This document shows, piece after piece, positions 1 to 64,000 of a stretch of DNA of 64,000 nt. The stretch lies in assembly GCF_006715395.1 (NCBI RefSeq), contig NZ_VFNC01000002.1, positions 2,728,001-2,792,000 of the forward strand, in the 5' to 3' direction. This DNA is from Streptomyces sp. SLBN-31 (GTDB lineage: Bacteria; Actinomycetota; Actinomycetes; Streptomycetales; Streptomycetaceae). The notes under the pieces were generated by a model. That model was not told the DNA's origin, did not search any database, and was given only the letters and a program-made list of their open reading frames with translations. The translations under genes and the position numbers were made by a program. The stretch's first letter is position 1, and the number at the start of each line of letters is the position of its first letter.

Positions 1-27
1 CCAAGAACTGACGTTCGTCCGGACGGT

Positions 28-3000
28 TCAGACCAGGGCGGTGGCCTCCACGAGGGAGAGGCCGCCGCCCTCGGCGTGTGCGGCCTCGTACGCCTCGTCG
101 CCGAGCGCGGCGCGGGTGTGCCGCTCGGCCCGTTCGTACACCTCGCGCTCCAGCGACGTCGCCGCGTGGCGCGGCGGCAGGGACGCCTTCGCGGCACCGA
201 GGACGCGGGCGCCGTCGCGGGCCCGGCGGCCGCCGTCGGTCTCGGCCAGGCCGATCGCGGCGAGGGCCAGGTAGAGCGGGTGCATGTGCGGGGCGATGGC
301 CTTGGTCAGCGAGTCGGCGGCCCGCTCCAAGGTCTGCCGGGTCTTGGCCAGGGAGAGGTCGTAGTTGCCGTCGACCGCCTCCACCCAGGCCTCCGAGCCG
401 AGGATGAAGGCGTCGAAGACCACGAAGTGGGCGACCTTGAACTCCTCGCGCAGCAGCCGCAGTTGCTCCCGCGCCTCGGCGACCCTGCCCGTCATGGCGA
501 GGCGTCCGGCGAGGAACATCCGGGCGGCCGGCATCGCCTCGTTGCCGGCGCCGTCCCGGCTGGCGATCACCTCGCGCAGGATCCGCTCGCCCCGCTCGGC
601 GTCGCCGGCCTCCAGCAGGGCGCTGCCCAGCCGGGCGCCGAGGGCGGCCCGGTGGGAGCGGACGCCGAGGCGCCGGGCGAGCTCGATCGCGGCCTCGTAG
701 TCGGCGGCGGCCAGGCGGTACTCGCCGGTGCGCTCCAGGGACTCGCCGCGCGCGGACAGCGCCTCGGCGGTGCCCCACAGGTCACCGATCCGCCGGTAGA
801 TCTCCAGCGACTCGTCGGCGTCGCGGGCCGCGTCGCCCGCCCAGTCGCTGCGGTTGGCCAGGAGGTTGGCCCGCATCTGCAGGGTGGCCGCGAGGTCCCA
901 CTCCATGCCCGGGGTGGCCCGGCAGGTCTCCACGCAGGCGTCCAGGATGCCGGGCAGCATGTCCACGCTGCCGCTCAGCATCACGGCGTAGAACCAGAGC
1001 ATGCCCGGTGCCCGGCAGGTCTGCGGCAGGCCCGGCTGGTACACCTCGGTGATGACGCGCAGCTTCTCCTTCGCCGCCGGGGTGTCCCAGGCCTCCAACT
1101 CGGTGTCCATGCAGGCCAGATGGGCGAGGTGGACGCCGCGCCGGGCTTCGGTGAGGAGTTCGCCGGACCAGGGCGGCGGGGTCTCGGTGCAGCGCTGCCA
1201 GACCGGTTCGGCGCGCCGGACCGGGGTGGTGAAGGGGTCGGGGCCCAGGGCCATGACCTCGACGCACCAGTTGCGGGTCTCGATCCGCACGTCGCGCATC
1301 TGCCAGTACCAGGCGAGGGAGAGGATCAGGCACAGACCCTCCTGCTCGTCGCGTTCGTTGACGGCGTGCCGCAGGGCCGTGCGCAGGTTCTCGTACTCGC
1401 GTTCCAGCAGGGCGATGGCGTCGAGCTGACCGGGGCCGCGCAGCAACGGGTCGGTGGTGCGGGCGAGTTCGCGGAAGTACGTCAGGTGCGCGCGCTCGGT
1501 CTCGCGCCGCCGGCCCACCTCGTCGAGCCGCTCGCCGGCGTACTCGGCGACGGTCTCCAGCAGCCGGTAGCGCATGCCGCCCTCGCCCGAAGGGGCCGCC
1601 ACCACGAGGGACTTGTCGACCAGGGAGCCGAGCACGTCGAGGGCCCATGGGCCGCAGACGGCCTCGGCGGCGGCGAGGTCGCAGCCGCCGGCGAAGACGG
1701 ACAGCCGCCGCAGCACGTCCCGTTCCTCCTCGTCGAGCAGGTCCCAGGACCAGTCGACCACCGCGCGCAGCGTCTGCTGGCGGGGCAGGACGGTGCGGCT
1801 GCCGGAGGTGAGCAGCCGGAAGCGGTCGTCGAGCCGGTCGGCGATCTGCCGTGGCGTCAGCATCCGCAGCCGGGCGGCGGCGAGTTCGATGGCGAGCGGC
1901 AGGCCGTCGAGCCGTCGGCAGATCTCGGCGCAGGCCTCGGGGTCGTCCGCCACCCGGAACCCGGGACGCGCGGCGGCCCCCCGGTCGGCGAGCAGGCGCA
2001 GCGCGACGGGTTCGGGCAGCGGCTCCACGGGCCGCAGCAACTCCCCCGGCACACCGAGGGGTTCACGGCTGGTGGCCAGCACGGTCAGCCCGGGGCAGCG
2101 CTCCAGCAGTTCCTCCACGAGCCGCGCGGCGGCGTCGACGACATGCTCGCAGTTGTCGAGGACGATCAGCATGCGGCGCCGGCCGCAGTGCTCGGCGAGG
2201 CGCTCCACGGGGTCGCCGTGCCGCTCGTTCGCGGCGGCCCGCATCGCCTCCGCCCCCGCGCCGTACAACACGGTCTCCCGGGCCCCCAGCGCGGTCAGCA
2301 CGGCTTCCGGTACGGCCTCCGGGTCGTCGACCGGAGCGAGCTCGGCCAGCCACACGCCGTCGCGTACGTCCCGCACGGTCTCGGCGGCCTCCAGCGACAG
2401 CCGCGTCTTCCCGGCCCCGCCGGGGCCTAGCAGCGTGACGAGCCGTGACGAGCCCAGGTCCCCCCGGATGGTCTCGATGTCGACCTCCCGGCCGACGAAG
2501 GAGGTGAGACGGGCACGGAGGTTGCCGGGGGGCGGGGCGGCGAAGCCGACGGCCCGCTCACCGGCGGCGGAGGCGACCTGGGCGGAGGACGCGGGGCGAT
2601 CGCCGGATGCGGCAGGGGCGGCGAAGGCCGCGTGACGATCGCCGGTTCCGGATGCGGCCGGGGGGACGGCCTGCGCCCCGGCTTGCGTGGCGGCACGGGT
2701 GAACGCACGCGCCTCCGCCTCCGTCGCGGCACGGGTGAAGGCATGCGCCTCGGCATCCGTGGCGGCCGGGGCGGCGGCGCCCGGCGTCCCGGGCCTGCGG
2801 CTCCCGAGAGCGCGTGAACGAGTCGGCCGCCCCCACGGGTCGGCCCCCTCCGCGCCCCCGTCCCGGTCCCGCTCCTCCGGCTGGAGCAACTCGGCGTGCA
2901 GGGCTCTCAGTTCGGGCCCGGGGTCCGCGCCCAGGCGGTCCGCGAGGAGTTGTCGTACGTCCTCGAAGGCGGCCAGCGCCTGCGCCGTGCGGCCCGCGTC

Positions 3001-3603
3001 GCGCAACGCGCGCAGCCGCAGGGCCTGGAGAGGCTCGTCGAGGGGGTGCGCGTCGCACAGGCCGGTCAGCTCGGGCAGCGACTGCTCGGCGTGGCCCAGG
3101 GCGAGCGCCGCGGTGTGGCGGGCGCGCAGGGCGTCCAGGCGGCGGGCCTCCCAGCGGGCCGCCTCGGCGGTGCGGTCGGGCAGGTCGGCGAGGGCGGGGC
3201 CGTGCCACAGGGCGAGGGCGTCGTCGAGGACGACGGCCGCCTTGGCGGGGTCGCCGTCGGCGAGCGCGCGCGTGCCCTCACCTGTCAGCCGCTCGAAACG
3301 GTGCAGGTCGACGTCGTCGGGCGCGGCGGTGAGACGGTAACCGCCCTCCGCCGAGGCGACGGTGTCCGCGCCGAGGGCCCGGCGCAGACGGCCCACCAGT
3401 GCCTGCAGCGCACCCGGCGCGTCGGCGGGCGGATCGCCGTCCCACACCTCCTCGACGAGCAGCCGCACCGGCACGGTGCGGCCGGGCCGCAGCGCGAGCA
3501 CCGTCAGCAGGGCGCGCAGCCGCGCCCCGCCGACCGGGACGGGGCTGCCGTCGGGGCGGAGAGCCTGAGCTGTGCCGAGGATGCGATAGCGCACGGGGTC
3601 CAT
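28..3603 (-). CDS. AfsR/SARP-family regulator with NB-ARC ATPase and TPR-like C-terminus
   Basis: A 1191-residue cytoplasmic transcription regulator. An OmpR-type winged helix (about 1-95) is followed by a bacterial transcriptional activation domain (about 100-240), a low-complexity Ala-rich linker (about 245-360), and an AAA/NB-ARC ATPase. The ATPase has Walker A GPGGAGKT near residue 393 and a Walker B strand ending LDNCEH. The long helical C-terminus looks TPR-like. No C-terminal LuxR helix-turn-helix is visible. The linker holds an imperfect Ala/Thr-rich repeat (AFTRAAT). The ATG is preceded by GGAG at short spacing. The family usually activates secondary metabolism or development after ATP-driven assembly. 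No biosynthetic cluster is adjacent, so the target is unknown. Confidence 0.9.
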   Translation of the reverse strand: MDPVRYRILGTAQALRPDGSPVPVGGARLRALLTVLALRPGRTVPVRLLVEEVWDGDPPADAPGALQALVGRLRRALGADTVASAEGGYRLTAAPDDVDLHRFERLTGEGTRALADGDPAKAAVVLDDALALWHGPALADLPDRTAEAARWEARRLDALRARHTAALALGHAEQSLPELTGLCDAHPLDEPLQALRLRALRDAGRTAQALAAFEDVRQLLADRLGADPGPELRALHAELLQPEERDRDGGAEGADPWGRPTRSRALGSRRPGTPGAAAPAATDAEAHAFTRAATEAEARAFTRAATQAGAQAVPPAASGTGDRHAAFAAPAASGDRPASSAQVASAAGERAVGFAAPPPGNLRARLTSFVGREVDIETIRGDLGSSRLVTLLGPGGAGKTRLSLEAAETVRDVRDGVWLAELAPVDDPEAVPEAVLTALGARETVLYGAGAEAMRAAANERHGDPVERLAEHCGRRRMLIVLDNCEHVVDAAARLVEELLERCPGLTVLATSREPLGVPGELLRPVEPLPEPVALRLLADRGAAARPGFRVADDPEACAEICRRLDGLPLAIELAAARLRMLTPRQIADRLDDRFRLLTSGSRTVLPRQQTLRAVVDWSWDLLDEEERDVLRRLSVFAGGCDLAAAEAVCGPWALDVLGSLVDKSLVVAAPSGEGGMRYRLLETVAEYAGERLDEVGRRRETERAHLTYFRELARTTDPLLRGPGQLDAIALLEREYENLRTALRHAVNERDEQEGLCLILSLAWYWQMRDVRIETRNWCVEVMALGPDPFTTPVRRAEPVWQRCTETPPPWSGELLTEARRGVHLAHLACMDTELEAWDTPAAKEKLRVITEVYQPGLPQTCRAPGMLWFYAVMLSGSVDMLPGILDACVETCRATPGMEWDLAATLQMRANLLANRSDWAGDAARDADESLEIYRRIGDLWGTAEALSARGESLERTGEYRLAAADYEAAIELARRLGVRSHRAALGARLGSALLEAGDAERGERILREVIASRDGAGNEAMPAARMFLAGRLAMTGRVAEAREQLRLLREEFKVAHFVVFDAFILGSEAWVEAVDGNYDLSLAKTRQTLERAADSLTKAIAPHMHPLYLALAAIGLAETDGGRRARDGARVLGAAKASLPPRHAATSLEREVYERAERHTRAALGDEAYEAAHAEGGGLSLVEATALV

Positions 3604-3803
3604 TGTCTCCGGTCGGATCGGCGGCGGTCACGGGTTCGGGGCGAAGGGGCGTCGGGCACGGCCGCCGGACCTCGTCGGACACGGGCCGGTGGCCCGCTCG
3701 CCCCACCCTTCCCGGAACCGAAGGCGCACCGCGAGACGTTTTCCCGGTGTGCCCGGTACCGTCGGGCAGTCCCACCCCGTGCTCGTCCAGTCCAGGGAGC
3801 CCC

Positions 3804-4574
3804 ATGACCACCGCGACCACCCGCCACAGCGACCGGCGGGTCAGTCCCGTCTTCGTCGGCATCCTGGCCGTGATGGCGGTGACCGGCTGGGCCACCTGGT
3901 CCGGGTTCGCCGAACAGCCGGGCGTGGCCGTGTTCCTGTTCGTGACGGCCGCGTGGGTGGTGTCCCTGTGCCTGCACGAGTACGCGCATGCCCGTACCGC
4001 CCTGCACAGCGGTGATATCACTGTCGCCGCCAAGGGCTATCTGAGCCTCAATCCTCTCGCCTATACGCACGCCCTGCTCAGCATCGTGCTGCCGGTGGTG
4101 TTCGTGATCATGGGCGGGATCGGGCTGCCCGGCGGCGCGGTGTTCATCGAGCGCCAGCGCATCCGGGGCCGCTGGCGGCACAGTCTGATCTCGGCCGCGG
4201 GACCGCTGACCAACGTCGTGTTCGCCGCCGTGTGCACCGCACCGTTCTGGCTGCACGCCCTGGACGGCGTGCCGACGCAGTTCCGGTACGCGCTGGCCTT
4301 CCTCGCCCTGCTCCAGGTGACGGCCGCGCTGCTGAACTTCCTGCCGGTGCCGGGCCTGGACGGCTACGGCGTCATCGAGCCCTGGCTGTCGTACAAGATC
4401 AAGCGGCAGGTGGAGCCGTTCGCGCCGTTCGGTCTGCTGTTCGTGTTCGCGCTGCTGTGGGTGCCGGCGGTCAACCGGGAGTTCTTCGACGTGATCGACG
4501 CGATCCTGCGGGGCCTCGGGGTCAGCGACTACGACACCTCGGACGGCTACGCCCTCTACCGCTTCTGGGACTGA
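3804..4574 (+). CDS. Site-2 protease family (peptidase M50) membrane metalloprotease
   Basis: A 256-residue polytopic membrane protein with the zinc-protease motif HEYAH in the second transmembrane segment and the downstream NFLPVPGLDG stretch, which matches the NxxPxPxxDG motif supplying the third metal ligand in M50 proteases. Family members cut substrates inside or next to the membrane, often regulatory proteins. No PDZ domain is visible, so it belongs to the compact rhomboid-sized bacterial group. The ATG follows a CAGGGAGC ribosome-binding site. The 3' end overlaps a small membrane-protein gene on the other strand. Substrate unknown. Confidence 0.88.
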   Translation: MTTATTRHSDRRVSPVFVGILAVMAVTGWATWSGFAEQPGVAVFLFVTAAWVVSLCLHEYAHARTALHSGDITVAAKGYLSLNPLAYTHALLSIVLPVVFVIMGGIGLPGGAVFIERQRIRGRWRHSLISAAGPLTNVVFAAVCTAPFWLHALDGVPTQFRYALAFLALLQVTAALLNFLPVPGLDGYGVIEPWLSYKIKRQVEPFAPFGLLFVFALLWVPAVNREFFDVIDAILRGLGVSDYDTSDGYALYRFWD

Positions 4575-4735
4575 GCCGCCCGGCCCCGCTTGATGTAGTA
4601 CAAGCACATGTTGCTGGACAGGCCCGCCAGCAGCACCCACACGATCCCCAGCCAGCTGCCCTGCGCGAAGGAGACGACGGCCGCGGCGACGGCGAGCGCG
4701 AAGACGATCAGGGCGTAGACACCAAGGCGGGGCAT
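4556..4735 (-). CDS. Small two-helix membrane protein, 59 aa, unknown function
   Basis: A 59-residue open frame with two hydrophobic segments (about 6-23 and 29-47) followed by a positively charged tail (KRGRAAQSQKR). A good ribosome-binding site (GAAGGAG) lies 8-9 bases upstream of the ATG, which makes it a credible gene despite its size. Its stop codon lies inside the 3' end of the convergent M50 protease gene, an overlap of 19 bases. The topology (two helices, cytoplasmic basic tail) is common among conserved actinobacterial small membrane proteins. No function can be assigned. Confidence 0.65.
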   Translation of the reverse strand: MPRLGVYALIVFALAVAAAVVSFAQGSWLGIVWVLLAGLSSNMCLYYIKRGRAAQSQKR

Positions 4736-4789
4736 TTCAGTCGGCTCCTTCGGGGGACACTGCTACGGCGACCAGTGTCCCCCATCGGC

Positions 4790-5506
4790 CTATACGTCCG
4801 TGACGCGGAGCCCGGCGTGCGCCTTGTAGCGCCGGTTCACCGAGATCAGGTTCGCCACCAGCGACTCCACCTGGTGGGCGTTGCGCAGCCGGCCCGCGAA
4901 GATGCCGCGCATGCCCGGGATGCGGCCGGCGAGCGCCTGGACGGCCTCCACGTCGGCCCGCTCCTCCCCCAGCACCATCACGTCGGTGTCGATCTCCTCG
5001 ATCTCCGGGTCCTGCAGCAGAACGGCCGACAGGTGGTGGAAGGCGGCGGTGACCCGGGAGTCCGGCAGCAGGGTGGCGGCCTGCTCGGCGGCGCTGCCCT
5101 CCTCCGGCTTGATCGCGTAGGCGCCCTTCTTGTCGAAGCCGAGCGGGTTCACGCAGTCGACGACCAGCTTGCCGGCCAGTTCCTCGCGCAGGGACTGAAG
5201 CGTCTTGCCGTGTCCGTCCCACGGCACGGCGACGATCACGAGGTCGCTGCGCCGCGCGCACTCGGCGTTGTCCGCGCCCTCGACACCGTGCCCGATCTCC
5301 TCGGCGGCGGCCCGCGCCCGCTCGGCGGCCCGCGAGCCGATGATCACCTTCTGGCCGGCCCTGGCCAGCCGGTAGGCCAGGCCCTTGCCCTGCGGCCCGG
5401 TCCCGCCGAGGACGCCGACGACGAGCCCGGAGACGTCGGGGAGGTCCCAGGGGTCCTTCGCGGGGGCCTTGGCCGGGGTCTGTGCAGCACTGTCGCTAGA
5501 GGTCAT
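4790..5506 (-). CDS. npdG: NADPH-dependent F420 reductase
   Basis: A 238-residue cytosolic oxidoreductase that moves hydride between NADPH and the deazaflavin cofactor F420. A disordered Ala/Pro-rich N-terminus leads to a Rossmann fold with GGTGPQGKG and, after the second strand, GSRAAERA for the NADP phosphate. Later conserved stretches include VIVAVPWDGH, NPLGFDKKG and AFHHLSA. Length and motifs match actinobacterial NpdG/Fno. In Streptomyces the reduced F420 serves many F420-dependent reductases. A TAAGGT hexamer ends 6 bases before the ATG and no ribosome-binding site is present, so the mRNA is probably leaderless. Confidence 0.92.
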   Translation of the reverse strand: MTSSDSAAQTPAKAPAKDPWDLPDVSGLVVGVLGGTGPQGKGLAYRLARAGQKVIIGSRAAERARAAAEEIGHGVEGADNAECARRSDLVIVAVPWDGHGKTLQSLREELAGKLVVDCVNPLGFDKKGAYAIKPEEGSAAEQAATLLPDSRVTAAFHHLSAVLLQDPEIEEIDTDVMVLGEERADVEAVQALAGRIPGMRGIFAGRLRNAHQVESLVANLISVNRRYKAHAGLRVTDV

Positions 5507-5512
5507 GGGCCG

Positions 5513-5518
5513 ACCTTA
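5513..5518 (-). promoter_or_regulatory. -10 box of a leaderless promoter (npdG)
   Basis: TAAGGT on the minus strand, 6 bases before the ATG. This places the expected transcription start at or next to the start codon, and no Shine-Dalgarno sequence fits between. Confidence 0.5.
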
Positions 5519-5543
5519 CGTCCGCCCCGTCCGCCCCGGCCGG

Positions 5544-6617
5544 TCAGGTGAGCCGCGTCACCGGCAGCCGCCGGAAGACGATCCGCTCGTAGGCGCCGAA
5601 GTCCCCCGTCTCGTAGAGGATTCCGACGGTCGAGTCGTCGACGCGGACCAGGTCGGAGTAGGCGGCGGGCAGGCCGTCCAGGGTGTACACCGGCCGCCAG
5701 GTGGTGCCGTTGTTCGTGGAGGCGCGGACGGTCATCAGGGCGCGTGCGTCGGGGTACGCGGGGCCGGAGAAGAGCAGCACGTCCGGGTCGCGGAGCTGGA
5801 GCAGGCTGCCCTCGCACACCGGGCCCGCCAGGCCGGCCTGCGGGCGGAAGGGCGTGCGCAGGGTTTCACCGCCGTCCTCGGAGCGGGCGTCGGCGCGGTT
5901 GCCGGGAGCCGGGGAGTCGTTGCGGGTGTTGAAGTAGACGGTCAGGTCGGGGAGTTCGGCGGCGGTGGTCTCGTTCACGTTGATGTAGCCGTCGGTGTTG
6001 TCGTCGACGTAGCCGATCGACCAGGTCTCGCCGCGGTCGTCGCTGAGCAGGCAGTGGCCGCCGTTGTACTTGGCCTCGGTGCCGGTGTCGGTGCCGGTGG
6101 GCGGCAGGCTGTGGTTGGCGGGGACGACGACGCGGCCGGTGCTCAGCCGGAGGGCGTGGCCGGGCGTGGTGGCGTACCAGCGCCAGCCCGGCCGCTTCAC
6201 GGACGCGGTGATCTCGGCCGGCTCCGACCAGGTGACGCCGTCGTCGTCGCTGTGCTGCACCCATACGCGGCGGCCGTCGGCGTCCGTCACCCTGCCCTGC
6301 CGGATGAGTTCCTCGGTGGCCGTGGCGGCGGCTCGGACGTGGACGAGGAGGACGCGGCCGGTGTCGAGGACGACCGGGGCGGGGTTGCCGGCGAGGCCGG
6401 TGCCGTTCGCCGCGGCCACCCGCAGCGGGCTCCAGGTGCGGCCGCCGTCCGCCGAGCTCTTGAGCACGATGTCGATGCGGCCGTGGTCGCTCGCGGACGT
6501 CACCCGGCCCTCGCAGAAGGCGAGCAGGGTGCCGGTGGGGGTGGCGACCACCGCGGGGATGCGGTAACTGGCGTATCCCTCGCGGCCGGCGCGGAACGGG
6601 ACGGAGACTTCGGTCAT
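5544..6617 (-). CDS. Exo-alpha-sialidase (neuraminidase-like six-bladed beta-propeller)
   Basis: A 357-residue glycosidase of the sialidase superfamily. It carries YRIP near residue 17 (the FRIP-type motif with the catalytic-site Arg) and four Asp-box signatures of the S-x-D-x-G-x-T-W type (SADGGRTW, SDDDGVTW, SDDRGETW, STNNGTTW). The family removes terminal sialic acids or related nonulosonic acids. No signal peptide or anchoring domain is seen in this start region, unlike most secreted bacterial sialidases, so either the enzyme is intracellular or it leaves by another route. The gene is divergent from the one at 6697. Confidence 0.85.
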   Translation of the reverse strand: MTEVSVPFRAGREGYASYRIPAVVATPTGTLLAFCEGRVTSASDHGRIDIVLKSSADGGRTWSPLRVAAANGTGLAGNPAPVVLDTGRVLLVHVRAAATATEELIRQGRVTDADGRRVWVQHSDDDGVTWSEPAEITASVKRPGWRWYATTPGHALRLSTGRVVVPANHSLPPTGTDTGTEAKYNGGHCLLSDDRGETWSIGYVDDNTDGYINVNETTAAELPDLTVYFNTRNDSPAPGNRADARSEDGGETLRTPFRPQAGLAGPVCEGSLLQLRDPDVLLFSGPAYPDARALMTVRASTNNGTTWRPVYTLDGLPAAYSDLVRVDDSTVGILYETGDFGAYERIVFRRLPVTRLT

Positions 6618-6682
6618 CCGGGCACTGTCCCCAAAGCGGGCGAATTCGCGGTGAACGGCGGGTCACGAGTGACCGGTTGGGG

Positions 6683-6688
6683 CAGGAT
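6683..6688 (+). promoter_or_regulatory. Possible -10 box of a leaderless promoter
   Basis: CAGGAT lies 8 bases before the ATG at 6697 with no ribosome-binding site between. It is a weaker match than the other leaderless sites in the window. Confidence 0.3.
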
Positions 6689-6696
6689 GCGGACGT

Positions 6697-7320
6697 ATGG
6701 ACGCCGTACGGGTCGCCTTGTTGCGCGAAGTGCTCGCCGGGACCGAGTGGTTGGGGGCCACCCGCCGGTTCGCGGGCGCGCTGCGCGGGTCGGTGGTGTC
6801 GCACGGGGGCGGGCTGCTGCTGGTGGGCACGCCCGCGTACGAGCCATGGCATCTGGCGGCCCATCTCGTCGACGAGGCCGCGTGGTCGGGGACGCCGGAG
6901 CTGGCGCCGACGCTCGTCCGGCATGACGCGCGCACCTCGGATCCGGCTCATCTGGCCGTCGGCCTGGGCAGGTTGGCGGCGGCGCGGCGGGGCGAGACGC
7001 TGCTGGTGGTGTCGCCCTGGTCGTCGGAGGCGGTGTGTCCGGGAGAGCCGGCCGCCCCGCTGCTGGAGCGGGTGCACGACGCGCGGCGGGCCGGGGCGAC
7101 GGTGCTGGCGCTCGGCCCCGGCGAGGGGGACCTCACGTCGATGGCGCACGAGTCGCTGGCCGTGCCGGACGGCTCCGAGCTCGACCTGGACACCGTGCAG
7201 CACCTGGTCAGCGCGGCCGCCGGGGAGAACGCGGTGCCGGTCCCCCGGGGCGGCCGCCGCTTCCGGGACCGCCTGTCCAGGCTGGCGGAGACGCTGACCG
7301 AGCCGCCGGCCCGCTGGTAG
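6697..7320 (+). CDS. Conserved hypothetical protein, SIS-like alpha/beta fold suspected
   Basis: A 207-residue soluble protein I do not recognise by name. Alternating hydrophobic strands (GGGLLLVGTP; TLLVVSPWSS; GATVLALGPG) separated by helices suggest a Rossmann-like or SIS-type fold, with a serine-rich loop (SPWSSE) in a position that could bind a phosphosugar. This is inference only. No signal peptide or membrane segment is present. It is divergently transcribed from the sialidase, which would fit amino-sugar handling, but no catalytic motif supports that. Confidence 0.7.
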   Translation: MDAVRVALLREVLAGTEWLGATRRFAGALRGSVVSHGGGLLLVGTPAYEPWHLAAHLVDEAAWSGTPELAPTLVRHDARTSDPAHLAVGLGRLAAARRGETLLVVSPWSSEAVCPGEPAAPLLERVHDARRAGATVLALGPGEGDLTSMAHESLAVPDGSELDLDTVQHLVSAAAGENAVPVPRGGRRFRDRLSRLAETLTEPPARW

Positions 7321-7326
7321 CGGCGG

Positions 7327-7481
7327 CGCTGCCCGGCCGCGCCGCTGAAGGCGCGGGCCCTGACCAGCCGCCGCACCGACGGCGAGGACCCTGACCAGCC
7401 GCCGCACCGACGGCGAGGACCCTGACCGGCCGCCGCGCTGGCGGAAAAAACCCTGACCGGGGCCAACAAGCGCTGAGAGCG
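7327..7481. repeat. 31-bp tandem repeat, 2 perfect and 2-3 degenerate copies
   Basis: Two identical 31-bp units (7358-7388 and 7389-7419) begin CCCTGACCAGCCGCCGCACC. They are followed by two degenerate units at the same period (7420-7450 and 7451-7481) that keep CCCTGACC, and possibly preceded by a decayed unit from 7327. There are no spacers, so this is not CRISPR. The repeats lie between two genes transcribed rightwards. Confidence 0.8.
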
Positions 7482-7563
7482 GGGGCGCTGCCCCGTCGCC
7501 GCCCGGGTGCCCGAGCCGAAAACCGTTTGCCCGCCGCCGTCCGCGCGCCCACCATGAGCCGAC

Positions 7564-8877
7564 GTGACCGACGACGCCCCTGAGCCCCCGTCCCGCCTGC
7601 GCGCGATCCTCCCCGACCTCGCCCCCTGGCGGGCCTCCGTCGACTTCCGGCGGCTGTGGGTGTCGGGTCTGATCTCGAATTTCGGGAGCTTCCTGACGTT
7701 CGTCGCGCTGCCGGTGCAGCTCAAGGAGCTGACCGGTTCCGCGGCGGCGGTGGGCGCGATCGGGGCGGTGGAGCTGCTGCCGCTGCTGGTGTTCGGGCTG
7801 TACGGCGGGGCGCTGGCCGACGCCCTGGACAAGCGAAAGCTGATCATCCGGACGGAGGTCGGTCAGGGCCTGCTGTCGGCGGTGCTGCTGCTCAACGCGC
7901 TGCTGCCGTCCCCCGCCGTCTGGCCGCTGTACGTCGTGGCCGCCCTGTCCTCGGCGCTGATCTCGGTCCAGCGCCCGGCGATCGACTCCCTGTGGCCCCG
8001 GATCGTGGCCCACGACCACATGCCGGCCGCGACCGCGCTGAACTCGCTGCGCTGGACGGTGGGCGGGGTCGCGGGCCCGGCGCTGGCGGGCGTGGTGGTC
8101 GCCTACGCGGGCCTCGGCTGGGCATACGGCGCCGACCTGCTGACGTTCCTCGTGTCGGTGGCCCTGATGCTGCCCATCGCCGCCTCGCCCGCTTCGCACG
8201 AGGCCGCGAAGCCGTCCCTCAGGGCGATCGCGGAGGGCGCCCGGTACGCCTGGAGCCGCAAGGAACTCCTCGGCACCTATGCCGTGGACCTCGCGGCGAT
8301 GTTCCTGGCGATGCCGCTGGCCGTGCTGCCGTTCCTGGCGGACGAACTGCACGCGAACTGGTCGCTGGGCCTGATGTACGCCACCGTCCCCCTCGGGTCC
8401 ATGCTGGTCAGCCTGACGAGCGGCTGGACCTCGCGGGTGCACCGGCACGGCCGGATGGTCGTCCTGGCGGCGGCGCTGTGGGGCCTGGCGATCGCGGGCG
8501 CGGGCGTCGTCGGCAACGTGTGGCTCGTTCTGCTGTTCCTGACCGTGGCCGGGGGCTGCGACATGGTGAGCGGAATCTTCCGGGGTGCCATGTGGAACCA
8601 GACGATCCCGGACGAGCTGCGCGGCCGGCTCGCCGGGATCGAGCTGCTGTCGTACTCGGTCGGTCCGACCGTCGGCCAGGTCCGCTCCGGCGGGTTCGCC
8701 GCCTGGTGGGGCGTGCGGGCGTCGGTGTGGTCGGGCGGTCTGCTGTGCGCGGGCGCGGTCGGCCTGCTCGCCCTGTGCCTGCCGAAGCTGATGACGTACG
8801 ACGTCCGTACGAACGAGCACGCGGTGCGGCTGCGCGACCACCGCACGGCAGCCGCACCGGCTCAGGCGCAGGCCTGA
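7564..8877 (+). CDS. MFS transporter (drug or metabolite exporter)
   Basis: A 437-residue polytopic inner-membrane protein with about 12 hydrophobic segments. The sequence GALADALDKRKLI lies in the loop after TM2, matching the MFS G-x-L-a-D-r-x-x-r-k signature. The layout resembles the MFS_3/enterobactin-exporter-like group of actinobacterial secondary transporters (N-terminus VDFRRLWVSGLISNFGSF). The start is GTG. The stop codon directly abuts the stop of the convergent small gene at 8878, with no intergenic base. Substrate unknown. Confidence 0.87.
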   Translation: MTDDAPEPPSRLRAILPDLAPWRASVDFRRLWVSGLISNFGSFLTFVALPVQLKELTGSAAAVGAIGAVELLPLLVFGLYGGALADALDKRKLIIRTEVGQGLLSAVLLLNALLPSPAVWPLYVVAALSSALISVQRPAIDSLWPRIVAHDHMPAATALNSLRWTVGGVAGPALAGVVVAYAGLGWAYGADLLTFLVSVALMLPIAASPASHEAAKPSLRAIAEGARYAWSRKELLGTYAVDLAAMFLAMPLAVLPFLADELHANWSLGLMYATVPLGSMLVSLTSGWTSRVHRHGRMVVLAAALWGLAIAGAGVVGNVWLVLLFLTVAGGCDMVSGIFRGAMWNQTIPDELRGRLAGIELLSYSVGPTVGQVRSGGFAAWWGVRASVWSGGLLCAGAVGLLALCLPKLMTYDVRTNEHAVRLRDHRTAAAPAQAQA

Positions 8878-9108
8878 TCAGTCCTCCTCCGCGCTCCCGG
8901 CGGGGGCGTCGTGCCACTTGGGGTCGTTCTCCCACTGGAGATTGCGTTCGCGGGCGGTCTCCATCGCGTGCTGGGCCTCCTGCCGGGAGGCGTACGGCCC
9001 GAACCGGTCCTTGGCGGGGCATTCGGGCCCCTCCTCGACCTTCTTGTGCTCCAGGCAGTAGAACCACTCACCCGGCTTGCCGACCGTACGCTTCTTGAAC
9101 AACGCCAT
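8878..9108 (-). CDS. Small conserved soluble protein, 76 aa
   Basis: A 76-residue charged protein with a [21 protein letters not shown] segment, i.e. two cysteines and a histidine that could coordinate a metal, then an acidic tail. A GAGGAGCAGGTC ribosome-binding site precedes the ATG. Proteins of this size and pattern are widely conserved in Streptomyces without assigned function. It lies between the MFS gene and map, and is divergent from map. Confidence 0.72.
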
Positions 9109-9153
9109 GACCTGCTCCTCTCGCCTCCCACATGTTCCCCCGTCCCGGCTCGT

Positions 9154-9159
9154 TAGACT
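9154..9159 (+). promoter_or_regulatory. -10 box of leaderless map promoter
   Basis: TAGACT ends 7 bases before the ATG of map. Transcription would start at the initiation codon, and no Shine-Dalgarno sequence is present. Confidence 0.55.
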
Positions 9160-9166
9160 CGCTGGC

Positions 9167-10024
9167 ATGTCTGGCCAGTCGCTGCTCGTCCCAGGGGAGC
9201 TGTCCCCCATCCGTTCCGTGCCCGGAAACATCCGCCGCCCCGAGTACGTCGGCAAGCCCGCGCCGGCGCCGTACACCGGACCGGAGGTGCAGACGCCCGA
9301 GACGATCGAGGCGATGCGGCTCGCCGGCCGGATCGCCGCACGGGCGATGGAGGAGGCCGCGAAGCTGATCGCGCCGGGGGTGACCACCGACGAACTGGAC
9401 AAGGTGGCGCACGAGTACATGTGCGACCACGGCGCCTACCCCTCGACGCTCGGCTACCGGGGCTTCCCCAAGTCCCTGTGCACCAGCGTCAACGAGGTGA
9501 TCTGCCACGGCATTCCGGACTCGACGGTGCTGCGCGACGGCGACATCGTCAACCTCGACGTGACGGCGTACATCGGCGGGGTGCACGGCGACAACAACGC
9601 CACGTACCTGGTCGGGGGCGTCGACGAGGAGAGCCGTCTGCTCGTGGAGCGCACCCGCGAGTCCCTGAACCGCGCGATCAAGGCGGTCAAGCCGGGCCGC
9701 CAGATCAACATCATCGGCCGGGTCATCGAGTCGTACGCCAAGCGCTTCGGCTACGGCGTGGTCCGGGACTTCACCGGCCACGGCATCAACTCGTCCTTCC
9801 ACAGCGGCCTGATCGTCCCGCACTACGACAGCCCGCACGCGACGACGGTCATGCAGCCCGGGATGACCTTCACCATCGAGCCGATGCTGACGCTCGGCAC
9901 GCACGAGTACGACATGTGGGACGACGGCTGGACGGTCGTCACCAAGGACCGCAAGCGCACGGCGCAGTTCGAGCACACGCTGGTGGTGACGGAGACGGGC
10001 GCGGACGTCCTCACCCTGCCCTGA
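9167..10024 (+). CDS. map: Methionine aminopeptidase, type I
   Basis: A 285-residue cytosolic metalloprotease that removes the initiator methionine from nascent proteins. The five metal ligands are readable in order: Asp in VNLDVTAY, Asp in HGDNN, His in TGHGI, Glu in TIEPM and Glu in FEHT. The catalytic His-containing CHGIP is also present. An N-terminal extension of about 40 residues ([10 protein letters not shown]) is typical of the actinobacterial MAP1c group, which has a linker carrying an SH3-binding-like Pro motif. The ATG is chosen because the -10 box lies directly upstream. Confidence 0.96.
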
Positions 10025-10035
10025 CGGGCCCTCGC

Positions 10036-10683
10036 ATGGACTCCTTCTCCACCGTCATCCGCACCGCCTCCCACGCGCAGCACGCGGAGGCGGAGTCCTC
10101 GCCGTTCATGGGTGACCTGCTGGGCGGACGGCTCGGTGTGGCGGCGTACGCGCGCTACACCGAGCAACTGTGGTTCGTCTACGAGGCGTTGGAGGCCGGG
10201 GCCGGGCGGCTGGCGGCGGATCCGGTGGCCGGCCCCTTCATCCGGCCCGAGCTGTTCCGCCTGCCCGCCCTGGAGCGGGACCTGGCGCATCTGCGGGGCC
10301 CCGAGTGGCGGGCGGGGCTCTTCGCGCTGCCGGCGACGCGGGCGTACGCGGCGCGGGTGCGGGAGTGCGCCGCGGACTGGCCGGCCGGATGCGTGGCCCA
10401 TCACTACACGCGTTACCTGGGCGATCTCTCCGGCGGTCAGATCATCCGGGACCGGGCGGAGCGGACGTGGGGGTTCGCGAGGAAGGGTGACGGGGTCCGC
10501 TTCTACGTGTTCGAGCAGATCGCCAACCCATCAGCCTTCAAACGGAGTTACCGGGAACTGCTCGACGGCGTCCGGGCGGACGACCTGGAGCGGCAGCGGA
10601 TCGTGGCGGAGTGCAGGCGGGCGTTCGCGCTGAACACGGCCGTCTTCGCGGCGCTGGGCGAGGAGTTCCCGCTCAGCGCCTGA
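10036..10683 (+). CDS. Biliverdin-producing heme oxygenase
   Basis: A 215-residue all-helical cytosolic enzyme that opens heme to biliverdin, carbon monoxide and Fe2+. The N-terminal SHAQHAEAE supplies the proximal heme histidine. The distal-helix signature is GDLSGGQII (GDxSGGQ), and the later FYVFEQI segment is conserved in HmuO/HO-1. It begins 11 bases after map, so cotranscription is possible. With the Efe iron system close by it fits iron recovery from heme, but no iron box is seen in front of it. It is convergent with the PhzF gene, separated by 12 bases. Confidence 0.93.
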   Translation: MDSFSTVIRTASHAQHAEAESSPFMGDLLGGRLGVAAYARYTEQLWFVYEALEAGAGRLAADPVAGPFIRPELFRLPALERDLAHLRGPEWRAGLFALPATRAYAARVRECAADWPAGCVAHHYTRYLGDLSGGQIIRDRAERTWGFARKGDGVRFYVFEQIANPSAFKRSYRELLDGVRADDLERQRIVAECRRAFALNTAVFAALGEEFPLSA

Positions 10684-10695
10684 CCCGGGCGGCCC

Positions 10696-11352
10696 TCAGC
10701 GCTCCGGCTGGCGCTCCAGGAAGACGCGCCCGCCGATCTCCACCCATCCGTACGGCTGCGGGGCGGTGAGGATCTGCGAACCGGCGCCCTGGGTGATGTT
10801 GAGCGCGCGCCCGAGCCCTTCGGTCAGCAGCAGCGCCGCCGCGCCGGTCGCCTCGTCCTCGTCGATCCCGTCGTCCCGGCCCGGGAAGGCACGCGCCCGC
10901 ACCCGCCCGGCAGCCTCGTCCTCCCAGGCCCAGGCGTAGATCCACTCGCCCTTGGGCGGCACGGGCAGCGCGTCGACCTCGGCGGCCGTGGCGTACTGGC
11001 GCAGCGTGCGCGGCGGGGCCCACTCCGCCCGTGCCTCGATCCAGCTGAACTCCCCGTCCTGGCGGGCCCCGACCACACCGGCCGGCGTCACCAGCTCCTC
11101 CACGTCCAGGAGCCAGGCCACGCCGACACACGGGTGACCGGCGAAGGGCAGTCGCAGGGTCGGCGTGTAGATGTCGATCACACCGCGCTCGGGATCGTCG
11201 ACGAAGATGGTCTCGCTGAACCCCAGCTTCCCGGCGAACGCCTGTCGCTCGGCCCGGTCGGCCATCACCGAGCCCTCCCGCACGACCCCGAGCTCATTGC
11301 CGTAGCCACCGTTGGCCGCACAGAAGACACGCAGCACGTCGTAGTCAGTCAC
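10696..11352 (-). CDS. PhzF-family isomerase/epimerase-like protein
   Basis: A 218-residue protein with the two-lobed diaminopimelate-epimerase fold of PhzF. The motifs are GGYGNELGVV (substrate loop), GFSETIFV (Glu at the PhzF catalytic position), FAGHPCVGVAWLL and DEATGAAALLL. True PhzF isomerises dihydrohydroxyanthranilate in phenazine synthesis, but most family members have unknown substrates and there is no phenazine cluster here. The GTG at 11352 is preferred because family proteins begin near DYDVLRVF. An in-frame GTG at 11391 would add 13 residues. At 218 residues it is shorter than the usual 260-300. Confidence 0.8.
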   Translation of the reverse strand: MTDYDVLRVFCAANGGYGNELGVVREGSVMADRAERQAFAGKLGFSETIFVDDPERGVIDIYTPTLRLPFAGHPCVGVAWLLDVEELVTPAGVVGARQDGEFSWIEARAEWAPPRTLRQYATAAEVDALPVPPKGEWIYAWAWEDEAAGRVRARAFPGRDDGIDEDEATGAAALLLTEGLGRALNITQGAGSQILTAPQPYGWVEIGGRVFLERQPER

Positions 11353-11545
11353 CCAGAAATTGAAACACCGCTCGCGCAGGGTGCCGTCCACAGCTCTGGT
11401 CTCAGAACCACCCGACTCCTTGAAGGTTTCTTGACTATTTCTTGGGGGCTGCTTTTGGCCACCGTGATCGGGGCGTGCTCATACAGCGTCCATGAGAGCT
11501 GAATCACCGCATGGGTGGGTATCACGCAGGCAAGGCTTAGATAAG

Positions 11546-11564
11546 TTAGGCGAGCCTCACCATC
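11546..11564. promoter_or_regulatory. Iron box (DmdR/IdeR-type operator) upstream of efeO
   Basis: TTAGGCGAGCCTCACCATC closely matches the actinobacterial iron-box consensus (TTAGGTTAGGCTCACCTAA) over its first 16 positions. It sits 48 bases before efeO, where iron-loaded DmdR1/IdeR would block transcription, and predicts derepression of efeOBU under iron limitation. Confidence 0.75.
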
Positions 11565-11611
11565 CCTGGTGGGTCCGGACACGCGATTTTTCGCCAGCAC
11601 TTGGAGCCTGC

Positions 11612-12751
11612 ATGCGAGCCGCCAGACTCTCCGTCGTCACCGCCGTAGCCACGGCCGCGGCCCTGGCCGCCGTCACCGGCTGCACGCAGAAGAGCGAGGG
11701 TGACGGTGACGGGGCGATCAAGGTGACCGCCGCCGACTCCAAGTGCGACACCTCCGCGAAGTCGATACCGGCCGGTCAGGTCACGCTCAGCATCCAGAAC
11801 ACCGGCTCCCAGGCGACCGAGGTCGAGATCCTCTTCCCCGACGACCGCATCGTGTCGGAGAAGGAGAACATCGGGCCGGGCACCAAGTACACGCTGACCG
11901 CCGAGGTGAAGGCGGGCGACTACGAGATCGCCTGCCGGCCCGGCATGAAGGGCCACGGCGTCCGCCAGAAGCTCACCGTCACCGGCTCGGGCGCAGCCGC
12001 CAAGCGCGACCCGCGGCTGGACAAGGCCGTGGCCGCCTACCGCGAGTACGCGCAGGAGCAGGCCGACGCGACCATCCCCAAGGTCGAGGTCTTCGCCAAG
12101 GCGATCAAGGCCGGCGACCTGAAGGCCGCCCAGAACGCCTACGCTCCCTCCCGCGTCGGCTGGGAGCGCACCGAGCCGATCGCCGAGTCCTTCGGCGACA
12201 TCGACCCCAAGACCGACACCCGCGCCGACGGCCTGGAGAAGGGCCAGAAGTGGACCGGCTGGCACGCGCTGGAGAAGGCGCTGTGGCAGGACAAGAAGAT
12301 CGGCGCCGAGCAGAAGGCCCTCGCCGACCAGCTGGTCACCGACCTGAAGGACTGGCAGGAACGGATCGGCAAGGCCGAGATCACCCCGACCTCCATGGCC
12401 AACGGCGCCAAGGAGCTGCTGGACGAGGTCGCCACCGGCAAGGTCACCGGCGAGGAGGACCGCTACTCGCACACCGACCTCAGCGACTTCAAGGCCAACG
12501 TCGAGGGCGCGCAGAAGGCGTACGAGCTGCTCAAGCCGGTCGCGCAGAAGAACGACAAGGCGCTGACCACCGAGCTGGACAAGCGGTTCGCCGCGCTCGA
12601 CACGACGCTCGACAAGTACCGCTCGACCAAGACCTCGGACGGTTTCGTCTCGTACGACACCGTGACCGAGGCACAGCGCAAGGAGCTCTCGGACGCGGTG
12701 AACGCGCTCGCGGAGCCGCTGTCCAAGCTCGCCGCCGCCGTCGTGAAGTAG
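11612..12751 (+). CDS. efeO: EfeO, iron-uptake lipoprotein (cupredoxin plus M75-like domain)
   Basis: A 379-residue exported lipoprotein of the ferrous-iron EfeUOB system. The signal peptide ends in a lipobox (LAAVTGC), followed by an N-terminal cupredoxin-like domain (about 30-130) and a C-terminal helical imelysin/M75 domain carrying the metal-binding HxxE motif in GWHALEKALW. EfeO binds iron outside the membrane and passes it on. It is the first gene of efeO-efeB-efeU, 13 bases before efeB. The iron box upstream indicates repression by an iron-dependent DtxR-type regulator. The ATG is favoured by the signal peptide and the TTGGAGCC site upstream. Confidence 0.94.
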   Translation: MRAARLSVVTAVATAAALAAVTGCTQKSEGDGDGAIKVTAADSKCDTSAKSIPAGQVTLSIQNTGSQATEVEILFPDDRIVSEKENIGPGTKYTLTAEVKAGDYEIACRPGMKGHGVRQKLTVTGSGAAAKRDPRLDKAVAAYREYAQEQADATIPKVEVFAKAIKAGDLKAAQNAYAPSRVGWERTEPIAESFGDIDPKTDTRADGLEKGQKWTGWHALEKALWQDKKIGAEQKALADQLVTDLKDWQERIGKAEITPTSMANGAKELLDEVATGKVTGEEDRYSHTDLSDFKANVEGAQKAYELLKPVAQKNDKALTTELDKRFAALDTTLDKYRSTKTSDGFVSYDTVTEAQRKELSDAVNALAEPLSKLAAAVVK

Positions 12752-12764
12752 GGGACGACTGACC

Positions 12765-14051
12765 ATGACGGACACCCAGGAAGCCACCGCCGCGGACGAC
12801 CGGAAGGCCGCGCCCAGCCGGCGCTCGCTGATCGGATGGGGCGGGGCCGGGCTCGCGCTCGGCGCCGCCGCGGCCGGCGGCGCGGTCGCGATGACCCGCG
12901 TCGGCAACGACGTGGACCCGGCCGCCGCCGAGACCGGCGCCGCGGTCGCCTTCCACGGCGCCAATCAGGCGGGCATCGCCACCCCGGTGCAGGACAGACT
13001 GCACTTCGCCGCGTTCGACGTGCAGACCGACGACCGCGCCGAGTTCGTGCGGATGCTCAAGGACTGGACCGAGGCGGCACGTCGGATGACGGCGGGCAAG
13101 GCCGTCGGCGAGGGCGCGTACGGCGGTCTGGCCGAGGCCCCGCCGGACGACACCGGCGAGGCCCTGGGCCTCAAGCCCTCCCGCCTGACGCTCACCATCG
13201 GCTTCGGTCCGTCGCTGTTCGAGAAGTTCGGCGACGCGTTCGGGATCAAGGGCAAGCGGCCCGAGGCCCTGGTCGACCTCCCGCAGTTCGCCGGCGACAA
13301 CCTCGACAAGACGCGCACGGGCGGCGACCTGTGCATCCAGGCCTGCGCGGACGACCCGCAGGTCGCGGTGCACGCCATCCGCAACCTGGCCCGCATCGGC
13401 ATGGGCACGGTCAACATCCGCTGGTCGCAGCTCGGCTTCGGCAAGACCTCCTCCACGACGCCCGACGCGCAGACCCCGCGCAACCTGATGGGCTTCAAGG
13501 ACGGCACCCGCAACATCGCGGGCACCGAGACGGACCGGCTGAAGAAGTTCGTGTGGGTCGGCGAGAAGGACGGGCCGGACTGGATGACCGGCGGGTCGTA
13601 CCTGGTCGCCCGCCGCATCCGGATGCACATCGAGACCTGGGACCGCACCTCACTGCAGGAGCAGGAGGACGTCTTCGGCCGCGACAAGGGCGAGGGAGCC
13701 CCGGTCGGCAAGGCCAAGGAGCACGACGCGCCCTTCCTCAAGGCGATGAAGCCCACCGCGCACGTGCGGCTCGCGCACCCCGACTCCAACGGCGGGATCA
13801 CGATCCTGCGCCGGGGCTACTCCTTCACCGACGGCACCGACGGCCTCGGCCGGCTCGACGCGGGCCTGTTCTTCCTGGCCTACCAGCGCGACGTGCGCAA
13901 GGGATTCATCCCGCTGCAGCGCAGGCTGTCGGCGCAGGACGCGCTCAACGAGTACATCCAGCACGTGGGTTCGGCGGTCTTCGCCGTCCCGCCCGGCGTC
14001 CGCGACAAGGACGACTGGTGGGGCAGCACGCTGTTCTCCAAGGAGGCGTAG
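12765..14051 (+). CDS. efeB: EfeB, Tat-exported DyP-type deferrochelatase/peroxidase
   Basis: A 428-residue heme peroxidase of the dye-decolourising (DyP) family. A twin-arginine signal (SRRSLIGWGG, then a long Ala/Gly hydrophobic stretch) directs export in folded form. The DyP signature is GFKDGTRN with the catalytic Asp, and an ARRIRMHIE segment lies further on. In EfeUOB it oxidises ferrous iron or helps release iron from heme before transport. It sits between efeO and efeU, with only two bases separating its stop from the GTG of efeU. Confidence 0.94.
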   Translation: MTDTQEATAADDRKAAPSRRSLIGWGGAGLALGAAAAGGAVAMTRVGNDVDPAAAETGAAVAFHGANQAGIATPVQDRLHFAAFDVQTDDRAEFVRMLKDWTEAARRMTAGKAVGEGAYGGLAEAPPDDTGEALGLKPSRLTLTIGFGPSLFEKFGDAFGIKGKRPEALVDLPQFAGDNLDKTRTGGDLCIQACADDPQVAVHAIRNLARIGMGTVNIRWSQLGFGKTSSTTPDAQTPRNLMGFKDGTRNIAGTETDRLKKFVWVGEKDGPDWMTGGSYLVARRIRMHIETWDRTSLQEQEDVFGRDKGEGAPVGKAKEHDAPFLKAMKPTAHVRLAHPDSNGGITILRRGYSFTDGTDGLGRLDAGLFFLAYQRDVRKGFIPLQRRLSAQDALNEYIQHVGSAVFAVPPGVRDKDDWWGSTLFSKEA

Positions 14052-14053
14052 CC

Positions 14054-14926
14054 GTGTTCTCCAACTATCTGATCGGCCTGCGCGAGGGCCTGGAAGCCAG
14101 CCTCGTCGTCTGCATCCTGATCGCCTACCTGGTCAAGACCGGGCGCCGGGACGCCATCCGGCCCATCTGGATGGGCATCTCCATCGCCGTGCTGATCGCC
14201 ATGGGCTTCGGCTGCGTCCTGGAGTTCGGCTCCCAGGAACTGACGTTCCAGGCGCAGGAGGGCCTCGGCGGCACCCTGTCGGTGGTCGCGGTCGGCCTGG
14301 TGACGTGGATGGTGTTCTGGATGCGGCGCACCGCCCGGCACCTGAAGTCCGAGCTGCACGGCAAGCTGGACGCGGCCCTCGCGATGGGCACGGGCGCGCT
14401 GGTCGCCACCGCGTTCCTCGCCGTGGGCCGCGAGGGCCTGGAGACCGCGCTGTTCGTGTGGGCGTCCGTCCACGCGGCCAGCGACGGCACCCCGCGCCCG
14501 CTGATCGGCGTGGCCCTGGGCCTGGCGACGGCCGTCCTGCTGGGCTGGCTGTTCTACCGCGGCGCCCTGAAGATCAACCTGGCCAAGTTCTTCACCTGGA
14601 CCGGCGGCATGCTGGTCGTCGTCGCGGCGGGCGTGCTGGCGTACGGCTTCCACGACCTGCAGGAGGCCGACATCCTCCCCGGTCTGACGCACCTGGCCTT
14701 CGACATCTCCGGCACCATCCCGCCGGACAGCTGGTACGGCACGCTGCTGAAGGGCGTGTTCAACTTCCAGCCCGATCCGACGGTGCTTCAGGTCACGGTG
14801 TGGCTGCTGTACTTGATCCCGACGCTCGCGCTGTTCTTCGCCCCGGTAGGGTTCGCCTCCGGGAAGGGGAAGGTGAAGGATCGCGATGAGCAGGGATCGC
14901 AGCCGTCCGAGGCGTCCAAGGCTTGA
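14054..14926 (+). CDS. efeU: EfeU, FTR1-family iron permease
   Basis: A 290-residue integral membrane permease with seven predicted helices. It has two REGLE iron-binding motifs, REGLEAS in TM1 and REGLETA in TM4, the hallmark of FTR1 permeases. It imports iron prepared by EfeO and EfeB. The GTG start comes 2 bases after the efeB stop with AAGGAGG just upstream, which indicates translational coupling. The last 41 bases overlap the following lipoprotein gene in another frame. Confidence 0.94.
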   Translation: MFSNYLIGLREGLEASLVVCILIAYLVKTGRRDAIRPIWMGISIAVLIAMGFGCVLEFGSQELTFQAQEGLGGTLSVVAVGLVTWMVFWMRRTARHLKSELHGKLDAALAMGTGALVATAFLAVGREGLETALFVWASVHAASDGTPRPLIGVALGLATAVLLGWLFYRGALKINLAKFFTWTGGMLVVVAAGVLAYGFHDLQEADILPGLTHLAFDISGTIPPDSWYGTLLKGVFNFQPDPTVLQVTVWLLYLIPTLALFFAPVGFASGKGKVKDRDEQGSQPSEASKA

Positions 14927-15878
14927 CCGGCGCGTAGTGATAGCGGCCTCGCTGACCGCTTTGTCGTTGACGGCGAGCGGTTGCGTGGTGGTGCACGGGG
15001 AGCGCGAGGTGCTCCCCTCCGCCACCCGGGCCGAGGCCGCCAAGGCACTGACGGCGTTCACGACCGCGTACAACAAGGCGGACAAGGCGTACGACAGTTC
15101 GCTGGACGCCGCCCATGTCACCGGCGCCCTCGGGGACATCGACGCGGCCAGGCTGAAGGCCGGTCACACGACGAACCCGGCCGGCAATCCGGCGTACTCG
15201 CCGCTGCAGCTGACCGACGCGAAGTTCACGATCCCGAAGAAGGCCGGCTGGCCGCGCTGGTTCGTGGCCGAGGCTCGGGGCAACAAGGGCGGCAGTCTGC
15301 GCTGGCTGCTGGTGTTCACCCGCGACGGACTGGGCCGGCCCTGGCAGGTGGCGTACCTGACGCTGGTCAAGCCCGGCGCGCTGCCGCGGATCAAGACCGA
15401 CGGGGACGGCCGGGCCGAGGCGGTGCCCGCGAACTCCACCGGTCTGGCCGTCGCGCCCGAGGACCTGAGCAAGGACTACGCGACCTACCTCAAGGGCGGC
15501 GGCAAGACCTTCGCCGCCGGTCCGCACACCAGCGAGTGGCGGACGGCCCGCGTCAAGAACGCCAAGAAACCGGGTCTGGCCACGCAGTTCATCGACGAGC
15601 CGCTGAGCGAGGGCGACTACGCCCCGCTGGCGCTGCGCACCGAGGACGGCGGCGCGCTGGTGTTCTTCGCCCACCGCCGCTTCCAGAAGATGACCGCGGC
15701 CCCGAACTCCTCGATCCCCGCACAGAACGCGGCCGTGCGGGCGCTGACGACGGGGGAGGTCAAGCAGTCGCTCACCATGCAGTTCATGTCGAACGAGGTG
15801 GCTCAGGTCCCGGCCGGCGACGGCCAGGTGACGATCCTGTCCCGGCTGGAGGGCATGACCTCGGCCGAGGGCAGCTAG
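14886..15878 (+). CDS. Predicted secreted lipoprotein, unknown function
   Basis: A 330-residue protein whose N-terminus is basic (RPRRPRLDRR), then hydrophobic, ending in the lipobox LTASGC. The mature part has an NTF2- or DUF-like feel (helix, then strands such as RWFVAEARG, RWLLVFTRD, PWQVAYLTLV) but no family is recognised with certainty. It overlaps the 3' end of efeU by 41 bases with GAAGG in front of its ATG. It may therefore be cotranscribed with the iron operon, though no iron-binding motif is visible. It is convergent with the prim-pol gene, 6 bases apart. Confidence 0.75.
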   Translation: MSRDRSRPRRPRLDRRVVIAASLTALSLTASGCVVVHGEREVLPSATRAEAAKALTAFTTAYNKADKAYDSSLDAAHVTGALGDIDAARLKAGHTTNPAGNPAYSPLQLTDAKFTIPKKAGWPRWFVAEARGNKGGSLRWLLVFTRDGLGRPWQVAYLTLVKPGALPRIKTDGDGRAEAVPANSTGLAVAPEDLSKDYATYLKGGGKTFAAGPHTSEWRTARVKNAKKPGLATQFIDEPLSEGDYAPLALRTEDGGALVFFAHRRFQKMTAAPNSSIPAQNAAVRALTTGEVKQSLTMQFMSNEVAQVPAGDGQVTILSRLEGMTSAEGS

Positions 15879-15884
15879 GTTCCG

Positions 15885-16619
15885 TCAGCGGCGCAGGGGC
15901 CAGGCCGCGCCCGGGTGGTCGGTCTCCTGGCCGGCGTGGCGGGCGCCGGCGTCGGTGAGGACCTCGAGGAGGCTCAGCGGGTCGGGCAGGGGGTGTTCCG
16001 GGCCGCGCACCCAGTGCACGCGCTGGTCACCGGGGAGCCGGGCGGGCGGCACCAGGACGTAGGAGCCCCGGCAGTGCCAGCGCAGGCCGGGGTGCTCGTC
16101 CATGGTCTCGGGATGGCAGTCCAGCTCGCAGGGCCACCACTCGTCCTCGTCCTCGGGGGTGCCGCGGGTGAGGGTGAAGAACAGCATGCGGCCGTCGTCG
16201 CTCTCGGCGACCGGCCCGACCTCGATCCCGGCGCCGAGCAGCCGCTCCAGCGCCTCCCGGCCCGCCTCCAGCGGTACGTCGAGGACGTCGTGGACCATGC
16301 CGGTCGCGGTGATGAAGTTGGCCTGCGGCTGGTGCCGGGCCCAGCGTTCGATCTGCGCGCGGTCCGTGGTGGACTGCGTCTGCCAGGCGAAGGACACCGG
16401 GTGCCGGGCCGGGGTGGGGCAGCCCACGCGGTCACAGGAGCAGCGGTAGTCGGGGCCGGGGTGGGCGGCGGGTGCGAGCGGCAGGCCCGCTTCGGCGGCG
16501 GCCAGCAGCAGGGCCTCCCGGCCGCGGTCCTCCGCGGCGGTCTCCTTCGGGCGGCGTCCGCGCAGCCACTGGGAGAGCTTGCCCTGCCGGCCGGTCCGGC
16601 CGCCTACGTCCCCGCTCAT
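15885..16619 (-). CDS. Bifunctional DNA primase/polymerase-like (prim-pol) domain protein
   Basis: A 244-residue protein resembling the N-terminal prim-pol domain of actinobacterial plasmid and phage primases. LPLAPAAHPG and the CSCDRVGCPTPARHP segment (Cys/His cluster typical of the family) are followed by an ATGMVHDVLDVP strand where replicative members have a catalytic DxD. Here the motif reads DVLDVP, so activity is uncertain. No helicase domain follows, and it stands alone without plasmid genes. Streptomyces chromosomes carry several such stand-alone proteins of unknown role. A GAGGGG site precedes the ATG. Confidence 0.8.
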   Translation of the reverse strand: MSGDVGGRTGRQGKLSQWLRGRRPKETAAEDRGREALLLAAAEAGLPLAPAAHPGPDYRCSCDRVGCPTPARHPVSFAWQTQSTTDRAQIERWARHQPQANFITATGMVHDVLDVPLEAGREALERLLGAGIEVGPVAESDDGRMLFFTLTRGTPEDEDEWWPCELDCHPETMDEHPGLRWHCRGSYVLVPPARLPGDQRVHWVRGPEHPLPDPLSLLEVLTDAGARHAGQETDHPGAAWPLRR

Positions 16620-16742
16620 CTATCCCCTCGCCTCGCCTTCGTGCGAATCAGCATGCCCTATGGTCCCACCATCTGGCGCATCGGGGGTCGGGAGCCGTGA
16701 ATCGGGGCAGGCGGGACGAGGGGTACGAGCCGGCCACCCGGG

Positions 16743-17357
16743 TCAGCGGGGGGCGAGGCCGTGCAGGGCGTAGTCGACGAGGGTGTCCGTGTACTCGTGG
16801 GAGATCGGGCCCGTGTGCTGCAGCCAGCGCTGGGCCAGCGGTGAGACGAACAGTTCGAGGGCGATGCGCGGGTCGATCTCCGGGCGTACCTGGCCCGCCT
16901 CCTGGGCGGCACGCAGCCGGTCGACGTACAACCGCAGGCTCGGTTCCAGCAGCTCGGCCACGAACACCCGGCCGACCTGCTCGTTGACCAGGCCCTCGGC
17001 GGCCAGCGCCCGGGACGGCACCTCGAAGCTTGGGTCCGTGAGCTTGTCGACGGTGGCCCGCAGCACGGCCTTGAGGTCGGTGGCGACGTCGCCGGTGTCC
17101 GGGATGACGTACGGCTCCCCGTCGGCCTCGCACGCCGCCCGCGCGCTGAGGTCGAGGAACGCCTCCAGCAGGACGTCCGCCTTGGACCCCCACCACCGGT
17201 AGATCGTCTGCTTGCCGACCCCGGCCCGGGCGGCGATGGCCTCGACGGTGGTCCTGGGGTAGCCGACCTCGCCGACCAGCGCGAGTGCGGCGTCGTGGAT
17301 CGCGCGACGGGAGCTCTCGCTGCGGCGGGTGGCGTCCGGGGCCGGCTTCTTGACCAT
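16743..17357 (-). CDS. TetR-family transcriptional regulator
   Basis: A 204-residue regulator. The N-terminal TetR helix-turn-helix (about residues 15-60) includes YPRTTVEAIAARAGVGKQTIYRWWGSK spread over helices 2-3. The C-terminal ligand domain resembles the TetR_C_33/AcrR-like groups (SRALAAEGLVNEQV; a late RWLQHTGP segment). A TACCGT hexamer ends 6 bases before the ATG and no ribosome-binding site is present. The target is unknown; the divergent neighbour space contains no obvious partner. Confidence 0.9.
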   Translation of the reverse strand: MVKKPAPDATRRSESSRRAIHDAALALVGEVGYPRTTVEAIAARAGVGKQTIYRWWGSKADVLLEAFLDLSARAACEADGEPYVIPDTGDVATDLKAVLRATVDKLTDPSFEVPSRALAAEGLVNEQVGRVFVAELLEPSLRLYVDRLRAAQEAGQVRPEIDPRIALELFVSPLAQRWLQHTGPISHEYTDTLVDYALHGLAPR

Positions 17358-17363
17358 GGGTCG

Positions 17364-17369
17364 ACGGTA
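17364..17369 (-). promoter_or_regulatory. -10 box of leaderless tetR promoter
   Basis: TACCGT on the minus strand, 6 bases before the ATG at 17357. Confidence 0.5.
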
Positions 17370-17381
17370 TCGGTTCGGGCG

Positions 17382-18377
17382 CTACGGCTGTTCCGTGCGC
17401 GGCGGCCAGGAGTCGCCCCAGTCGGCGTCGCGCGCGGCCCTGTACAGCTCGCCGTGCCGCTTGGTGACGGTCGTGCGGCTCAGCCGTTCCTCTGTCTCGC
17501 ACAGGTCGAGCAGGACCTGGCCCTTGCGGATCTGGGGGCGGCGCACGATCCGGGAGGGGGCGGGGGCGACGGGGAAGCGGGTGGCGGCGACGTAGCTGAA
17601 CTTCTCGTCCTCGTAGGCCAGCGATCCGCCCTTGATCCGGCGGTGCAGCGAGGAGCGGCTGACCCGGGCCGAGAAGTGGCACCAGTCCTGGCCGGGGACG
17701 ATCGGGCAGGCGGCGCTGTGCGGGCAGGGGGCGGCGACCCTGAACCCGGCGCCGATCAGCCGGTCGCGGGCCTCGATGACGCGGGCGTAGCCGGCGGGTG
17801 TGCCGGCCTCGACGATCACGACCGCCTGAGCAGCGGAGGCGGCGGCGTCGACGAGGGCGGCGCGGTCGGCCTCGGTCAGCTCGTTGAGGACGTAGGAGAC
17901 CGTGACGAGATCAGTGCTCTCGACGGTGAGCGCCGCTCCGATCCGAGAGCGCTGCCAACTGGCGTCCCGCAGGTCGGGGTTGGCCGCGGCGAGCTCCTTG
18001 CCGAGGGCGAGGGCGGGTTCGGCCCAGTCCAGGACGGTGACGCCGCGCCCGCCGGGCCAGACGTCGGTGACGGCCCAGGTGGCGGCACCGGTCCCACCGC
18101 CGACGTCCACATGACTGCCGGGCACCCAGTCGGGCACGGCCGCGGCGAACGCGCCGAGCGCCGACCGCACGGCCTCGAAGGTGGCCGGCATTCGGTAGGC
18201 GGCGTAGGCGGCGACGTCGGCCCGGTCGCGCAGGATGGGGGCGTCGGTGGGAGTGGCACCCCGGTAGTTGGCGATCAGCCTCTCGACAGCCTGGGCGGCC
18301 TGCTTGGGCGGTAGTCCGTCGAGCAGGGCGGCGAGGGTGCTGCGCAGGGTCTCGGCCGGGGATACGGGGGCGTTCAC
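17382..18377 (-). CDS. Rsm22-type small-ribosomal-subunit methyltransferase family protein
   Basis: A 331-residue SAM-dependent methyltransferase-like protein. The SAM-binding loop is HVDVGGGTGAATWA (about 88-101), followed by VTVLDWAEPAL and motif IV-like SYVLNELT. A Cys/His cluster (CPHSAACPI...DWCHFSARVSRSSLHR) matches the iron-sulfur or zinc site found in Rsm22 relatives of mitochondrial ribosome biogenesis. It probably works in ribosome assembly. The GTG start lies 6 bases after TAGAAT, indicating a leaderless message. It is downstream of, and separated by a hairpin repeat from, the serine hydrolase gene. Confidence 0.88.
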   Translation of the reverse strand: MNAPVSPAETLRSTLAALLDGLPPKQAAQAVERLIANYRGATPTDAPILRDRADVAAYAAYRMPATFEAVRSALGAFAAAVPDWVPGSHVDVGGGTGAATWAVTDVWPGGRGVTVLDWAEPALALGKELAAANPDLRDASWQRSRIGAALTVESTDLVTVSYVLNELTEADRAALVDAAASAAQAVVIVEAGTPAGYARVIEARDRLIGAGFRVAAPCPHSAACPIVPGQDWCHFSARVSRSSLHRRIKGGSLAYEDEKFSYVAATRFPVAPAPSRIVRRPQIRKGQVLLDLCETEERLSRTTVTKRHGELYRAARDADWGDSWPPRTEQP

Positions 18378-18383
18378 CGGGTG

Positions 18384-18389
18384 ATTCTA
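18384..18389 (-). promoter_or_regulatory. -10 box of leaderless promoter (Rsm22-like gene)
   Basis: TAGAAT on the minus strand, 6 bases before the GTG. It is the closest match to the TANNNT consensus among the leaderless sites here. Confidence 0.55.
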
Positions 18390-18420
18390 AGGCGTCCCGT
18401 CTTGACCCCGGTCAGGCCGT

Positions 18421-18490
18421 ATCAGCCCCTCCGGCGATTGAGGACGAGGCCCCTTCAGGGCCGACGGGGGTCTGGGGGCAGCGCCCCCAG
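18421..18490. repeat. Streptomyces intergenic repeat with terminator-like hairpin
   Basis: The segment CAGCCCCTCCGGCGATTGAG, a GGCCC/GGGCC mini-hairpin (18448-18462) and GGGGGTCTGGGGGC match, from memory, a repeat that is very common between Streptomyces genes. An 8-bp perfect stem, CTGGGGGC / GCCCCCAG with loop AGC, lies at 18472-18490 and could terminate transcription. Part of the repeat encodes the last residues of the serine hydrolase. Confidence 0.75.
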
Positions 18491-19609
18491 GACGGCCCGC
18501 GCCACCCGCGTCGCCGCAGCCGCCCGCGGCCCACTGTCAGCCCGCCGCCGCCTCGGATGCACCGCGTTCCCCAGCAGCACCACGAAAGTGTCCGTAGCGG
18601 GGTCCAGCACCAACGACGTCCCCGTGAACCCCGTGTGCCCCGCCGCCCCCCGCCCGGCCAACTCCCCCATGAACCAGGTCTGGTCCACGGCGAACCCCAG
18701 CCCGGGAGGGCTGAGCAGCAGCTCCACGAAGTCCGGGCCGAGGATGCGCGCGGGCCCGTACGACCCCCCGGCCAGCAGCGTCCGGCAGAAGACCGCCAGG
18801 TCCCGTCCGGTCGAGAACAGTCCGGCGTGTCCGGCGACCCCGCCGAGCGCCCAGGCGTTCTCGTCGTGGACGACGCCCCGCAGCATCCCCCGGTCCGCCT
18901 TGGCCCACGGCCGCCGCTGGTCCTCGGTCGCCGCCGCGCCGGGGCAGGGCCCGAAGCCGGTGGCGGTCATGCCGAGGGGGCGGGTGATGCCTTCGTGGAT
19001 CAGGACGTCCAGGGTCCGGCCGGTGATGCGCTCCAGGAGGTACTGCAGGAGCAGCATGTTGAGGTCGGAGTAGGTGTAGGTGCCGGGCACCCCGATGGGG
19101 GCCTCCGAGCGCAGCATCGCCATCCGTTCGGCGTCGTCGGCGCAGTCGTACAGGGGGAGTTCGGGTCGCAGTCCCGAGGTGTGCGTGAGCAGTTGCCGCA
19201 CGGTGATCCCGTGCCGGACCGCCGCCCGGAACTCCGGCAGGTAGGCGCCGACCCGGGCGTCGATGCCGAGGGTGCCGCGCTCGATCTGCTGCACGGCGGC
19301 GACGGACGTGAACAGCTTGGTGAGGGAGGCCAGGTCGAAGGGGGTACCGACGGTCATCGGCACCCGGTCCCGGGCGGGCAGCTCGATGCCGGAGTCGGTG
19401 TCGGGGTCGTAGGCGGAGTACCGCACGGCGAACCCCGCCGCCTCCTCGACGGCGATCACCGGTCCGCGCCCGGCGACGACCACGACCCCGGCGGCCCAGG
19501 GGCGCTCTCCGGTGGTGAGGTCGTGGGCCTCCCGCACGAGGAGGTGCAGCTCCCCGGGGTCGAGTCCGGCTCGTTCCGGGGTGTCGGCCCGCAGTCTCGG
19601 CGCGCTCAG
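18455..19609 (-). CDS. Serine hydrolase of the beta-lactamase/class C penicillin-binding fold
   Basis: A 384-residue enzyme with the active-site tetrad motifs SLTK (FDLASLTKLF), Y-S-D (TYSDLN) and HTG (AAGHTGFTG). It lacks a signal peptide, so it is probably a cytoplasmic esterase or peptidase-like member (Pfam Beta-lactamase). The start is problematic: homology-like sequence begins at LSAPRLRADTPERAG, where the codon is CTG at 19609. CTG overlaps the upstream TGA as CTGA and follows GGAGGGAG at good spacing. A GTG at 19654 is the conventional alternative and would overlap the upstream gene by 49 bases. The last residues (LGALPPDPRRP) come from the intergenic repeat. Confidence 0.85.
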   Translation of the reverse strand: MSAPRLRADTPERAGLDPGELHLLVREAHDLTTGERPWAAGVVVVAGRGPVIAVEEAAGFAVRYSAYDPDTDSGIELPARDRVPMTVGTPFDLASLTKLFTSVAAVQQIERGTLGIDARVGAYLPEFRAAVRHGITVRQLLTHTSGLRPELPLYDCADDAERMAMLRSEAPIGVPGTYTYSDLNMLLLQYLLERITGRTLDVLIHEGITRPLGMTATGFGPCPGAAATEDQRRPWAKADRGMLRGVVHDENAWALGGVAGHAGLFSTGRDLAVFCRTLLAGGSYGPARILGPDFVELLLSPPGLGFAVDQTWFMGELAGRGAAGHTGFTGTSLVLDPATDTFVVLLGNAVHPRRRRADSGPRAAAATRVARAVLGALPPDPRRP

Positions 19610-20904
19610 CTGTCCGCTCCCTCCGCCGCCGCACGTCTGTTCCAGGGACGGCACATTCCCATGAAGCAGGCCAGCGCCACCAGTGCGGCCACCAGTTGGA
19701 CGACGGCCATCGGGACGGCGGTGTGCTCGCCGGCGATGCCGACCAGCGGGGAGGCGACGGCACCGATGAGGAAGGAGGAGGTGCCGAGCAGCGCGGACGC
19801 TGACCCGGCGGCGTGCCTGGTGCGCATCAGGGCGAGCGCCTGGGCGTTGGGGAGGGTGACGCCCATGGCCGACATGAGGACGAAGAGCGCGGCGGCGACC
19901 GGCACGAGTCCGGTCTCGCCGAGGACGCCCGTCGACATCAGGAGCAGCGCGGTGGCGGCCGCGATGACGACCGCGAGGCCGATTCCGAGCACCTTCTCCA
20001 GGCTCACCCGCCCGACGAGCACCTTGCCGTTGATCTGGCCGGCCGCGACCAGCCCGACGGAGTTCAGGCCGAACAGCAGGCTGAAGGTCTGCGGGGAGGC
20101 GCCGTAGATCTCCTGGATCACGAACGGGGAGGCCGCTATGTAGGCGAAGAGCGCCGCGAAGGCGAAGCTCCCGGCCAGCATGAACCCGCTGAACGGCAGG
20201 TCGGCCAGCAGCCGTCGCATGGAGTGCAGCGCCTCGCCCACTCCCCCACCGTGCCGCTCCGCGGCCGGCAGGGTCTCGGGCAGCTTCGCCCACACCAGCG
20301 CGCCGAGCAGCAGCCCGACGACGGTGAGGACGACGAACACGCCCCGCCAGTCCGTCACCCGCAGGATCTGCCCGCCGATCAGCGGGGCCACGATCGGCGC
20401 GACCCCGGAGACCAGCATCAGGGTGGAGAAGAAGCGGGCCATCGCCACCCCGTCGTACAGGTCGCGTACGACGGCCCGCGCGATCACGATCCCGGCCGCG
20501 CCGGCCAGGCCCTGCGCCAGCCGGAAGGCGACCAGGGCCTCGACGGTCGGCACGAGGGCGCACAGGGCGGTGGCGACGACGTACACGGCGAGGCCGGTCA
20601 GCAGCGGCCGTCTGCGCCCCCACCGGTCGCTCATCGGGCCGACCACCATCTGACCGAGCGCCATGCCGAGCAGACAGGCGGTGAGGGTGAGCTGGACGGT
20701 GGCGGCTGGGGCGTGCAGGGAGCGGGTGACCTCGGGCAGGGAGGGGAGGTACATGTCCATCGCCAGCGGGGGCGTGGCGGTGAGCCCGCCCAGGACGAGG
20801 ACGACGAGGAGACCGGTGCGGCGCACCGCGGCACCGGCGGCCGGTTCCGTCTCCGGTCCGGCCGCCCGCTGTATGGGGGATGTCGGTACGCCCTGCTCGG
20901 GCAT
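19606..20904 (-). CDS. Bcr/CflA-family multidrug efflux MFS transporter
   Basis: A 432-residue polytopic exporter with 12 predicted helices. PPLAMDMYLPSLPEV at the start of TM1 is diagnostic of the Bcr/CflA subfamily, and VVGPMSDRWGRRRPLL is the MFS loop 2-3 signature. LAQGLAGAAGIVIARAVVRD is the antiporter-type TM5 motif region. The ATG at 20904 follows GGAAAGGGAGGGG. An earlier in-frame ATG at 20934 has no comparable site. The stop codon overlaps the start of the serine hydrolase gene, so the two are translationally coupled. Confidence 0.92.
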   Translation of the reverse strand: MPEQGVPTSPIQRAAGPETEPAAGAAVRRTGLLVVLVLGGLTATPPLAMDMYLPSLPEVTRSLHAPAATVQLTLTACLLGMALGQMVVGPMSDRWGRRRPLLTGLAVYVVATALCALVPTVEALVAFRLAQGLAGAAGIVIARAVVRDLYDGVAMARFFSTLMLVSGVAPIVAPLIGGQILRVTDWRGVFVVLTVVGLLLGALVWAKLPETLPAAERHGGGVGEALHSMRRLLADLPFSGFMLAGSFAFAALFAYIAASPFVIQEIYGASPQTFSLLFGLNSVGLVAAGQINGKVLVGRVSLEKVLGIGLAVVIAAATALLLMSTGVLGETGLVPVAAALFVLMSAMGVTLPNAQALALMRTRHAAGSASALLGTSSFLIGAVASPLVGIAGEHTAVPMAVVQLVAALVALACFMGMCRPWNRRAAAEGADS

Positions 20905-20986
20905 GTGCCCCTCCCTTTCCGAGTACTCCGGCACCTATGCTCTCAGCTCGTACACAGTGCCGGACGTCACTTGAGCGAGGGTGGGC

Positions 20987-22063
20987 ATGACCGCGGAAAG
21001 CGTGCGGTGGGGGATTCTGGCGACCGGCGGGATAGCCGCCGCGTTCACCGCGGACCTGGTGGACCTGCCGGACGCGGAGGTCGTCGCGGTGGCCTCGCGG
21101 TCCCAGGCGTCGGCGGAGGCGTTCGCGGAACGGTTCGGGATCGAGCGGGCGTACGGCGAGTGGGGCGCGCTCGCGGAGGACGCGGACATCGATGTCGTGT
21201 ACGTCGCCACCCCGCACTCGGCGCACCGGGCGGCCGCCGGCCTGTGCCTTGAGGCGGGGCGGAACGTGCTGTGCGAGAAGGCGTTCACGCTGAACGCGCG
21301 GGAGGCGGAGGAACTGGTCGCGCTGGCGCGGGGGCGCGGGAGCTTCCTGATGGAAGCGATGTGGATGTACTGCAATCCGCTGGTACGGCGGCTGAAGGCG
21401 CTGGTGGACGACGGGGCGGTCGGCGAGGTGCGCCATGTGCAGGCGGACTTCGGGCTGGCCGGGCACCTCCTGCCGGAGGCGAGGGATGGGGTACTGCCTC
21501 CCACGCACCGGCTGCGCGACCCGTCGCAGGGCGGCGGCTCGCTGCTGGATCTCGGGGTGTATCCGGTGTCGTTCGCGCACCTGCTGCTCGGGGAGCCGTC
21601 GGACGTCACGGCGAGAGCGGTGCTCTCCGAGGAGGGCGTCGATCTGCAGACCGGAGCACTGCTCTCCTGGGAGAGCGGCGCTCTCGCTTCGGTGCACTGC
21701 TCCATCGTCGGCGGTACGGCGACCTCGGCGTCGATCACCGGCTCGCAGGGCCGTATCGACATCCCGCACGGCTTCTTCTTCCCGGACCGCTTCGTGCTGC
21801 ACCGGGACGGCCGCGACCCCGAGGAGTTCGCCGCCGACCCGGCGGACGGCCCGCGCAACACCCTCCGGCACGAGGCCGCCGAGGTCATGCGGGCCCTGCG
21901 CGCCGGCGAGAGCGAGTCCCCCCTCGCCCCGCTCGACGGCACGCTAGCGGTGATGCGGACGCTGGACGCGATCCGGGACCGGATCGGCGTCCGCTACCCC
22001 GGCGAGGACCCGGCACCGGCAGGCGGCCCTCTCAGCCCGGTGCGGGCCGTCACACCGGCTTGA
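20987..22063 (+). CDS. Gfo/Idh/MocA-family NAD(P)-dependent oxidoreductase
   Basis: A 358-residue cytosolic dehydrogenase. The N-terminal Rossmann fold reads VRWGILATGGIAAAF, with YVATPHSAH and the catalytic-region CEKAF (the EKP-type motif, with the usual Pro replaced by Ala). A C-terminal alpha/beta lobe holds the GGGSLLDLGVYPVSFAHLLLG signature. Relatives act on sugars or inositols, or on trans-dihydrodiols. It is divergent from the Bcr/CflA exporter. The 3' end overlaps the remnant phoD reading frame by 14 bases, marking a deletion junction. Confidence 0.9.
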   Translation: MTAESVRWGILATGGIAAAFTADLVDLPDAEVVAVASRSQASAEAFAERFGIERAYGEWGALAEDADIDVVYVATPHSAHRAAAGLCLEAGRNVLCEKAFTLNAREAEELVALARGRGSFLMEAMWMYCNPLVRRLKALVDDGAVGEVRHVQADFGLAGHLLPEARDGVLPPTHRLRDPSQGGGSLLDLGVYPVSFAHLLLGEPSDVTARAVLSEEGVDLQTGALLSWESGALASVHCSIVGGTATSASITGSQGRIDIPHGFFFPDRFVLHRDGRDPEEFAADPADGPRNTLRHEAAEVMRALRAGESESPLAPLDGTLAVMRTLDAIRDRIGVRYPGEDPAPAGGPLSPVRAVTPA

Positions 22064-22599
22064 GCCCCGGGCTGCCCGCCTCCGTCACGAAGGAGGCTGC
22101 GGTGACGGCGGCGGTGCGGGTGCGGCCGGTCCCGCCGAGCCAGGTGCCGGTGCGGAAGCGGTAGTAGTAGACGCGGTCGGGGTCCAGGCCGTCGACCTCG
22201 ACGTGGACGGTGTGGTTGAACTCGGGGTGCGCGATGGCGGTGGTGCCCTTGGCCACGGGCAGGACGAAGTTCTCGTCCTGGGACATCTCCCGGTCGACGT
22301 CGACGGGTTGGGCGGGCAGTCCGCCGTCGGCCTGGCAGGGGCCGGCGCGAGCCGGTCCACAGCACCACCGAGGTGGGCAGCGGGTGGCCGGAGGCGACGC
22401 CCGGGGTGAAGGGGTCGCTGTCGATGCGGGCCGCGTCCAGGGTCGCGGCGGCCGCGGTGTCGTTGGCGGGCAGGTCGCCGGCGAAGGCGAGCGCTGCGGC
22501 GGCCGCGGTCAGGGTCAGAAAACGGCGGCGCCCGAGCCGCCGGGCGGCGGCGCGCAACTCCGGTGTGTGCCACCGCGAACGGCGTGTGGTCATGATCAT
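22050..22599 (-). pseudogene. phoD: phoD (alkaline phosphatase D) remnant, frameshifted and truncated
   Basis: A Tat signal ([21 protein letters not shown]) and [21 protein letters not shown] match the N-terminus of PhoD. The frame is then lost. RLAPAP follows in a second frame (one base missing), and the homologous sequence resumes in a third frame at [17 protein letters not shown] and ends at SFVTEAGSPGLKPV. Only about 180 residues of the usual 500-plus remain, and the metallophosphatase catalytic domain is absent. A good ribosome-binding site (GGGAGGA) still precedes the ATG at 22599. The distal end overlaps the end of the Gfo/Idh gene. Confidence 0.82.
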
Positions 22600-22715
22600 C
22601 CAGTCCTCCCGTCACAGGTGAGGGAGCGGCCCCGGGAGACCGTGGCCGACCCACCTTGTCGGGTGCACAACACCCGGATGACGGACGAGCCCGTCCCGTA
22701 TGCCGGACTCTCGCC

Positions 22716-22721
22716 TACGCT
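22716..22721 (+). promoter_or_regulatory. -10 box of leaderless SDR promoter
   Basis: TACGCT ends 7 bases before the ATG at 22729; no ribosome-binding site lies between. Confidence 0.5.
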
Positions 22722-22728
22722 GCCGGGC

Positions 22729-23487
22729 ATGACCGACAGGGAAACGAGGACCGCGGTGGTGACCGGCGCCGGGTCGGGGATCGGACGGGCGGTCGCGGTG
22801 GAGCTGCTGCGGGCGGGCTGGTCCGTGGCGTTGGCGGGACGGCGGCCGGAGACGCTGGCGGGGACGGCGGAGCTGGTGCCCGGGGGCGCCTGTGCCGCCG
22901 TACGCACGGACGTCTCGCGACCGGAGGACGTCGCCGCGCTCTTCGCGGCCGCCGTGGAGCGGTTCGGGCGGGTGGATCTGCTGTTCAACAACGCGGGGAC
23001 GTTCGGGCCGGGCGGGATGCCGGTGGAGGAGCTGTCGTACGACGCGTGGCGGCACGTGGTGGACACCAACCTCAACGGGGCGTTCCTGTGCGCGCAGGCG
23101 GCGTTCCGGCAGATGAAGGAGCAGCGGCCGCAGGGCGGACGGATCATCAACAACGGGTCCATCTCCGCGCACACGCCCCGGCCGCTGTCGGTGGCCTATA
23201 CCGCGACCAAGCACGCCCTGACCGGGCTGACCAAGTCGCTGTCCCTGGACGGGCGGCCGTACCGGATCGCCGTCGGGCAGATCGACATCGGCAACGCGGC
23301 CACCGACATGACGCAGCGGATGCAGGCGGGGGTGTTGCAGGCGAACGGCTCCGTGGCGCCCGAGCCGGTGATGGACGTCGCCGATGTGGCGCGCACGGTG
23401 CGGCACATGGCGGAGCTGCCGCTGGAGGCGAATGTGCAGTTCGCGACTGTGTTGGCGACCACGATGCCGTACATCGGGCGCGGCTGA
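22729..23487 (+). CDS. Short-chain dehydrogenase/reductase (SDR)
   Basis: A 252-residue classical SDR. It has the cofactor motif TGAGSGIG, an Arg-rich second-strand end (AGRRPET) suggesting NADP preference, NNAG, the catalytic Ser (NNGSISAH), and Y-x-x-x-K (YTATKHA). The ATG at 22729 is chosen over upstream in-frame starts because homology begins at [11 protein letters not shown] and a -10 box lies directly before it. The substrate cannot be inferred from the neighbourhood. Confidence 0.92.
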
Positions 23488-23768
23488 GCGCGTTCCTGGG
23501 TCGCCGAGAAACCGTCAACTCGTCAACTTGCACAAACGGAATTGAAGCGTCCGGACCATTGCGGCCGGTCGTGGATCTATGCTCAAATCTCCTACACAAG
23601 AGCTTCACACTTGGAGCAGTGAGGTTCCGTAGGCCCGGGCTGCTCGCACGTCCCGCAAGGCCAAACCGAGGGGGGAGGCGGCAGTCGTTCCGCCGCATCG
23701 GGTGGGGGTGGATCCCGCGTTCTACCGCGGGATACGCACCGGTGCGCGGAACGGCTGCCGCACGCACC
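23488..23768. other. 281-bp intergenic region, no gene
   Basis: No credible coding sequence. It contains a lower-GC stretch around 23510-23620 with a TATGCT hexamer at 23578 but no clear -35 at good spacing, and a GC-rich inverted repeat CCGCG/CGCGG near 23715-23730. That repeat could act as a bidirectional terminator between the SDR gene and the convergent carboxypeptidase gene. Confidence 0.4.
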
Positions 23769-24905
23769 TCAACCGGCGTGCCCGCCCTCGTCCTTGCGCC
23801 TCCTGCGCAGCGCCCACACCCCGCCCGCCAGCAGCGCGACCGTGCCGCCCGCGCCCTCCAGCAGCCGCCACCCCGAGGGGGAGCCGGCGCCCGCGCCGGG
23901 AGCACCGGCCGCCGCCTGCACCGTCTTGTGACTCGGCGTCGCCCGCACCCCGCCCTCGCTCAGCGGCTCGACCAGTGTCCCCACCGCTTCCGCCGAACTG
24001 GCCTTCTTGAAGCCCCAGTCCAGCAGGGCGGCCGTCTCCTCGTAGACCGCGTTGTAGCCGCTGGTGGGGTGCATCACCGTCACCAGCAGGGTCCGTCCGT
24101 CGCGGGTCGCGGCGCCGGTGAAGGTGTTGCCGGCGTGGCTGGTGTAGCCGTTCTTGACGCCGATCAGTCCGTCGTACGTCTTCACACCCCACGCGCCCGT
24201 CAGCAGGCGGTCGGTGTTCTGGATCTGGAAGGTCTTCTTGCCCCCGGCCGGGAAGTCCGCGGTCCTGGTGTGGCAGTAGGCGCGGAAGTCGGCGTCCTTC
24301 AGGCCGTGCCGGGCGAAGAGGGTGAGATCGTAGGCGGAGGAGAGCTGGCCCTTGTGGTCGAAGCCGTCGGGGCTGACGACATGGGTGTCGAGGGCCTGCA
24401 GGTCCTCGGCCCTGGCCTGCATCTCGGCGACCGTCTTCGCGATGCCGCCGTTCATGTGGGAGAGCACGTGCACGGCGTCGTTGCCGGAGCGCAGGAAGAC
24501 GCCCTGCCACAACTGCTCGACGGTGTAGGTGATCCCGGGCTTGATGCCCACCAGGCTGGATCCGGACGGGACGTCGGCGAGGTCCGCGTCGGTCACCTTG
24601 TAGCGCTCGCTCCGGTCGAACTTCTTCAGGACCGTGTCGGCGAACAGCATCTTCAGCGTGGAGGCGGGGGCGAGCCGCTTGTGCGCGTTGCAGGAGGCGA
24701 GGACCTCTCCGGTGTCGCCGTCGGCCACGAGCCAGGCGGCGGCGGTGAGCTTCTTCGGCAGCCCGGTGCCCTGGACGCCGGGACGGGCCAGACGCGCCCC
24801 GCCGACGACGGTCGCGGCGTGCGCGGGGGTCACCGCGGCAAGCGGCGACGCAGCGGCGGCCAAGCCGAGAACGGCACGCCGGGAGAGCGGAGAGGAACCA
24901 TGCAT
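23769..24905 (-). CDS. D-alanyl-D-alanine carboxypeptidase, peptidase S11 family
   Basis: A 378-residue cell-envelope enzyme that trims D-Ala from peptidoglycan pentapeptides. A twin-Arg-like signal (SRRAVLGLAAAAS...AHA) is followed by the S-x-x-K motif ASTLK and the SGN motif in FLRSGNDAV. The third motif reads VKNGYTSHAGN, i.e. KNG in place of the usual KTG. A C-terminal hydrophobic segment followed by RRRRKDE anchors it in the membrane. The ATG at 24905 is favoured by signal-peptide length; ATG 24923 is an in-frame alternative. Confidence 0.88.
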   Translation of the reverse strand: MHGSSPLSRRAVLGLAAAASPLAAVTPAHAATVVGGARLARPGVQGTGLPKKLTAAAWLVADGDTGEVLASCNAHKRLAPASTLKMLFADTVLKKFDRSERYKVTDADLADVPSGSSLVGIKPGITYTVEQLWQGVFLRSGNDAVHVLSHMNGGIAKTVAEMQARAEDLQALDTHVVSPDGFDHKGQLSSAYDLTLFARHGLKDADFRAYCHTRTADFPAGGKKTFQIQNTDRLLTGAWGVKTYDGLIGVKNGYTSHAGNTFTGAATRDGRTLLVTVMHPTSGYNAVYEETAALLDWGFKKASSAEAVGTLVEPLSEGGVRATPSHKTVQAAAGAPGAGAGSPSGWRLLEGAGGTVALLAGGVWALRRRRKDEGGHAG

Positions 24906-25138
24906 CCCGGGACCGTACTGCATCCTTCTGGGGGACGATCCCCGGCCCCCCGGGCCACTCAACTGGGGTTTCCTGGCAGTAGCCCCTCTCCTGCGTAGGA
25001 ATTGGCTGTCTTACGAAAATTTGAAGGCATACCCCGTTTTCTCAGCTGTGACACACCCTTTACTCAGTCCGACTCAAAGGTTTCTCCCTAGCTTGTGGCA
25101 GCGCCCACAGCGGGCGCCAAGAACCTTCGAGGAACGGG

Positions 25139-26608
25139 ATGTTTGGCATCTATCTCAAGCGCGAACTGGGCCGCAGAAAGAAGGCGGCCCTGGTCATCGC
25201 ACTGGGTCTGGCGCTCGGTATCGCGCTGGTCATCACCGTCAACTCGGTGTCGGCCGGTATGACGCAGGCACAGGACAAGGTCCTCAAGTCGCTTTACGGC
25301 CTCGGCACGGACATGACCGTGACCAAGGCGCAGTCGGCCCCCAAGGCGGGCAGCTCGCAGGGCCCGAACTTCAAGTTCGACGCGAAGTCGAGCAGCAGCA
25401 ACAAGCAGAGTTCGGACCGGGTGATGACTCAGGGCGGTCAGGCTCTGTCGTCCTCGCTGGTCAGCAAAGTGGGCGCGCAGAAGGGCGTGGCGAGCGCGGT
25501 CGGCGCCCTCACGCTGAACGTCACCAAGGTCGACGGCTCCTTCACCCAGGGCAAGGCCAAGTCCTCCACGTCGTCCTCCTCGGGCTCCCAGCAGCAGGGC
25601 GGCCCGGGCGGCGGCACGAGCAGCGGCGGCGGTCAGCCGCAGGTCCAGGGCGGCGGCGCGAACTTCAGCGTCAACTCCTACTCCGTGGCCGGCATCGACA
25701 TCACGAACCAGGACCTGGGCCCGCTCGCCACCTCCAAGATCACCTCGGGCAGGACCTTCACCTCCGCGCAGACGAACGCGAAGGTCGCCGTGGTCAGCAA
25801 GTCCTACGCCAAGACCAAGAAGTACAAGGTCGGTTCGACCTTCAAGATCTCCGGCACCAAGTTCACGGTCATCGGCATCGCGACGCCCGACAGCAGCGAG
25901 TCGACCACCGACGTCTTCGTCCCGCTCAAGCAGGCGCAGACGCTGGGCGACGCGAAGAACAAGGTCACCACGATCTACGTCAAGGCGACCGACTCCCAGC
26001 GGATCTCGGCCGTGAAGAAGGCGATCCAGTCCAACATCTCCGGTACGACGGTCACCACCTCCGCCGACCTCGCGTCCACCGTCTCCGGCTCCCTGTCCAC
26101 CGCCTCCAACCTGGCCACCAGCGTCGGCAAGTGGCTGTCGATCGCGGTGCTGGCCGCGGCGTTCCTGGTGGCGGCGCTGCTGACCTCGTCCGCGGTCTCC
26201 CGCCGGGTGCGTGAGTTCGGCACCCTGAAGGCGCTGGGCTGGCCGAGCCGCAAGGTGACCCGGCAGGTCGTCGGCGAGTCCATGGTCAACGGCCTGATCG
26301 GCGGCGGCCTCGGCATCGCGCTCGGCCTCGCCGCCGCCTACGCGGTCACCGCGATCAGCCCGAAGCTGACCGCGCAGCTCGGCAGCAGCGGTGGCGGCAT
26401 GGGCGGGCCCGGCGGCGGTCCCGGCGGCGGCCCCGGTCAGCAGTCGGCCTCCAGCACCATGGAGATCGCCCTGTCCGCCCCGGTCTCCCTGACCACCATC
26501 GCGCTCGCGGTGGGTCTGGCGGTCACCGGCGGCCTGATCGCCGGCGCGATGGGCGGCTGGCGCGCCTCCCGCATGCGCCCGGCGGACGCCCTGCGCAGCG
26601 TCTCGTAA
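25139..26608 (+). CDS. MacB/FtsX-type ABC transporter permease
   Basis: A 489-residue membrane protein: an N-terminal helix (ALVIALGLALGIALVITVNSVS), a large extracytoplasmic MacB_PCD-like domain rich in Ser/Gly/Gln (including a GGGQPQVQGGG-type linker), then three C-terminal helices. The conserved FtsX stretch RRVREFGTLKALGWPSRKV lies after the second helix. Such permeases work with a LolD/MacB ATPase as mechanotransmitters, exporting lipids or peptides or driving envelope processes. The partner ATPase follows after 85 bases. Confidence 0.9.
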   Translation: MFGIYLKRELGRRKKAALVIALGLALGIALVITVNSVSAGMTQAQDKVLKSLYGLGTDMTVTKAQSAPKAGSSQGPNFKFDAKSSSSNKQSSDRVMTQGGQALSSSLVSKVGAQKGVASAVGALTLNVTKVDGSFTQGKAKSSTSSSSGSQQQGGPGGGTSSGGGQPQVQGGGANFSVNSYSVAGIDITNQDLGPLATSKITSGRTFTSAQTNAKVAVVSKSYAKTKKYKVGSTFKISGTKFTVIGIATPDSSESTTDVFVPLKQAQTLGDAKNKVTTIYVKATDSQRISAVKKAIQSNISGTTVTTSADLASTVSGSLSTASNLATSVGKWLSIAVLAAAFLVAALLTSSAVSRRVREFGTLKALGWPSRKVTRQVVGESMVNGLIGGGLGIALGLAAAYAVTAISPKLTAQLGSSGGGMGGPGGGPGGGPGQQSASSTMEIALSAPVSLTTIALAVGLAVTGGLIAGAMGGWRASRMRPADALRSVS

Positions 26609-26693
26609 CACCCCGCCCCCGAACCGGGGCGCCGCCTCCCTACATCCCCCCGGGAGGCGGCGCCCCACCCCATACCTTCCTGTGGAGAACTCC

Positions 26694-27410
26694 ATGTACA
26701 GACTCACCGGCGTCACCAAGCGCTACACGCGGGGCAAGGAGACGGTGGAGGCGCTGCGCGGCGTCGACCTGACCATCGCCGACGGCGACCAGCTCGTCAT
26801 CCAGGGCCCCACCGGCGGCGGCAAGTCCACACTGCTGCAGATGATCGGCGGCCTGGACCGGCCGACCGAGGGCAGTGTCGAGCTGGACGGCGTCGACCTG
26901 GCCCGCATCAGCGAGACCAAGCTGACCCGGGTGCGCGCCGAGAACATCGGCATCATCTTCCAGTCGTTCAACCTCATCCCGACGCTGACCGCGCAGGAGA
27001 ACGTCGAGACGGCCCTGGTGCCGCTGGGCGTTAAGCCCGCCGAGCGCCGGGAGCGCGCCGCCGAGGCGCTGCGCTCGGTCGGTCTCGGCGAGCGGCTCGG
27101 CCATGCCCCGTCGGAGATGTCCGGCGGCCAGCAGCAGCGCGTCGCCATCGCCCGCGCGCTGGTGAAGAAGCCGAAGGTGCTGCTGGCCGACGAGCCCACC
27201 GGCAACCTGGACGAGGGCACCCGCGACGACATCATGGCCCTGCTGGAGGGGCTGTGGCGCGAGCACGGACTGACGTTCGTCATGGTCACCCACGACTCCT
27301 CCATCGCCCGCCGCGCCCCGCGCCTGGCCACCATCAAGGCGGGGTCGCTGACGCTGACGGAGCAACAGCCGCACGGCGTGGGGGCGTACGACGGTCAGGT
27401 CGCCCACTGA
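26694..27410 (+). CDS. ABC transporter ATP-binding protein (MacB/LolD type)
   Basis: A 238-residue ATPase with Walker A GPTGGGKST, Q-loop FQSFNLIPTLTAQENV, signature LSGGQ-equivalent MSGGQQQR, Walker B VLLADEPTGNLD and the switch His in VTHD. The sequence PTGNLD and the length are typical of the MacB/LolD/FtsE branch. It pairs with the permease just upstream. It is convergent with the aldo-keto reductase gene, with a hairpin between. Confidence 0.95.
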   Translation: MYRLTGVTKRYTRGKETVEALRGVDLTIADGDQLVIQGPTGGGKSTLLQMIGGLDRPTEGSVELDGVDLARISETKLTRVRAENIGIIFQSFNLIPTLTAQENVETALVPLGVKPAERRERAAEALRSVGLGERLGHAPSEMSGGQQQRVAIARALVKKPKVLLADEPTGNLDEGTRDDIMALLEGLWREHGLTFVMVTHDSSIARRAPRLATIKAGSLTLTEQQPHGVGAYDGQVAH

Positions 27411-27418
27411 CCCTGTCC

Positions 27419-27439
27419 AGCGGGCCCGTCGGGGCCGCT
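27419..27439. terminator. Hairpin between convergent genes
   Basis: AGCGGGCCCGTCGGGGCCGCT forms a 9-bp stem around GTC with one symmetrical G-G mismatch. It lies directly between the ABC ATPase stop and the aldo-keto reductase stop and could serve both. There is no U-tract, as is usual in Streptomyces. Confidence 0.5.
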
Positions 27440-28419
27440 CACCTGCCCAGGATCCGGTCGATCTCGGTCAACTGGCCCGCGGTGAGCGGCCCCTTGGCGA
27501 TGGCGCCGGCGTTCTGCTCGGCCTGGGCGACCGAACGGAAGCCGGGGATGGGAACCGTGCGGGGACTGCGGGCCCAGATCCAGCCGAGGGCGCCCTGGGC
27601 GAGCGTACGGCCGTCGCTGGTGAGGATCTCCCTCATGGCGTCGACGCGGGAGAGCCAGTCGGACGCGGCCCCCGAGCCCTCCTCGAAACCCGGCAGCCAG
27701 GCCGGCGGCCTGCTGCGGATGTCGCCCGCCTGCAGCTCGCCCTGACGCCTGCCCGCCAGCAACCCCATCGCCAGGGGGCTGCGGTCGATGCTCGCCAGGC
27801 CCGTCTCCTCGCACAGGGCGAGCATCTCGGGAGCGTCCTGGAACACGTTCAGCGCGTGCTGTACGGCGGTGCAGTGGGCGCCTTCGGCGAAGACGGCGGC
27901 GCGGGCGGGGTCGTCGGTGCTCCAGGCGTAGGCGCGGATCAGCCCCTCCTGTACCAACTCCTCGCAGGCGTCGCGGAGTCGGCCGCCCTGTTCGGGGTGG
28001 GCGTCGGAGATGTGGAGCTGGTACAGGTCCACGTAGTCGGTGCCGAGACGGGCGAGCGAGGCGGTGAGCGCCTCGCGGACGTACTCCGCCGAGACGTCCG
28101 CGCCCTTGAGAGCGCGGGTGCTCTCGTCGAAGAGGTTGCCCCACTTGGTGGCGAGGACCACGTCCGCGCGCCGCTTGCCGAGCGCCCGGCCCAGCACGCG
28201 CTCGCTGTGCCCGGTGCCGTACACATCGGCCGTGTCGAAGAAGGTCACCCCGAGGTCGAGGGCGCGGCGGACCGCGCGTACGGACTCCTCGTCGTCGACC
28301 TTTCCCCAGCCGAGAGGCCGGCCGTCCGGGTCGGACCACTCACCGCCGATCGCCCAGCAGCCGAAGCCGAGGGCGCTGACCTCTATCCCGCTGCGTCCCA
28401 AAGTCCTCTTGGTCTCCAT
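27439..28419 (-). CDS. Aldo/keto reductase
   Basis: A 326-residue NADPH-dependent (beta/alpha)8-barrel reductase. The catalytic tetrad is readable: Asp and Tyr in FFDTADVYGTGHSE, Lys in VLATKWGN, His in YQLHISD. The C-terminal coenzyme-binding segment has TVPIPGFRSVAQAEQN. It resembles the YajO/Tas-like group. The ATG at 28419 lies 8 bases after TACCGT with no Shine-Dalgarno; the longer in-frame start at 28458 is not supported by homology. Confidence 0.92.
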   Translation of the reverse strand: METKRTLGRSGIEVSALGFGCWAIGGEWSDPDGRPLGWGKVDDEESVRAVRRALDLGVTFFDTADVYGTGHSERVLGRALGKRRADVVLATKWGNLFDESTRALKGADVSAEYVREALTASLARLGTDYVDLYQLHISDAHPEQGGRLRDACEELVQEGLIRAYAWSTDDPARAAVFAEGAHCTAVQHALNVFQDAPEMLALCEETGLASIDRSPLAMGLLAGRRQGELQAGDIRSRPPAWLPGFEEGSGAASDWLSRVDAMREILTSDGRTLAQGALGWIWARSPRTVPIPGFRSVAQAEQNAGAIAKGPLTAGQLTEIDRILGR

Positions 28420-28427
28420 GGACACAG

Positions 28428-28433
28428 ACGGTA
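28428..28433 (-). promoter_or_regulatory. -10 box of leaderless aldo-keto reductase promoter
   Basis: TACCGT on the minus strand, 8 bases before the ATG. Confidence 0.45.
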
Positions 28434-28476
28434 GGACTTGGAGTGCACCCCAGGGCAAGCCCTTTCACCGGACGCG

Positions 28477-28803
28477 TCACACCTGCCCGGTCTCGAACCG
28501 GGCGATCCTGCCGTCGTCGGTGACGTCGAAACTCCAGCGGGTGCGCATCTCGCCCCAGGCGTCGTTGCGGTAGTGGGCGACCAGTGCCCGGCCGCCCCTG
28601 GACTCGTTGTCGACGTCCAGGTGACCGTTGGAGGAGAAGATCTCCCGGTCGATCCAGTCACCGAGGTCGCGGTCGGAGCCGTCGTCCGACATGGTCGCGT
28701 CGTCGGTGAGCAGGGCCATGAACGCGTCGCGGTCGTGGGCGTTGACGGCGGTGACGAAGGCACGCACGACCGGGTCGCTGAGTTTTGCCGGCTGAATCGT
28801 CAT
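28477..28803 (-). CDS. SnoaL/NTF2-like small protein
   Basis: A 108-residue protein with the NTF2-like cone fold pattern: helix (VVRAFVTAVNAHDRDAFMALL), T-D-D-A, a central helix, then strands ending RWSFDVTDDGRIARFETGQ. The family covers polyketide cyclases, isomerases and many scaffold proteins. No catalytic residue set can be assigned. The ATG at 28803 is chosen; an upstream in-frame ATG would add five residues. Confidence 0.82.
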   Translation of the reverse strand: MTIQPAKLSDPVVRAFVTAVNAHDRDAFMALLTDDATMSDDGSDRDLGDWIDREIFSSNGHLDVDNESRGGRALVAHYRNDAWGEMRTRWSFDVTDDGRIARFETGQV

Positions 28804-28991
28804 GCCAGCCAGACTCACACCGCTCCCCTGCCGCCGCCACCGGAACGGCGGCGCGCGGAAGTCCGCCGGGTGCCGGCGGTGCGACGGTGGATACGCGGAG
28901 GGGACTTTCCTGTGTCTGCTGCGGTGGATACGTGCAAGGGCCGCCCCGTGTCTGCCACCGTTGTCCGTTCCTGTTCTTCCCGGGAGTCATC

Positions 28992-29558
28992 GTGACTGCT
29001 TTCGACCGGCGTGATGTGGGCCTGCTGCTGCTCCGGCTGGGGGCCGGGGGTGTGCTGGCGGCGCACGGCGCGCAGAAGCTGCTGGGCTGGTTCGGCGGCC
29101 ACGGCATCGAGGGGACGGGCCAGTTCATGGAGTCCGTCGGTTACGCGCCGGGCCGGGCGAGCGCGACGGCGGCGGGCCTGGCGGAGGCGGGCGGCGGCAC
29201 ACTGCTGGCACTGGGCCTGGCGACGCCCGCGGCCGGTGCGGCGGCGGCCGGCGCGATGGCGGGAGCGGCCGCGGTGCACGCCCCGAACGGCTTCTTCAAC
29301 CAGGAGGGCGGCTACGAGTACGCGGCCACCCTGGGTCTGGCCGCCACCGGCCTGGCGGTCACCGGACCCGGCCGGCTCTCCCTCGACCACGCCCTCGGCC
29401 ACGCCCTCGACCGCGGCTGGATGGTGCCGGCGGCACTCGGCGCGACGGCGGCGGTCACGGCGATGGTCGTGGGCGCGCGGAACCGGCGGCTGCGCAAGCC
29501 GGAGCAGGACGAGGCGGCGGCAGGGTTCGACTCCCAGGAGTCGCTGTCCGGGGAGTGA
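28992..29558 (+). CDS. DoxX-family membrane protein
   Basis: A 188-residue protein with four hydrophobic segments and the DoxX hallmarks LLLLRLGAGGVLAAHGAQKLLGWFGG in the first helix and GLAEAGGG in the second. An NGFFNQEGGYEY segment is also typical. Relatives take part in thiosulfate/quinone oxidation or redox homeostasis (MSMEG DoxX with SodA/SseA), but most have no known role. The GTG start has GGGAG upstream. It ends 24 bases before the MazG-like gene, so the two probably form an operon. Confidence 0.88.
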   Translation: MTAFDRRDVGLLLLRLGAGGVLAAHGAQKLLGWFGGHGIEGTGQFMESVGYAPGRASATAAGLAEAGGGTLLALGLATPAAGAAAAGAMAGAAAVHAPNGFFNQEGGYEYAATLGLAATGLAVTGPGRLSLDHALGHALDRGWMVPAALGATAAVTAMVVGARNRRLRKPEQDEAAAGFDSQESLSGE

Positions 29559-29582
29559 CCCTTCTTTGGGAAGGTGGGTCCC

Positions 29583-29960
29583 ATGACCGATCAGCCCGCC
29601 TCCTCCGGTACCTGCTCCCCCTCCTCCCCCGACCTCTGGTCCTCCGTCGACGCCCTGTGGACCTGGCTGGACGGCGACCGCGCGCACGACGGCGGGGAGG
29701 GTCTCCTCCTGCGCATCCTCAAACTCTCCGAGGAGGTCGGCGAGGTCGCCCAGGCCGTGATCGGGGTGACCGGCCAGAACCCCCGCAAGGGCGTGACCCA
29801 CACCTGGGAGGACGTCCAGGGTGAGCTGTGCGACGTGGTGATCACGGCACTGGTGGCCCTGCGCACGCTCACCCCGGACACCCGCGAGGTCTTCACCCGG
29901 CACCTGGAGCGGGTCACGGCACGTTCCCTCGGACCGTCCGCGCCCGCCCGGCGGAAGTGA
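29583..29960 (+). CDS. MazG-like nucleotide pyrophosphohydrolase family protein
   Basis: A 125-residue all-alpha NTP pyrophosphohydrolase-like protein. Metal-binding acidic residues are arranged as in MazG/dUTPase-like folds: LSEEVGEVAQAV (E-x-x-E) and QGELCDVVITAL (E-x-x-D). The family hydrolyses non-canonical or damaged NTPs. It is a single-domain small member and lies just downstream of the DoxX gene. Confidence 0.87.
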   Translation: MTDQPASSGTCSPSSPDLWSSVDALWTWLDGDRAHDGGEGLLLRILKLSEEVGEVAQAVIGVTGQNPRKGVTHTWEDVQGELCDVVITALVALRTLTPDTREVFTRHLERVTARSLGPSAPARRK

Positions 29961-30067
29961 CGGAACGGCAAACACGGCAGCCCCCTCCAGGGGCGGGTCC
30001 CTTCTTCGGACACACAGCGCTGGGCTTCCCCCACGGGCAGCCGTGTGCGCGGATATTGGGCAACTCA

Positions 30068-30096
30068 TTGACCGGTGCAGAAAAACTGCCTACATT
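30068..30096 (+). promoter_or_regulatory. Housekeeping-type promoter upstream of the DHA2 exporter
   Basis: TTGACC, a 17-base spacer, then TACATT: a close match to the sigma70/HrdB consensus (TTGACN-N16-18-TANNNT). It lies about 55 bases before the GTG at 30152. Confidence 0.65.
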
Positions 30097-30151
30097 CGCA
30101 GCGTTTCCCGGCGCCGCCCGTCCCCGTCCTCCGCTCGAAGGGGAGCCCCAC

Positions 30152-31762
30152 GTGTCCACCGAAACCCGCACCCAACCCGGCAGCACCGCCACCGAACCGG
30201 CGTCCGGCGGACTGCCCGTCGGCACGCTGGTGGCCGGCTGTTTCGCGGTCTGCCTGGCCCAGATCGCCCTCGCCATGCCGGCCACCCTCAACGGTCTCTT
30301 CCAGGAGGACCTGCACCCCGTCGGCTCGCAGCTGACCTGGATCTCGGACGCGTTCCTGCTGCCGGTGTCGGTGCTGGAGCTGACGTTCGGCGTGCTCGGC
30401 GACCTGTTCGGCCGCAAGCGGCTGCTGGTCGGCGGCGGCGGACTGCTCGTGCTCGGCGAGGCGCTGGCCGCCGCCAGCACCGGCATCCATGTCCTCTGGG
30501 TGGGACAGGCCATCGCCGGCCTGGGCGCGGCGGCACTGTTCCCGACGTCCCTCGCGATGATCGCCGCCGGCACGCACTCGGCCCGGGACCGGGCCCGCAC
30601 CATCACCATCTGGGCCGCCGCCCTCTCCAGCGGCGGATTCGTCGCCCCCGTGCTCGGCGGCATCACCGGCAACTACGGTTCCTGGCGCTGGGCGTTCATC
30701 GTCGTCACCGGCCTGGCACTGGTCAGCACGCTGCTCAGCCAGCTCTTCGCCCGCGACTCCAGCGCTCCGGAGGGCCGTTCACTCGACCTGGCCGGCCAGA
30801 TCACCATCGGCGTCGGCATGTTCGCCCTGCTCTACGCGGTGATCCAGGGCCCGGCGGACGGCTGGACCGCGACACCGGTGGTGATCGCCTACGTCGTCGC
30901 CGTGGTGTTCGTCGGCCTGTTCGTCGTGGCCGAACTGCGCGCGGACGCGCCGCTGTTGCGCCTCGACCTGTTCCGCAACAGGGCGTTCGCGGTGGCGTCG
31001 TTCGTCGCGGTGGTCGGCATGTTCAGCTACCTCGGCACCGCGTACGCCACCAGCATCCGGCTCGGTCCGATCCAGCACCAGAGCCCGCTGCGCGGCTCGT
31101 TCGCGTTCATTCTCCTCAACGCCTGGACACTGCTGCTGATGCCGCTGATCTCCCGGCTGCTGGAGCGGGTCAGCGCGCGCTGGGTACTCGGCTCCGGTCT
31201 CGGTCTGATGGCTGCGGGCGACTTCGTCGCCGCCACCCTCTCGGTCCACGACCGCGCCCTGACCTCGCTGATCCTCCCCATCGGCCTGGTCGGCATCGGT
31301 TTCGCGCTGACCGTCTCCTCGATCACGGCGACCGCCGTCAACACGGTCGAGGTCCGCTACGCGGGCATGGCCAGCGCCTCCACCAGCCTGCTGCGCGACT
31401 TCGGCTTCACGCTCGGCCCGGCGGTCATCGGCGCGATCGCGCTCAGCCGCGCCGCCGACGAGTTCACCCGGAAGCTCGCCGCCTCCGACCTGTCCGCCCA
31501 GGCCAAGGCCGCGGCGGCGCAGGTCGCGGCGGAGGGCGGTCCGCTCGCCTCCAACTCGGTCCCCCCGGCGTCCCCGCCGGGCGGTGGCGTGCCGATCGCC
31601 CTCGAGGCCCTCGGCAACGGCTACGCGATCGGGTACGTCGTCTGCGGCATCGCCGCTCTCGCCTGCTGTCTGCTCAGCGTGGTCGCGCTGCGCGGCAAGG
31701 GCCAGGAGGACGCGACGGTGGGCATCGCCAAGGAGGAGGAAGCGGCGGCGGTGACGGCCTGA
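30152..31762 (+). CDS. DHA2-type MFS exporter (14 helices)
   Basis: A 536-residue drug:H+ antiporter-2-like transporter. ISDAFLLPVSVLELTFGVLGDLFGRKRLLVGG contains the DHA2 motif A region, and AALSSGGFVAPVLGGITGNYGSWRWAF is the motif C and following GSWRWAF signature. The count and spacing of helices fit a 14-TM exporter. The start is GTG with AAGGGGAGC upstream, behind a good housekeeping promoter. No adjacent TetR or MarR regulator is seen. Confidence 0.92.
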   Translation: MSTETRTQPGSTATEPASGGLPVGTLVAGCFAVCLAQIALAMPATLNGLFQEDLHPVGSQLTWISDAFLLPVSVLELTFGVLGDLFGRKRLLVGGGGLLVLGEALAAASTGIHVLWVGQAIAGLGAAALFPTSLAMIAAGTHSARDRARTITIWAAALSSGGFVAPVLGGITGNYGSWRWAFIVVTGLALVSTLLSQLFARDSSAPEGRSLDLAGQITIGVGMFALLYAVIQGPADGWTATPVVIAYVVAVVFVGLFVVAELRADAPLLRLDLFRNRAFAVASFVAVVGMFSYLGTAYATSIRLGPIQHQSPLRGSFAFILLNAWTLLLMPLISRLLERVSARWVLGSGLGLMAAGDFVAATLSVHDRALTSLILPIGLVGIGFALTVSSITATAVNTVEVRYAGMASASTSLLRDFGFTLGPAVIGAIALSRAADEFTRKLAASDLSAQAKAAAAQVAAEGGPLASNSVPPASPPGGGVPIALEALGNGYAIGYVVCGIAALACCLLSVVALRGKGQEDATVGIAKEEEAAAVTA

Positions 31763-31885
31763 CCTGCGTTATGTCACCGCTGCGTCACAGGTGACGCACA
31801 GGGGAAACCCGTGGTGCCCGAGATCGGTCTCCCTCGGCGAAAGCCGGCGGGGACCGGCTCGTGCGAACCGACCTCGGGGGACCTC

Positions 31886-32596
31886 ATGCATCACGTCAAC
31901 ACTGTCCGCAAGGCCGCGCTGGCGGTGGCCGCGCTCTCCGCGACGCTGGCGGTGACCGCCTGCCAGCCGAGCGACTCCGCGTCCGGCACCGGCGGTTCCT
32001 CGCCCACGCCCAGCGCCTCCGCGTCCGCTTCCTCCTCGACGCCGGCCTCCTCGGCTCCGAGCTCCGCCCCGTCGACGCCGCCCGCGACCGCGTCCCCCGC
32101 CTCCCACTCCAGTGCCGGTTCCGGTTCGGGCTCCGGCTCCTCGGGTACGGCGCCGAAGACCTGTGCGGCGACCGCCCTGGACGTCACCGCCCACCAGGCC
32201 GCCAACCGGCCCGTCGGCACCGGAACCGGCGCGGCGGTCTTCGAGTTCACCAACACCTCCAAGCAGACCTGCGTCCTGCAGGGCCACCCCACCGTGGCCG
32301 GTGCCGGCAACGGCTCCCCGCAGCACAACGCCCCGCTGAAGGTGACGCCCACCGGCACGGCCACCCAGGTCAAGCTGGCCCCCGGTGGCAAGGCCTGGCT
32401 CAAGCTGACCTTCGTCCAGGTCCAGGGCGAGGCCGACGGTTACTGCAAGTCCGGCGCCACACCGACGACGTACCCGACGATGGTGATCGGTCTGCCGGGT
32501 GCCGGCTCCCACCAGGTCGCCCTGGACGACGGGGTGTTCGCCGAGTGCGACAACACGGTGACGGCCACGGCGGTGTCCGGGGCGGCGCTGTCCTGA
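31886..32596 (+). CDS. DUF4232-domain lipoprotein
   Basis: A 236-residue exported lipoprotein. The signal peptide ends in AVTAC; a Ser/Pro/Ala-rich spacer (about 25-85) spans the wall. A C-terminal DUF4232 domain has the typical TCAATAL, AAVFEFTNTSKQTCVLQGHPTV and late CDNTVTA segments, so two disulfides are probable. Function is unknown; such proteins are abundant in Streptomyces. The ATG at 31886 is chosen to give a proper signal sequence. Confidence 0.87.
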   Translation: MHHVNTVRKAALAVAALSATLAVTACQPSDSASGTGGSSPTPSASASASSSTPASSAPSSAPSTPPATASPASHSSAGSGSGSGSSGTAPKTCAATALDVTAHQAANRPVGTGTGAAVFEFTNTSKQTCVLQGHPTVAGAGNGSPQHNAPLKVTPTGTATQVKLAPGGKAWLKLTFVQVQGEADGYCKSGATPTTYPTMVIGLPGAGSHQVALDDGVFAECDNTVTATAVSGAALS

Positions 32597-32646
32597 CGCC
32601 TGTCCGGGAATAGCTGTTCGAAGGTACGAGCCACGGTTTCTGCGGC

Positions 32647-32652
32647 TACTGT
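32647..32652 (+). promoter_or_regulatory. -10 box of leaderless SARP promoter (32660 gene)
   Basis: TACTGT ends 7 bases before the GTG. The paralogous regulator at 54399 has the same arrangement. Confidence 0.5.
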
Positions 32653-32659
32653 CCCCGCC

Positions 32660-35600
32660 GTGGACACAAGTGCAATGGTGTCGTTCCGGTTCTCTCTGCT
32701 GGGCCCGCTGCGGGCCTGGCGGCAGGAGGCGGAGCTGACGCTCGGCCCCCCTCAGCAGCGCGCCGTCCTCGCGCTGTTGCTGCTGCGCCGGGGCCGGGCG
32801 GTCGGGGTCGGCGAACTGGTGGACGGGATATGGGGCACCGACCCGCCGACGGCCGCCGTCTCCGTGCTGCGCACCTATGTCTCCCGGCTGCGCAGACTCC
32901 TCGAACCCGACCGGCCCGCGGACGGGTCACCGCGGCTCGTGGTGTCCCTGGGCGACGGGTACGCCCTGCGCACCGACACCGTCGTCAGCGACCTCGACCG
33001 GTTCGAGGGCCTCGTCGCCCGGGCCGGGGCGCGGCACGCCGAGGGCGACGCTCCGGCCGCTGTGGAACTGCTGCGCGGCGCGCTGGATCTGTGGCAGGGC
33101 ACCCCGCTGGCCGGGGTGCCCGGACCGCGTGCCGAGGCCGAGCGACGCCAGTTGGAGGAACGGCGGCTGGCCGCCCTGGAGTCGCGGCTGCGCATCGAGC
33201 TCGACCTCGGGCAGCACGCCCGGGTGCTGCCCGAACTGACCGCCCTGTACGAGGCGCACCCCCTGCGGGAGGCGCTGTGTGAACTCCTCGTCCTCGCCCT
33301 GTACCGGAGCGGACGGCGGGCGGAGGCCCTCGCCGTGTACGACCGCACCCGGCGCACCCTCGTCGACGAACTCGGCATCGAACCCGGCCCGTCGCTGCTC
33401 GCCGTGCGTGCCGGGCTCCACGCGGAAGAGGGCCACGGTTCGGCGGAACCGCCCTCCCGGCGGCAGGCACCCGGCGACCTCTCCGGTACGGCGACGGATG
33501 CCGGCCACCTCGCCGGCCCGATCACCGCGACCGGCGACCTGTTCGGTGCGCCGGGGGCCGGCTTCGGCGCGGCGACCGCAGCAGGTGGGCCGGGCGAAGT
33601 GGCCTTCGGCGACGGCGGGAACGGGCTCGTGGACGCGGGGGGCGCGGACGGGGCCCGGGACGGGCAGGACGGTCCCGGCCTTCCTGTGAGTGCCGTACGG
33701 CCTTCCCAACTGCCCACCGATCTGCCGACGTTCACCGGACGTCGCGCCCAACTGGACGGGGCCGCAGCGCTGCTGCCCGACCGCGGGCGTCCGCAGACCA
33801 GTGTCATCGGCCTGATCAGCGGGATGGCCGGCGCGGGCAAGACGACCCTCGCCGTGCACTGGGCGCACCGGATCGCCCACCGCTTCCCCGACGGCAACCT
33901 CTACGTCAACCTGCGCGGCTACGACCCGTCCGGCTCGCGGATGAACCCCGGCGAGGCGATCGAGACGTTCCTCGTCGCGCTCGGCGTCGCCCAGCAGGCG
34001 GTCCCGGAGGAGCTGGAGGCGCGGGCCGCGCTCTACCGCGGTGTCCTCGCCGACCGGCGCGTGCTGATCGTGCTGGACAACGCCGCCGACAGCGAGCAGG
34101 TGACGCCGCTGCTGCCCGCGGCCCCCGGCTGCCTCGTCATCGTCACCAGCCGCAGCCGGCTCAGCGGCCTGGTCGCCCGGCACGGCGCCCATCCGCTCGC
34201 GCTGAACCCACTGTCCGCCGAGGAATCCCTCGAACTGCTCGCCCGGCGGCTGGGCGACGTCCGTGTCGACGCCGAACCGGAAGCCGCCCGGGCCATCGTC
34301 GCCCTGTGCGCCGGGCTGCCGCTGGCCCTGTCGATCGTGGCGGCGCGGGCCGCCCTCAACCCCGGTTTCCGGCTCGCCGGCATCGCCGAGGAGCTCCGCC
34401 AGGACCACGGCAGCCTGGACGCCTTCGCCGGCGGCGACGCCGGCACCGACGCCCGCGCCGTGTTCTCGTGGTCGTACCACGCCCTGTCGCCCGAGGCGGC
34501 CGGTCTCTTCCGGCGGCTCGCCCTGCACCCCGGTCCGGACATCACCGTCGCCGCGGCAGCCGCGCTGGCCGGCGTGCCCCGCCGCCGGGTCCGCACCCCG
34601 CTGACCGAGCTGACCGGGGCGAGCCTGCTCATCGAACGGGCCCCGGGCCGGTACGTCTTCCACGACCTGCTGCGCGCCTACGCGGCGGAGCTCACCGAGG
34701 CCGAGGACGGCGAGGAGGTGTGCCGGGCGGCGCTGCTGCGGATGCACGATCACTTCCTGTTCACCGCGCACGACGCCTCCATGGTCCTCGACCCCTTCCG
34801 GGAGACCATCCCCCTCCCGGCGAGCACAACGGACGCCACGCCACTACGGTTCAACGACCGGGCGGAAGCGACCGCTTGGCTGCGCACGGAGCGGTACGTG
34901 CTGCGCGAGATCGTCGCGCACGCCGCCACCCACGGCTTCGACACACACGCGTGGCGTACCGCGGCGGCCCTGGACGTCTACTTCAACCGGCTCGGCTACT
35001 GGCACGACCTCCTGGAGATCAACGGCGCGGCGCTGCGGTCGGCCCGCACGCTCGGCTCCGTGACCGGCGAGGCGTACTCGCTGTGCGGGCTCGGCGTCGC
35101 GCACTCCCAGCTCAACCACGCCACGCAGGCCCGGCGTCATCTCGAGGACGCGCTGGAACTGTTCCGGTCCGCCGACCACGCCGGCGGCCAGGCCCGGGTG
35201 CACCGCGGCCTTGCCTACCTGTGCAACCGGACGGACCGCCGCCCCGCCGCGCTCGACCACTACACGCGGGCCATCGAGCTGTACCGGGCCGAGGACGACC
35301 GCAGCGGCGAGGCCGGTGTGCTCAACCAGGTCGCGTGGACGTACATCCTGCTGGGAGAGCACGAGAAGGCCCTCGAACGCTGCGAGGAGGCCGTCCTGTT
35401 CTACCAGGAGCTCAACGACCCCTACGGCGAGGCCTCGACGCAGGACACGCTCGGCTACGCCCTGCACCATCTCGCCCACCACGCGGAGGCCATCGGGCAC
35501 TTCGAGAGGTCGGCGCGGCTGTTCCACGGGATCGGCGACCGCTACCTCGAATCCGACGTGCTGCGGCACCTCGCCGACGCCCGTCTCGCCACCGGCGACC

Positions 35601-35740
35601 GCGACGCGGCCCGCGCGGCACGCCGGGCCGCGCTGGCCCTGCTGGAGGAACTCGGCCACGCGGAGGCGGACGAGGTACGGCGCGAACTGCGCGAGCTGGG
35701 TGAGCCGGCCGAAGCGGCGCCGGGGGGTCCGGCCGCCTGA
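32660..35740 (+). CDS. SARP-NB-ARC-TPR regulator, left flank of the secretion-like cluster
   Basis: A 1026-residue regulator: winged helix (about 8-100, with QQRAVLALLLLRRG and TYVSRLRRLLEP), BTAD domain (about 105-255), a variable Gly/Ala linker, then NB-ARC with Walker A GMAGAGKTT near residue 387 and VLIVLDNAAD as Walker B. C-terminal tetratricopeptide repeats cover about 780-1000. It is a clear paralog of the 54399 gene with the same domain order, and differs from the 28-3603 regulator in having well-formed TPRs. The GTG is supported by the -10 box; ATG 32675 is a minor alternative. It probably controls neighbouring genes, possibly the sigma gene next door (inference). Confidence 0.9.
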   Translation: MDTSAMVSFRFSLLGPLRAWRQEAELTLGPPQQRAVLALLLLRRGRAVGVGELVDGIWGTDPPTAAVSVLRTYVSRLRRLLEPDRPADGSPRLVVSLGDGYALRTDTVVSDLDRFEGLVARAGARHAEGDAPAAVELLRGALDLWQGTPLAGVPGPRAEAERRQLEERRLAALESRLRIELDLGQHARVLPELTALYEAHPLREALCELLVLALYRSGRRAEALAVYDRTRRTLVDELGIEPGPSLLAVRAGLHAEEGHGSAEPPSRRQAPGDLSGTATDAGHLAGPITATGDLFGAPGAGFGAATAAGGPGEVAFGDGGNGLVDAGGADGARDGQDGPGLPVSAVRPSQLPTDLPTFTGRRAQLDGAAALLPDRGRPQTSVIGLISGMAGAGKTTLAVHWAHRIAHRFPDGNLYVNLRGYDPSGSRMNPGEAIETFLVALGVAQQAVPEELEARAALYRGVLADRRVLIVLDNAADSEQVTPLLPAAPGCLVIVTSRSRLSGLVARHGAHPLALNPLSAEESLELLARRLGDVRVDAEPEAARAIVALCAGLPLALSIVAARAALNPGFRLAGIAEELRQDHGSLDAFAGGDAGTDARAVFSWSYHALSPEAAGLFRRLALHPGPDITVAAAAALAGVPRRRVRTPLTELTGASLLIERAPGRYVFHDLLRAYAAELTEAEDGEEVCRAALLRMHDHFLFTAHDASMVLDPFRETIPLPASTTDATPLRFNDRAEATAWLRTERYVLREIVAHAATHGFDTHAWRTAAALDVYFNRLGYWHDLLEINGAALRSARTLGSVTGEAYSLCGLGVAHSQLNHATQARRHLEDALELFRSADHAGGQARVHRGLAYLCNRTDRRPAALDHYTRAIELYRAEDDRSGEAGVLNQVAWTYILLGEHEKALERCEEAVLFYQELNDPYGEASTQDTLGYALHHLAHHAEAIGHFERSARLFHGIGDRYLESDVLRHLADARLATGDRDAARAARRAALALLEELGHAEADEVRRELRELGEPAEAAPGGPAA

Positions 35741-35751
35741 GGCGCGGGCGT

Positions 35752-36297
35752 TCACCGCACCCCGCTCTCCTCCAGCGCCGCCTTCAGACTGCGCAGGGCG
35801 TAGTAGACCCGTGACTTCACCGTGCCCTGCGGGACGCCCAGTGCCTCGGCCGCCTGCTGGGTGGTGCGGTCCGCGAAGATGGTCGCGCGCAGGGCCTCGC
35901 GATGGGCCGGCGTCAGGGAGCGCAGGGCGTCCTGCACCACGATCGACGACAGCATCCGTTCGATGTCGTCCGCCTCGGCGCACATGTCGCTCAGCCAGGA
36001 GTTGCCGCTGATCTCCGTCGGCCGCGCTGTTTTCGTCCGGTGCGCGTCGATGACGAGGTTGCGGGCGACCCGGAACATCCACGGCCGTACGGCCATGCCC
36101 TCGCTGTCGGCGAGGGTCTGCTTGTTCCAGCAGCGCAGCAGGGTCTCCTGGAGGATGTCCTCGGTGCGGTGGGTGTCTCCCCCCAGCATGCGCAGCACGT
36201 ACGAGTAGAGCGCCGGGCCGTGTTCCAGGTAGAGGTCCCGCAGCGCCCGTTCCTGCGGGGAGACCGCGCTCGCGGATCCGATGACCGTCACGTTCAT
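35752..36297 (-). CDS. ECF-type RNA polymerase sigma factor
   Basis: A 181-residue sigma factor with only regions 2 and 4. Region 2 holds RDLYLEHGPALYSYVLRMLGG, EDILQETLLRCW and RPWMFRVARNLVID. Region 4 has LTPAHREALRA and the helix-turn-helix QQAAEALGVPQGTVKSRVYYALRSL. No anti-sigma gene adjoins it. The ATG at 36297 follows CAGGAGCACACC; longer in-frame starts are not supported. It is convergent with the SARP at 32660 and stands at the edge of the type IV-like cluster. It is the best candidate to read the eight TTGAACC/CGTTGT promoters described separately (inference). Confidence 0.93.
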   Translation of the reverse strand: MNVTVIGSASAVSPQERALRDLYLEHGPALYSYVLRMLGGDTHRTEDILQETLLRCWNKQTLADSEGMAVRPWMFRVARNLVIDAHRTKTARPTEISGNSWLSDMCAEADDIERMLSSIVVQDALRSLTPAHREALRATIFADRTTQQAAEALGVPQGTVKSRVYYALRSLKAALEESGVR

Positions 36298-36448
36298 GGT
36301 GTGCTCCTGCTCCTCGGGGCGGCCTGCCCCGGCCCGTGGACGGGGGGCGGGGCCGCCTGGAGCTCGGAGTGTTGCGACGGGCGATGCACATTCGTTCGAC
36401 GAGCGGGCCACACGGCGATTGACGACCGGTCCACACGGTGGACGGATC

Positions 36449-36475
36449 GATATACGCGCAGGTCGCGGGCGTCAA
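36449..36475 (-). promoter_or_regulatory. Possible housekeeping promoter for the ECF sigma gene
   Basis: On the minus strand TTGACG, a 15-base spacer, then TATATC. The spacing is short. The TTGAACC/CGTTGT motif is not found here, so no sign of simple autoregulation by that motif is seen. Confidence 0.3.
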
Positions 36476-36494
36476 AGGCGGGCCCGGGGCGTGG

Positions 36495-37694
<1,200 letters not shown>

Positions 37695-37705
37695 GGTGTT
37701 CCTCC

Positions 37706-38578
37706 TCAAGGAGTGGGGGTGAGGGACTCGGTGGGGACGGCGGTGGGCAGCGAGGTCTGGATGCCGGTGGGGATGGGCGTGCCGGACGGGATGGCGGCGA
37801 CCCCCGCGTACTTGGCGAACTGGGCGCGTACGGCGGCGACATAGCCCTGCGCCTCCGCGGTCCTGGGCACGCCCTTGGCGGCGCGGACGGCGTCCATCCC
37901 GACGTCGTAGCCGGCGAGGGCGAGGTCCAGGACGCTGCCGGTGGCCTCGTTGGCGTCGATCATCTTCTGGGCCTCGTCGGCCATGGCGCAGATGTAGCGG
38001 CCCTGCGCCATGATCGAGTCCTTCGCGTCCAGCGCGGAGGTCTTGCCGTTGTCGTCGTCGTCCTTGCCGTACTTGGTGAAGATGTCGGGCGGCAGCTGCG
38101 AGATGCCCTGCTTGCCGTCGGGGCCGACCAGGGAGGCGTTGAAGCCGGACGCCTTCTCGATCTGTGAGGCGATCACGATCGGCCCGATGGCGCCGCACAG
38201 TTGGCCGGCCTTCTGGACGGGGTCGACCAGGTCCTCGGGGACCGTGGAGGTGTCCAGGTCGCCGTGGCCGTCCCCCTGGAAGACAGCCAGCACCGAGCTC
38301 GCGTCGCTCGGGCCGGGCACGTCGCCGCCCCCGCCACCGCCGCCGAAGACGCTGTGGAAGAGCAGGTAGACCGCGATCAGCGGGGCCAGCAGGACGCCGA
38401 ACCCGCAGAACACGATGACGATGACGGTACCGCCGGCCAGACCGAGCGGGAACAGCAGACAGCCCGCGCCGCCGGCCGCGATCGCCGTGTTCCTGACGGC
38501 CTTCGACTGCCCCTCCTCGTCCGGCTGAACCGGTGCCGGTGCCGCGGGGCCGCCCTGCTCGCCCGTCTCCACGCCCAT
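37706..38578 (-). CDS. Membrane-anchored lytic-transglycosylase-like (SLT) protein
   Basis: A 290-residue protein with a short cytoplasmic N-terminus and one or two strong transmembrane helices (about 30-75). A Gly run is followed by an SLT/goose-lysozyme-like domain: GPIVIASQIEKASGFNASLVGPDGKQGISQLPP. T4SS-associated VirB1-like enzymes open peptidoglycan for the channel. The residue that is the catalytic Glu in canonical ESGF motifs is Ala here (KASGF), with a Glu two residues earlier, so activity is doubtful. First gene of a two-gene operon behind an ECF-type promoter. Confidence 0.8.
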   Translation of the reverse strand: MGVETGEQGGPAAPAPVQPDEEGQSKAVRNTAIAAGGAGCLLFPLGLAGGTVIVIVFCGFGVLLAPLIAVYLLFHSVFGGGGGGGDVPGPSDASSVLAVFQGDGHGDLDTSTVPEDLVDPVQKAGQLCGAIGPIVIASQIEKASGFNASLVGPDGKQGISQLPPDIFTKYGKDDDDNGKTSALDAKDSIMAQGRYICAMADEAQKMIDANEATGSVLDLALAGYDVGMDAVRAAKGVPRTAEAQGYVAAVRAQFAKYAGVAAIPSGTPIPTGIQTSLPTAVPTESLTPTP

Positions 38579-38603
38579 GGGTGTCCGCCTTCTTCCCCTC
38601 GCC

Positions 38604-38633
38604 TTGAACCGCTGTGCCTGGACGGCCCGTTGT
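38604..38633 (+). promoter_or_regulatory. ECF-type promoter P1 (plus strand)
   Basis: TTGAACC at 38604, 17-base spacer, CGTTGT at 38628. It drives the 38702 gene and the following type IV-like operon, with a leader of about 60 bases. It faces P2 on the opposite strand, so the two would produce short overlapping antisense leaders. Confidence 0.75.
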
Positions 38634-38657
38634 GCTGTCCGTCGGGCTCGGCAGATC

Positions 38658-38686
38658 GAAACGGGCCTCAGAGCAAATAAGTTCAA
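38658..38686 (-). promoter_or_regulatory. ECF-type promoter P2 (minus strand)
   Basis: On the minus strand TTGAACT (38686-38680), 16-base spacer, CGTTTC (38663-38658). It drives the lytic-transglycosylase-like operon. Confidence 0.6.
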
Positions 38687-38701
38687 AACGGTGGAAACCA
38701 A

Positions 38702-39550
38702 ATGAGTCAGAGCAGCGGACGTACGAGGCAAGAGGGGGGCGGGGCACACATGGGCACACCGTCGGCGACGCCGTCGGGCCGGGGAGGTTGGGTGCGGGGG
38801 CCGAAGTCCCCGCAGCCGGCTCCCCCGCCTCCCGCGCCCCAGAGCGAGGGCGCCGGTCCGGCCGTGCGGTCGCCGCACGTCGGCCACGGCGTCGGCGTCG
38901 CACCGGCGCCGGTCCCCGTACCGGCCACCGTGTCCGCGACCCCCGTCCACACCGCGGCCACCACCGCCGTACAGCCGGCCGCTTCCCCCCACGCCCCGAG
39001 CCGCACCAGCGCTCAGCCCGCCGTCCAGCCCCGCACCCGGCGCCTCTCCGCAGCCCCCGCCGCCGAGCCCGCCTGGGGTGAGCCCCGGCGGCCGAGGTCG
39101 GCCCGGGGCCGGTCGCGGAACGAGGTCGGCTGGGTCAAGGCGCACGGCGGCGCCGGGGTGACCTCGCTGGTCGAGGTGCTCGGCGGCGTGGACGTGGGGG
39201 CGCGCTGGCCCGATCCGTCCCGGGGCGAGCCGCGACGGGTCGTGCTGGTCGGGCGGACCAGTGCGCGCGGACTGCGGGCGGTTTCCCAGGCGTTGGGCTC
39301 GCTGCACGACGGCAGGGCCCCGCAGGGGCTGGAGTTGCTGGCCGTGGTCCTCGTCGCCGACGCGCCCGGCCGGCTGCCGCTGGGCCTGCTGCGCCGGGTC
39401 CGGGTGCTGCGCTCCGCCACCCGGGTGCAGCGGGTGCCGTGGATTCCGGCGTGGCGCACCGGCGGCAGGCCGAAGGTGCTGCCCCGGCAGTTCGACAGGC
39501 TCGCCGAACTGGTGGGAAGCGAGCTGTACGCCGAGGGGGCCGCGTCATGA
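38702..39550 (+). CDS. Cluster protein with ParA-like remnant fold (DUF6668-like)
   Basis: A 282-residue protein. The first 120 residues are a Pro/Ala-rich disordered region. The C-terminal domain begins NEVGWVKAHGGAGVTSLVEVLGG, resembling a deviant P-loop (GGAGVTS) of ParA/MinD-like ATPases without the invariant Lys, then strands PRRVVLVGRTSARGL and LLAVVLVADAPG. The pattern resembles DUF6668-type proteins that accompany these secretion-like loci in Streptomyces; the DUF number is from memory. It is the first gene after promoter P1. Its stop overlaps the next ATG (ATGA), so translation is coupled. Confidence 0.7.
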   Translation: MSQSSGRTRQEGGGAHMGTPSATPSGRGGWVRGPKSPQPAPPPPAPQSEGAGPAVRSPHVGHGVGVAPAPVPVPATVSATPVHTAATTAVQPAASPHAPSRTSAQPAVQPRTRRLSAAPAAEPAWGEPRRPRSARGRSRNEVGWVKAHGGAGVTSLVEVLGGVDVGARWPDPSRGEPRRVVLVGRTSARGLRAVSQALGSLHDGRAPQGLELLAVVLVADAPGRLPLGLLRRVRVLRSATRVQRVPWIPAWRTGGRPKVLPRQFDRLAELVGSELYAEGAAS

Positions 39551-39831
39551 CGCGTGCCCTGCCGGTCGCCCGGTTCCTGGCCGACACCTACACCCCGCCC
39601 GAGGGCGCGCACACGATCATCAACACCCTCGCCTGGTGCGTCACGGCCGCCGGTGTCTTCGGCCTGATGGCCGTCGGCATCAACATGGCGGTCCAGCTCA
39701 ACCGGGGTGAACCGGGCGAGGGCGGCGCGCACTTCCGCGGTGTCTTCTTCGTCGCGCTGGCCTGTCTGGTCGCCGCGACGGCCGGTCCGCTCGTCACGTT
39801 CCTCGGCGACCTCTCCCTCCTCGGGCCGTAG
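39547..39831 (+). CDS. Small VirB2/TrbC-like membrane protein, 94 aa
   Basis: A 94-residue protein with two hydrophobic helices (about 22-45 and 68-88) joined by a short polar loop (QLNRGEPGEGGAHFR), the size and topology of VirB2/TrbC pilins. There is no cleavable signal like that of Gram-negative pilins. The ATG overlaps the stop of the preceding gene by the ATGA arrangement. It is similar in layout to the 39936 gene (RGE-containing loop in both), suggesting an ancient duplication. Role as a channel or pilus subunit is inferred from topology and context only. Confidence 0.72.
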   Translation: MTRALPVARFLADTYTPPEGAHTIINTLAWCVTAAGVFGLMAVGINMAVQLNRGEPGEGGAHFRGVFFVALACLVAATAGPLVTFLGDLSLLGP

Positions 39832-39935
39832 GCCCGCCGCCTCTCCCGGGCCGTTGGCCCGCCGCACACCTTCCTTACCGACAGCCATCCCTCGCCCGCC
39901 GATCGCGCGGGGCACTGATTCCACGGAGATCTCCC

Positions 39936-40223
39936 ATGTCCTCACTGCTCATCGAAGCCTCCAACTTCCTTGCCGCCGACGTGCCCCAGCCGGTGAGCAA
40001 CGCCCCCGGCGAGCTGTCCACCAAGGTCAACACCGTTCTCGGCATCGTCGCCTGGGCGGGCACCGCGGCCGGCGTGCTGGGCGTGCTGATCACCGGCGCG
40101 ATGATGGCCGTCTCCCTCAAGCGCGGCGAGAGCTCGGAGCACATGAGCCGCCTCGGCATGGTGCTCGGCGGCTGCGTGCTGGTCTCCACCGCCGGGCCGC
40201 TGGTCGGCTTCGTCTTCAACTGA
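39936..40223 (+). CDS. Small VirB2/TrbC-like membrane protein, 95 aa
   Basis: A 95-residue protein with two helices (about 33-60 and 72-92) around a polar loop with LKRGESSEHM. The leader region (LLIEASNFLAADVPQPV) is amphipathic. Paralogous in layout to the preceding small gene. ATGTCC follows GGAGATCTCCC. It is the better VirB2-type pilin candidate because of the N-terminal segment before the first helix. Confidence 0.75.
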   Translation: MSSLLIEASNFLAADVPQPVSNAPGELSTKVNTVLGIVAWAGTAAGVLGVLITGAMMAVSLKRGESSEHMSRLGMVLGGCVLVSTAGPLVGFVFN

Positions 40224-40240
40224 GCAGGCGGACGGTCGAG

Positions 40241-40990
40241 ATGCTCATGCGCAGGCAGCGCCGGACCGAGCCGTCCGGGCCGTACTGGAAGCAGCGCAAC
40301 TGGCAGTTGTCGGCGGGGTTCCTCGCCGTCGTGGTGCTGCTCGGCGGGTTCGTCGCGCTCACGTCCGACGGTGACGGCGCGAAAGCGGCGGCGGCCGAAG
40401 GCCCGCTGTCCCACGGCTCCGTGCTGAAGAGCGGCCGGCCCAAGGGCTGCGCCACCGACGACAGCGCGGGCGGCGCGCTGCCCAAGTCGGCGCCCAAGGA
40501 CATCAGTTGGCACACGCTCGGGATCGCCCGGGTGCCCGTCTCCGCCTCGGCGGGGCCCACCCGGACGACCGGCCCGATGCGCTGGTGCTACGCGCACACG
40601 CCCGTCGGTGCCGCGCTGGCCGCGACCGTCATCCCGTCCCAGATGAGCGGGTCCGGCTGGAAGACGGTCAGCCGGCAGCAGGTGGTGTCGGGGCGTGGGC
40701 GCGACCTGTTCGAGTTCCAGCGCGCGACCGTCCAGGACATCGACAGCGCCGCGCAGAGCGGCGGCACCTCCGCCGGCTCGTACGCCGGCTTCTCGGTGAC
40801 GTCGTACACGCGCGGGGCGGCGAACGTCAGTCTGCTGATCAGGACCGGTCAGGGATATGCGACGACCACCATCGCGCTGCGCTGGAGCGGCGGCGACTGG
40901 AAGGTCGTACCCGACGACGGCGGGTCCCTGCACACGCCGGTGACGACGGTTCAGGGCAGCCCCTCCGGCTACGTCCTGTGGGAGGTGTGA
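40241..40990 (+). CDS. Bitopic secretion-cluster protein (possible VirB8/TcpC analogue)
   Basis: A 249-residue protein: basic cytoplasmic start (RRQRRTEPSG), one transmembrane helix (LSAGFLAVVVLLGGFVAL), then an extracytoplasmic domain of about 200 residues with WHTLGIARVPVSASAGP, MRWCYAHTPVGAALAA and SLLIRTGQGYATTTIALRW. The topology and the order in the operon are those of VirB8-type assembly factors, but I see no sequence signature, so this is inference. It starts at ATG 40241 just after the pilin-like gene and ends one base before the polytopic gene. Confidence 0.75.
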   Translation: MLMRRQRRTEPSGPYWKQRNWQLSAGFLAVVVLLGGFVALTSDGDGAKAAAAEGPLSHGSVLKSGRPKGCATDDSAGGALPKSAPKDISWHTLGIARVPVSASAGPTRTTGPMRWCYAHTPVGAALAATVIPSQMSGSGWKTVSRQQVVSGRGRDLFEFQRATVQDIDSAAQSGGTSAGSYAGFSVTSYTRGAANVSLLIRTGQGYATTTIALRWSGGDWKVVPDDGGSLHTPVTTVQGSPSGYVLWEV

Positions 40991-40991
40991 G

Positions 40992-42218
40992 ATGAACTGC
41001 GGTTCGACCGGGAATCCGGTCTTCGACCTGGCGAAGGGCTTCTTCGACTTCCTCGGCGACCCCATCGGGACCATCGTCGAGCTGATCGCGAAGACGATCC
41101 TCGCGGGCGCGATCGCGGTGTTCGGGGCCCTGACCACCGGGGTGCCCACGCTGACGGGGACGACCACGGCGAAGGACGTCAACGGCCAGACGCAGTGGCT
41201 CGTCGTCTATCTCGCGGTCGGCTCGCTGCTGTTCGCGTCCGCCCGCATGGCCATCGAGCGGCGCGGCACGGCGGGGACCACCGCGCTCAAGGGCATGCTG
41301 CGGGTCATCGCGGTCTCCGGCGGCGCCACCACGATCGTCACGGCCGCGGCCGCCGTCGCGGACGACTACTCCACGCACCTGTTCAACGCGGGCGCCCAGG
41401 ATGTGCTGACGAAGGTCGGCGCCTGCTCCAACGGTTCCAATATCGAGGCGTTCCTGCTCCTGATCCTGGCCTTCCTGCTGCTGATCGCCGGGATCATCCA
41501 GACGATCCTGATGTACATCCGGCTCGGCGTCATGATCCTCCTGCTCGGCACGCTCCCGCTGGCCGCTGCGGCGTCCATGACCGACTGGGGCGGCGGCTGG
41601 TGGCGCAAGCACATCGGCTGGATGATCGCGTGGCTGCTGTACAAGCCCGCGGCCGGTCTCGTGCTGTACGCGGGATCGCAGATGATCGTGTCGAGCCAGA
41701 CCGGCGGCCAGGGCGGCAACGCGGTCAACGAACGCATCGCCGGTATCGGCGTGATGCTGCTGTCCGCGGTGGCACTGCCCGCGCTGCTGAAGCTGGTGGT
41801 GCCCGCGACCGCCGCGCTCGGCGGTGCGTCCGCGTACTCCGGTGCGATGCAGTCGGTGGGCGGCGGCCTGGCCACCGGAGCCCGGTCGCTCGGCGGCAGC
41901 GGCGGGTCCGGCGGCCAGGGCAGCCCCGGTCCGAGCGGCGCGTCCGGCGGCTCCGGCGGCTCGGGGGCGTCCGGCGCGAGCGGCTCGGACGGCGCGGGCG
42001 GAGCCTCGGGCGGCGGCAAGTCGTCGGCCGGCGGTGGGTCCGCTGCCGGTGGCGGAGGCGCGGCGAGCGGGGCCGGCCGGGCCGCGGCCGGCGGACCGGC
42101 CGGTGTGGCCGTCGCCGCGGCGGTGACGGCGGCGCAGGTCGTCGGCAGAGCCGCCTCCGGTGCCCTGGAGGGCGCCGACGGCGACCAGGGCCACAACCCG
42201 AGCCCGCAGCACCGCTGA
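40992..42218 (+). CDS. VirB6/TrbL-like polytopic membrane protein
   Basis: A 408-residue protein with six or seven hydrophobic segments between residues 30 and 280. These include FLLLILAFLLLIAGIIQTIL, the charged SMTDWGGGWWRKHIGWMIAWLLYKPAAGL stretch, and a late helix ending LLKLVVPATAALGG. The last 130 residues are a Gly/Ser/Ala-rich tail. Order, topology and the W-rich amphipathic turn are as in VirB6/TrbL/TraL channel proteins of actinobacterial T4SS-like loci. It starts one base after the preceding stop (GTGTGAGATGA), so translation is tightly coupled. Confidence 0.8.
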   Translation: MNCGSTGNPVFDLAKGFFDFLGDPIGTIVELIAKTILAGAIAVFGALTTGVPTLTGTTTAKDVNGQTQWLVVYLAVGSLLFASARMAIERRGTAGTTALKGMLRVIAVSGGATTIVTAAAAVADDYSTHLFNAGAQDVLTKVGACSNGSNIEAFLLLILAFLLLIAGIIQTILMYIRLGVMILLLGTLPLAAAASMTDWGGGWWRKHIGWMIAWLLYKPAAGLVLYAGSQMIVSSQTGGQGGNAVNERIAGIGVMLLSAVALPALLKLVVPATAALGGASAYSGAMQSVGGGLATGARSLGGSGGSGGQGSPGPSGASGGSGGSGASGASGSDGAGGASGGGKSSAGGGSAAGGGGAASGAGRAAAGGPAGVAVAAAVTAAQVVGRAASGALEGADGDQGHNPSPQHR

Positions 42219-42388
42219 ACCCGGCGGCGGCCGGTTCGAAGCGTGCCGCCGCCCCCGGAACGGGCCGCCGGACTCCCGCTCCCCCCGGAGAGTCCGGCGG
42301 TCCTCCCCGCTCTGCGATCGCCCCGCCCCGACCCGGCCCAGCGCCGTGGCCGTACGCCGTATCACCTCACGAAGGGAAACCGGACCCC

Positions 42389-43882
42389 ATGTCCACGGAA
42401 GCCGTCACTCATCCGACCTACGGGAACTGGCGCCGGCCACGGCGGCCGGGGCTCGGGCCGCTCGGGCTCGTCGGCACGTTCGGTGTCTTCGGCGGGCTCG
42501 TCGTCACCCTGCTCGCGTCCCTGATCTCGCTGTACGCGGCGCTGGTCGTGCTCGTCCCGGTCGTGCTGTTCCTGACGCCGCTGGCCCTGCGCACCCAGGA
42601 CGGGCGCAACGTCTACCAGTTGCTCGCCCTGCGCATCGGCTGGCGCAGCCGCAAGGCCAAGGGCGCGCACCTGTACGTCTCCGGGCCGCTGTCCGCGCGG
42701 CCGGGCGGCCGGTTCCGCCCGCCGGGGCTGCTCAACAAGGTCGCGGCCATCGAGGGCCGGGACGCCTACGAGCGTCCCTTCGGCGTGCTGCACCATCCGG
42801 CGCGCAACCTGTACACGATCGTGCTGGGCTGCGACCCCGACGGCGGCTCGCTGGTCGACCCCGACCAGGTCGACGTCTGGGTCGCCCTGTGGGGCGAGTG
42901 GCTGGCCCGGCTGTCCCACGAACCCGGGCTGCGCGGCGCCTCTTTGATCGTGGAGACCGCGCCCGACCCCGGCACCACCCTCGCCCACGAGGTGCTGCCG
43001 CGCATCCGCCCCGACGCACCGCCCGCGGCCCGCGCGGTGATGGAGGAGGTCGTCGAGCGCTATCCGACCGCCTCCTCGGAGATGCACACCTACGTCACCC
43101 TCACCTACGGCATGCCCGCTGGGCAGAAGCGCAGCAAGGAGGACGTGATCACCGACCTGGCCATCCGTATCCCCGGCCTGCTCAGCGGGTTGGTGGCGGC
43201 CGGCGGCGGGGCCGCGTACCCGCTGTCGGCGGAGCGGATCGCGGAGGTCGTGCGGGTCGCGTACGACCCCGCGGTCGCCGCCGACGTCCTCGACGCGCGC
43301 GCCACGTACGGCGGTACGGGCCTGGAGTGGGAGGACGCCGGGCCGGCCGCCGCCGTGGAGACCGTGGGCAGTTACCAGCACGACTCCGGGGTGTCCCGGA
43401 CCTGGCTGCTGACGCTGGCACCGCGCGGCACCGTACGGTCCTCGGTCCTGCGGGGTCTGCTGGAGGCGTCGCCCGGTACCCGCCGCAAGCGGGTCGCGCT
43501 GGTCTACCGGCCCATCGACCCGGCCACCTCGGCGCGGATCGTCGAGGCGGACCGGCGTGCCGCCCAGTTCATGGCGACGTCGGGGCGGGGCATGGTGCAG
43601 GCGCGGGCGGCCTCCGAGATGCGCGCCGCCGAGCAGACCGCGGCGGAGGAGGCGTCGGGCGCCGGGCTCGTGGAGTTCTCGCTGATGCTGACGGTCACCG
43701 TCGACGACATGGACCAGCTGGCGGACGCGACCGTCGCCGTACGGAACCTGACCGCGGCCTCCCGGGTGCTGATGCGGCCCGCGGACCGGATGCAGGCGGC
43801 CGCGTTCGCCTGCACGCTGCCCGCCGGGATCCTTCCGTGGGAGCAGACCCTGATCCCGCACGAGCTGCAGGAGGCGCTGTGA
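42389..43882 (+). CDS. SCO6880-family protein (VirB3/VirB4 N-terminus-like)
   Basis: A 497-residue protein of the family named after S. coelicolor SCO6880. The N-terminus TYGNWRRPRRPGLGPLGLVG precedes two transmembrane helices (about 28-68), like PrgI/VirB3. A large cytoplasmic domain follows with features of the VirB4/TrbE N-terminal half (TYVTLTYGMP, RTWLLTLAPRGTV, MLTVTVDDMDQLADATVAVRNL, ACTLPAGILPWEQ). It lacks a P-loop. The next gene, overlapping by four bases, supplies the ATPase half, so VirB4 appears split in two here. The ATG follows GAAGGGAAACC. Confidence 0.88.
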   Translation: MSTEAVTHPTYGNWRRPRRPGLGPLGLVGTFGVFGGLVVTLLASLISLYAALVVLVPVVLFLTPLALRTQDGRNVYQLLALRIGWRSRKAKGAHLYVSGPLSARPGGRFRPPGLLNKVAAIEGRDAYERPFGVLHHPARNLYTIVLGCDPDGGSLVDPDQVDVWVALWGEWLARLSHEPGLRGASLIVETAPDPGTTLAHEVLPRIRPDAPPAARAVMEEVVERYPTASSEMHTYVTLTYGMPAGQKRSKEDVITDLAIRIPGLLSGLVAAGGGAAYPLSAERIAEVVRVAYDPAVAADVLDARATYGGTGLEWEDAGPAAAVETVGSYQHDSGVSRTWLLTLAPRGTVRSSVLRGLLEASPGTRRKRVALVYRPIDPATSARIVEADRRAAQFMATSGRGMVQARAASEMRAAEQTAAEEASGAGLVEFSLMLTVTVDDMDQLADATVAVRNLTAASRVLMRPADRMQAAAFACTLPAGILPWEQTLIPHELQEAL

Positions 43883-45582
43883 GCCGGCGGAGCGAGGAGA
43901 AGAGGGCGGAGCGGGCGGACCGGCTGGCGGAGGAGGCGGCCTGGCGTTCACCGGCGGGCGTGCCGCGGACGGAACTCGACCCGTCCTGGGCGGAGAAGAA
44001 GCCGGGCGGGACGGCGCGCAGCGGCAAGAAGGCGAAGTCCTCCCGCCCCAAGGAGCTCTACATCCCGCCGCGCGGCTGGTACGGCCCCGGCGGCGGCCGG
44101 GTCGGCTACATGGATCCGCCGACCATGTGGCGTGCCACCACCGTGCAGGCCTGCGGCATGTGGCCGTTCGCGGCCGGTTCGGGGTCGCCGATGACCGGAG
44201 TGCCGCTCGGGCAGCACCTGTTCACCGGCGCGACCGTGTGCGGCGACCCGCTGAACTGGTTCACGCGGGCCCGCTACATCTCCAACCCGTCGCTGTTCAT
44301 GCTCGGTATGCCGGGCCTGGGCAAGTCCACGCTGGTCAACCGGATGCTGATCGGGCTCAGCGCCACCGGTGTCGTACCGCTGGTGCTCGGCGACCTCAAG
44401 CCCGACTACGCCGACACCGTGCGCGCGCTGGGTGGCCAGGTGATCTCCATCGGCCGCGGCCGGGGCGGCATCAACGTCCTGGACCCGGGCGCGATGGGCG
44501 CGGCGGCGGCGCGGATCGGCGGCGAGGCGGGCGAGGTCCTGAAGGCCGAGACGCACGGCCGTGTGCTGAACATGGTGGCCGCGCTGGTCACGATCGTGCG
44601 CGGCCGCCCGATGGACGACCACGAACAGTCCGTGCTGTCCGCCGTGTTGCACCACATCCGCGAGCGCACCCCGGAGGGCCGTCCGGCGCTGCTGCCGGAC
44701 CTGCTGCGGGTACTCACCGAGGGGCCCGACCGGGTGCGGGCGGTGACCCTGGACCGCGGGGACGACGCCCGTTACCGGGATGCCGTCGACCCGTTGCACC
44801 GCTCCCTGCTCGGCATCCTCGACGGCCCCCTGGGCGACACCTTCGCCTCCGAGACGTCGACCCGGATCGACCCGGACGCGCCGGCGGTGTGCATCGACAT
44901 CTCCGGCATCGGCGAGGCCGACACCCAGCTGACCGCGGCCGCGATGCTCGCCGCCTGGTCGGACGGGCTGGGCACGGTGGCCGCCTCGCACGCCCTGGCG
45001 GACGCGGGGCTCGCGCCCCGGCGCTGGTTCTTCACCGTCCTGGACGAGCTGTGGCGCCCGCTGCGGGCCGCCTCCGGCATCGTCGACCGCATCGACGCGC
45101 TGACCCGTCTCAACCGGTCCCTGGGCCTCGGCGACGCCAAGATCACCCACACCCTCAAGGACGCCGAGGCCCTCGGCACCGACTCCGACCGGGCCAAGGC
45201 GCGCGGCTTCGTCGAGCGGGCCGGGATGGTGGTCTGCGCGGGGCTGCCGAAGGCCGAGATGGAGGACCTGGGCAAGGTGGTGGGCCTGTCCCGGCGCGAG
45301 ATCGAGCTGGTGTCGTCCTGGTCCTCCCCGCCCGGCTGGGGCGTCTCCGGCGAGCACGAGGAGCCGCCCGGCCGTGGCCGTTTCCTGATCAAGGTCGGCG
45401 GCCGGCCCGGCATCCCCATCAAGGTGGCCATCACCGACGCCGAACGGCAGTTGCACAACACCAACACCCGCTGGACGCCCAACGAGACGGCCGTCGAACA
45501 GGCCGTCACGCACACCGCGGCGCAGGTCGCGCGGGCCTCCCAGGAGGAACCCCGGCAGCTGCCCGGGAGGTGGACCGCATGA
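43879..45582 (+). CDS. VirB4-like secretion ATPase (C-terminal ATPase half)
   Basis: A 567-residue ATPase. After a charged N-terminus and a GWYGPGGGRVGYMDPP segment comes Walker A GMPGLGKST (near 142), then VLGDLKPDYAD. Walker B is VLDELWRP (near 388). A HerA/FtsK-type later region reads SLGLGDAKITHTLKDAEALG. Motifs and length fit VirB4/TraE motor ATPases of conjugative systems; the missing N-terminal half is provided by the SCO6880-family gene. GTG start overlaps the previous TGA as GTGA. The four-base coupling with the next gene points to fixed stoichiometry. Confidence 0.88.
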   Translation: MSRRSEEKRAERADRLAEEAAWRSPAGVPRTELDPSWAEKKPGGTARSGKKAKSSRPKELYIPPRGWYGPGGGRVGYMDPPTMWRATTVQACGMWPFAAGSGSPMTGVPLGQHLFTGATVCGDPLNWFTRARYISNPSLFMLGMPGLGKSTLVNRMLIGLSATGVVPLVLGDLKPDYADTVRALGGQVISIGRGRGGINVLDPGAMGAAAARIGGEAGEVLKAETHGRVLNMVAALVTIVRGRPMDDHEQSVLSAVLHHIRERTPEGRPALLPDLLRVLTEGPDRVRAVTLDRGDDARYRDAVDPLHRSLLGILDGPLGDTFASETSTRIDPDAPAVCIDISGIGEADTQLTAAAMLAAWSDGLGTVAASHALADAGLAPRRWFFTVLDELWRPLRAASGIVDRIDALTRLNRSLGLGDAKITHTLKDAEALGTDSDRAKARGFVERAGMVVCAGLPKAEMEDLGKVVGLSRREIELVSSWSSPPGWGVSGEHEEPPGRGRFLIKVGGRPGIPIKVAITDAERQLHNTNTRWTPNETAVEQAVTHTAAQVARASQEEPRQLPGRWTA

Positions 45583-47381
45583 CCGGCAGACCGCCCTCCA
45601 CCAGCGGCGTCCACGACCTCGCGCCCTGGGCGATCGTGGCCGTCGCCGCGGCCTCCCTCACCGTGTTCACCGTCGGCTGGGCGGGCGGCACACTGGGCGC
45701 CGGCATCACCGGACACGGCTGGGACGCGCCGCCGTTCGCCCTCTCCACGGCCTCGCACCTCGTCGGCGACGGACCCGGGACCCTGTGGCCGGGCACCCCG
45801 CCGGCCGCGGTCTACGGCGGGATGGCCGGCCTGCTCGCCCTGATCGCTGTCCCCGCGGTCGTCGTCGTACGACTGCTGCTGGCACGGGCGGGCCGCACCA
45901 AGGGCCTGGCCGGCCGGCGCGAGCTGGCGAGCATGTGCCCCAAGGGCATCGAGGCCCGGGCCCGCGAACTGCGCCCCGGCCTCAAGGGCCGGGACGAACT
46001 CCACCCCGACGAGACCGGCAACCTGCTCGGCGACCTCGACCCCGACGGGCCGGAGCTGCGCAGCAGTTACGAGGACGTCGAGCTCGACCTGATGGCCCCG
46101 CGGGCCGGCAAGTCGACCGGCATCGCCGTCCCCCGCGTCCTGCGCGCCCAGGGTGCCGTTCTGCTGACCTCCAACAAGTCCGACGTCTACGCCGTCACCC
46201 GCGCCGAACGCGCGAAGGCGGGCCGGGTGTGGACGTTCGACCCGCAGGGCATCGCCCACACCGAGCGCGCCATGTGGTGGAACCTGCTCGGCGACTGCCA
46301 CACCATCGAGGGCGCTCGCCGGCTGGCCGGGCACTTCGTCGCGTCCGTCAACGACGACAGCGCGAAGAAGGACTTCTGGATATCGGCCGCGCAGAACACG
46401 CTCACCGCGCTCTTCCTGGCCGCGGCGCGCGGCGGCGCCCCGGTCACCGACCTCCTCGGCTGGCTCGCCGACCCCGCCGACCGCACCCCGATCGACCTGC
46501 TGCGCGACGCCGGACTGACCGCGATGGCCGAGCAGTTGCAGGGCACGGTGCGCGGCGCCGTGGAGACCCGGGACGGCATCTTCGAGACCGCCCGGCAGAC
46601 CGTGTCCTGCCTCCTCGACCCGGAGATCCTCGCCTGGGTCACCCCGGATCCGTACCTGCCCGAGTTCCGCCCGGACAGGCACGTCGTCGGCACCGACACC
46701 CTCTACCTGCTGTCCAAGGACGGCGGCGGCTCGGCGGCCGGCGTCATCGCGGGCCTCGCGGACGCGACGATGCGGGCGGGTGTGGTGGCCGCGGAGCGCA
46801 TGGGCGGGCGTCTCGACCCGCCGCTGACGGCGGTCCTCGACGAGGCCGCCAACGTGTGCCGCATCTCCGATCTGCCCGACCTCTACTCGCACTTCGGCTC
46901 TCGCGGCATCAACGTCGTGACACTGCTGCAGAGTTACCGGCAGGGCGCCCGGGTGTGGGGCGAGGTGGGGATGGACGCGCTGTGGAGCGCGGCGACGGTG
47001 AAGCTGCTGGGCGCGGGTCTGGACGACGCCGACTTCGTGCAGAAGATCTCCACGCTGGTCGGGCAGCACGACGTGAAGACGCCGAGCCTGTCCCGCAGCA
47101 AGGACGGCACGCAACGCTCGTACTCCTACCGGCAGGAGTCGATCCTGCCGCCCGACAAGATCCGCGCCCTGCCCAAGGGCACCGCCCTCCTGCTCGCCAC
47201 CGGCATCCGGCCGGCCCTGATCCGGCTGCGCCCCTGGTACAGGGAACCGGGCGCCGACGCCATCTCGGCACAGGCGAAGGCCGAGGCGAACGCCATCACG
47301 GCGCGTGCCGCGGCCCGCGCGGCCGGCGGAGTGGCGCTGACGAAGAAGAGCCGCTGGGAGCGGGACGCGACACCGGCGTGA
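45579..47381 (+). CDS. VirD4/TraG-like type IV coupling ATPase
   Basis: A 600-residue coupling protein with two N-terminal transmembrane helices (about 15-45 and 78-100). The conserved DVELDLMAPRAGKSTGIAVPRVL holds Walker A (PRAGKST, near 175), and TSNKSDVYAVTRAERAKAG follows. Walker B is TAVLDEAANVCRI (near 420), with the TraG signature FGSRGINVVTLLQSYRQG after it. Coupling proteins select substrates (DNA-relaxase or proteins) and feed them to the channel. No relaxase gene is near, so substrates may be proteins. ATG overlaps the previous stop (ATGA); last gene of the operon. Confidence 0.92.
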   Translation: MTGRPPSTSGVHDLAPWAIVAVAAASLTVFTVGWAGGTLGAGITGHGWDAPPFALSTASHLVGDGPGTLWPGTPPAAVYGGMAGLLALIAVPAVVVVRLLLARAGRTKGLAGRRELASMCPKGIEARARELRPGLKGRDELHPDETGNLLGDLDPDGPELRSSYEDVELDLMAPRAGKSTGIAVPRVLRAQGAVLLTSNKSDVYAVTRAERAKAGRVWTFDPQGIAHTERAMWWNLLGDCHTIEGARRLAGHFVASVNDDSAKKDFWISAAQNTLTALFLAAARGGAPVTDLLGWLADPADRTPIDLLRDAGLTAMAEQLQGTVRGAVETRDGIFETARQTVSCLLDPEILAWVTPDPYLPEFRPDRHVVGTDTLYLLSKDGGGSAAGVIAGLADATMRAGVVAAERMGGRLDPPLTAVLDEAANVCRISDLPDLYSHFGSRGINVVTLLQSYRQGARVWGEVGMDALWSAATVKLLGAGLDDADFVQKISTLVGQHDVKTPSLSRSKDGTQRSYSYRQESILPPDKIRALPKGTALLLATGIRPALIRLRPWYREPGADAISAQAKAEANAITARAAARAAGGVALTKKSRWERDATPA

Positions 47382-47418
47382 GGGCGCCGGTCGGTCGGTT
47401 GGTACGGCGGTGGCGGTG

Positions 47419-47811
47419 TCAGGGGGACACCGCCACCGCCGTGCCGAAGGCGACGGTCGAGGACAGGAACCAGCCGAACGACGGGGCGAGCAGGTGTCGT
47501 ACGGTCCACAGCCGGGCCGTCGCGGGCCGCTCGCGTACGAAGACCACGGGCACGGTGCGGCCGAGCGGCGGCAGCCCGCACAGCGGCGCGTAGGCCCCCG
47601 GATCGAGGACGAGGTCGCGCCCGAGGTGGTCGGAGAAGGCGACGAGGCCGCCGAGCCGCCGGTCGGCCGCCGTACGCGCGGTGACGACGCCCATCACACG
47701 CAAACCGCGCGCCCACAGCCGCCCGGCCGTCAGGAGGCCGCGGGCGGCGAGCAGCAGACAGCCGAGTCCGAACCCCGTGCACAGGGCTGTCAGCACCAAC
47801 TCCGCGTCCAT
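47419..47811 (-). CDS. Small membrane protein, DUF3592-like
   Basis: A 130-residue protein with an N-terminal helix (LVLTALCTGFGLGCLLLAA), a soluble segment GLRVMGVVTARTAADRRLGGLVAF...LVLDPGAY...VPVVFVRERPATARL, and a C-terminal helix. This is the layout of DUF3592-type proteins. Function unknown. It has its own ECF-type promoter (P3), back to back with P4, and so belongs to the same regulon by sequence. It is convergent with the coupling-protein gene. Confidence 0.72.
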   Translation of the reverse strand: MDAELVLTALCTGFGLGCLLLAARGLLTAGRLWARGLRVMGVVTARTAADRRLGGLVAFSDHLGRDLVLDPGAYAPLCGLPPLGRTVPVVFVRERPATARLWTVRHLLAPSFGWFLSSTVAFGTAVAVSP

Positions 47812-47857
47812 CGCGTCCCCTTGTCCTCGACACCGGCGTGGGCCCCCACGACAGGGC

Positions 47858-47886
47858 ACAACGGACCGCGGCCCACCCCGGTTCAC
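47858..47886 (-). promoter_or_regulatory. ECF-type promoter P3 (minus strand)
   Basis: On the minus strand GTGAACC (47886-47880), 16-base spacer, CGTTGT (47863-47858). One mismatch in the -35. Drives the 130-residue membrane protein. Confidence 0.6.
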
Positions 47887-47901
47887 GCCGGGCACGACGC
47901 C

Positions 47902-47931
47902 TTGAACCACCGTGCACGGCACCCCCGTTGT
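47902..47931 (+). promoter_or_regulatory. ECF-type promoter P4 (plus strand)
   Basis: TTGAACC at 47902, 17-base spacer, CGTTGT at 47926. Drives the NlpC/P60 gene at 47980 and lies 15 bases from the -35 of P3. Confidence 0.75.
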
Positions 47932-47979
47932 GTGGACGAAGCCGTCACCACGTCGGCTGTGAAGGGAGCTTCGGACGGC

Positions 47980-49023
47980 ATGAGACGGATCCCGCGCGTA
48001 CACGGTCACCGCACGGCGGCGGCCCTCACCCTGTTGTGCGCCCTGACGGCGACGACGCAGTCGGCGGCCCTCGCGGCCCCCGGCCCCGCCACCCTCGAAG
48101 AGGTGCGCGCACAGCTCGACGACCTGTACCACCAGGCGGAGGTGGCCACCGAGAAGTACAACGCCGCCGACGAGAAGGCCACCGCCCAGCGCAAGAAGGT
48201 CGACACGCTCAACGGCCGGGTGACACGGGCCGAACAGCAGGAGACGCGGCTGAAGGCGTTGCTCGGGGCCGCGGCCCGTGCCCAGTACCGGGGCGGCGGG
48301 CTGCCTGCCGAGATGCAGTTCGCGCTGGCCCACGACCCCGAACACGCTTTGGACGACGCCGCGTTGGCCCAGCGGGCGCAGCAGGGGACGCAGGACCGGC
48401 TGACGGCACTGGAGGCGACCCGCAGGGAACTGCGCACGCGCACGGACGAGGCCAGGGCCGTACTGGGGGACCTGCGGGCGAGCCGTCACGCGATGGACGA
48501 CAACCGCGACAGGATCGAGAAGCGCATCGCGACCGCTCGCGCCCTGGAGTCGCAGCTGCGGGCCGAACAACTGAGCAAGCTGGCCCAGTTGGAGAAGCAG
48601 GCGCAGGACAAGGCGCAGGCGAAGTGGGAGGACACCGGCGTCCTCGACAAGGTCTCCACCAAGGCGACCCCGGCGGGCCGGAAGGCCATCGCCTATGCGA
48701 CGAAGCAGCTGGGCAAGCCCTACGTCTGGGGCGCCGAGGGCCCCGACTCCTTCGACTGCTCCGGCCTGACCTCCCAGGCCTGGCTGCACGCGGGCGTGGT
48801 CATCCCCCGCACCTCCGAGGAGCAGTGGGCCCGGCTGCCCCACGTCCCCGTCTCCCGGATGCGCCCCGGCGACCTCATCATCTACTTCTCCGACGCCAGC
48901 CACGTCGCCCTCTACATCGGCGACGGCAAGATCATCTCCGCGCCGCGTCCCGGGCGGTGGGTGTATGTGTCACCGGCGGGGTCGATGGAGATCCTGGGGG
49001 TGGTGCGGCCGGACGCCCACTGA
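47980..49023 (+). CDS. Secreted NlpC/P60 (C40) cell-wall peptidase
   Basis: A 347-residue exported peptidoglycan endopeptidase. The signal peptide ends LAAPG; a coiled-coil region spans about 40-215 (LEEVRAQLDDLYHQAEVATEKYNAADEK and RIEKRIATARALESQLRAEQ). The C-terminal NlpC/P60 domain has the catalytic Cys in DSFDCSGLTSQA, the His in ASHVALYIG, and a late VYVSP strand. The coiled coil probably gates the active site as in RipA/CwlO-like proteins. It has its own ECF-type promoter P4 in the secretion cluster, so a role in opening the wall for that machine is a reasonable inference. Confidence 0.92.
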   Translation: MRRIPRVHGHRTAAALTLLCALTATTQSAALAAPGPATLEEVRAQLDDLYHQAEVATEKYNAADEKATAQRKKVDTLNGRVTRAEQQETRLKALLGAAARAQYRGGGLPAEMQFALAHDPEHALDDAALAQRAQQGTQDRLTALEATRRELRTRTDEARAVLGDLRASRHAMDDNRDRIEKRIATARALESQLRAEQLSKLAQLEKQAQDKAQAKWEDTGVLDKVSTKATPAGRKAIAYATKQLGKPYVWGAEGPDSFDCSGLTSQAWLHAGVVIPRTSEEQWARLPHVPVSRMRPGDLIIYFSDASHVALYIGDGKIISAPRPGRWVYVSPAGSMEILGVVRPDAH

Positions 49024-49047
49024 GCGTCCGGCCGAGCATGACGCGGC

Positions 49048-49082
49048 GCTCCCGGCCGGACCGCTTGCGTCCGGCGGGGAGC
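49048..49082. terminator. Strong hairpin between convergent genes
   Basis: GCTCCC-GGCCGGAC and GTCCGGC-GGGGAGC arms form a stem of about 13 bp around a CGCTTGC loop, between the NlpC/P60 stop and the convergent 49119 gene. Confidence 0.7.
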
Positions 49083-49118
49083 ACCGCGTGAGTGTGCCGG
49101 GAGGTCCGATCCCGGCCC

Positions 49119-50915
49119 CTACCTGCCCTTCTTCGGCCTCCCGCCCGCGAAGTACAGGAGCGCCGAGGGGACGGGCTTCTTGGGCTTCCGGTCCCTGCCG
49201 CTCGAGGACTCGCCCCTGGACGACTCACCGCGGGAGGACTCGGCGCGGGGAGCCGAGGATGCGGCGTCGGGCGAGCGCTCGGGCGAGTCACCGGTGTGGG
49301 CCCGGACCCTCGTCAGCTCGCCGCCCCCTTCGAAGGAACCGGCCGACCGCGTGCTTGGAGTCGAATCGCTCCGGCGGGGCGCAGGCGGACTGTAGCCGCC
49401 GGCGTTCGCGACCGGCGGGGCCGGGTAGTTGGACGCGCCGACGGAGGGGAACGGGTAGCCGCTCGACTGGCTGGACGGCGCGGGGCCGCCGCCCGGCGAG
49501 AAGTCGAACGAGCCCAGGGCATCGGTGAGCGCCGAGACGTTGGCCGCGGGCAGGGACTCGCTGATCATCGGAAGGGTCGTCGGTACGGCCACGGAGTAAC
49601 TGCTCCCCCCTGGCTGGTACGCGGCGACGGACTGGGCGTAGGCGGCCGGGCTCACGCTGTAGTTCGACGAGGAAGTCGCCGTCGTCGAAGGCCAGTTGTA
49701 GGGCGTGCTCCTGGGAAAGGCCGAACTGGGGTAGTCGGGCACGGAGGACGGGCCGGCCGGCGCGAAGGACCCCGCTCGGGACATGGCCGGCATGGAGCCG
49801 AGGCTCGCCGTGGACTCCCGGCGAGCGGGGAAGATGGAGGTGGCGTCACTGCCCCTGCGCTGCTGCTGCTCGGACTCCAGCGCCTCCAGCTTGGCCATCA
49901 GCGACTCCTGGGAGCCCCTGCGCGAGGACGACGGGCCCTGCCCCGAGGTGCTGGTCTGCACCCTGGACAGGTTCGCGGGGCTCTCCGTGAGGTCGGGTCC
50001 CGGTCCGTCCGGGTGGGACAGGACGAACTCGACGTCCTGCCCGGACCCCGACCACCTGCGGCGGAAATCGTCGAGGGTGGTCTGCACGCCCGCCCGGTTG
50101 CGTTCTATCGCGCGGGCGACGTTCTGCGTGACGAACTCCCGCTGCTGCCTGGCGACATAGGAGTCGGTCCGGGTCACCTGCGGCAGGTGGTCGAACTCCT
50201 GCTGGGTCCGCACGTCGTAGTGACCGACCTGCTCCAGCAGTCCCGTGTCCGAGTTCCTGTGGATGACGTTGACGTGCAGATGGTCGACCAGACCCTGCTC
50301 GATCAGGCCCTTGAGCTCGGGCCACTCCTTGTCCCTCAGGACGCAGTTCTCCGGCAGCCCTTCGAACACCGTGGCCTCGACGGTGCCCCGCGCGTCCGCC
50401 GCGTACTGCGGCGACAACTCGTTCCACGTCTCCCACAGTGAGGGAGACGGCGTCGTACGATCGAAACCGAAGGTCAGCTGGTCGAGCACGCCGGCCGCGC
50501 TCCCCGCTTCCAGGGTGTCGCCCAGCTGTTCGGCCGGGCGGGACGTGGACTTGACCCAGAAGGCCGTGTTCTGGACGGACTGCGCCGCCACGTCCTGCCG
50601 CGCCTGCGCCAGGCTGTCGCCGTCAGGGGCGTCGCGGTGTGCCGTGGCCCACTGGGCGGAGACGTGCAGGGCGTTCACCGCAGTGAACGCGGCCATGAGC
50701 TGCCGGCGCGCGGCGACCGATTCGGCACGCCTCTCCCAGCCGGAGTTCGCCGGGTTGTAGCCCGCCCGGATCCACTGGCCTTCCTGCCGCATCACGTCCG
50801 TGAGGGCGCGGTAGGCCTGCCGGACCTCGGGAGTGCCCAGCACGGCCCTCCACCTCTCGATCCGGGCCAAGCCCGTCTGGACGTCGTGGTTGAACTTCGC
50901 CTCGTCCCATGCCAT
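49119..50915 (-). CDS. Unknown Ser/Pro-rich protein with basic C-terminal tail; candidate secretion substrate
   Basis: A 598-residue protein I do not recognise. Residues 1-310 look folded and helical (FNHDVQTGLARIERWRAVLG, WERRAESVAARRQLMAAF, then a mixed segment LIEQGLVDHLHVNVIHRNSD). Residues 320-560 are disordered and rich in Ser, Pro, Tyr and Gly. The last 25 residues are strongly basic (GRDRKPKKPVPSALL ... GRPKKGR). There is no signal peptide or membrane helix. It follows the 50983 gene by 67 bases in one transcription unit from promoter P5. The size, disorder and basic tail beside a VirD4-like gene suggest a T4SS substrate. That is inference. Confidence 0.75.
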   Translation of the reverse strand: MAWDEAKFNHDVQTGLARIERWRAVLGTPEVRQAYRALTDVMRQEGQWIRAGYNPANSGWERRAESVAARRQLMAAFTAVNALHVSAQWATAHRDAPDGDSLAQARQDVAAQSVQNTAFWVKSTSRPAEQLGDTLEAGSAAGVLDQLTFGFDRTTPSPSLWETWNELSPQYAADARGTVEATVFEGLPENCVLRDKEWPELKGLIEQGLVDHLHVNVIHRNSDTGLLEQVGHYDVRTQQEFDHLPQVTRTDSYVARQQREFVTQNVARAIERNRAGVQTTLDDFRRRWSGSGQDVEFVLSHPDGPGPDLTESPANLSRVQTSTSGQGPSSSRRGSQESLMAKLEALESEQQQRRGSDATSIFPARRESTASLGSMPAMSRAGSFAPAGPSSVPDYPSSAFPRSTPYNWPSTTATSSSNYSVSPAAYAQSVAAYQPGGSSYSVAVPTTLPMISESLPAANVSALTDALGSFDFSPGGGPAPSSQSSGYPFPSVGASNYPAPPVANAGGYSPPAPRRSDSTPSTRSAGSFEGGGELTRVRAHTGDSPERSPDAASSAPRAESSRGESSRGESSSGRDRKPKKPVPSALLYFAGGRPKKGR

Positions 50916-50982
50916 TTGCGGTTCCTCCTTGCCGTGTGCGGTGGGCGCGGTACTCCCGCGCCCACCGCCCTGTCAGGGATCG

Positions 50983-52191
50983 TCACCCTCTGCGCCGCGT
51001 CGCGGGCCGGGTGGCACTGCCCGCCGCGGGCACGGACCGCGAGGGGGTCTGTGTCTGAGCGGGACGTTGGTTCGAGCCCGGCGTGTGCGGCCGCTGGAGC
51101 GTGGCCTGGGCCCCGAGCGGGTTGTCGGGCGGCGGCGTGCCCATCGCCGGGCCGGGGACCGTGGCACCGCCTTCGAGCAGGGACGCCTCACTGCCGAAGT
51201 ACCGCGCTCCGAGCTGGGCCGGGGTCAGAGGGGTCGCCGGTGGGATCAGGGGTGATACGGGTGGCGACACCGGGGGCGGGGACGCCGGGTCGAGGCGCCG
51301 TACCGCGGTGTCGCGGGCGGGCTCGGGCGACCGGGTCGTCTCCGACTGCGACGACTGCACCCCTGTCTCGTCCGGCGCCGCCAGCAACTCCTCGGCCGTG
51401 GGCATCGCTTCCTGATGCCGCCCCGGAAGCGCGGACGACGTGCTGCCGGCCTCCGCCCGGCTCCGGGCCGCCGCCGGCTGGGCCTCCGCGACCGTCGCGT
51501 CCCAGTGGTCACGGCCCGGCGACTCCACGGACGCCGCCCGCGGCACGGGTGCCGTGCCCGCGGACGCGCTGTACGCGGGGAGCTGTTCCCGGACGGCCGC
51601 CACGCTCGTTCGTGCCGCGTCCGACCGGTCGGCCGGGGCGACTTCCCTGTGATACGCGTTGTTGGCGAACCGCACCAGGAAGGAGTCCCGGCCTCTGTCC
51701 AGGTCCCGGTCGTAGGCCCGGCGCCACCTGCCCTCGGTCCTGACCTTGTTCAGGACCGCGTCCTCGAAGGCGTGGCGTTGCCCTCTCGGCAGCTCACCGA
51801 TCAGCCGGACGAGCTGATCGAGCGGCGACATCTCCCTGCCCGCCGGTCTCCGCGCCCCCTCGGCCCGCTGCATGCCCCGGCCCTGAGCGGCTCCCCGCTC
51901 CCATCCGTCCGAGGCCGGCGCGCCGGGCGCCTGCTGCCATCCCGCCGCCGCGGCGCCGGGTTCGTACCCTCCGCCGCCTCCTCCTCCGGCGGATCTACGG
52001 CTGAACACGCGCCGAAGCAGCCGCATGAGGCTCTGCATCCCGTCGGAGACCATGCGCCGCGATCGGTCCCACGCCCGCCGGGCACGGGACGGGTGCTCCA
52101 GCCTGAACAGCGCGTCGGACAGCCCGTCGGCATCGACGGACGGGAGCACCGACCGGCTGCCCTCCCGCGGACTCGGGCTGAGGTCGGACAT
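50983..52191 (-). CDS. Unknown Ser/Pro-rich protein with basic C-terminal tail; candidate secretion substrate
   Basis: A 402-residue protein without recognisable family. A short N-terminal helical part (LSDALFRLEHPSRARRAWDRSRRM, then MQSLMRLLRRVFSRR) is followed by a Gly-rich linker and a compact helical segment at about 120-180 (SPLDQLVRLIGELPRGQRHAFEDAVLNKVR). A long Pro/Ser/Thr-rich region ends in RPATRRRG. No signal peptide. The ATG at 52191 is the first gene of a two-gene minus-strand operon directly behind ECF-type promoter P5. Its composition and basic C-terminus match the downstream gene product. Confidence 0.72.
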   Translation of the reverse strand: MSDLSPSPREGSRSVLPSVDADGLSDALFRLEHPSRARRAWDRSRRMVSDGMQSLMRLLRRVFSRRSAGGGGGGGYEPGAAAAGWQQAPGAPASDGWERGAAQGRGMQRAEGARRPAGREMSPLDQLVRLIGELPRGQRHAFEDAVLNKVRTEGRWRRAYDRDLDRGRDSFLVRFANNAYHREVAPADRSDAARTSVAAVREQLPAYSASAGTAPVPRAASVESPGRDHWDATVAEAQPAAARSRAEAGSTSSALPGRHQEAMPTAEELLAAPDETGVQSSQSETTRSPEPARDTAVRRLDPASPPPVSPPVSPLIPPATPLTPAQLGARYFGSEASLLEGGATVPGPAMGTPPPDNPLGAQATLQRPHTPGSNQRPAQTQTPSRSVPAAGSATRPATRRRG

Positions 52192-52229
52192 GGCGCCCCT
52201 CTCATGGGCCGGAGATGCCGATGCGTGGC

Positions 52230-52258
52230 ACAACGGGCCGCATGGACGAGCGGTTCAA
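52230..52258 (-). promoter_or_regulatory. ECF-type promoter P5 (minus strand)
   Basis: On the minus strand TTGAACC (52258-52252), 16-base spacer, CGTTGT (52235-52230). Drives the 52191-49119 operon, back to back with P6 with 10 bases between the -35 elements. Confidence 0.75.
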
Positions 52259-52268
52259 TCCGGTGGCC

Positions 52269-52297
52269 TTGAACCGCGGCCGGTGCGCGCACGTTGC
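52269..52297 (+). promoter_or_regulatory. ECF-type promoter P6 (plus strand)
   Basis: TTGAACC at 52269, 16-base spacer, CGTTGC at 52292. Drives the DUF4913 gene at 52343. Confidence 0.7.
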
Positions 52298-52342
52298 GTC
52301 CTCACCACGGCTGAGTCCCAGACCCGAGGAAGGGCGCCCGCC

Positions 52343-52816
52343 ATGACCACTCAGACGTCCGAGGCCCCCGCCACCGCGGAAGGCACCGGCACGGAATCGG
52401 ACCGGCCCGCTGTCCAGCCCCAGCCGCCCGCTCCCCCGCAGTTCATCCTGTATCTCCAGGGCGCCGAGTACGGGCAGACGCTGCGCCGCCTCACCCTCTG
52501 GGTGCACAACGTGCTGCTCCCCGTCTACGGCAGGGAGGTCACCTCCAACTCCCCCTGGTGCGGCCGCTGGTGGGAGCACCACGAGGCTGTGGCCCAGCTG
52601 CACGGCCTGTGGCTGGCCTGGGGGGAACTGACCGGCCCCGACGGCGGAATGACCGGACCGGCCTCATGGCACCGGGACTACCTCGGTCCCGTGATGGCCT
52701 CGCTTCGGGACCCGCAGGGCCCGTTCGCGGGGTGCAAGAGCGGCGGACACCGGGGGAAGCAGGCCCCGCCCGTCGATGCCATGGACCCGTTCGGCCCGCC
52801 GCCGGGGGCGGCCTGA
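52343..52816 (+). CDS. DUF4913-domain protein
   Basis: A 157-residue soluble protein with the DUF4913 pattern: FILYLQGAEYGQTLRRLTLWVHNVLLPVYGRE, then WCGRWWEHHEAVAQLHGLWLAWGEL, WHRDYLGPVMASL and GPFAGC near the end. The domain is unannotated in function. In Streptomyces it recurs beside TraG/VirD4-like genes of conjugative or secretion-like loci, which agrees with this position. Flanks are disordered and Pro-rich. It has its own ECF-type promoter P6. Confidence 0.85.
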   Translation: MTTQTSEAPATAEGTGTESDRPAVQPQPPAPPQFILYLQGAEYGQTLRRLTLWVHNVLLPVYGREVTSNSPWCGRWWEHHEAVAQLHGLWLAWGELTGPDGGMTGPASWHRDYLGPVMASLRDPQGPFAGCKSGGHRGKQAPPVDAMDPFGPPPGAA

Positions 52817-52847
52817 CGCACCTGAACGATTCCGGGTGAGCCGGAGA

Positions 52848-52876
52848 TTGAACCGCGCCCGCGCGTGGCCCGTTGT
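52848..52876 (+). promoter_or_regulatory. ECF-type promoter P7 (plus strand)
   Basis: TTGAACC at 52848, 16-base spacer, CGTTGT at 52871. Drives the membrane protein gene at 52910, leaving a leader of about 27 bases. Confidence 0.75.
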
Positions 52877-52909
52877 ACCTCGCAGCCAGACCGCCAGGAA
52901 GGGAAGGGC

Positions 52910-54286
52910 ATGAGCCGGGACGAAGAGACGCAACACTTCTCGGTCGTCATCGCCGCCGACGGCTCCGCCGCCATCGACGGGGTACCCGTACGGGCCGCCG
53001 ACGGGGAGTCCGTCGACTCGGCGATCCTCGACGCGCTGCACGGGTACGCGAGCGACCGCGACGCCACTGTCACGGCGGCGATTTCCGATCCCGCAGTGGA
53101 GCAGGTGACCTTCGTCGAGGTCGCTCCCGACGGTTCCAGCAGGCTGGTGGAACGGCCGCACGAAGAGCCCGCCGGCGAGGTGGGGCGGGCCGTACCGGTC
53201 GAGCGGGCGGGCGCGGTGGCCTACGGCGGGTTGCCCGAGGAGCCCCTTCCCGATGCCGCTTCGGAAGCGGACGACCTGGCCGACACGGACGATACGACCG
53301 ACCTGGACGGCGGGGACGGCGACGGGCGGTACGCGCTGCGGCAGCCCCCGGGCGTCCCGCCCGTGCCCGGGCACCTGCTGCGCCGCCCCAAGCCCGAGGC
53401 CGGCAGCACCTCGCGTCAGTCCGACGACGAGTACCGGGCCTCCGGCCTGCTCCATCGCCCGCTGGTCGTCGGGCCGGTGGCGCTCGGAGTGGCGGCTCTG
53501 GTCGTCGTACCGCTGGTGCTGCTGGGCAGCGGAGGATCGGGCGGTGGGCAGAACAAGGCCGCCGGTGCCAGCGACGAACTGAGCAAGTCACCGTCGAGCC
53601 AAGGTCCTTCGTCCACACCGACGCCGACCGTCTCCGTGTCGCCCAGCCTGCTGTCCCCGTCGCCCAGCCCCTCGCCGACGGGGAAGGGCAAACGCGGGAC
53701 GAAGGGCAAGAAACACACCGACGGCGCCACGGGCGTGACCACCACGGTGACCGTACGGCCCCCGGCGGCCACGGCGACCGTGACCGCCAAGCCCGCAGCG
53801 GACACCGCCGCCACCGCAGTAAACCGGCTCGCCAGGAACGACCCCGGACGGCACATCTGCTACCGCGCGTACGTCTCCGGGCAAGGCTGGCAGAAACCCG
53901 TGTGCGACGGCACGGTGGCCGGTACGACGGGTCAGAACCGGTCGATCAAGGCGCTCAACATCGCGGTGCGCGGAACGAGTGGCACGGCCGCCAACGCCTT
54001 CGTCCACAAACCCGGTTCGGCCGACGGCAAGGGTGTGTGGATGCCGCACTGGACGGCCAACACCGCCGACGGCAAGGACATCTACATCGGCCACGCGAAG
54101 AAGAGTGCCCCGAACATGCTCGGGTTCGCCATCAACATCGGCAGCGGCGGACAGGTCTGCCAGTCCGCCCGCGTCCACAACTCCGGCTGGGGACAGTGGG
54201 GTTGTGTCGGCCCGCGGCCCGAGTACGTCTTCGGCGGCACCCTCACCAACGATGTGTGGCTGGAGGCGGTCAAGTTCAGCGTGTGA
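52910..54286 (+). CDS. Bitopic protein: shared cluster N-terminal domain plus extracellular hydrophobic-W-like repeats
   Basis: A 458-residue membrane protein. Residues about 8-80 match the N-terminal domain of the 36495 gene product (AAIDG, a YA-x-x-R helix, and EV-x-PDGSSR). An acidic linker leads to one transmembrane helix (VVGPVALGVAALVVVPLVLLG, about 188-208), then a Ser/Thr/Pro-rich stalk. The C-terminal 150 residues contain two repeats resembling clostridial hydrophobic-W units (SGQGWQKPVCDGTVAGTTGQ, and NSGWGQWGCVG), probably binding wall or surface ligands. With the N-terminus inside, the shared domain would face the cytoplasm. Expressed from promoter P7. Confidence 0.8.
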   Translation: MSRDEETQHFSVVIAADGSAAIDGVPVRAADGESVDSAILDALHGYASDRDATVTAAISDPAVEQVTFVEVAPDGSSRLVERPHEEPAGEVGRAVPVERAGAVAYGGLPEEPLPDAASEADDLADTDDTTDLDGGDGDGRYALRQPPGVPPVPGHLLRRPKPEAGSTSRQSDDEYRASGLLHRPLVVGPVALGVAALVVVPLVLLGSGGSGGGQNKAAGASDELSKSPSSQGPSSTPTPTVSVSPSLLSPSPSPSPTGKGKRGTKGKKHTDGATGVTTTVTVRPPAATATVTAKPAADTAATAVNRLARNDPGRHICYRAYVSGQGWQKPVCDGTVAGTTGQNRSIKALNIAVRGTSGTAANAFVHKPGSADGKGVWMPHWTANTADGKDIYIGHAKKSAPNMLGFAINIGSGGQVCQSARVHNSGWGQWGCVGPRPEYVFGGTLTNDVWLEAVKFSV

Positions 54287-54385
54287 GCGCGGTCACGGGT
54301 GGGACGTACTGAATCTCACGTCTTGTGACAACCCCGGACGGAAACAGTTCAACACACGGGCAACATCGCGCACATGAAGTGTCAC

Positions 54386-54391
54386 TAGAGT
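54386..54391 (+). promoter_or_regulatory. -10 box of leaderless SARP promoter (54399 gene)
   Basis: TAGAGT ends 7 bases before the GTG, the same arrangement as at 32647. Confidence 0.5.
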
Positions 54392-54398
54392 CCGCAAC

Positions 54399-57398
54399 GT
54401 GAACGCAGCGAACTCGACCGACTTACGTTTCTCCGTGCTGGGGCCCGTCCGGGCCTGGCACGCGGACCGAGAGCTGGATCTCGGTTCTCCGCAGCAGCGG
54501 GCCGTGCTGGCCGCGCTGCTCCTGCGGCGTGGGCACCCCGTCTCGCTCGCCGAACTCGTCGACGCCGTCTGGGGTGTCGAGCCTCCGACGGCCGCCGTAT
54601 CCGTTCTGCGCACCTATGTCTCGCGGCTGCGCAAGGTGCTGGAACCCGGCCGCGGCCCGGAGGACCCGCCCCGGACGATCGTCTCGGTCGGTGACGGCTA
54701 CCGGGCCTGCATCCCGGAACAGGCCCTGGACCTGACCGTGTTCGAACGCCGCACGGCGGACGCGGCGAAGGCGGCCGCCACGGGCGAGGTGTCCACCGCC
54801 GCGCGGCTGCTGCACGACGCCCTCGATGGGTGGCCGGGCGCGGCACTGGCCGGCCTGCCCGGCCCGCTGGCCGAGTCGGAGCGGGCCCGGCTGGCCGAGG
54901 AGCGGCTGAGCGCGCTGGAGATCCGCCTGGACCTCGACGTCCGGCTCGGCCGCCACGGCCAGGTGATCGCGGAACTGATGTCGTTGACCGGTGAGCACCC
55001 GCTGCGCGAGGAGCTGTGCCGGCTGCTCATGCTGGCCCTGTACCGGTCCGGGAGGCAGGCGGAGGCCCTTGCCGCGTACCGCAGGACCCGCGCGACGCTG
55101 GTGACGGAACTGGGCATCGAACCCGGCGCCCCCTTGCGGGACCTGCACGCCCGCATCCTGGCGACCGACGCGAGCCTGGGCGCAGGGGCTTCCTCGTGGA
55201 CGACGCCGGGCGGGAGTTCCCCGCAGGAGCCACCGGTCCCCGCCGCCCCTCAGCCCCCGGAGACGCAGTCGTCTTCCGCACCGGCCGGCGTGGCCACGGC
55301 ACCCGCCACACCGCCTTCGCCCGCCCCCCGGACGAAGACCTCCGAGCGCCCCGCGCGCCGTCCGGCCTACGCCCCGCGTCTCGCCCAACTCCCGGCGGAC
55401 CTGCCCACCTTCACCGGCCGCGAGGCCGAACTGAAGGCGACACTGGGCATGTTGCCGCTCGACGGGAGCGCTCCCGCCACGCTCGTCATCAGCGCGATCG
55501 GGGGCATGGCGGGCGTCGGCAAGACGACCCTGGCGGTGCACCTGGCGCACCGGGTCGCCGCCCGCTTCCCCGACGGACAACTCTGCGTCAACCTGCGCGG
55601 TTTCGACCCGACCGGCTCGGTGATGAGTTCGCAGGAGGCCATCCGCGTACTGCTGGACGCCCTGGGCGTCCCCCCGCAGCGACTGCCCGCCGGCCTTGAG
55701 GCGCAGACGGCGCTCTACCGCAGCGTCCTCGCGGAGCGTCGCGTGCTGATCCTGCTCGACAACGCCCGCGACGCCGAACAGGTCCGCCCGCTGCTGCCCG
55801 GCTCCCCCGGCTGCTTCGTCATCGTCACCAGCCGCAACCAGCTCACCGGCCTGGTCGCCGGTGAGGGAGCGCACCCGCTGACACTGAACCAGCTGACGCC
55901 CGCCGAGGCCCACGAGTTCCTGGCCCGCCGGCTCGGCGCCGCACGCCTGGAGCGGGAACCGCGGGCGGTGGACGAGATCATCTCGCGTTGCGCGCTGCTG
56001 CCGCTGGCCCTCGCCGTGGTCGCCGCCCGCGCCGCCACCCACCCCGACTTCCCGCTCAGCGCCATCGCGGAGGAACTGCGGGACAGCGACGACAGCCTCG
56101 ACGCGTTCGCGGGCGACGACATCACCATCGACGTACGCACGGTGTTCTCCCTGTCGTACGAGGCCCTGTCCGCGCCGGCCGCACGGCTGTTCCGGCTGCT
56201 GGGCCTGCACGCCGGCCCGGACCTGTCCTCACCCGCGGCGGCCGCGCTCGCCGGACTCACCCCGCGCGAGACCCGCGGCCTGCTCGTCGAACTGACCAGG
56301 GCCCACCTGCTCACCGAGTACTTCCCCGGCCGGTACACCCTGCACGACCTGCTGCGCGTCTACGCCGCCGAGCGCGTCCGCGCCGAGGAGTCACCGCGGG
56401 ACCGGGACCTGGCGGTGGAGCGGCTGCTGTCCTGGTACCTGCACACGGCGGCCGCGGCCTACCCCCTGATCACCCCGAACCGCAACCCGATCCCCCTCGA
56501 CCCGCCGCCGGCCTCCTGCCGCCCCCTGTCGTTCACGACCCTCGACCAGGCCGTGGACTGGTGCGAGACCGAACGATCCAACCTGGTCGGCGCGGTCCAC
56601 CAGGCGGCCGACTCCGGGCAGCCGGGCATCGCCTGGCGCCTGCCCGCCGTCCTGTGGGGCTTCTTCTACCTCCGCAGCCACCTGGGCGACTGGCTCGACA
56701 CCACCCGCACGGGCCTGTCCGCGGCCCGTGCCGCGCAGGACAGCCGGGGAGAGTCACAGGCTCTCGCGGACGCGGCCGCGGCGCTGCGCAGCAACGGCCG
56801 CTTCGACGAGGCCATCGAGCTCTTCCACCGGTCGATCGCCGTCTGCCGCGAACTCGGCGACATGGACGGCAGATTGCGCGCCGTGGGCAACCTCGGGGAC
56901 GCCTACCTCCAGACCGGCCGGCTGGACAAGGCCGTCGAATACAGCCGCCGGGGGCTGGCCCTGGACCGGATCGTCGGTGACATCTGGGGAGAGGGCATCG
57001 CCCTGAGCAACCTGGGAGACGCCTACCAGCGGCTCGGCCGGTTCGACGACGCCGTCGACTGCCTGGAGCAGGCCCTGACCGTGCTGCGCGCGAGCGGTAA
57101 CCGCTGGGTCGAGGGGGTCGCCCTCGACGTACTCGGCACGGTCCACCACCGGTTGGGGGCCCGTGACCGTGCGGTCGAGTACTACCGGCAGGCGCTCGAC
57201 GCGCACCGGGACATCGGCAACCGGTGGGGAGAGGGCCACACCCTGGGCCACCTCGGTGACGTTCAACTGGCCGCCGGCGAACCGGAGGCGGCCGACGGCA
57301 GCTGGCGTCAGGCCCTGGGTGTCTTCGCGGAGTTCGACCATCCGGACGCCGCGAAGATCCAGGAAAAGCTGCGCTCCCTTCAGCTCGCCTCGCGGTAG
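54399..57398 (+). CDS. SARP-NB-ARC-TPR regulator, right flank of the secretion-like cluster
   Basis: A 999-residue paralog of the 32660 regulator. It has a winged helix (LRFSVLGPVRAW ... QQRAVLAALLLRRG ... TYVSRLRKVLEP), a BTAD domain, a Pro/Ser linker, and NB-ARC with Walker A GGMAGVGKTT near residue 368 and LILLDNARD. TPRs follow at about 780-990, with regular GD-x-x-GE repeat caps (GDIWGEGIALSNLGDAYQRLG, NRWGEGHTLGHLGDVQ). Sequence between the two is conserved over most of the length, including STDLP-like PADLPTFTGREAEL. Its 3' end overlaps the convergent glucanase gene by 19 bases. Confidence 0.9.
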   Translation: MNAANSTDLRFSVLGPVRAWHADRELDLGSPQQRAVLAALLLRRGHPVSLAELVDAVWGVEPPTAAVSVLRTYVSRLRKVLEPGRGPEDPPRTIVSVGDGYRACIPEQALDLTVFERRTADAAKAAATGEVSTAARLLHDALDGWPGAALAGLPGPLAESERARLAEERLSALEIRLDLDVRLGRHGQVIAELMSLTGEHPLREELCRLLMLALYRSGRQAEALAAYRRTRATLVTELGIEPGAPLRDLHARILATDASLGAGASSWTTPGGSSPQEPPVPAAPQPPETQSSSAPAGVATAPATPPSPAPRTKTSERPARRPAYAPRLAQLPADLPTFTGREAELKATLGMLPLDGSAPATLVISAIGGMAGVGKTTLAVHLAHRVAARFPDGQLCVNLRGFDPTGSVMSSQEAIRVLLDALGVPPQRLPAGLEAQTALYRSVLAERRVLILLDNARDAEQVRPLLPGSPGCFVIVTSRNQLTGLVAGEGAHPLTLNQLTPAEAHEFLARRLGAARLEREPRAVDEIISRCALLPLALAVVAARAATHPDFPLSAIAEELRDSDDSLDAFAGDDITIDVRTVFSLSYEALSAPAARLFRLLGLHAGPDLSSPAAAALAGLTPRETRGLLVELTRAHLLTEYFPGRYTLHDLLRVYAAERVRAEESPRDRDLAVERLLSWYLHTAAAAYPLITPNRNPIPLDPPPASCRPLSFTTLDQAVDWCETERSNLVGAVHQAADSGQPGIAWRLPAVLWGFFYLRSHLGDWLDTTRTGLSAARAAQDSRGESQALADAAAALRSNGRFDEAIELFHRSIAVCRELGDMDGRLRAVGNLGDAYLQTGRLDKAVEYSRRGLALDRIVGDIWGEGIALSNLGDAYQRLGRFDDAVDCLEQALTVLRASGNRWVEGVALDVLGTVHHRLGARDRAVEYYRQALDAHRDIGNRWGEGHTLGHLGDVQLAAGEPEAADGSWRQALGVFAEFDHPDAAKIQEKLRSLQLASR

Positions 57399-58960
57399 GC
57401 CCGACCGGCGGCGTTCGCGGTCGTACCGTCGTAGAGGCCGGTCGGACTGGTCGTGGTGGACAGGGTGAACCAGGCGTAGCGCTCGACGTAGTCCAGGCCG
57501 TCCAGCATTCGCGTGGAGGAGTTGATGAAGTCGGTCTCCTCCTGCTGGCTGGGGTAACGGGGGGTGGCCTGGGAGAAGTCGATCAGGCCGTACTCCGTCA
57601 GCCAGATCGGCTTGTGGTAGCGGTCGTGGACGCGCTGGATGTACTGGCTGAGCTGGTTGACCGCGTCGGGTCCGAAGTCGGCGCCGTACCAGTGCAGGGG
57701 AATGAAGTCGACGCGCAGGCCGCGCTGTTCGGCTCCCTGCATGAAGCGGTCCAGCCAGCCGCCGGGGGTGTCGGCGCCGGAGGCGACGGCGGGAGCACCG
57801 AGCCGCATGCCGGTGCTCTGCAGCCGGGGCCACAGGTCCAGCGCCTGCTCCACTGTCATGTCGGCCTGCGAGCCGGAGTCGGGCTCGTTGAACCCGAGCA
57901 GCTCACTGCCCTCGCGCTTGGCGCTGCCGAGCTGCTCGTCGGTGACGGAGCCGGGACCCCAGATCATCGGGACGTACTCGACCCCGTCCGGCTTGATGAC
58001 ACTGCCGGTCGACGAAGCCCAGTTGAAGTACCAGGAGGCCTTGGAGTCGACGAGCGCCTGGGAGGCACCGTCGACGGGGTTGAGGCTGACGCCCTTGCGG
58101 GTGGAGGTGGCGGGGTGGTTCGTGGTGGTACCAGGATCGGAGGTACTGGGACTGTTCGCCCCGTTGAAGGTGACGGTCATGCCACTGCACTTGGTGCACT
58201 GGTACATGGTCCTGTTACCGGGCTCCGCATCCTGCTTGGACCACGCATAGGCAGTAGGGCATTTCTGGTTGACGAAGTCGCTGTAGGAGGTCTTGGCATC
58301 CCGATTGGGATTCACGCACACCAACGACTTCCCCGACGCCGGGTCCTTGACGAGATCCTCGGCCGGACAGGCGGACAGCAGATCAACGGCACACCCGGCC
58401 GCCGCGCACTCCCCGGTCTCGGGCGGGGTCATGTCGTTCGGGGTGATGGTGACGGCGGCGGAGACGGCGTCGACGTAACTGACGTCGTACCAGGGCGCGA
58501 GGGAGTCACTGGGGTCGAAGTTGAACTCGGCGAGGCTGGTGGGCTGTTGCCCGGTGGAACAATGATCCGCATACGGCCCACAGTCACCGACCGCGCAGTG
58601 GAAGGTACTGCCGTCGTCCCCGGAACACCCCTGCCGGGCGAAGAAGGTACCGCGCCAGTGCCCGGCGCCCTCACGCTCGGGGACGGTGAGGGTGGCGGAC
58701 TGCCCCGGCTCGAGAACGGGCAGCCCGGTCAACGCGGCAGACCCGTCCGCGTTGACATTACTGCCCACCCAGATACGACTGTCGGTCCTGTTCTGCAGCG
58801 TGATGGTGTGCTCCGCGTTGCCGACGTCGGCGGCGGGCGCGCCTCGGAGCCGGTCGGCGTCGGAGTGCCGGCCACTGAGACCGACGGCGGTCGCGGCGGT
58901 CGCCCCGACGACAACCAGTAACAGGACCAACAGGATGGAACGTCTGCGTATAAAACGCAT
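57380..58960 (-). CDS. Secreted thaumatin-like domain fused to a GH128-type beta-1,3-glucanase
   Basis: A 526-residue exported protein. After a basic signal/anchor (MRFIRRRSILLVLLLVVVG) comes a thaumatin-like beta domain of about 200 residues with many cysteines (HTITLQNRTDSRIWVGSN, RQGCSGDDGSTFHCAVGDCG, CAAAGCAVDLLSACP). The C-terminal barrel matches glycosyl-hydrolase catalytic core GH128: KGVSLNPV, WYFNWASS, LLGFNEPD with the acid/base Glu, FIPLHWYGAD and WLTEYGLID with the nucleophile Glu. GH128 cleaves beta-1,3-glucan, a fungal wall polymer. The ATG at 58960 has GAGAGG upstream. An ECF-type promoter lies about 350 bases upstream. Confidence 0.88.
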   Translation of the reverse strand: MRFIRRRSILLVLLLVVVGATAATAVGLSGRHSDADRLRGAPAADVGNAEHTITLQNRTDSRIWVGSNVNADGSAALTGLPVLEPGQSATLTVPEREGAGHWRGTFFARQGCSGDDGSTFHCAVGDCGPYADHCSTGQQPTSLAEFNFDPSDSLAPWYDVSYVDAVSAAVTITPNDMTPPETGECAAAGCAVDLLSACPAEDLVKDPASGKSLVCVNPNRDAKTSYSDFVNQKCPTAYAWSKQDAEPGNRTMYQCTKCSGMTVTFNGANSPSTSDPGTTTNHPATSTRKGVSLNPVDGASQALVDSKASWYFNWASSTGSVIKPDGVEYVPMIWGPGSVTDEQLGSAKREGSELLGFNEPDSGSQADMTVEQALDLWPRLQSTGMRLGAPAVASGADTPGGWLDRFMQGAEQRGLRVDFIPLHWYGADFGPDAVNQLSQYIQRVHDRYHKPIWLTEYGLIDFSQATPRYPSQQEETDFINSSTRMLDGLDYVERYAWFTLSTTTSPTGLYDGTTANAAGRAYREAS

Positions 58961-59521
58961 AGAAAGCATGCCTCTCAGATCGCGCTTGCGGCGGATCGCA
59001 GACGATCGGACACCGCCTGCGGAGGCACGACGGATGCGGACGGGGGGGTGGTTCAGTTCGAAGCCGTCGGGCAGGGGCAGGAGGCTGGCCGGCAGAGGTG
59101 AGCAGGAGGGCTCCGAGGCCTGCAGGCGATCCGCCGCACCCTTTGCCTCCCGCCCCGAACCTGTCTCCCCGTCGATGACGGCCCTACGGCGACGCAACAG
59201 ACCGTGAGGACCGAGGCGAGGACGCGAGGACGTCCCCGCGGTCGAAGTGGGCGGCGTGAACACGAGCGCGACCTCCCGGCCTCGACGACGGACCGACATC
59301 GCCGGTCGTGTCCGCACAACGGGGCGGAGGCGGCTGGAGGTTCAAACGAACAGGATCGGCGGGGAACCCGAGACCAAAGATGCGGAACGTTTCCTCAGGT
59401 CAGCACCACTTCCTGTCATCACTCGATCGCGGGGAATCAATGACAGTCGCGCAACTGTCGGCTTCCGTACCGAGTTGCCCAGGTGCTCATGAGTTGATCA
59501 CCAGGAAGGCCCACCTTGGCC
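58961..59521. other. 561-bp intergenic region: promoter P8 and a long leader
   Basis: No convincing gene. It contains ECF-type promoter P8 on the minus strand at 59316-59345 and a leader of about 350 bases before the glucanase ATG. An open frame continuous with the glucanase runs through the leader up to 59317, but it lacks a ribosome-binding site and encodes low-complexity Arg/Pro sequence, so I treat it as untranslated. The right part (59400-59520) is lower in GC and would hold the promoter of the 59522 gene. Confidence 0.5.
59316..59345 (-). promoter_or_regulatory. ECF-type promoter P8 (minus strand)
   Basis: On the minus strand TTGAACC (59345-59339), 17-base spacer, CGTTGT (59321-59316). 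A perfect match to the cluster motif, upstream of the thaumatin-GH128 gene. Confidence 0.65.
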
Positions 59522-59980
59522 ATGCACCGTCTCTCGCGCCTCACCACGACTCTGGCCGCCGCGGCAGCACTCGCCTTCGCCACGCCGATGCCGGCCCACG
59601 CCACCGCGATCGGGTCGACGCCCGTACGAACCTTCGAGTACAGCGTGGGCGGAATGACCATGAAGGTCCCGACCGGCTGCATGTTCACCCATATCATCCG
59701 CGGCAACGGCAGGAAGATCACCTATCAGAACGCCGGCGTCGACTGCGCGTTCGTCGCGGCACTCGGCAGCGGCTTCTGCAACTGGCGGATCGACTTCAGC
59801 TACGCCGACACCAACAACCGCACTTACCGCACATCACGCGGACAGACCCACAACGAATGCAAGATCGATCCGATGCGGAACAACGCTCCCCAGACACTGC
59901 CTCGTTATGGCAAAGCGTGCGCCCACCTCTACGTCAACGGAGTGCGCCGCGTGAGCCAGTGCCACCACATCACGAAGTGA
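59522..59980 (+). CDS. Small secreted six-cysteine protein, unknown function
   Basis: A 152-residue protein with a clear Sec signal ([24 protein letters not shown]). The mature domain is about 128 residues with six cysteines (CMFTH, DCAF, FCNW, ECKI, ACAH, QCHH), so three disulfides are probable. No family recognised. A TTG at 59516 has better spacing to AGGAAGG than the ATG and could be the true start, adding two residues. Base composition is lower in GC than the flanking core genes. It is followed 7 bases later by a small membrane protein. Confidence 0.75.
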   Translation: MHRLSRLTTTLAAAAALAFATPMPAHATAIGSTPVRTFEYSVGGMTMKVPTGCMFTHIIRGNGRKITYQNAGVDCAFVAALGSGFCNWRIDFSYADTNNRTYRTSRGQTHNECKIDPMRNNAPQTLPRYGKACAHLYVNGVRRVSQCHHITK

Positions 59981-59987
59981 GTCCTGC

Positions 59988-60230
59988 ATGGTCGAGCAGA
60001 AACAGCAGAACGGGTCGGACAAGGAAGGGGAGACACGCAGGCGTCGAGGCGGCATCGCCGCATTCCTCGCGGGTCTCGTCATCACCCTTGCATTCTTCGC
60101 CTTCTTCCCCGGGCTACCCCACGTCATCGACTGGGGAGCCATCTTGGTGGCCCTCCTCGTGGGTGCGCTAGCCCGATGGGTTTGCCAGTCCAGCATGAAG
60201 AAGGCGGGACGTAAGAAGACAGAAGTCTGA
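59988..60230 (+). CDS. Small two-helix membrane protein, 80 aa
   Basis: An 80-residue protein: charged N-terminus (EQKQQNGSDKEGETRRRRGG), two hydrophobic helices (IAAFLAGLVITLAFFAFFPG and WGAILVALLVGALARWV) and a basic tail. Function unknown. The 7-base gap after the six-cysteine secreted protein suggests a two-gene operon, for instance a secreted factor with a membrane partner or immunity protein. That is speculation from layout. Confidence 0.65.
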   Translation: MVEQKQQNGSDKEGETRRRRGGIAAFLAGLVITLAFFAFFPGLPHVIDWGAILVALLVGALARWVCQSSMKKAGRKKTEV

Positions 60231-60595
60231 GGTTGAGGACCACACAACAGTCCCGTGGCGGCCGACACCACGTCTCATAACGGCCGCCCACTCCCCGCCA
60301 GCGGACGGCTCGACGCGTTCCTGCCGCGAGCGGACCTAGGGAATGCCGCCCCTCGTGGAGCGCGCCGTTCGACATCGTGTCTTGGCCAATCAGCCCTCAC
60401 TCCCTGGCAGTTGAGCGCCTTCACGAGATTGACGGGAGCCGTGAGGACCGGCGACAATCCGGCTCACTCACCGTTTCTGAAGTGAGCGAAGTGACGCGAG
60501 TGGCCCCGCCCCCACGAACTCCTCGTCTTCGTGCCCGTCGGTCGGCCGCGCGCGCCCACTCACCTCCCACACCCCTGATTCCACAGAGGCAGATC
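60231..60595. other. 365-bp intergenic region with a promoter
   Basis: No convincing gene; short open frames here lack ribosome-binding sites. It carries the promoter listed at 60429 for the sortase-substrate gene. Confidence 0.45.
60429..60458 (+). promoter_or_regulatory. Possible housekeeping promoter for the LAETG gene
   Basis: TTGACG, 18-base spacer, GACAAT. The leader to the TTG start at 60596 would be about 130 bases. Confidence 0.4.
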
Positions 60596-61516
60596 TTGAC
60601 GCGCTCTCCCCGCTCCAGAACCTCGGTCGCCCTTGCTGCAACCGCTTTCCTCGCCGCCGCCACTCCGCTGCTCGGAGCAACCGCGGCGAGCGCCACGACG
60701 GCCGGCGACTGCCAGTCCGCCACCGTGCAGTACCGCATCGTCGACGCCGACGGAAAGCCGGTCGGCGCCGACTGGACCTCGCAGGGCGGCTTCCACCAGT
60801 GGACCACCGTCCCTGGCACCGTAGAAGTGCGCCTGGCCCCCGGGCAGACCGTCGGCGACGGCTGCAAGTACCCGGTCTCGCTGGCCGAGTACACGACCGA
60901 GGGCTCCAACTGGTACACCTCCGGCCACCAGACCCTCGTCGACCACGCGACGGTGTACCTCACGGCCGACGACGTCGCCGACAACAGCGGCGACGGCAAG
61001 CGCACCTGGCAGAAGCTGGCGGTGAAGACGCCCGACTGCTACGGGCAGATCGACCTGTACGGCGACGACGTCATCTACGACGGCAAGTCGGGGGACGGAC
61101 ACGGCCCCGCCCCGTACCAGCCCGACAACATCGTCACCCCGTACCACCTCATCGCCGCGTGGAACGGTGGCGAGAAGCCCTGCACGCCGGACAAGCCCAG
61201 CTCCCCCTCGCCGTCGGAGTCGACCCCGGCCACCCCGAGCACGCCCCCCGCGAGCCAGCCGCCCGCCAAGGAGTCGACCCCGCCGGCCACCCCGACGAAG
61301 CCGTCCTCGGCCACCACGCCGCCGACCACTCCGGACGTCCCGCCGCTGCAGTCGACGCCGCCCGCCACTCCGACGCCGTCCCCCAGCGACAGCACTCCGC
61401 CCCTGGCCGAAACCGGCTCCAGCGCACCGGTCGGCGCGATAGCCGGTGGTGCCGCCGTGGTGATCGCGCTAGGCGCCGGCGCGCTCTACATGACCCGCCG
61501 CACCCGCCGCTCGTAG
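60596..61516 (+). CDS. Sortase-anchored surface protein (LAETG)
   Basis: A 306-residue exported wall protein. The signal peptide runs from the TTG start (RSPRSRTSVALAATAFLAAATPLL...ASA). A folded domain of about 165 residues with several cysteines follows (GDCQSATVQYRIVDADGKPVG, DGCKYPVSLAEYTTEGSNWY, TPDCYGQIDLYGDDVIYDG), then a Pro/Ser/Thr stalk of about 65 residues. The sorting signal is LAETG, a hydrophobic helix, and RRTRRS. LAxTG is the motif used by class E sortases of Streptomyces. TTG is chosen because CAGAGGCAG lies at proper spacing and it gives a normal signal peptide. Confidence 0.87.
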   Translation: MTRSPRSRTSVALAATAFLAAATPLLGATAASATTAGDCQSATVQYRIVDADGKPVGADWTSQGGFHQWTTVPGTVEVRLAPGQTVGDGCKYPVSLAEYTTEGSNWYTSGHQTLVDHATVYLTADDVADNSGDGKRTWQKLAVKTPDCYGQIDLYGDDVIYDGKSGDGHGPAPYQPDNIVTPYHLIAAWNGGEKPCTPDKPSSPSPSESTPATPSTPPASQPPAKESTPPATPTKPSSATTPPTTPDVPPLQSTPPATPTPSPSDSTPPLAETGSSAPVGAIAGGAAVVIALGAGALYMTRRTRRS

Positions 61517-61693
61517 AGGCAACTGGTCGGACGATCAACGCACCGCAGTACATCCGGCAGCTCCGCCGCACACCCACCTAAAGCCGCTGCGCGAGAGGCG
61601 GGTCGGCGGAGCTGTCGCGGCCAGGTCGGCTGGACTGACCCTTGACTGAACGGTCCTGTGGCCGGAGCACCCCGTGGTGTTCCGGCCACGGTG

Positions 61694-62362
61694 CTAGGCG
61701 AAGGGTGTCCAGTCGGGGTCCACCGGGCGCGTCGGACGGTCCCACACCAGGGCCTGGTCGACGAGACCGGGCACCTTCTTGTCCTGGTGCCCGTCCGCGT
61801 ACTCCACACCGCGGTTCTCGTACAGGGCGTCGGCGACTTCGATGAGGTAGTCGGCAAACGACGGCCACACGCCCAGCTTGGGGATGCCGGCCTCCTCGAA
61901 AATACCGATCCGTCCGTACCCGGGTCCCGGCGTGCAGTCGGTGAACAGCCCGTACAGGCAACTGCGGTCGGTCGCGGCGAAGGCGAGGTACCGCATCGCC
62001 GGATCGGCCGGCATGCCGACGGTGTGGGGGCCTCCGGTCCAGTACGGCAGCTGCCGCACCGGAGGGATCGCGTGCTTCCTCGGCAGCAGCCAGGCCGTTC
62101 CCCGTCCCTGGAGCGGAAGCCCGGTCCCGGGCTCGGGTGTCCAGCCGAAGTCGGCGGGGTGGCCGGTGCCGTTGCGGAGGCGGTAGAAGGCTTTGAGGCC
62201 CGGGGGCATGGTGAGGTCGAGTCCCTGCTCCACCTCAAGGATGTCCGCTTCCGGAGCGGGCGGCGGAAGCATATAGGAGCGTGGGGCGTTCCGCCCCAAC
62301 CACGCTTCGATCCTCGCCCAGGCGCCCGTCGCGGCCTCTTCCTGCTGTCGGTCGTCGGTCAT
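61694..62362 (-). CDS. SMI1/KNR4 (SUKH) family protein
   Basis: A 222-residue soluble protein with the SUKH fold pattern: ARIEAWLGRNAP, PPPAPEADILEVEQGLDLTMPPGLKAFYRLRNGTG, a middle strand segment, AMRYLAFAATDRSCLYGLFTD and the C-terminal helix FADYLIEVADALYEN. In bacteria SUKH proteins often neutralise contact-dependent or polymorphic toxins. No toxin gene is adjacent. The ATG at 62362 begins at MTDDRQQ. Low-GC surroundings and the next unknown gene suggest an accessory island. Confidence 0.82.
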   Translation of the reverse strand: MTDDRQQEEAATGAWARIEAWLGRNAPRSYMLPPPAPEADILEVEQGLDLTMPPGLKAFYRLRNGTGHPADFGWTPEPGTGLPLQGRGTAWLLPRKHAIPPVRQLPYWTGGPHTVGMPADPAMRYLAFAATDRSCLYGLFTDCTPGPGYGRIGIFEEAGIPKLGVWPSFADYLIEVADALYENRGVEYADGHQDKKVPGLVDQALVWDRPTRPVDPDWTPFA

Positions 62363-62502
62363 ACCCGCGACCCTACGGATCTCCTGCCCCCACATCCGTG
62401 GCCTGCTTCGTGCAGCCGCCGCAATGCCGCCGGGCATCGCAGTGGACGCCTGTATCAGGACAACGTCCGGTCAGAAAACGTTGGTTGGAACGAGCCGCCG
62501 CC

Positions 62503-63012
62503 TCAGAGAACGCCGCGCAGGTCGACCACTGACTGGTCCTCTGTCAGGTAGGCGCGATAGCGGCCCTCAGCGAACATCTCCCGCAGATACATTCCGGGGA
62601 AGTCCAGGATTTCGTGTCGATCAGCGAGAGCGATCCGGACGCGATAGCGGCTGTCGCCATCGAGGACCAGCACATCGCACCAGTCCGACTCCGGCGCCTC
62701 GATACCAACCAATGTGATGCGGTCATCGGCCATCTGCCCTACCCAAGCCGCCAGGTCCTCCAACAGCCAAGCCATGTTCATCCAGGACGGCGCGTTGGCG
62801 GCGGGCTGCCAGTCGTACGTGCGACGCGCCTCGCGTCCGGTGCCGGGCGGCTCGCCCTCGAAGTAGACAGGCGGCTCCGACGGGCCGCTGGTCTCGGTGA
62901 ACGCGATGGTGCGGGACCGGAGCGTGAGCGCGGTGACGCGGAAGCGGTCACAGCCGAGGTCAAAGGCGACTTCTGACGCGTGGGTGAGAAATTCACTGTC
63001 CCTATCGGTCAC
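62503..63012 (-). CDS. Unknown 169-aa soluble protein, possible immunity-type
   Basis: A 169-residue acidic protein with a GTG start behind GGAAGGGAAATTC, a strong ribosome-binding site. Sequence features are alternating strands and helices (RFRVTALTLRSRTIAFTET, WMNMAWLLEDLAAWVG, DDRITLVGIEAPES, WCDVLVLDGDSRYRVRIALAD). No family recognised. Its size, acidity and position upstream of a SUKH gene, in the same orientation with a 140-base gap, are consistent with an orphan immunity protein, but this is a guess from context. Confidence 0.7.
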   Translation of the reverse strand: MTDRDSEFLTHASEVAFDLGCDRFRVTALTLRSRTIAFTETSGPSEPPVYFEGEPPGTGREARRTYDWQPAANAPSWMNMAWLLEDLAAWVGQMADDRITLVGIEAPESDWCDVLVLDGDSRYRVRIALADRHEILDFPGMYLREMFAEGRYRAYLTEDQSVVDLRGVL

Positions 63013-64000
63013 GAATTTCCCTTCCTGGGTGGCGGATCGCCGCCCCCGACCGACTGGTGGGCCGGAGGCGGCCGAGCTGGATCGAACGCTTTACCGCAGG
63101 CGGGAGTAGGACCCGACGTAGCGGTACCGGTCCTCGGCGGTGGACGCCGGGACGGTCTACTTGAGGGGAAAAATTTGCGTCGACGGTTGCCCTGGCAGAC
63201 AACTTCCCATCGGCAGGGCCGTCGACAGGTTGGCGGGGATGACACGTCGGTGACCAATCCCAAGCTGTGATGAGCCATTCAGGAAAACGTTCATTTCCTT
63301 CGGGCGGCAGACGAGTCACGCTGTACGCTGGGGATTGTCACTGCAGCGCTATGACTTGCGTAGACGTATAGGCAGGGCGTCTGTATGGCTACGTAAGACG
63401 ACATCACGCCCGAGGGCGGTCCAGACGGGGACTTCCTCAGTATTGGGATCAGGGGGGCGACTCGATGCGCTCGAAGACGTCCGAGTCCGTCTTCATTCGG
63501 CTGCCTTCGCATATTGCAGGCGACTCCGACGGTGGTCGCGTAGACCGCGAGCCCAACGACGGCTGAGCGGTGCGGTACCTGCGCGGTGTCGGCAGGTGGA
63601 CGCCAATCGATCACCATTCGCCGCACGGAGCCTCAAAGCCACCACGGTGGACACCGCCAATCGCCTCCAACGCCGCGAGTTCGATGTAGCCCTCGTTTGA
63701 CATTCCCTCTCCGGCCGCCAAGAAGCCTCCGCCATGCACCGGAAGATCGGCGCCTGCGCGTCCTGTCTTCCTGCCACCGCTTCGCCTGCACCGTGGTGGC
63801 CCTCGCGGACTTCACGCACCTACTGGGCGGCGTGCGCATCGAGCAGTGACGGAGCAGTTGGGGCGGGCGTAACTCCTGGGGTCCATTCAGAGCGGCCTTG
63901 GCGGCTTTTCCGATTCAGCCGTCGTACTGAAAGCGCGCCGACTCGTCTAGCACAGAGCGGGCACTCTCAAAGTCGGCCAAGCGGGCCGCCACCGTGGCCA
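63013..64000. other. About 990 bases without a convincing gene
   Basis: Lower GC than the rest, with no open frame that shows coding bias and a ribosome-binding site together. A short minus-strand frame at 63091-63156 reads TVPASTAEDRYRYVGSYSRL and ends in a stop, like the tail of a degraded gene; it is preceded by an in-frame TAG. A plus-strand frame ending at 63849 (ALADFTHLLGGVRIEQ) also looks like a C-terminal fragment. An imperfect inverted repeat of 18-base arms lies at 63355-63372 and 63380-63397. I interpret the stretch as eroded accessory DNA. Confidence 0.4.

Follow-up and report, generated by a model that had tools for sequence, protein, structure and literature searches.

A candidate SigL-like ECF sigma factor regulon spanning a type IV secretion-like gene cluster in Streptomyces sp. 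SLBN-31

Streptomyces sp. SLBN-31 appears to co-induce a secretion-like machine and a set of variable proteins via one dedicated sigma factor. Based on the sequence comparisons described below, a dedicated ECF regulon, in which a SigL-like factor would turn on a T4SS-like machine and putative effectors together, was considered highly probable. ECF regulons and T4SSs are each already known. Searches of the open-access literature yielded no account of a VirB4/VirD4-type system in Streptomyces that has a dedicated sigma factor and a set of candidate effectors, and the Streptomyces coverage in the available part of a 2025 T4SS review deals with TraB conjugation (PMC12857230). If the regulon is right, the role of widespread actinobacterial clusters would become testable by deletion of one sigma gene, and a 13-letter promoter would serve as a finder of putative effectors, unlinked ones included.

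Promoter-like sites and genes of the cluster

All eight copies of the motif TTGAACC-N16/17-CGTTGT, or close variants of it, that had been listed in the initial annotation were recovered at the same coordinates by a motif scan of the window (the whole stretch of 64,000 nt analysed here). Each has a spacer of 16 or 17 bases and, under the gene calls made here, is intergenic and directed at a gene start (Table 1). The list had overlooked one perfect site, 34854-34826(-), an intragenic antisense site that recurs in L160, L168, L171, L176, L183 and plasmid L246. Five of the eight are exact (38604+, 47902+, 52258-, 52848+ and 59345-), 47886(-) and 52269(+) carry one mismatch each (GTGAACC and CGTTGC, respectively), and 38686(-) carries three (TTGAACT...CGTTTC), yet has counterparts in relatives. 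Counted from the last base of the -10 box, the start codon follows after 33-79 nt at seven of the eight sites (116 nt at 38604+ with 38750 taken as start) and after 346 nt at 59345(-). From 36.5 to 59 kb, no transcription unit inferred here is without a site. AAC and CGT cores are typical of ECF promoters, and an AAC -35 box, a CGT -10 box, a spacer of 16-17 bases and a nearby start codon were all found here, with TTGAACC-N16/17-CGTTGTG as the consensus of the candidate -35/-10 elements.

Table 1. Genes and promoter-like sites of the cluster, with positions in the window.
Feature	Position	Strand	Basis
g1, SigL-like ECF sigma factor, 181 aa	35752..36297	-	Pfam Sigma70_r2 and r4
g2, 399 aa, N-terminal part resembles that of g16	36495..37694	-	no Pfam match
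g3, lytic-transglycosylase-like (VirB1-like)	37706..38578	-	plasmid-copy annotation
Operon g4-g10, T4SS-like	38702..47381	+	NCBIfam, Pfam, plasmid-copy annotation
g8, SCO6880-family	42389..43882	+	NCBIfam SCO6880_fam, 509.8 bits
g9, VirB4-like ATPase	43879..45582	+	weak VirB4 models (NCBIfam)
g10, VirD4-like	45579..47381	+	weak VirD4 models (NCBIfam)
g11, small membrane-like protein	47419..47811	-	
g12, NlpC/P60 peptidoglycan hydrolase	47980..49023	+	Pfam NLPC_P60, E 3e-20
g13, putative effector: predicted CD38/ADP-ribosyl-cyclase-like domain (1-248), disordered tail ending KKGR	49119..50915	-	
g14, variable protein, disordered tail ending RRRG	50983..52191	-	no Pfam match
g15, DUF4913 protein	52343..52816	+	Pfam DUF4913, E 4.6e-26 (longer frame)
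g16, ChW-domain protein	52910..54286	+	Pfam ChW, E 5.2e-10
g17, SARP-NB-ARC-TPR regulator, after g16 on the same strand	54399..57398	+	Pfam BTAD, NB-ARC
g18, thaumatin + GH128-type glycosidase, N-terminal hydrophobic stretch	57380..58969	-	Pfam Thaumatin, Glyco_hydro_cc
Perfect site, antisense within SARP gene 32660-35740	34826..34854	-	motif scan
Site TTGAACC-N17-CGTTGT, operon g4-g10	38604..38633	+	motif scan
Site TTGAACT-N16-CGTTTC, g3-g2, faces 38604 site	38658..38686	-	motif scan with mismatches
Site GTGAACC-N16-CGTTGT, g11	47858..47886	-	motif scan
Site TTGAACC-N17-CGTTGT, g12, back-to-back with 47886(-)	47902..47931	+	motif scan
Site TTGAACC-N16-CGTTGT, g14-g13	52230..52258	-	motif scan
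Site TTGAACC-N16-CGTTGC, g15, back-to-back with 52258(-)	52269..52297	+	motif scan
Site TTGAACC-N16-CGTTGT, g16	52848..52876	+	motif scan
Site CTGAACC-N17-CGTCGT, likely GH128 promoter	59027..59056	-	weaker site; relatives
Exact site TTGAACC/CGTTGT, far upstream of GH128	59316..59345	-	motif scan

The motif is rare. The exact form TTGAACC-N15-18-CGTTGT occurs six times in the window against a mean of 0.00 in 100 shuffles, and in the whole genome (9.47 Mb) exact TTGAACC-N16/17-CGTTGT was found six times, every copy inside the cluster. TGAACC-N16/17-CGTTGT gave 7 matches in the window and 2 in the rest of the genome, and the looser TGAACC-N16/17-CGTTG gave 19 genome-wide, 8 of them in the window, against a single match for the reversed control pattern.

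Site 59345(-) did not hold up as a conserved promoter of the GH128 gene, since among the GH128 loci listed its exact form is present in SLBN-31 alone and the weaker 59056(-) precedes the gene in relatives instead. The latter ends 57 nt ahead of the gene start near 58969, and a similar site lies 74-166 nt ahead of the GH128 start in most relatives, including 5/5 Micromonospora GH128 loci. The grouping of T4SS-like parts, NlpC/P60, DUF4913, ChW and GH128 proteins in one regulon, as initially suggested, was supported, with GH128 apparently served by 59056(-).

The first product of the operon g4-g10 is a Pro-rich protein (DUF6668 in the plasmid annotation), and two small TrbC/VirB2-like proteins, g6, and the TrbL-like g7 are also encoded there. 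Both ATPases that define a T4SS, VirB4 and VirD4, were found (Pfam TraG-D_C and T4SS-DNA_transf), the VirB4 models being weak. For the VirB2-, VirB6- and VirB1-like parts, TrbC matched weakly (E 5.6e-4, below cut-off) and the others had no Pfam match. The transglycosylase assignment comes from plasmid annotation: g3 has no Pfam or NCBIfam match, and the gene at its position on a plasmid copy is annotated as lytic transglycosylase domain-containing. Between g3 and the ECF gene lies g2, on the same strand and 198 bases ahead of the latter. The named homologues of g14, among 10 matches listed, are all from Streptomyces.

Conservation of the sites and co-occurrence with the ECF gene

Spread of the motif across unrelated intergenic DNA had been named at the outset as evidence against a regulon; the matrix was not so spread, and it is conserved ahead of orthologues. 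Conservation was counted as GAAC-N17-20-CGT at most 300 nt upstream of a gene, in a set of 52 loci with the ECF gene (ECF+), 8 of them cut before the ECF position. The pattern preceded g3 in 43/43, g12 in 35/35, g11 in 28/28, g4 in 30/42, g15 in 21/34 and GH128 in 9/12 of these loci; where the ECF gene is absent, it preceded g3 in 2/17, g4 in 1/17 and g15 in 1/16. Operon-internal controls gave 0/44 (g2), 1/45 (g5) and 2/45 (g8), with more matches at g9 (11/49) and g10 (9/48), so that the loose pattern has a background within coding DNA. TGAACC and CGTNGT were retained in 12/12 loci chosen for having the + site ahead of g4. The facing pair 38604/38686 was confirmed, with a spacing of 82-92 bases in the 12 loci where both sites pass (own included), and facing promoters at nearly constant spacing would be an unusual regulatory layout. 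Speaking against the regulon, a crude caller placed an acceptable start 8-190 nt downstream of only 126 of the 199 sites with at most one mismatch in ECF+ loci, one perfect site is intragenic, and 59345(-) fits poorly. The ECF of Micromonospora clusters is more distant (36-47%), and sites are few there.

The link between the sites and the adjacent ECF gene, at first an inference, was strengthened by co-occurrence, by ten plasmid copies and by an unlinked site pair, and is well supported by these comparisons. In the named relatives of the VirB4/VirD4-type cluster, 33/33 loci with this ECF had sites with no more than one mismatch, as against 1/16 loci without it in view, a contrast that represents one or few events, since the loci lacking both are nearly all one clade. 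In the one exception this ECF lies about 28 kb away on the same contig. A tree-based co-occurrence test was short of independent contrasts, with 1 independent pair on supported branches and 3 in all. In genome G134, which has two clusters, one cluster is accompanied by ECF and sites and the other by neither. The ten plasmid copies were looked at after this count. In five of them a clade ECF is present on the plasmid (54-89% identity; in four of the five it lies 12-51 kb from the cluster), and these carry 2-7 sites with one mismatch at most; the four lacking it carry none, and an intermediate case carries 2.

Outside the cluster, at a distance of 2.46 Mb, the genome has a further matching pair of back-to-back sites (C2:318164-/318172+). 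The pair stands ahead of two genes, a homologue (57%) of a variable gene linked to the cluster elsewhere and a DUF4913 paralogue (58%), the only DUF4913 gene in the genome besides g15. The shared site sequence may point to further sigma-controlled variable proteins of this kind. The placement of DUF4913 beside a divergent gene was rejected as a general rule, being seen in only 10/26 cases with a visible neighbour. The site at C2:307793, approximately 700 bases ahead of the next called gene, was not counted among these.

Proposed mechanism and nature of the apparatus

RNA polymerase carrying the factor encoded at 35752-36297 would read the TTGAACC/CGTTGTG elements. The active sigma factor would turn on the T4SS-like apparatus (VirB4/VirD4-type ATPases, VirB2-like and TrbL-like membrane proteins) and wall-opening enzymes (transglycosylase-like g3, NlpC/P60 g12), together with the DUF4913 protein, tail-bearing g13 and g14, the ChW protein and the secreted thaumatin-GH128 enzyme, and the regulon would extend to at least one unlinked gene pair. 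No site precedes the sigma gene itself, in agreement with the initial annotation, and autoregulation via such a site was not supported (GAAC-N-CGT in only 7/40 loci, near background). Read-through along g3-g2-ECF could yield positive feedback. Terminator and sigma-70 scans of 36250-38750 returned no hits.

Basic tails are frequent at the C-terminus of the site-linked variable proteins. A net charge of +3 or more in the last 15 residues was found for 25/44 site-linked variable genes (24/39 without five antisense shadow frames), 17/125 background genes and 3/82 site-linked core genes, where the p-value of 3e-7 overstates independence because families recur among the 44. A G-x(0-2)-R ending was rejected as tail signal, with no clear separation between ECF+ (27/304), ECF- (13/168) and background (5/125). 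Pro-rich tails ending in R made up 20/44 of the low-complexity tails beside ECF-minus clusters, 30/69 in ECF+ and 1/7 in the background; as they also occur beside ECF-minus clusters, a signal role of the tail, should it have one, would be independent of sigma. A CD38-like NADase fold was predicted for g13; its residues W120, E136, W164 and E197 are invariant in 11/11, and by their pattern they may correspond to the CD38 catalytic Trp/Glu. A second variable family (L186 protein) gave a poor model (mean pLDDT 38.2); the start of the protein looked glycosyltransferase-like by eye.

As one joint claim, we tentatively propose, with some reservation, that a contact-dependent protein-delivery T4SS of Gram-positive, relaxase-less chromosomal clusters has this sigma factor as its master switch. 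The promoter would label the set of effectors, both those encoded at the cluster and those at other places in the genome, and the effectors would combine variable N-terminal domains (such as the predicted NADase of g13) with disordered tails, the basic ends of which would serve as export signal. DUF4913 proteins would be effector partners (adaptor or immunity), often encoded divergently from the effector via a back-to-back promoter pair, and the wall hydrolases would let the channel out. As the secreted thaumatin-GH128 glucanase would open fungal wall, fungi may be among the targets.

A serious, if rather doubtful, alternative is that the regulon is correct and the apparatus serves DNA conjugation, the tail-bearing proteins being accessory and not delivered. 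VirB4/VirD4 are common to conjugation systems, and several plasmid copies lie on records typed mobilizable with MOBP relaxases; in the SLBN-31 genome, however, a search limited to the PF03432 family found no relaxase. A CD38-like NADase fold, as predicted among the co-regulated proteins, is hard to reconcile with DNA transfer, and the variable genes of the clade differ from strain to strain as cargo does, although the related cmd operon is tied to differentiation and chromosome segregation in the available text of PMC2782261. That text covers cmdABCDEF (SCO4126-4131), SCO6871-6884 (S. coelicolor) and SLP2.19-23, which are likewise VirB4-like, SCO6880-like membrane gene clusters; the same portion describes no ECF or effector context for them, and reports that mutants of SCO6878 or SCO6881 lacked a visible phenotype.

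Protein delivery, on the other hand, would have a parallel in the bacteria-killing X-T4SS of Xanthomonadales, which according to excerpts of PMC6536674 is a VirB/VirD4 machine with chromosomal effectors recognised via their C-terminal region. The X-T4SS is Gram-negative, with a full VirB set including a core complex and a folded XVIPCD domain, whereas SLBN-31 is Gram-positive and has a minimal set, short disordered basic tails and putative delivery. The predicted g13 fold is shared with CD38-like ARC polymorphic toxins (Pantoea PANA_2924, Streptococcus Tac1), which deplete NAD, come with immunity genes and are carried on T6SS, T7SS or CDI modules (PMC12605009, in part). In g13, by contrast, the domain is N-terminal and followed by a long tail, and no immunity gene was identified.

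The sigma factor that probably reads the sites

The sites themselves, how rare they are, the positions at which they are conserved and their occurrence together with the ECF gene were all computed; from these we infer transcription from the sites and their reading by this sigma factor. The g1 product has sigma2 and sigma4 regions only, as ECF factors do. Its best NCBIfam match was PRK09645 (193.1 bits, slightly below the cut-off of 202), and the closest solved structure was M. tuberculosis SigL (6dv9_F, E 2.8e-30, 108.6 bits; next 53.6). The promoter consensus of M. tuberculosis SigL is TGAACC...CGT, with TGAACC as the -35 box. SigL controls cell-wall, secreted or membrane proteins and is paired with the zinc anti-sigma RslA (PMC2877774, available sections). 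Unlike SigL-RslA, the cluster sigma targets a T4SS-like cluster and no anti-sigma gene was seen near it, nor any HxxxCxxC protein among the called window genes beyond 30 kb. A SigL-like paralogue at C2:3704441-3704938 adjoins a ZAS-type (HxxxCxxC) anti-sigma gene. Lacking such a neighbour, g1 was classed as a SigL-like paralogue and not as the SigL orthologue, and its activity probably depends on how strongly it is expressed and not on a sequestering partner.

It is improbable that the sites, as genuine ECF promoters, are read chiefly by a different ECF factor, such as that paralogue, which is ~50% identical to the cluster sigma, or sigma-E. The S. coelicolor sigma-E regulon, in the accessible part of PMC6767563, shares AAC/CGT boxes, 16-17 base spacers and wall-related targets, some of them much alike (CTGAACC...CGTCGT, sco1168; GTGAACC...CGTCCT, sco3397), and overlap among ECF factors is noted there; its sequence is looser and its targets number dozens genome-wide, versus one cluster here, with almost no such sites in the remainder of the SLBN-31 genome. 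ECF-less clusters showed 0 sites (at most one mismatch) although five of their genomes (G040, G147, G178, G101 and G119) have the near-universal paralogue, and the 20 kb around it in three genomes held one near-match only, with a 15-base spacer.

Very improbable, too, is that the boxes are operator half-sites for a DNA-binding regulator, e.g. a cluster SARP, instead of -35/-10 elements. SARP-NB-ARC-TPR genes flank the cluster at both ends, as is frequent in relatives, but the SARP is dispensable, since L172, L173 and L174 have sites and no SARP match in view. Although back-to-back sites form GGTTCAA...TTGAACC inverted repeats, the gap between them varies freely across loci, whereas the gap within a site is fixed at 16-17; site orientation always follows the gene, and the boxes carry the AAC and CGT cores of ECF promoters (PMC6767563, in part).

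That the sites are repeat or mobile-element copies devoid of promoter function has a negligible probability: they do cluster in one accessory region, but conservation is limited to the two boxes while spacers and flanks vary, and the sites stand at fixed places ahead of orthologous genes.

Promoter-like sites and predicted transcription units

The exact motif TTGAACC-N16/17-CGTTGT, an ECF-type promoter-like site, was found six times in the window, compared with an average of 0.00 in shuffled sequence. The entire 9.47 Mb genome contains no more than six exact copies of this motif, every one lying inside the cluster. In the same genome search the motif occurred at least once in 17/99 other genomes, two of which (G011 and G032) carry two exact motifs each on one contig, close to a related cluster. 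The looser TGAACC-N16/17-CGTTG was found 19 times genome-wide, with eight copies in the window, and the reversed control pattern once. Taken together, the sequence data make it well supported that the sites would define one regulon.

All eight sites of the initial annotation (the first seven in the table and 59345(-)) were present at their coordinates. Its GH128 promoter at 59345(-) was replaced by the weaker 59056(-), since the former lies 346 nt from the GH128 start and sites of the 59056 type precede GH128 in relatives (among them 5/5 Micromonospora loci with GH128). Eight transcription units with one site apiece were predicted from gene calls, their operon limits being putative. Start codons follow the end of the -10 box by 33–79 nt, or by 116 nt for g4 if its start is 38750, the position favoured by alignment of relatives.

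Predicted transcription units and their promoter-like sites
Unit	Description	Site	Remark
g3-g2	g3 putatively VirB1-like	38686(-)	
g4-g10	T4SS-like operon	38604(+)	
g11	small membrane-like	47886(-)	
g12	NlpC/P60	47902(+)	
g14-g13	variable proteins	52258(-)	
g15	DUF4913	52269(+)	
g16	ChW	52848(+)	perhaps including SARP gene g17
g18	thaumatin-GH128	59056(-)	CTGAACC...CGTCGT, weaker

The sites at 38604 and 38686 face each other with 82 bases between -35 starts, and this distance is 82–92 in the 12 loci where both sites pass (own, G170, G145, G014b, G177, G144, G032, G161 and plasmid copies L246–L249). Transcripts starting ~7 bases past the -10 boxes would overlap by ~10 bases, and the polymerases may exclude each other. 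At locus L198 the counterparts are arranged back-to-back, not facing.

Separately, a GCTCCG-type hexamer repeat encoding an Ala-Gly run was observed inside g2 (37271-37315), and TCCAACC-N17-CGTTGT at 62460-62489(-), upstream of a SUKH-1 gene (61694-62437), has two mismatches and may be due to chance.

The sigma factor and its co-occurrence with the sites

The closest PDB sequence match of the cluster ECF gene, g1, was M. tuberculosis SigL (E 2.8e-30), whose promoter consensus is TGAACC...CGT. Searching 150 Streptomyces genomes with g1 gave two groups. One comprises 15 cluster-type genes in 14/150 genomes, at E 7e-54 or lower; the other is a widespread paralogue with ~50% identity to g1. In region 4 the groups are separated by KSR vs RSR after GTV. 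The paralogue in the own genome adjoins a ZAS-type anti-sigma gene; the cluster ECF is without such a neighbour.

The SCO6880-family gene g8 has homologues in 20/150 Streptomyces genomes. It was found at 120 places in a named genome collection, of which the best 80 loci were analysed, calling cluster-type ECF at 185 bits or more; 16 of the 80 were unjudgeable (contig ends or too short). Among these best 80 of 120 loci, at least one site with <=1 mismatch was present in 33/33 ECF-positive loci (mean 3.9) versus 1/16 loci without ECF and with sufficient flank (mean 0.13), and 15 loci, chiefly Micromonospora, had a more distant ECF and 0–3 sites. The one site-bearing locus of these 16, L198, has the cluster-type ECF ~28 kb off on the same contig. 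Fisher's p of 1e-11 should not be taken as a statistic on independent loci, because ECF-minus loci fall mostly in a single clade of the g8 tree, whose supported branches give one independent contrast. Outside the named collection, genome G134 carries both cluster kinds, one with ECF and sites and one with neither.

Ten plasmid copies (L246–L255) were examined only after the ECF/site rule was fixed. In L246 the ECF (89%) is at its usual position, accompanied by six sites with <=1 mismatch. A clade ECF lies elsewhere on the plasmid in L247, L248 and L249 (67–71%; 2, 2 and 7 sites, respectively) and in L250 (54%; 3 sites). L251, L252, L253 and L254, the first two near-identical, have no clade ECF and 0 sites, and L255 has ECF relatives of 47–53% only and 2 sites.

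Sites outside the cluster and within the SARP gene

TGAACC-N16/17-CGTTGT occurs at two sites outside the cluster in the own genome. One, C2:318164(-), is back-to-back with 318172(+) (CTGAACC-N16-CGTCGT) in the region C2:316656-318690 (L257:657-2691). It sits 45 nt upstream of a 477-aa gene (316656-318089) whose product is 57% identical to a cluster-linked and site-linked L186 protein, with similar proteins also in L175 and L185. The 318172(+) site sits 40 nt upstream of a second gene of the DUF4913 family, which shares 58% identity with g15; this gene and g15, 2.46 Mb apart, are exactly the DUF4913 genes recovered by a family search of the own genome. The surrounding 14 kb contains TGAACC-N16/17-CGT three times vs 0.24 expected. 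Judged from sequence, this pair is our strongest sign that the motif may act in trans.

A perfect match absent from the initial annotation, 34854-34826(-), lies antisense within the SARP gene (32660-35740) and recurs in L246. Its -10 box is formed by a rare ACA ACG codon pair, kept in 6/10 and absent from 4/10 distinct relatives covering these codons (own included). Selection acting on the DNA itself is likely, and is rated no higher because conserved Arg-Phe codons partly fix the -35 half. The site might be a source of antisense RNA against the SARP regulator.

The secretion-like machine and adjoining genes

The g10 product is VirD4-like and that of g9 VirB4-like, and a family search of the own genome for the PF03432 relaxase returned none. 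Putative effector delivery by the cluster is a strong lead. A DNA-transfer role is possible for the 5/10 plasmid records with relaxase typing (L246, L247, L248 and L250, MOBP; L254, MOBF and MOBP).

G127, G177 and G144 carry a second SCO6880-type gene, 45–46% identical, on the opposite strand ~14 kb away (L087/L088, L089/L090 and L094/L096). ECF-minus T4SS-like clusters adjoin unrelated proteins with Pro-rich tails and a final Arg, part of them with an AxAAxL segment (L200, L205, L215, L221, L222, L226, L230, L236 and G040); by eye, one is kinase-like, one FolD-like and one glycosyltransferase-like.
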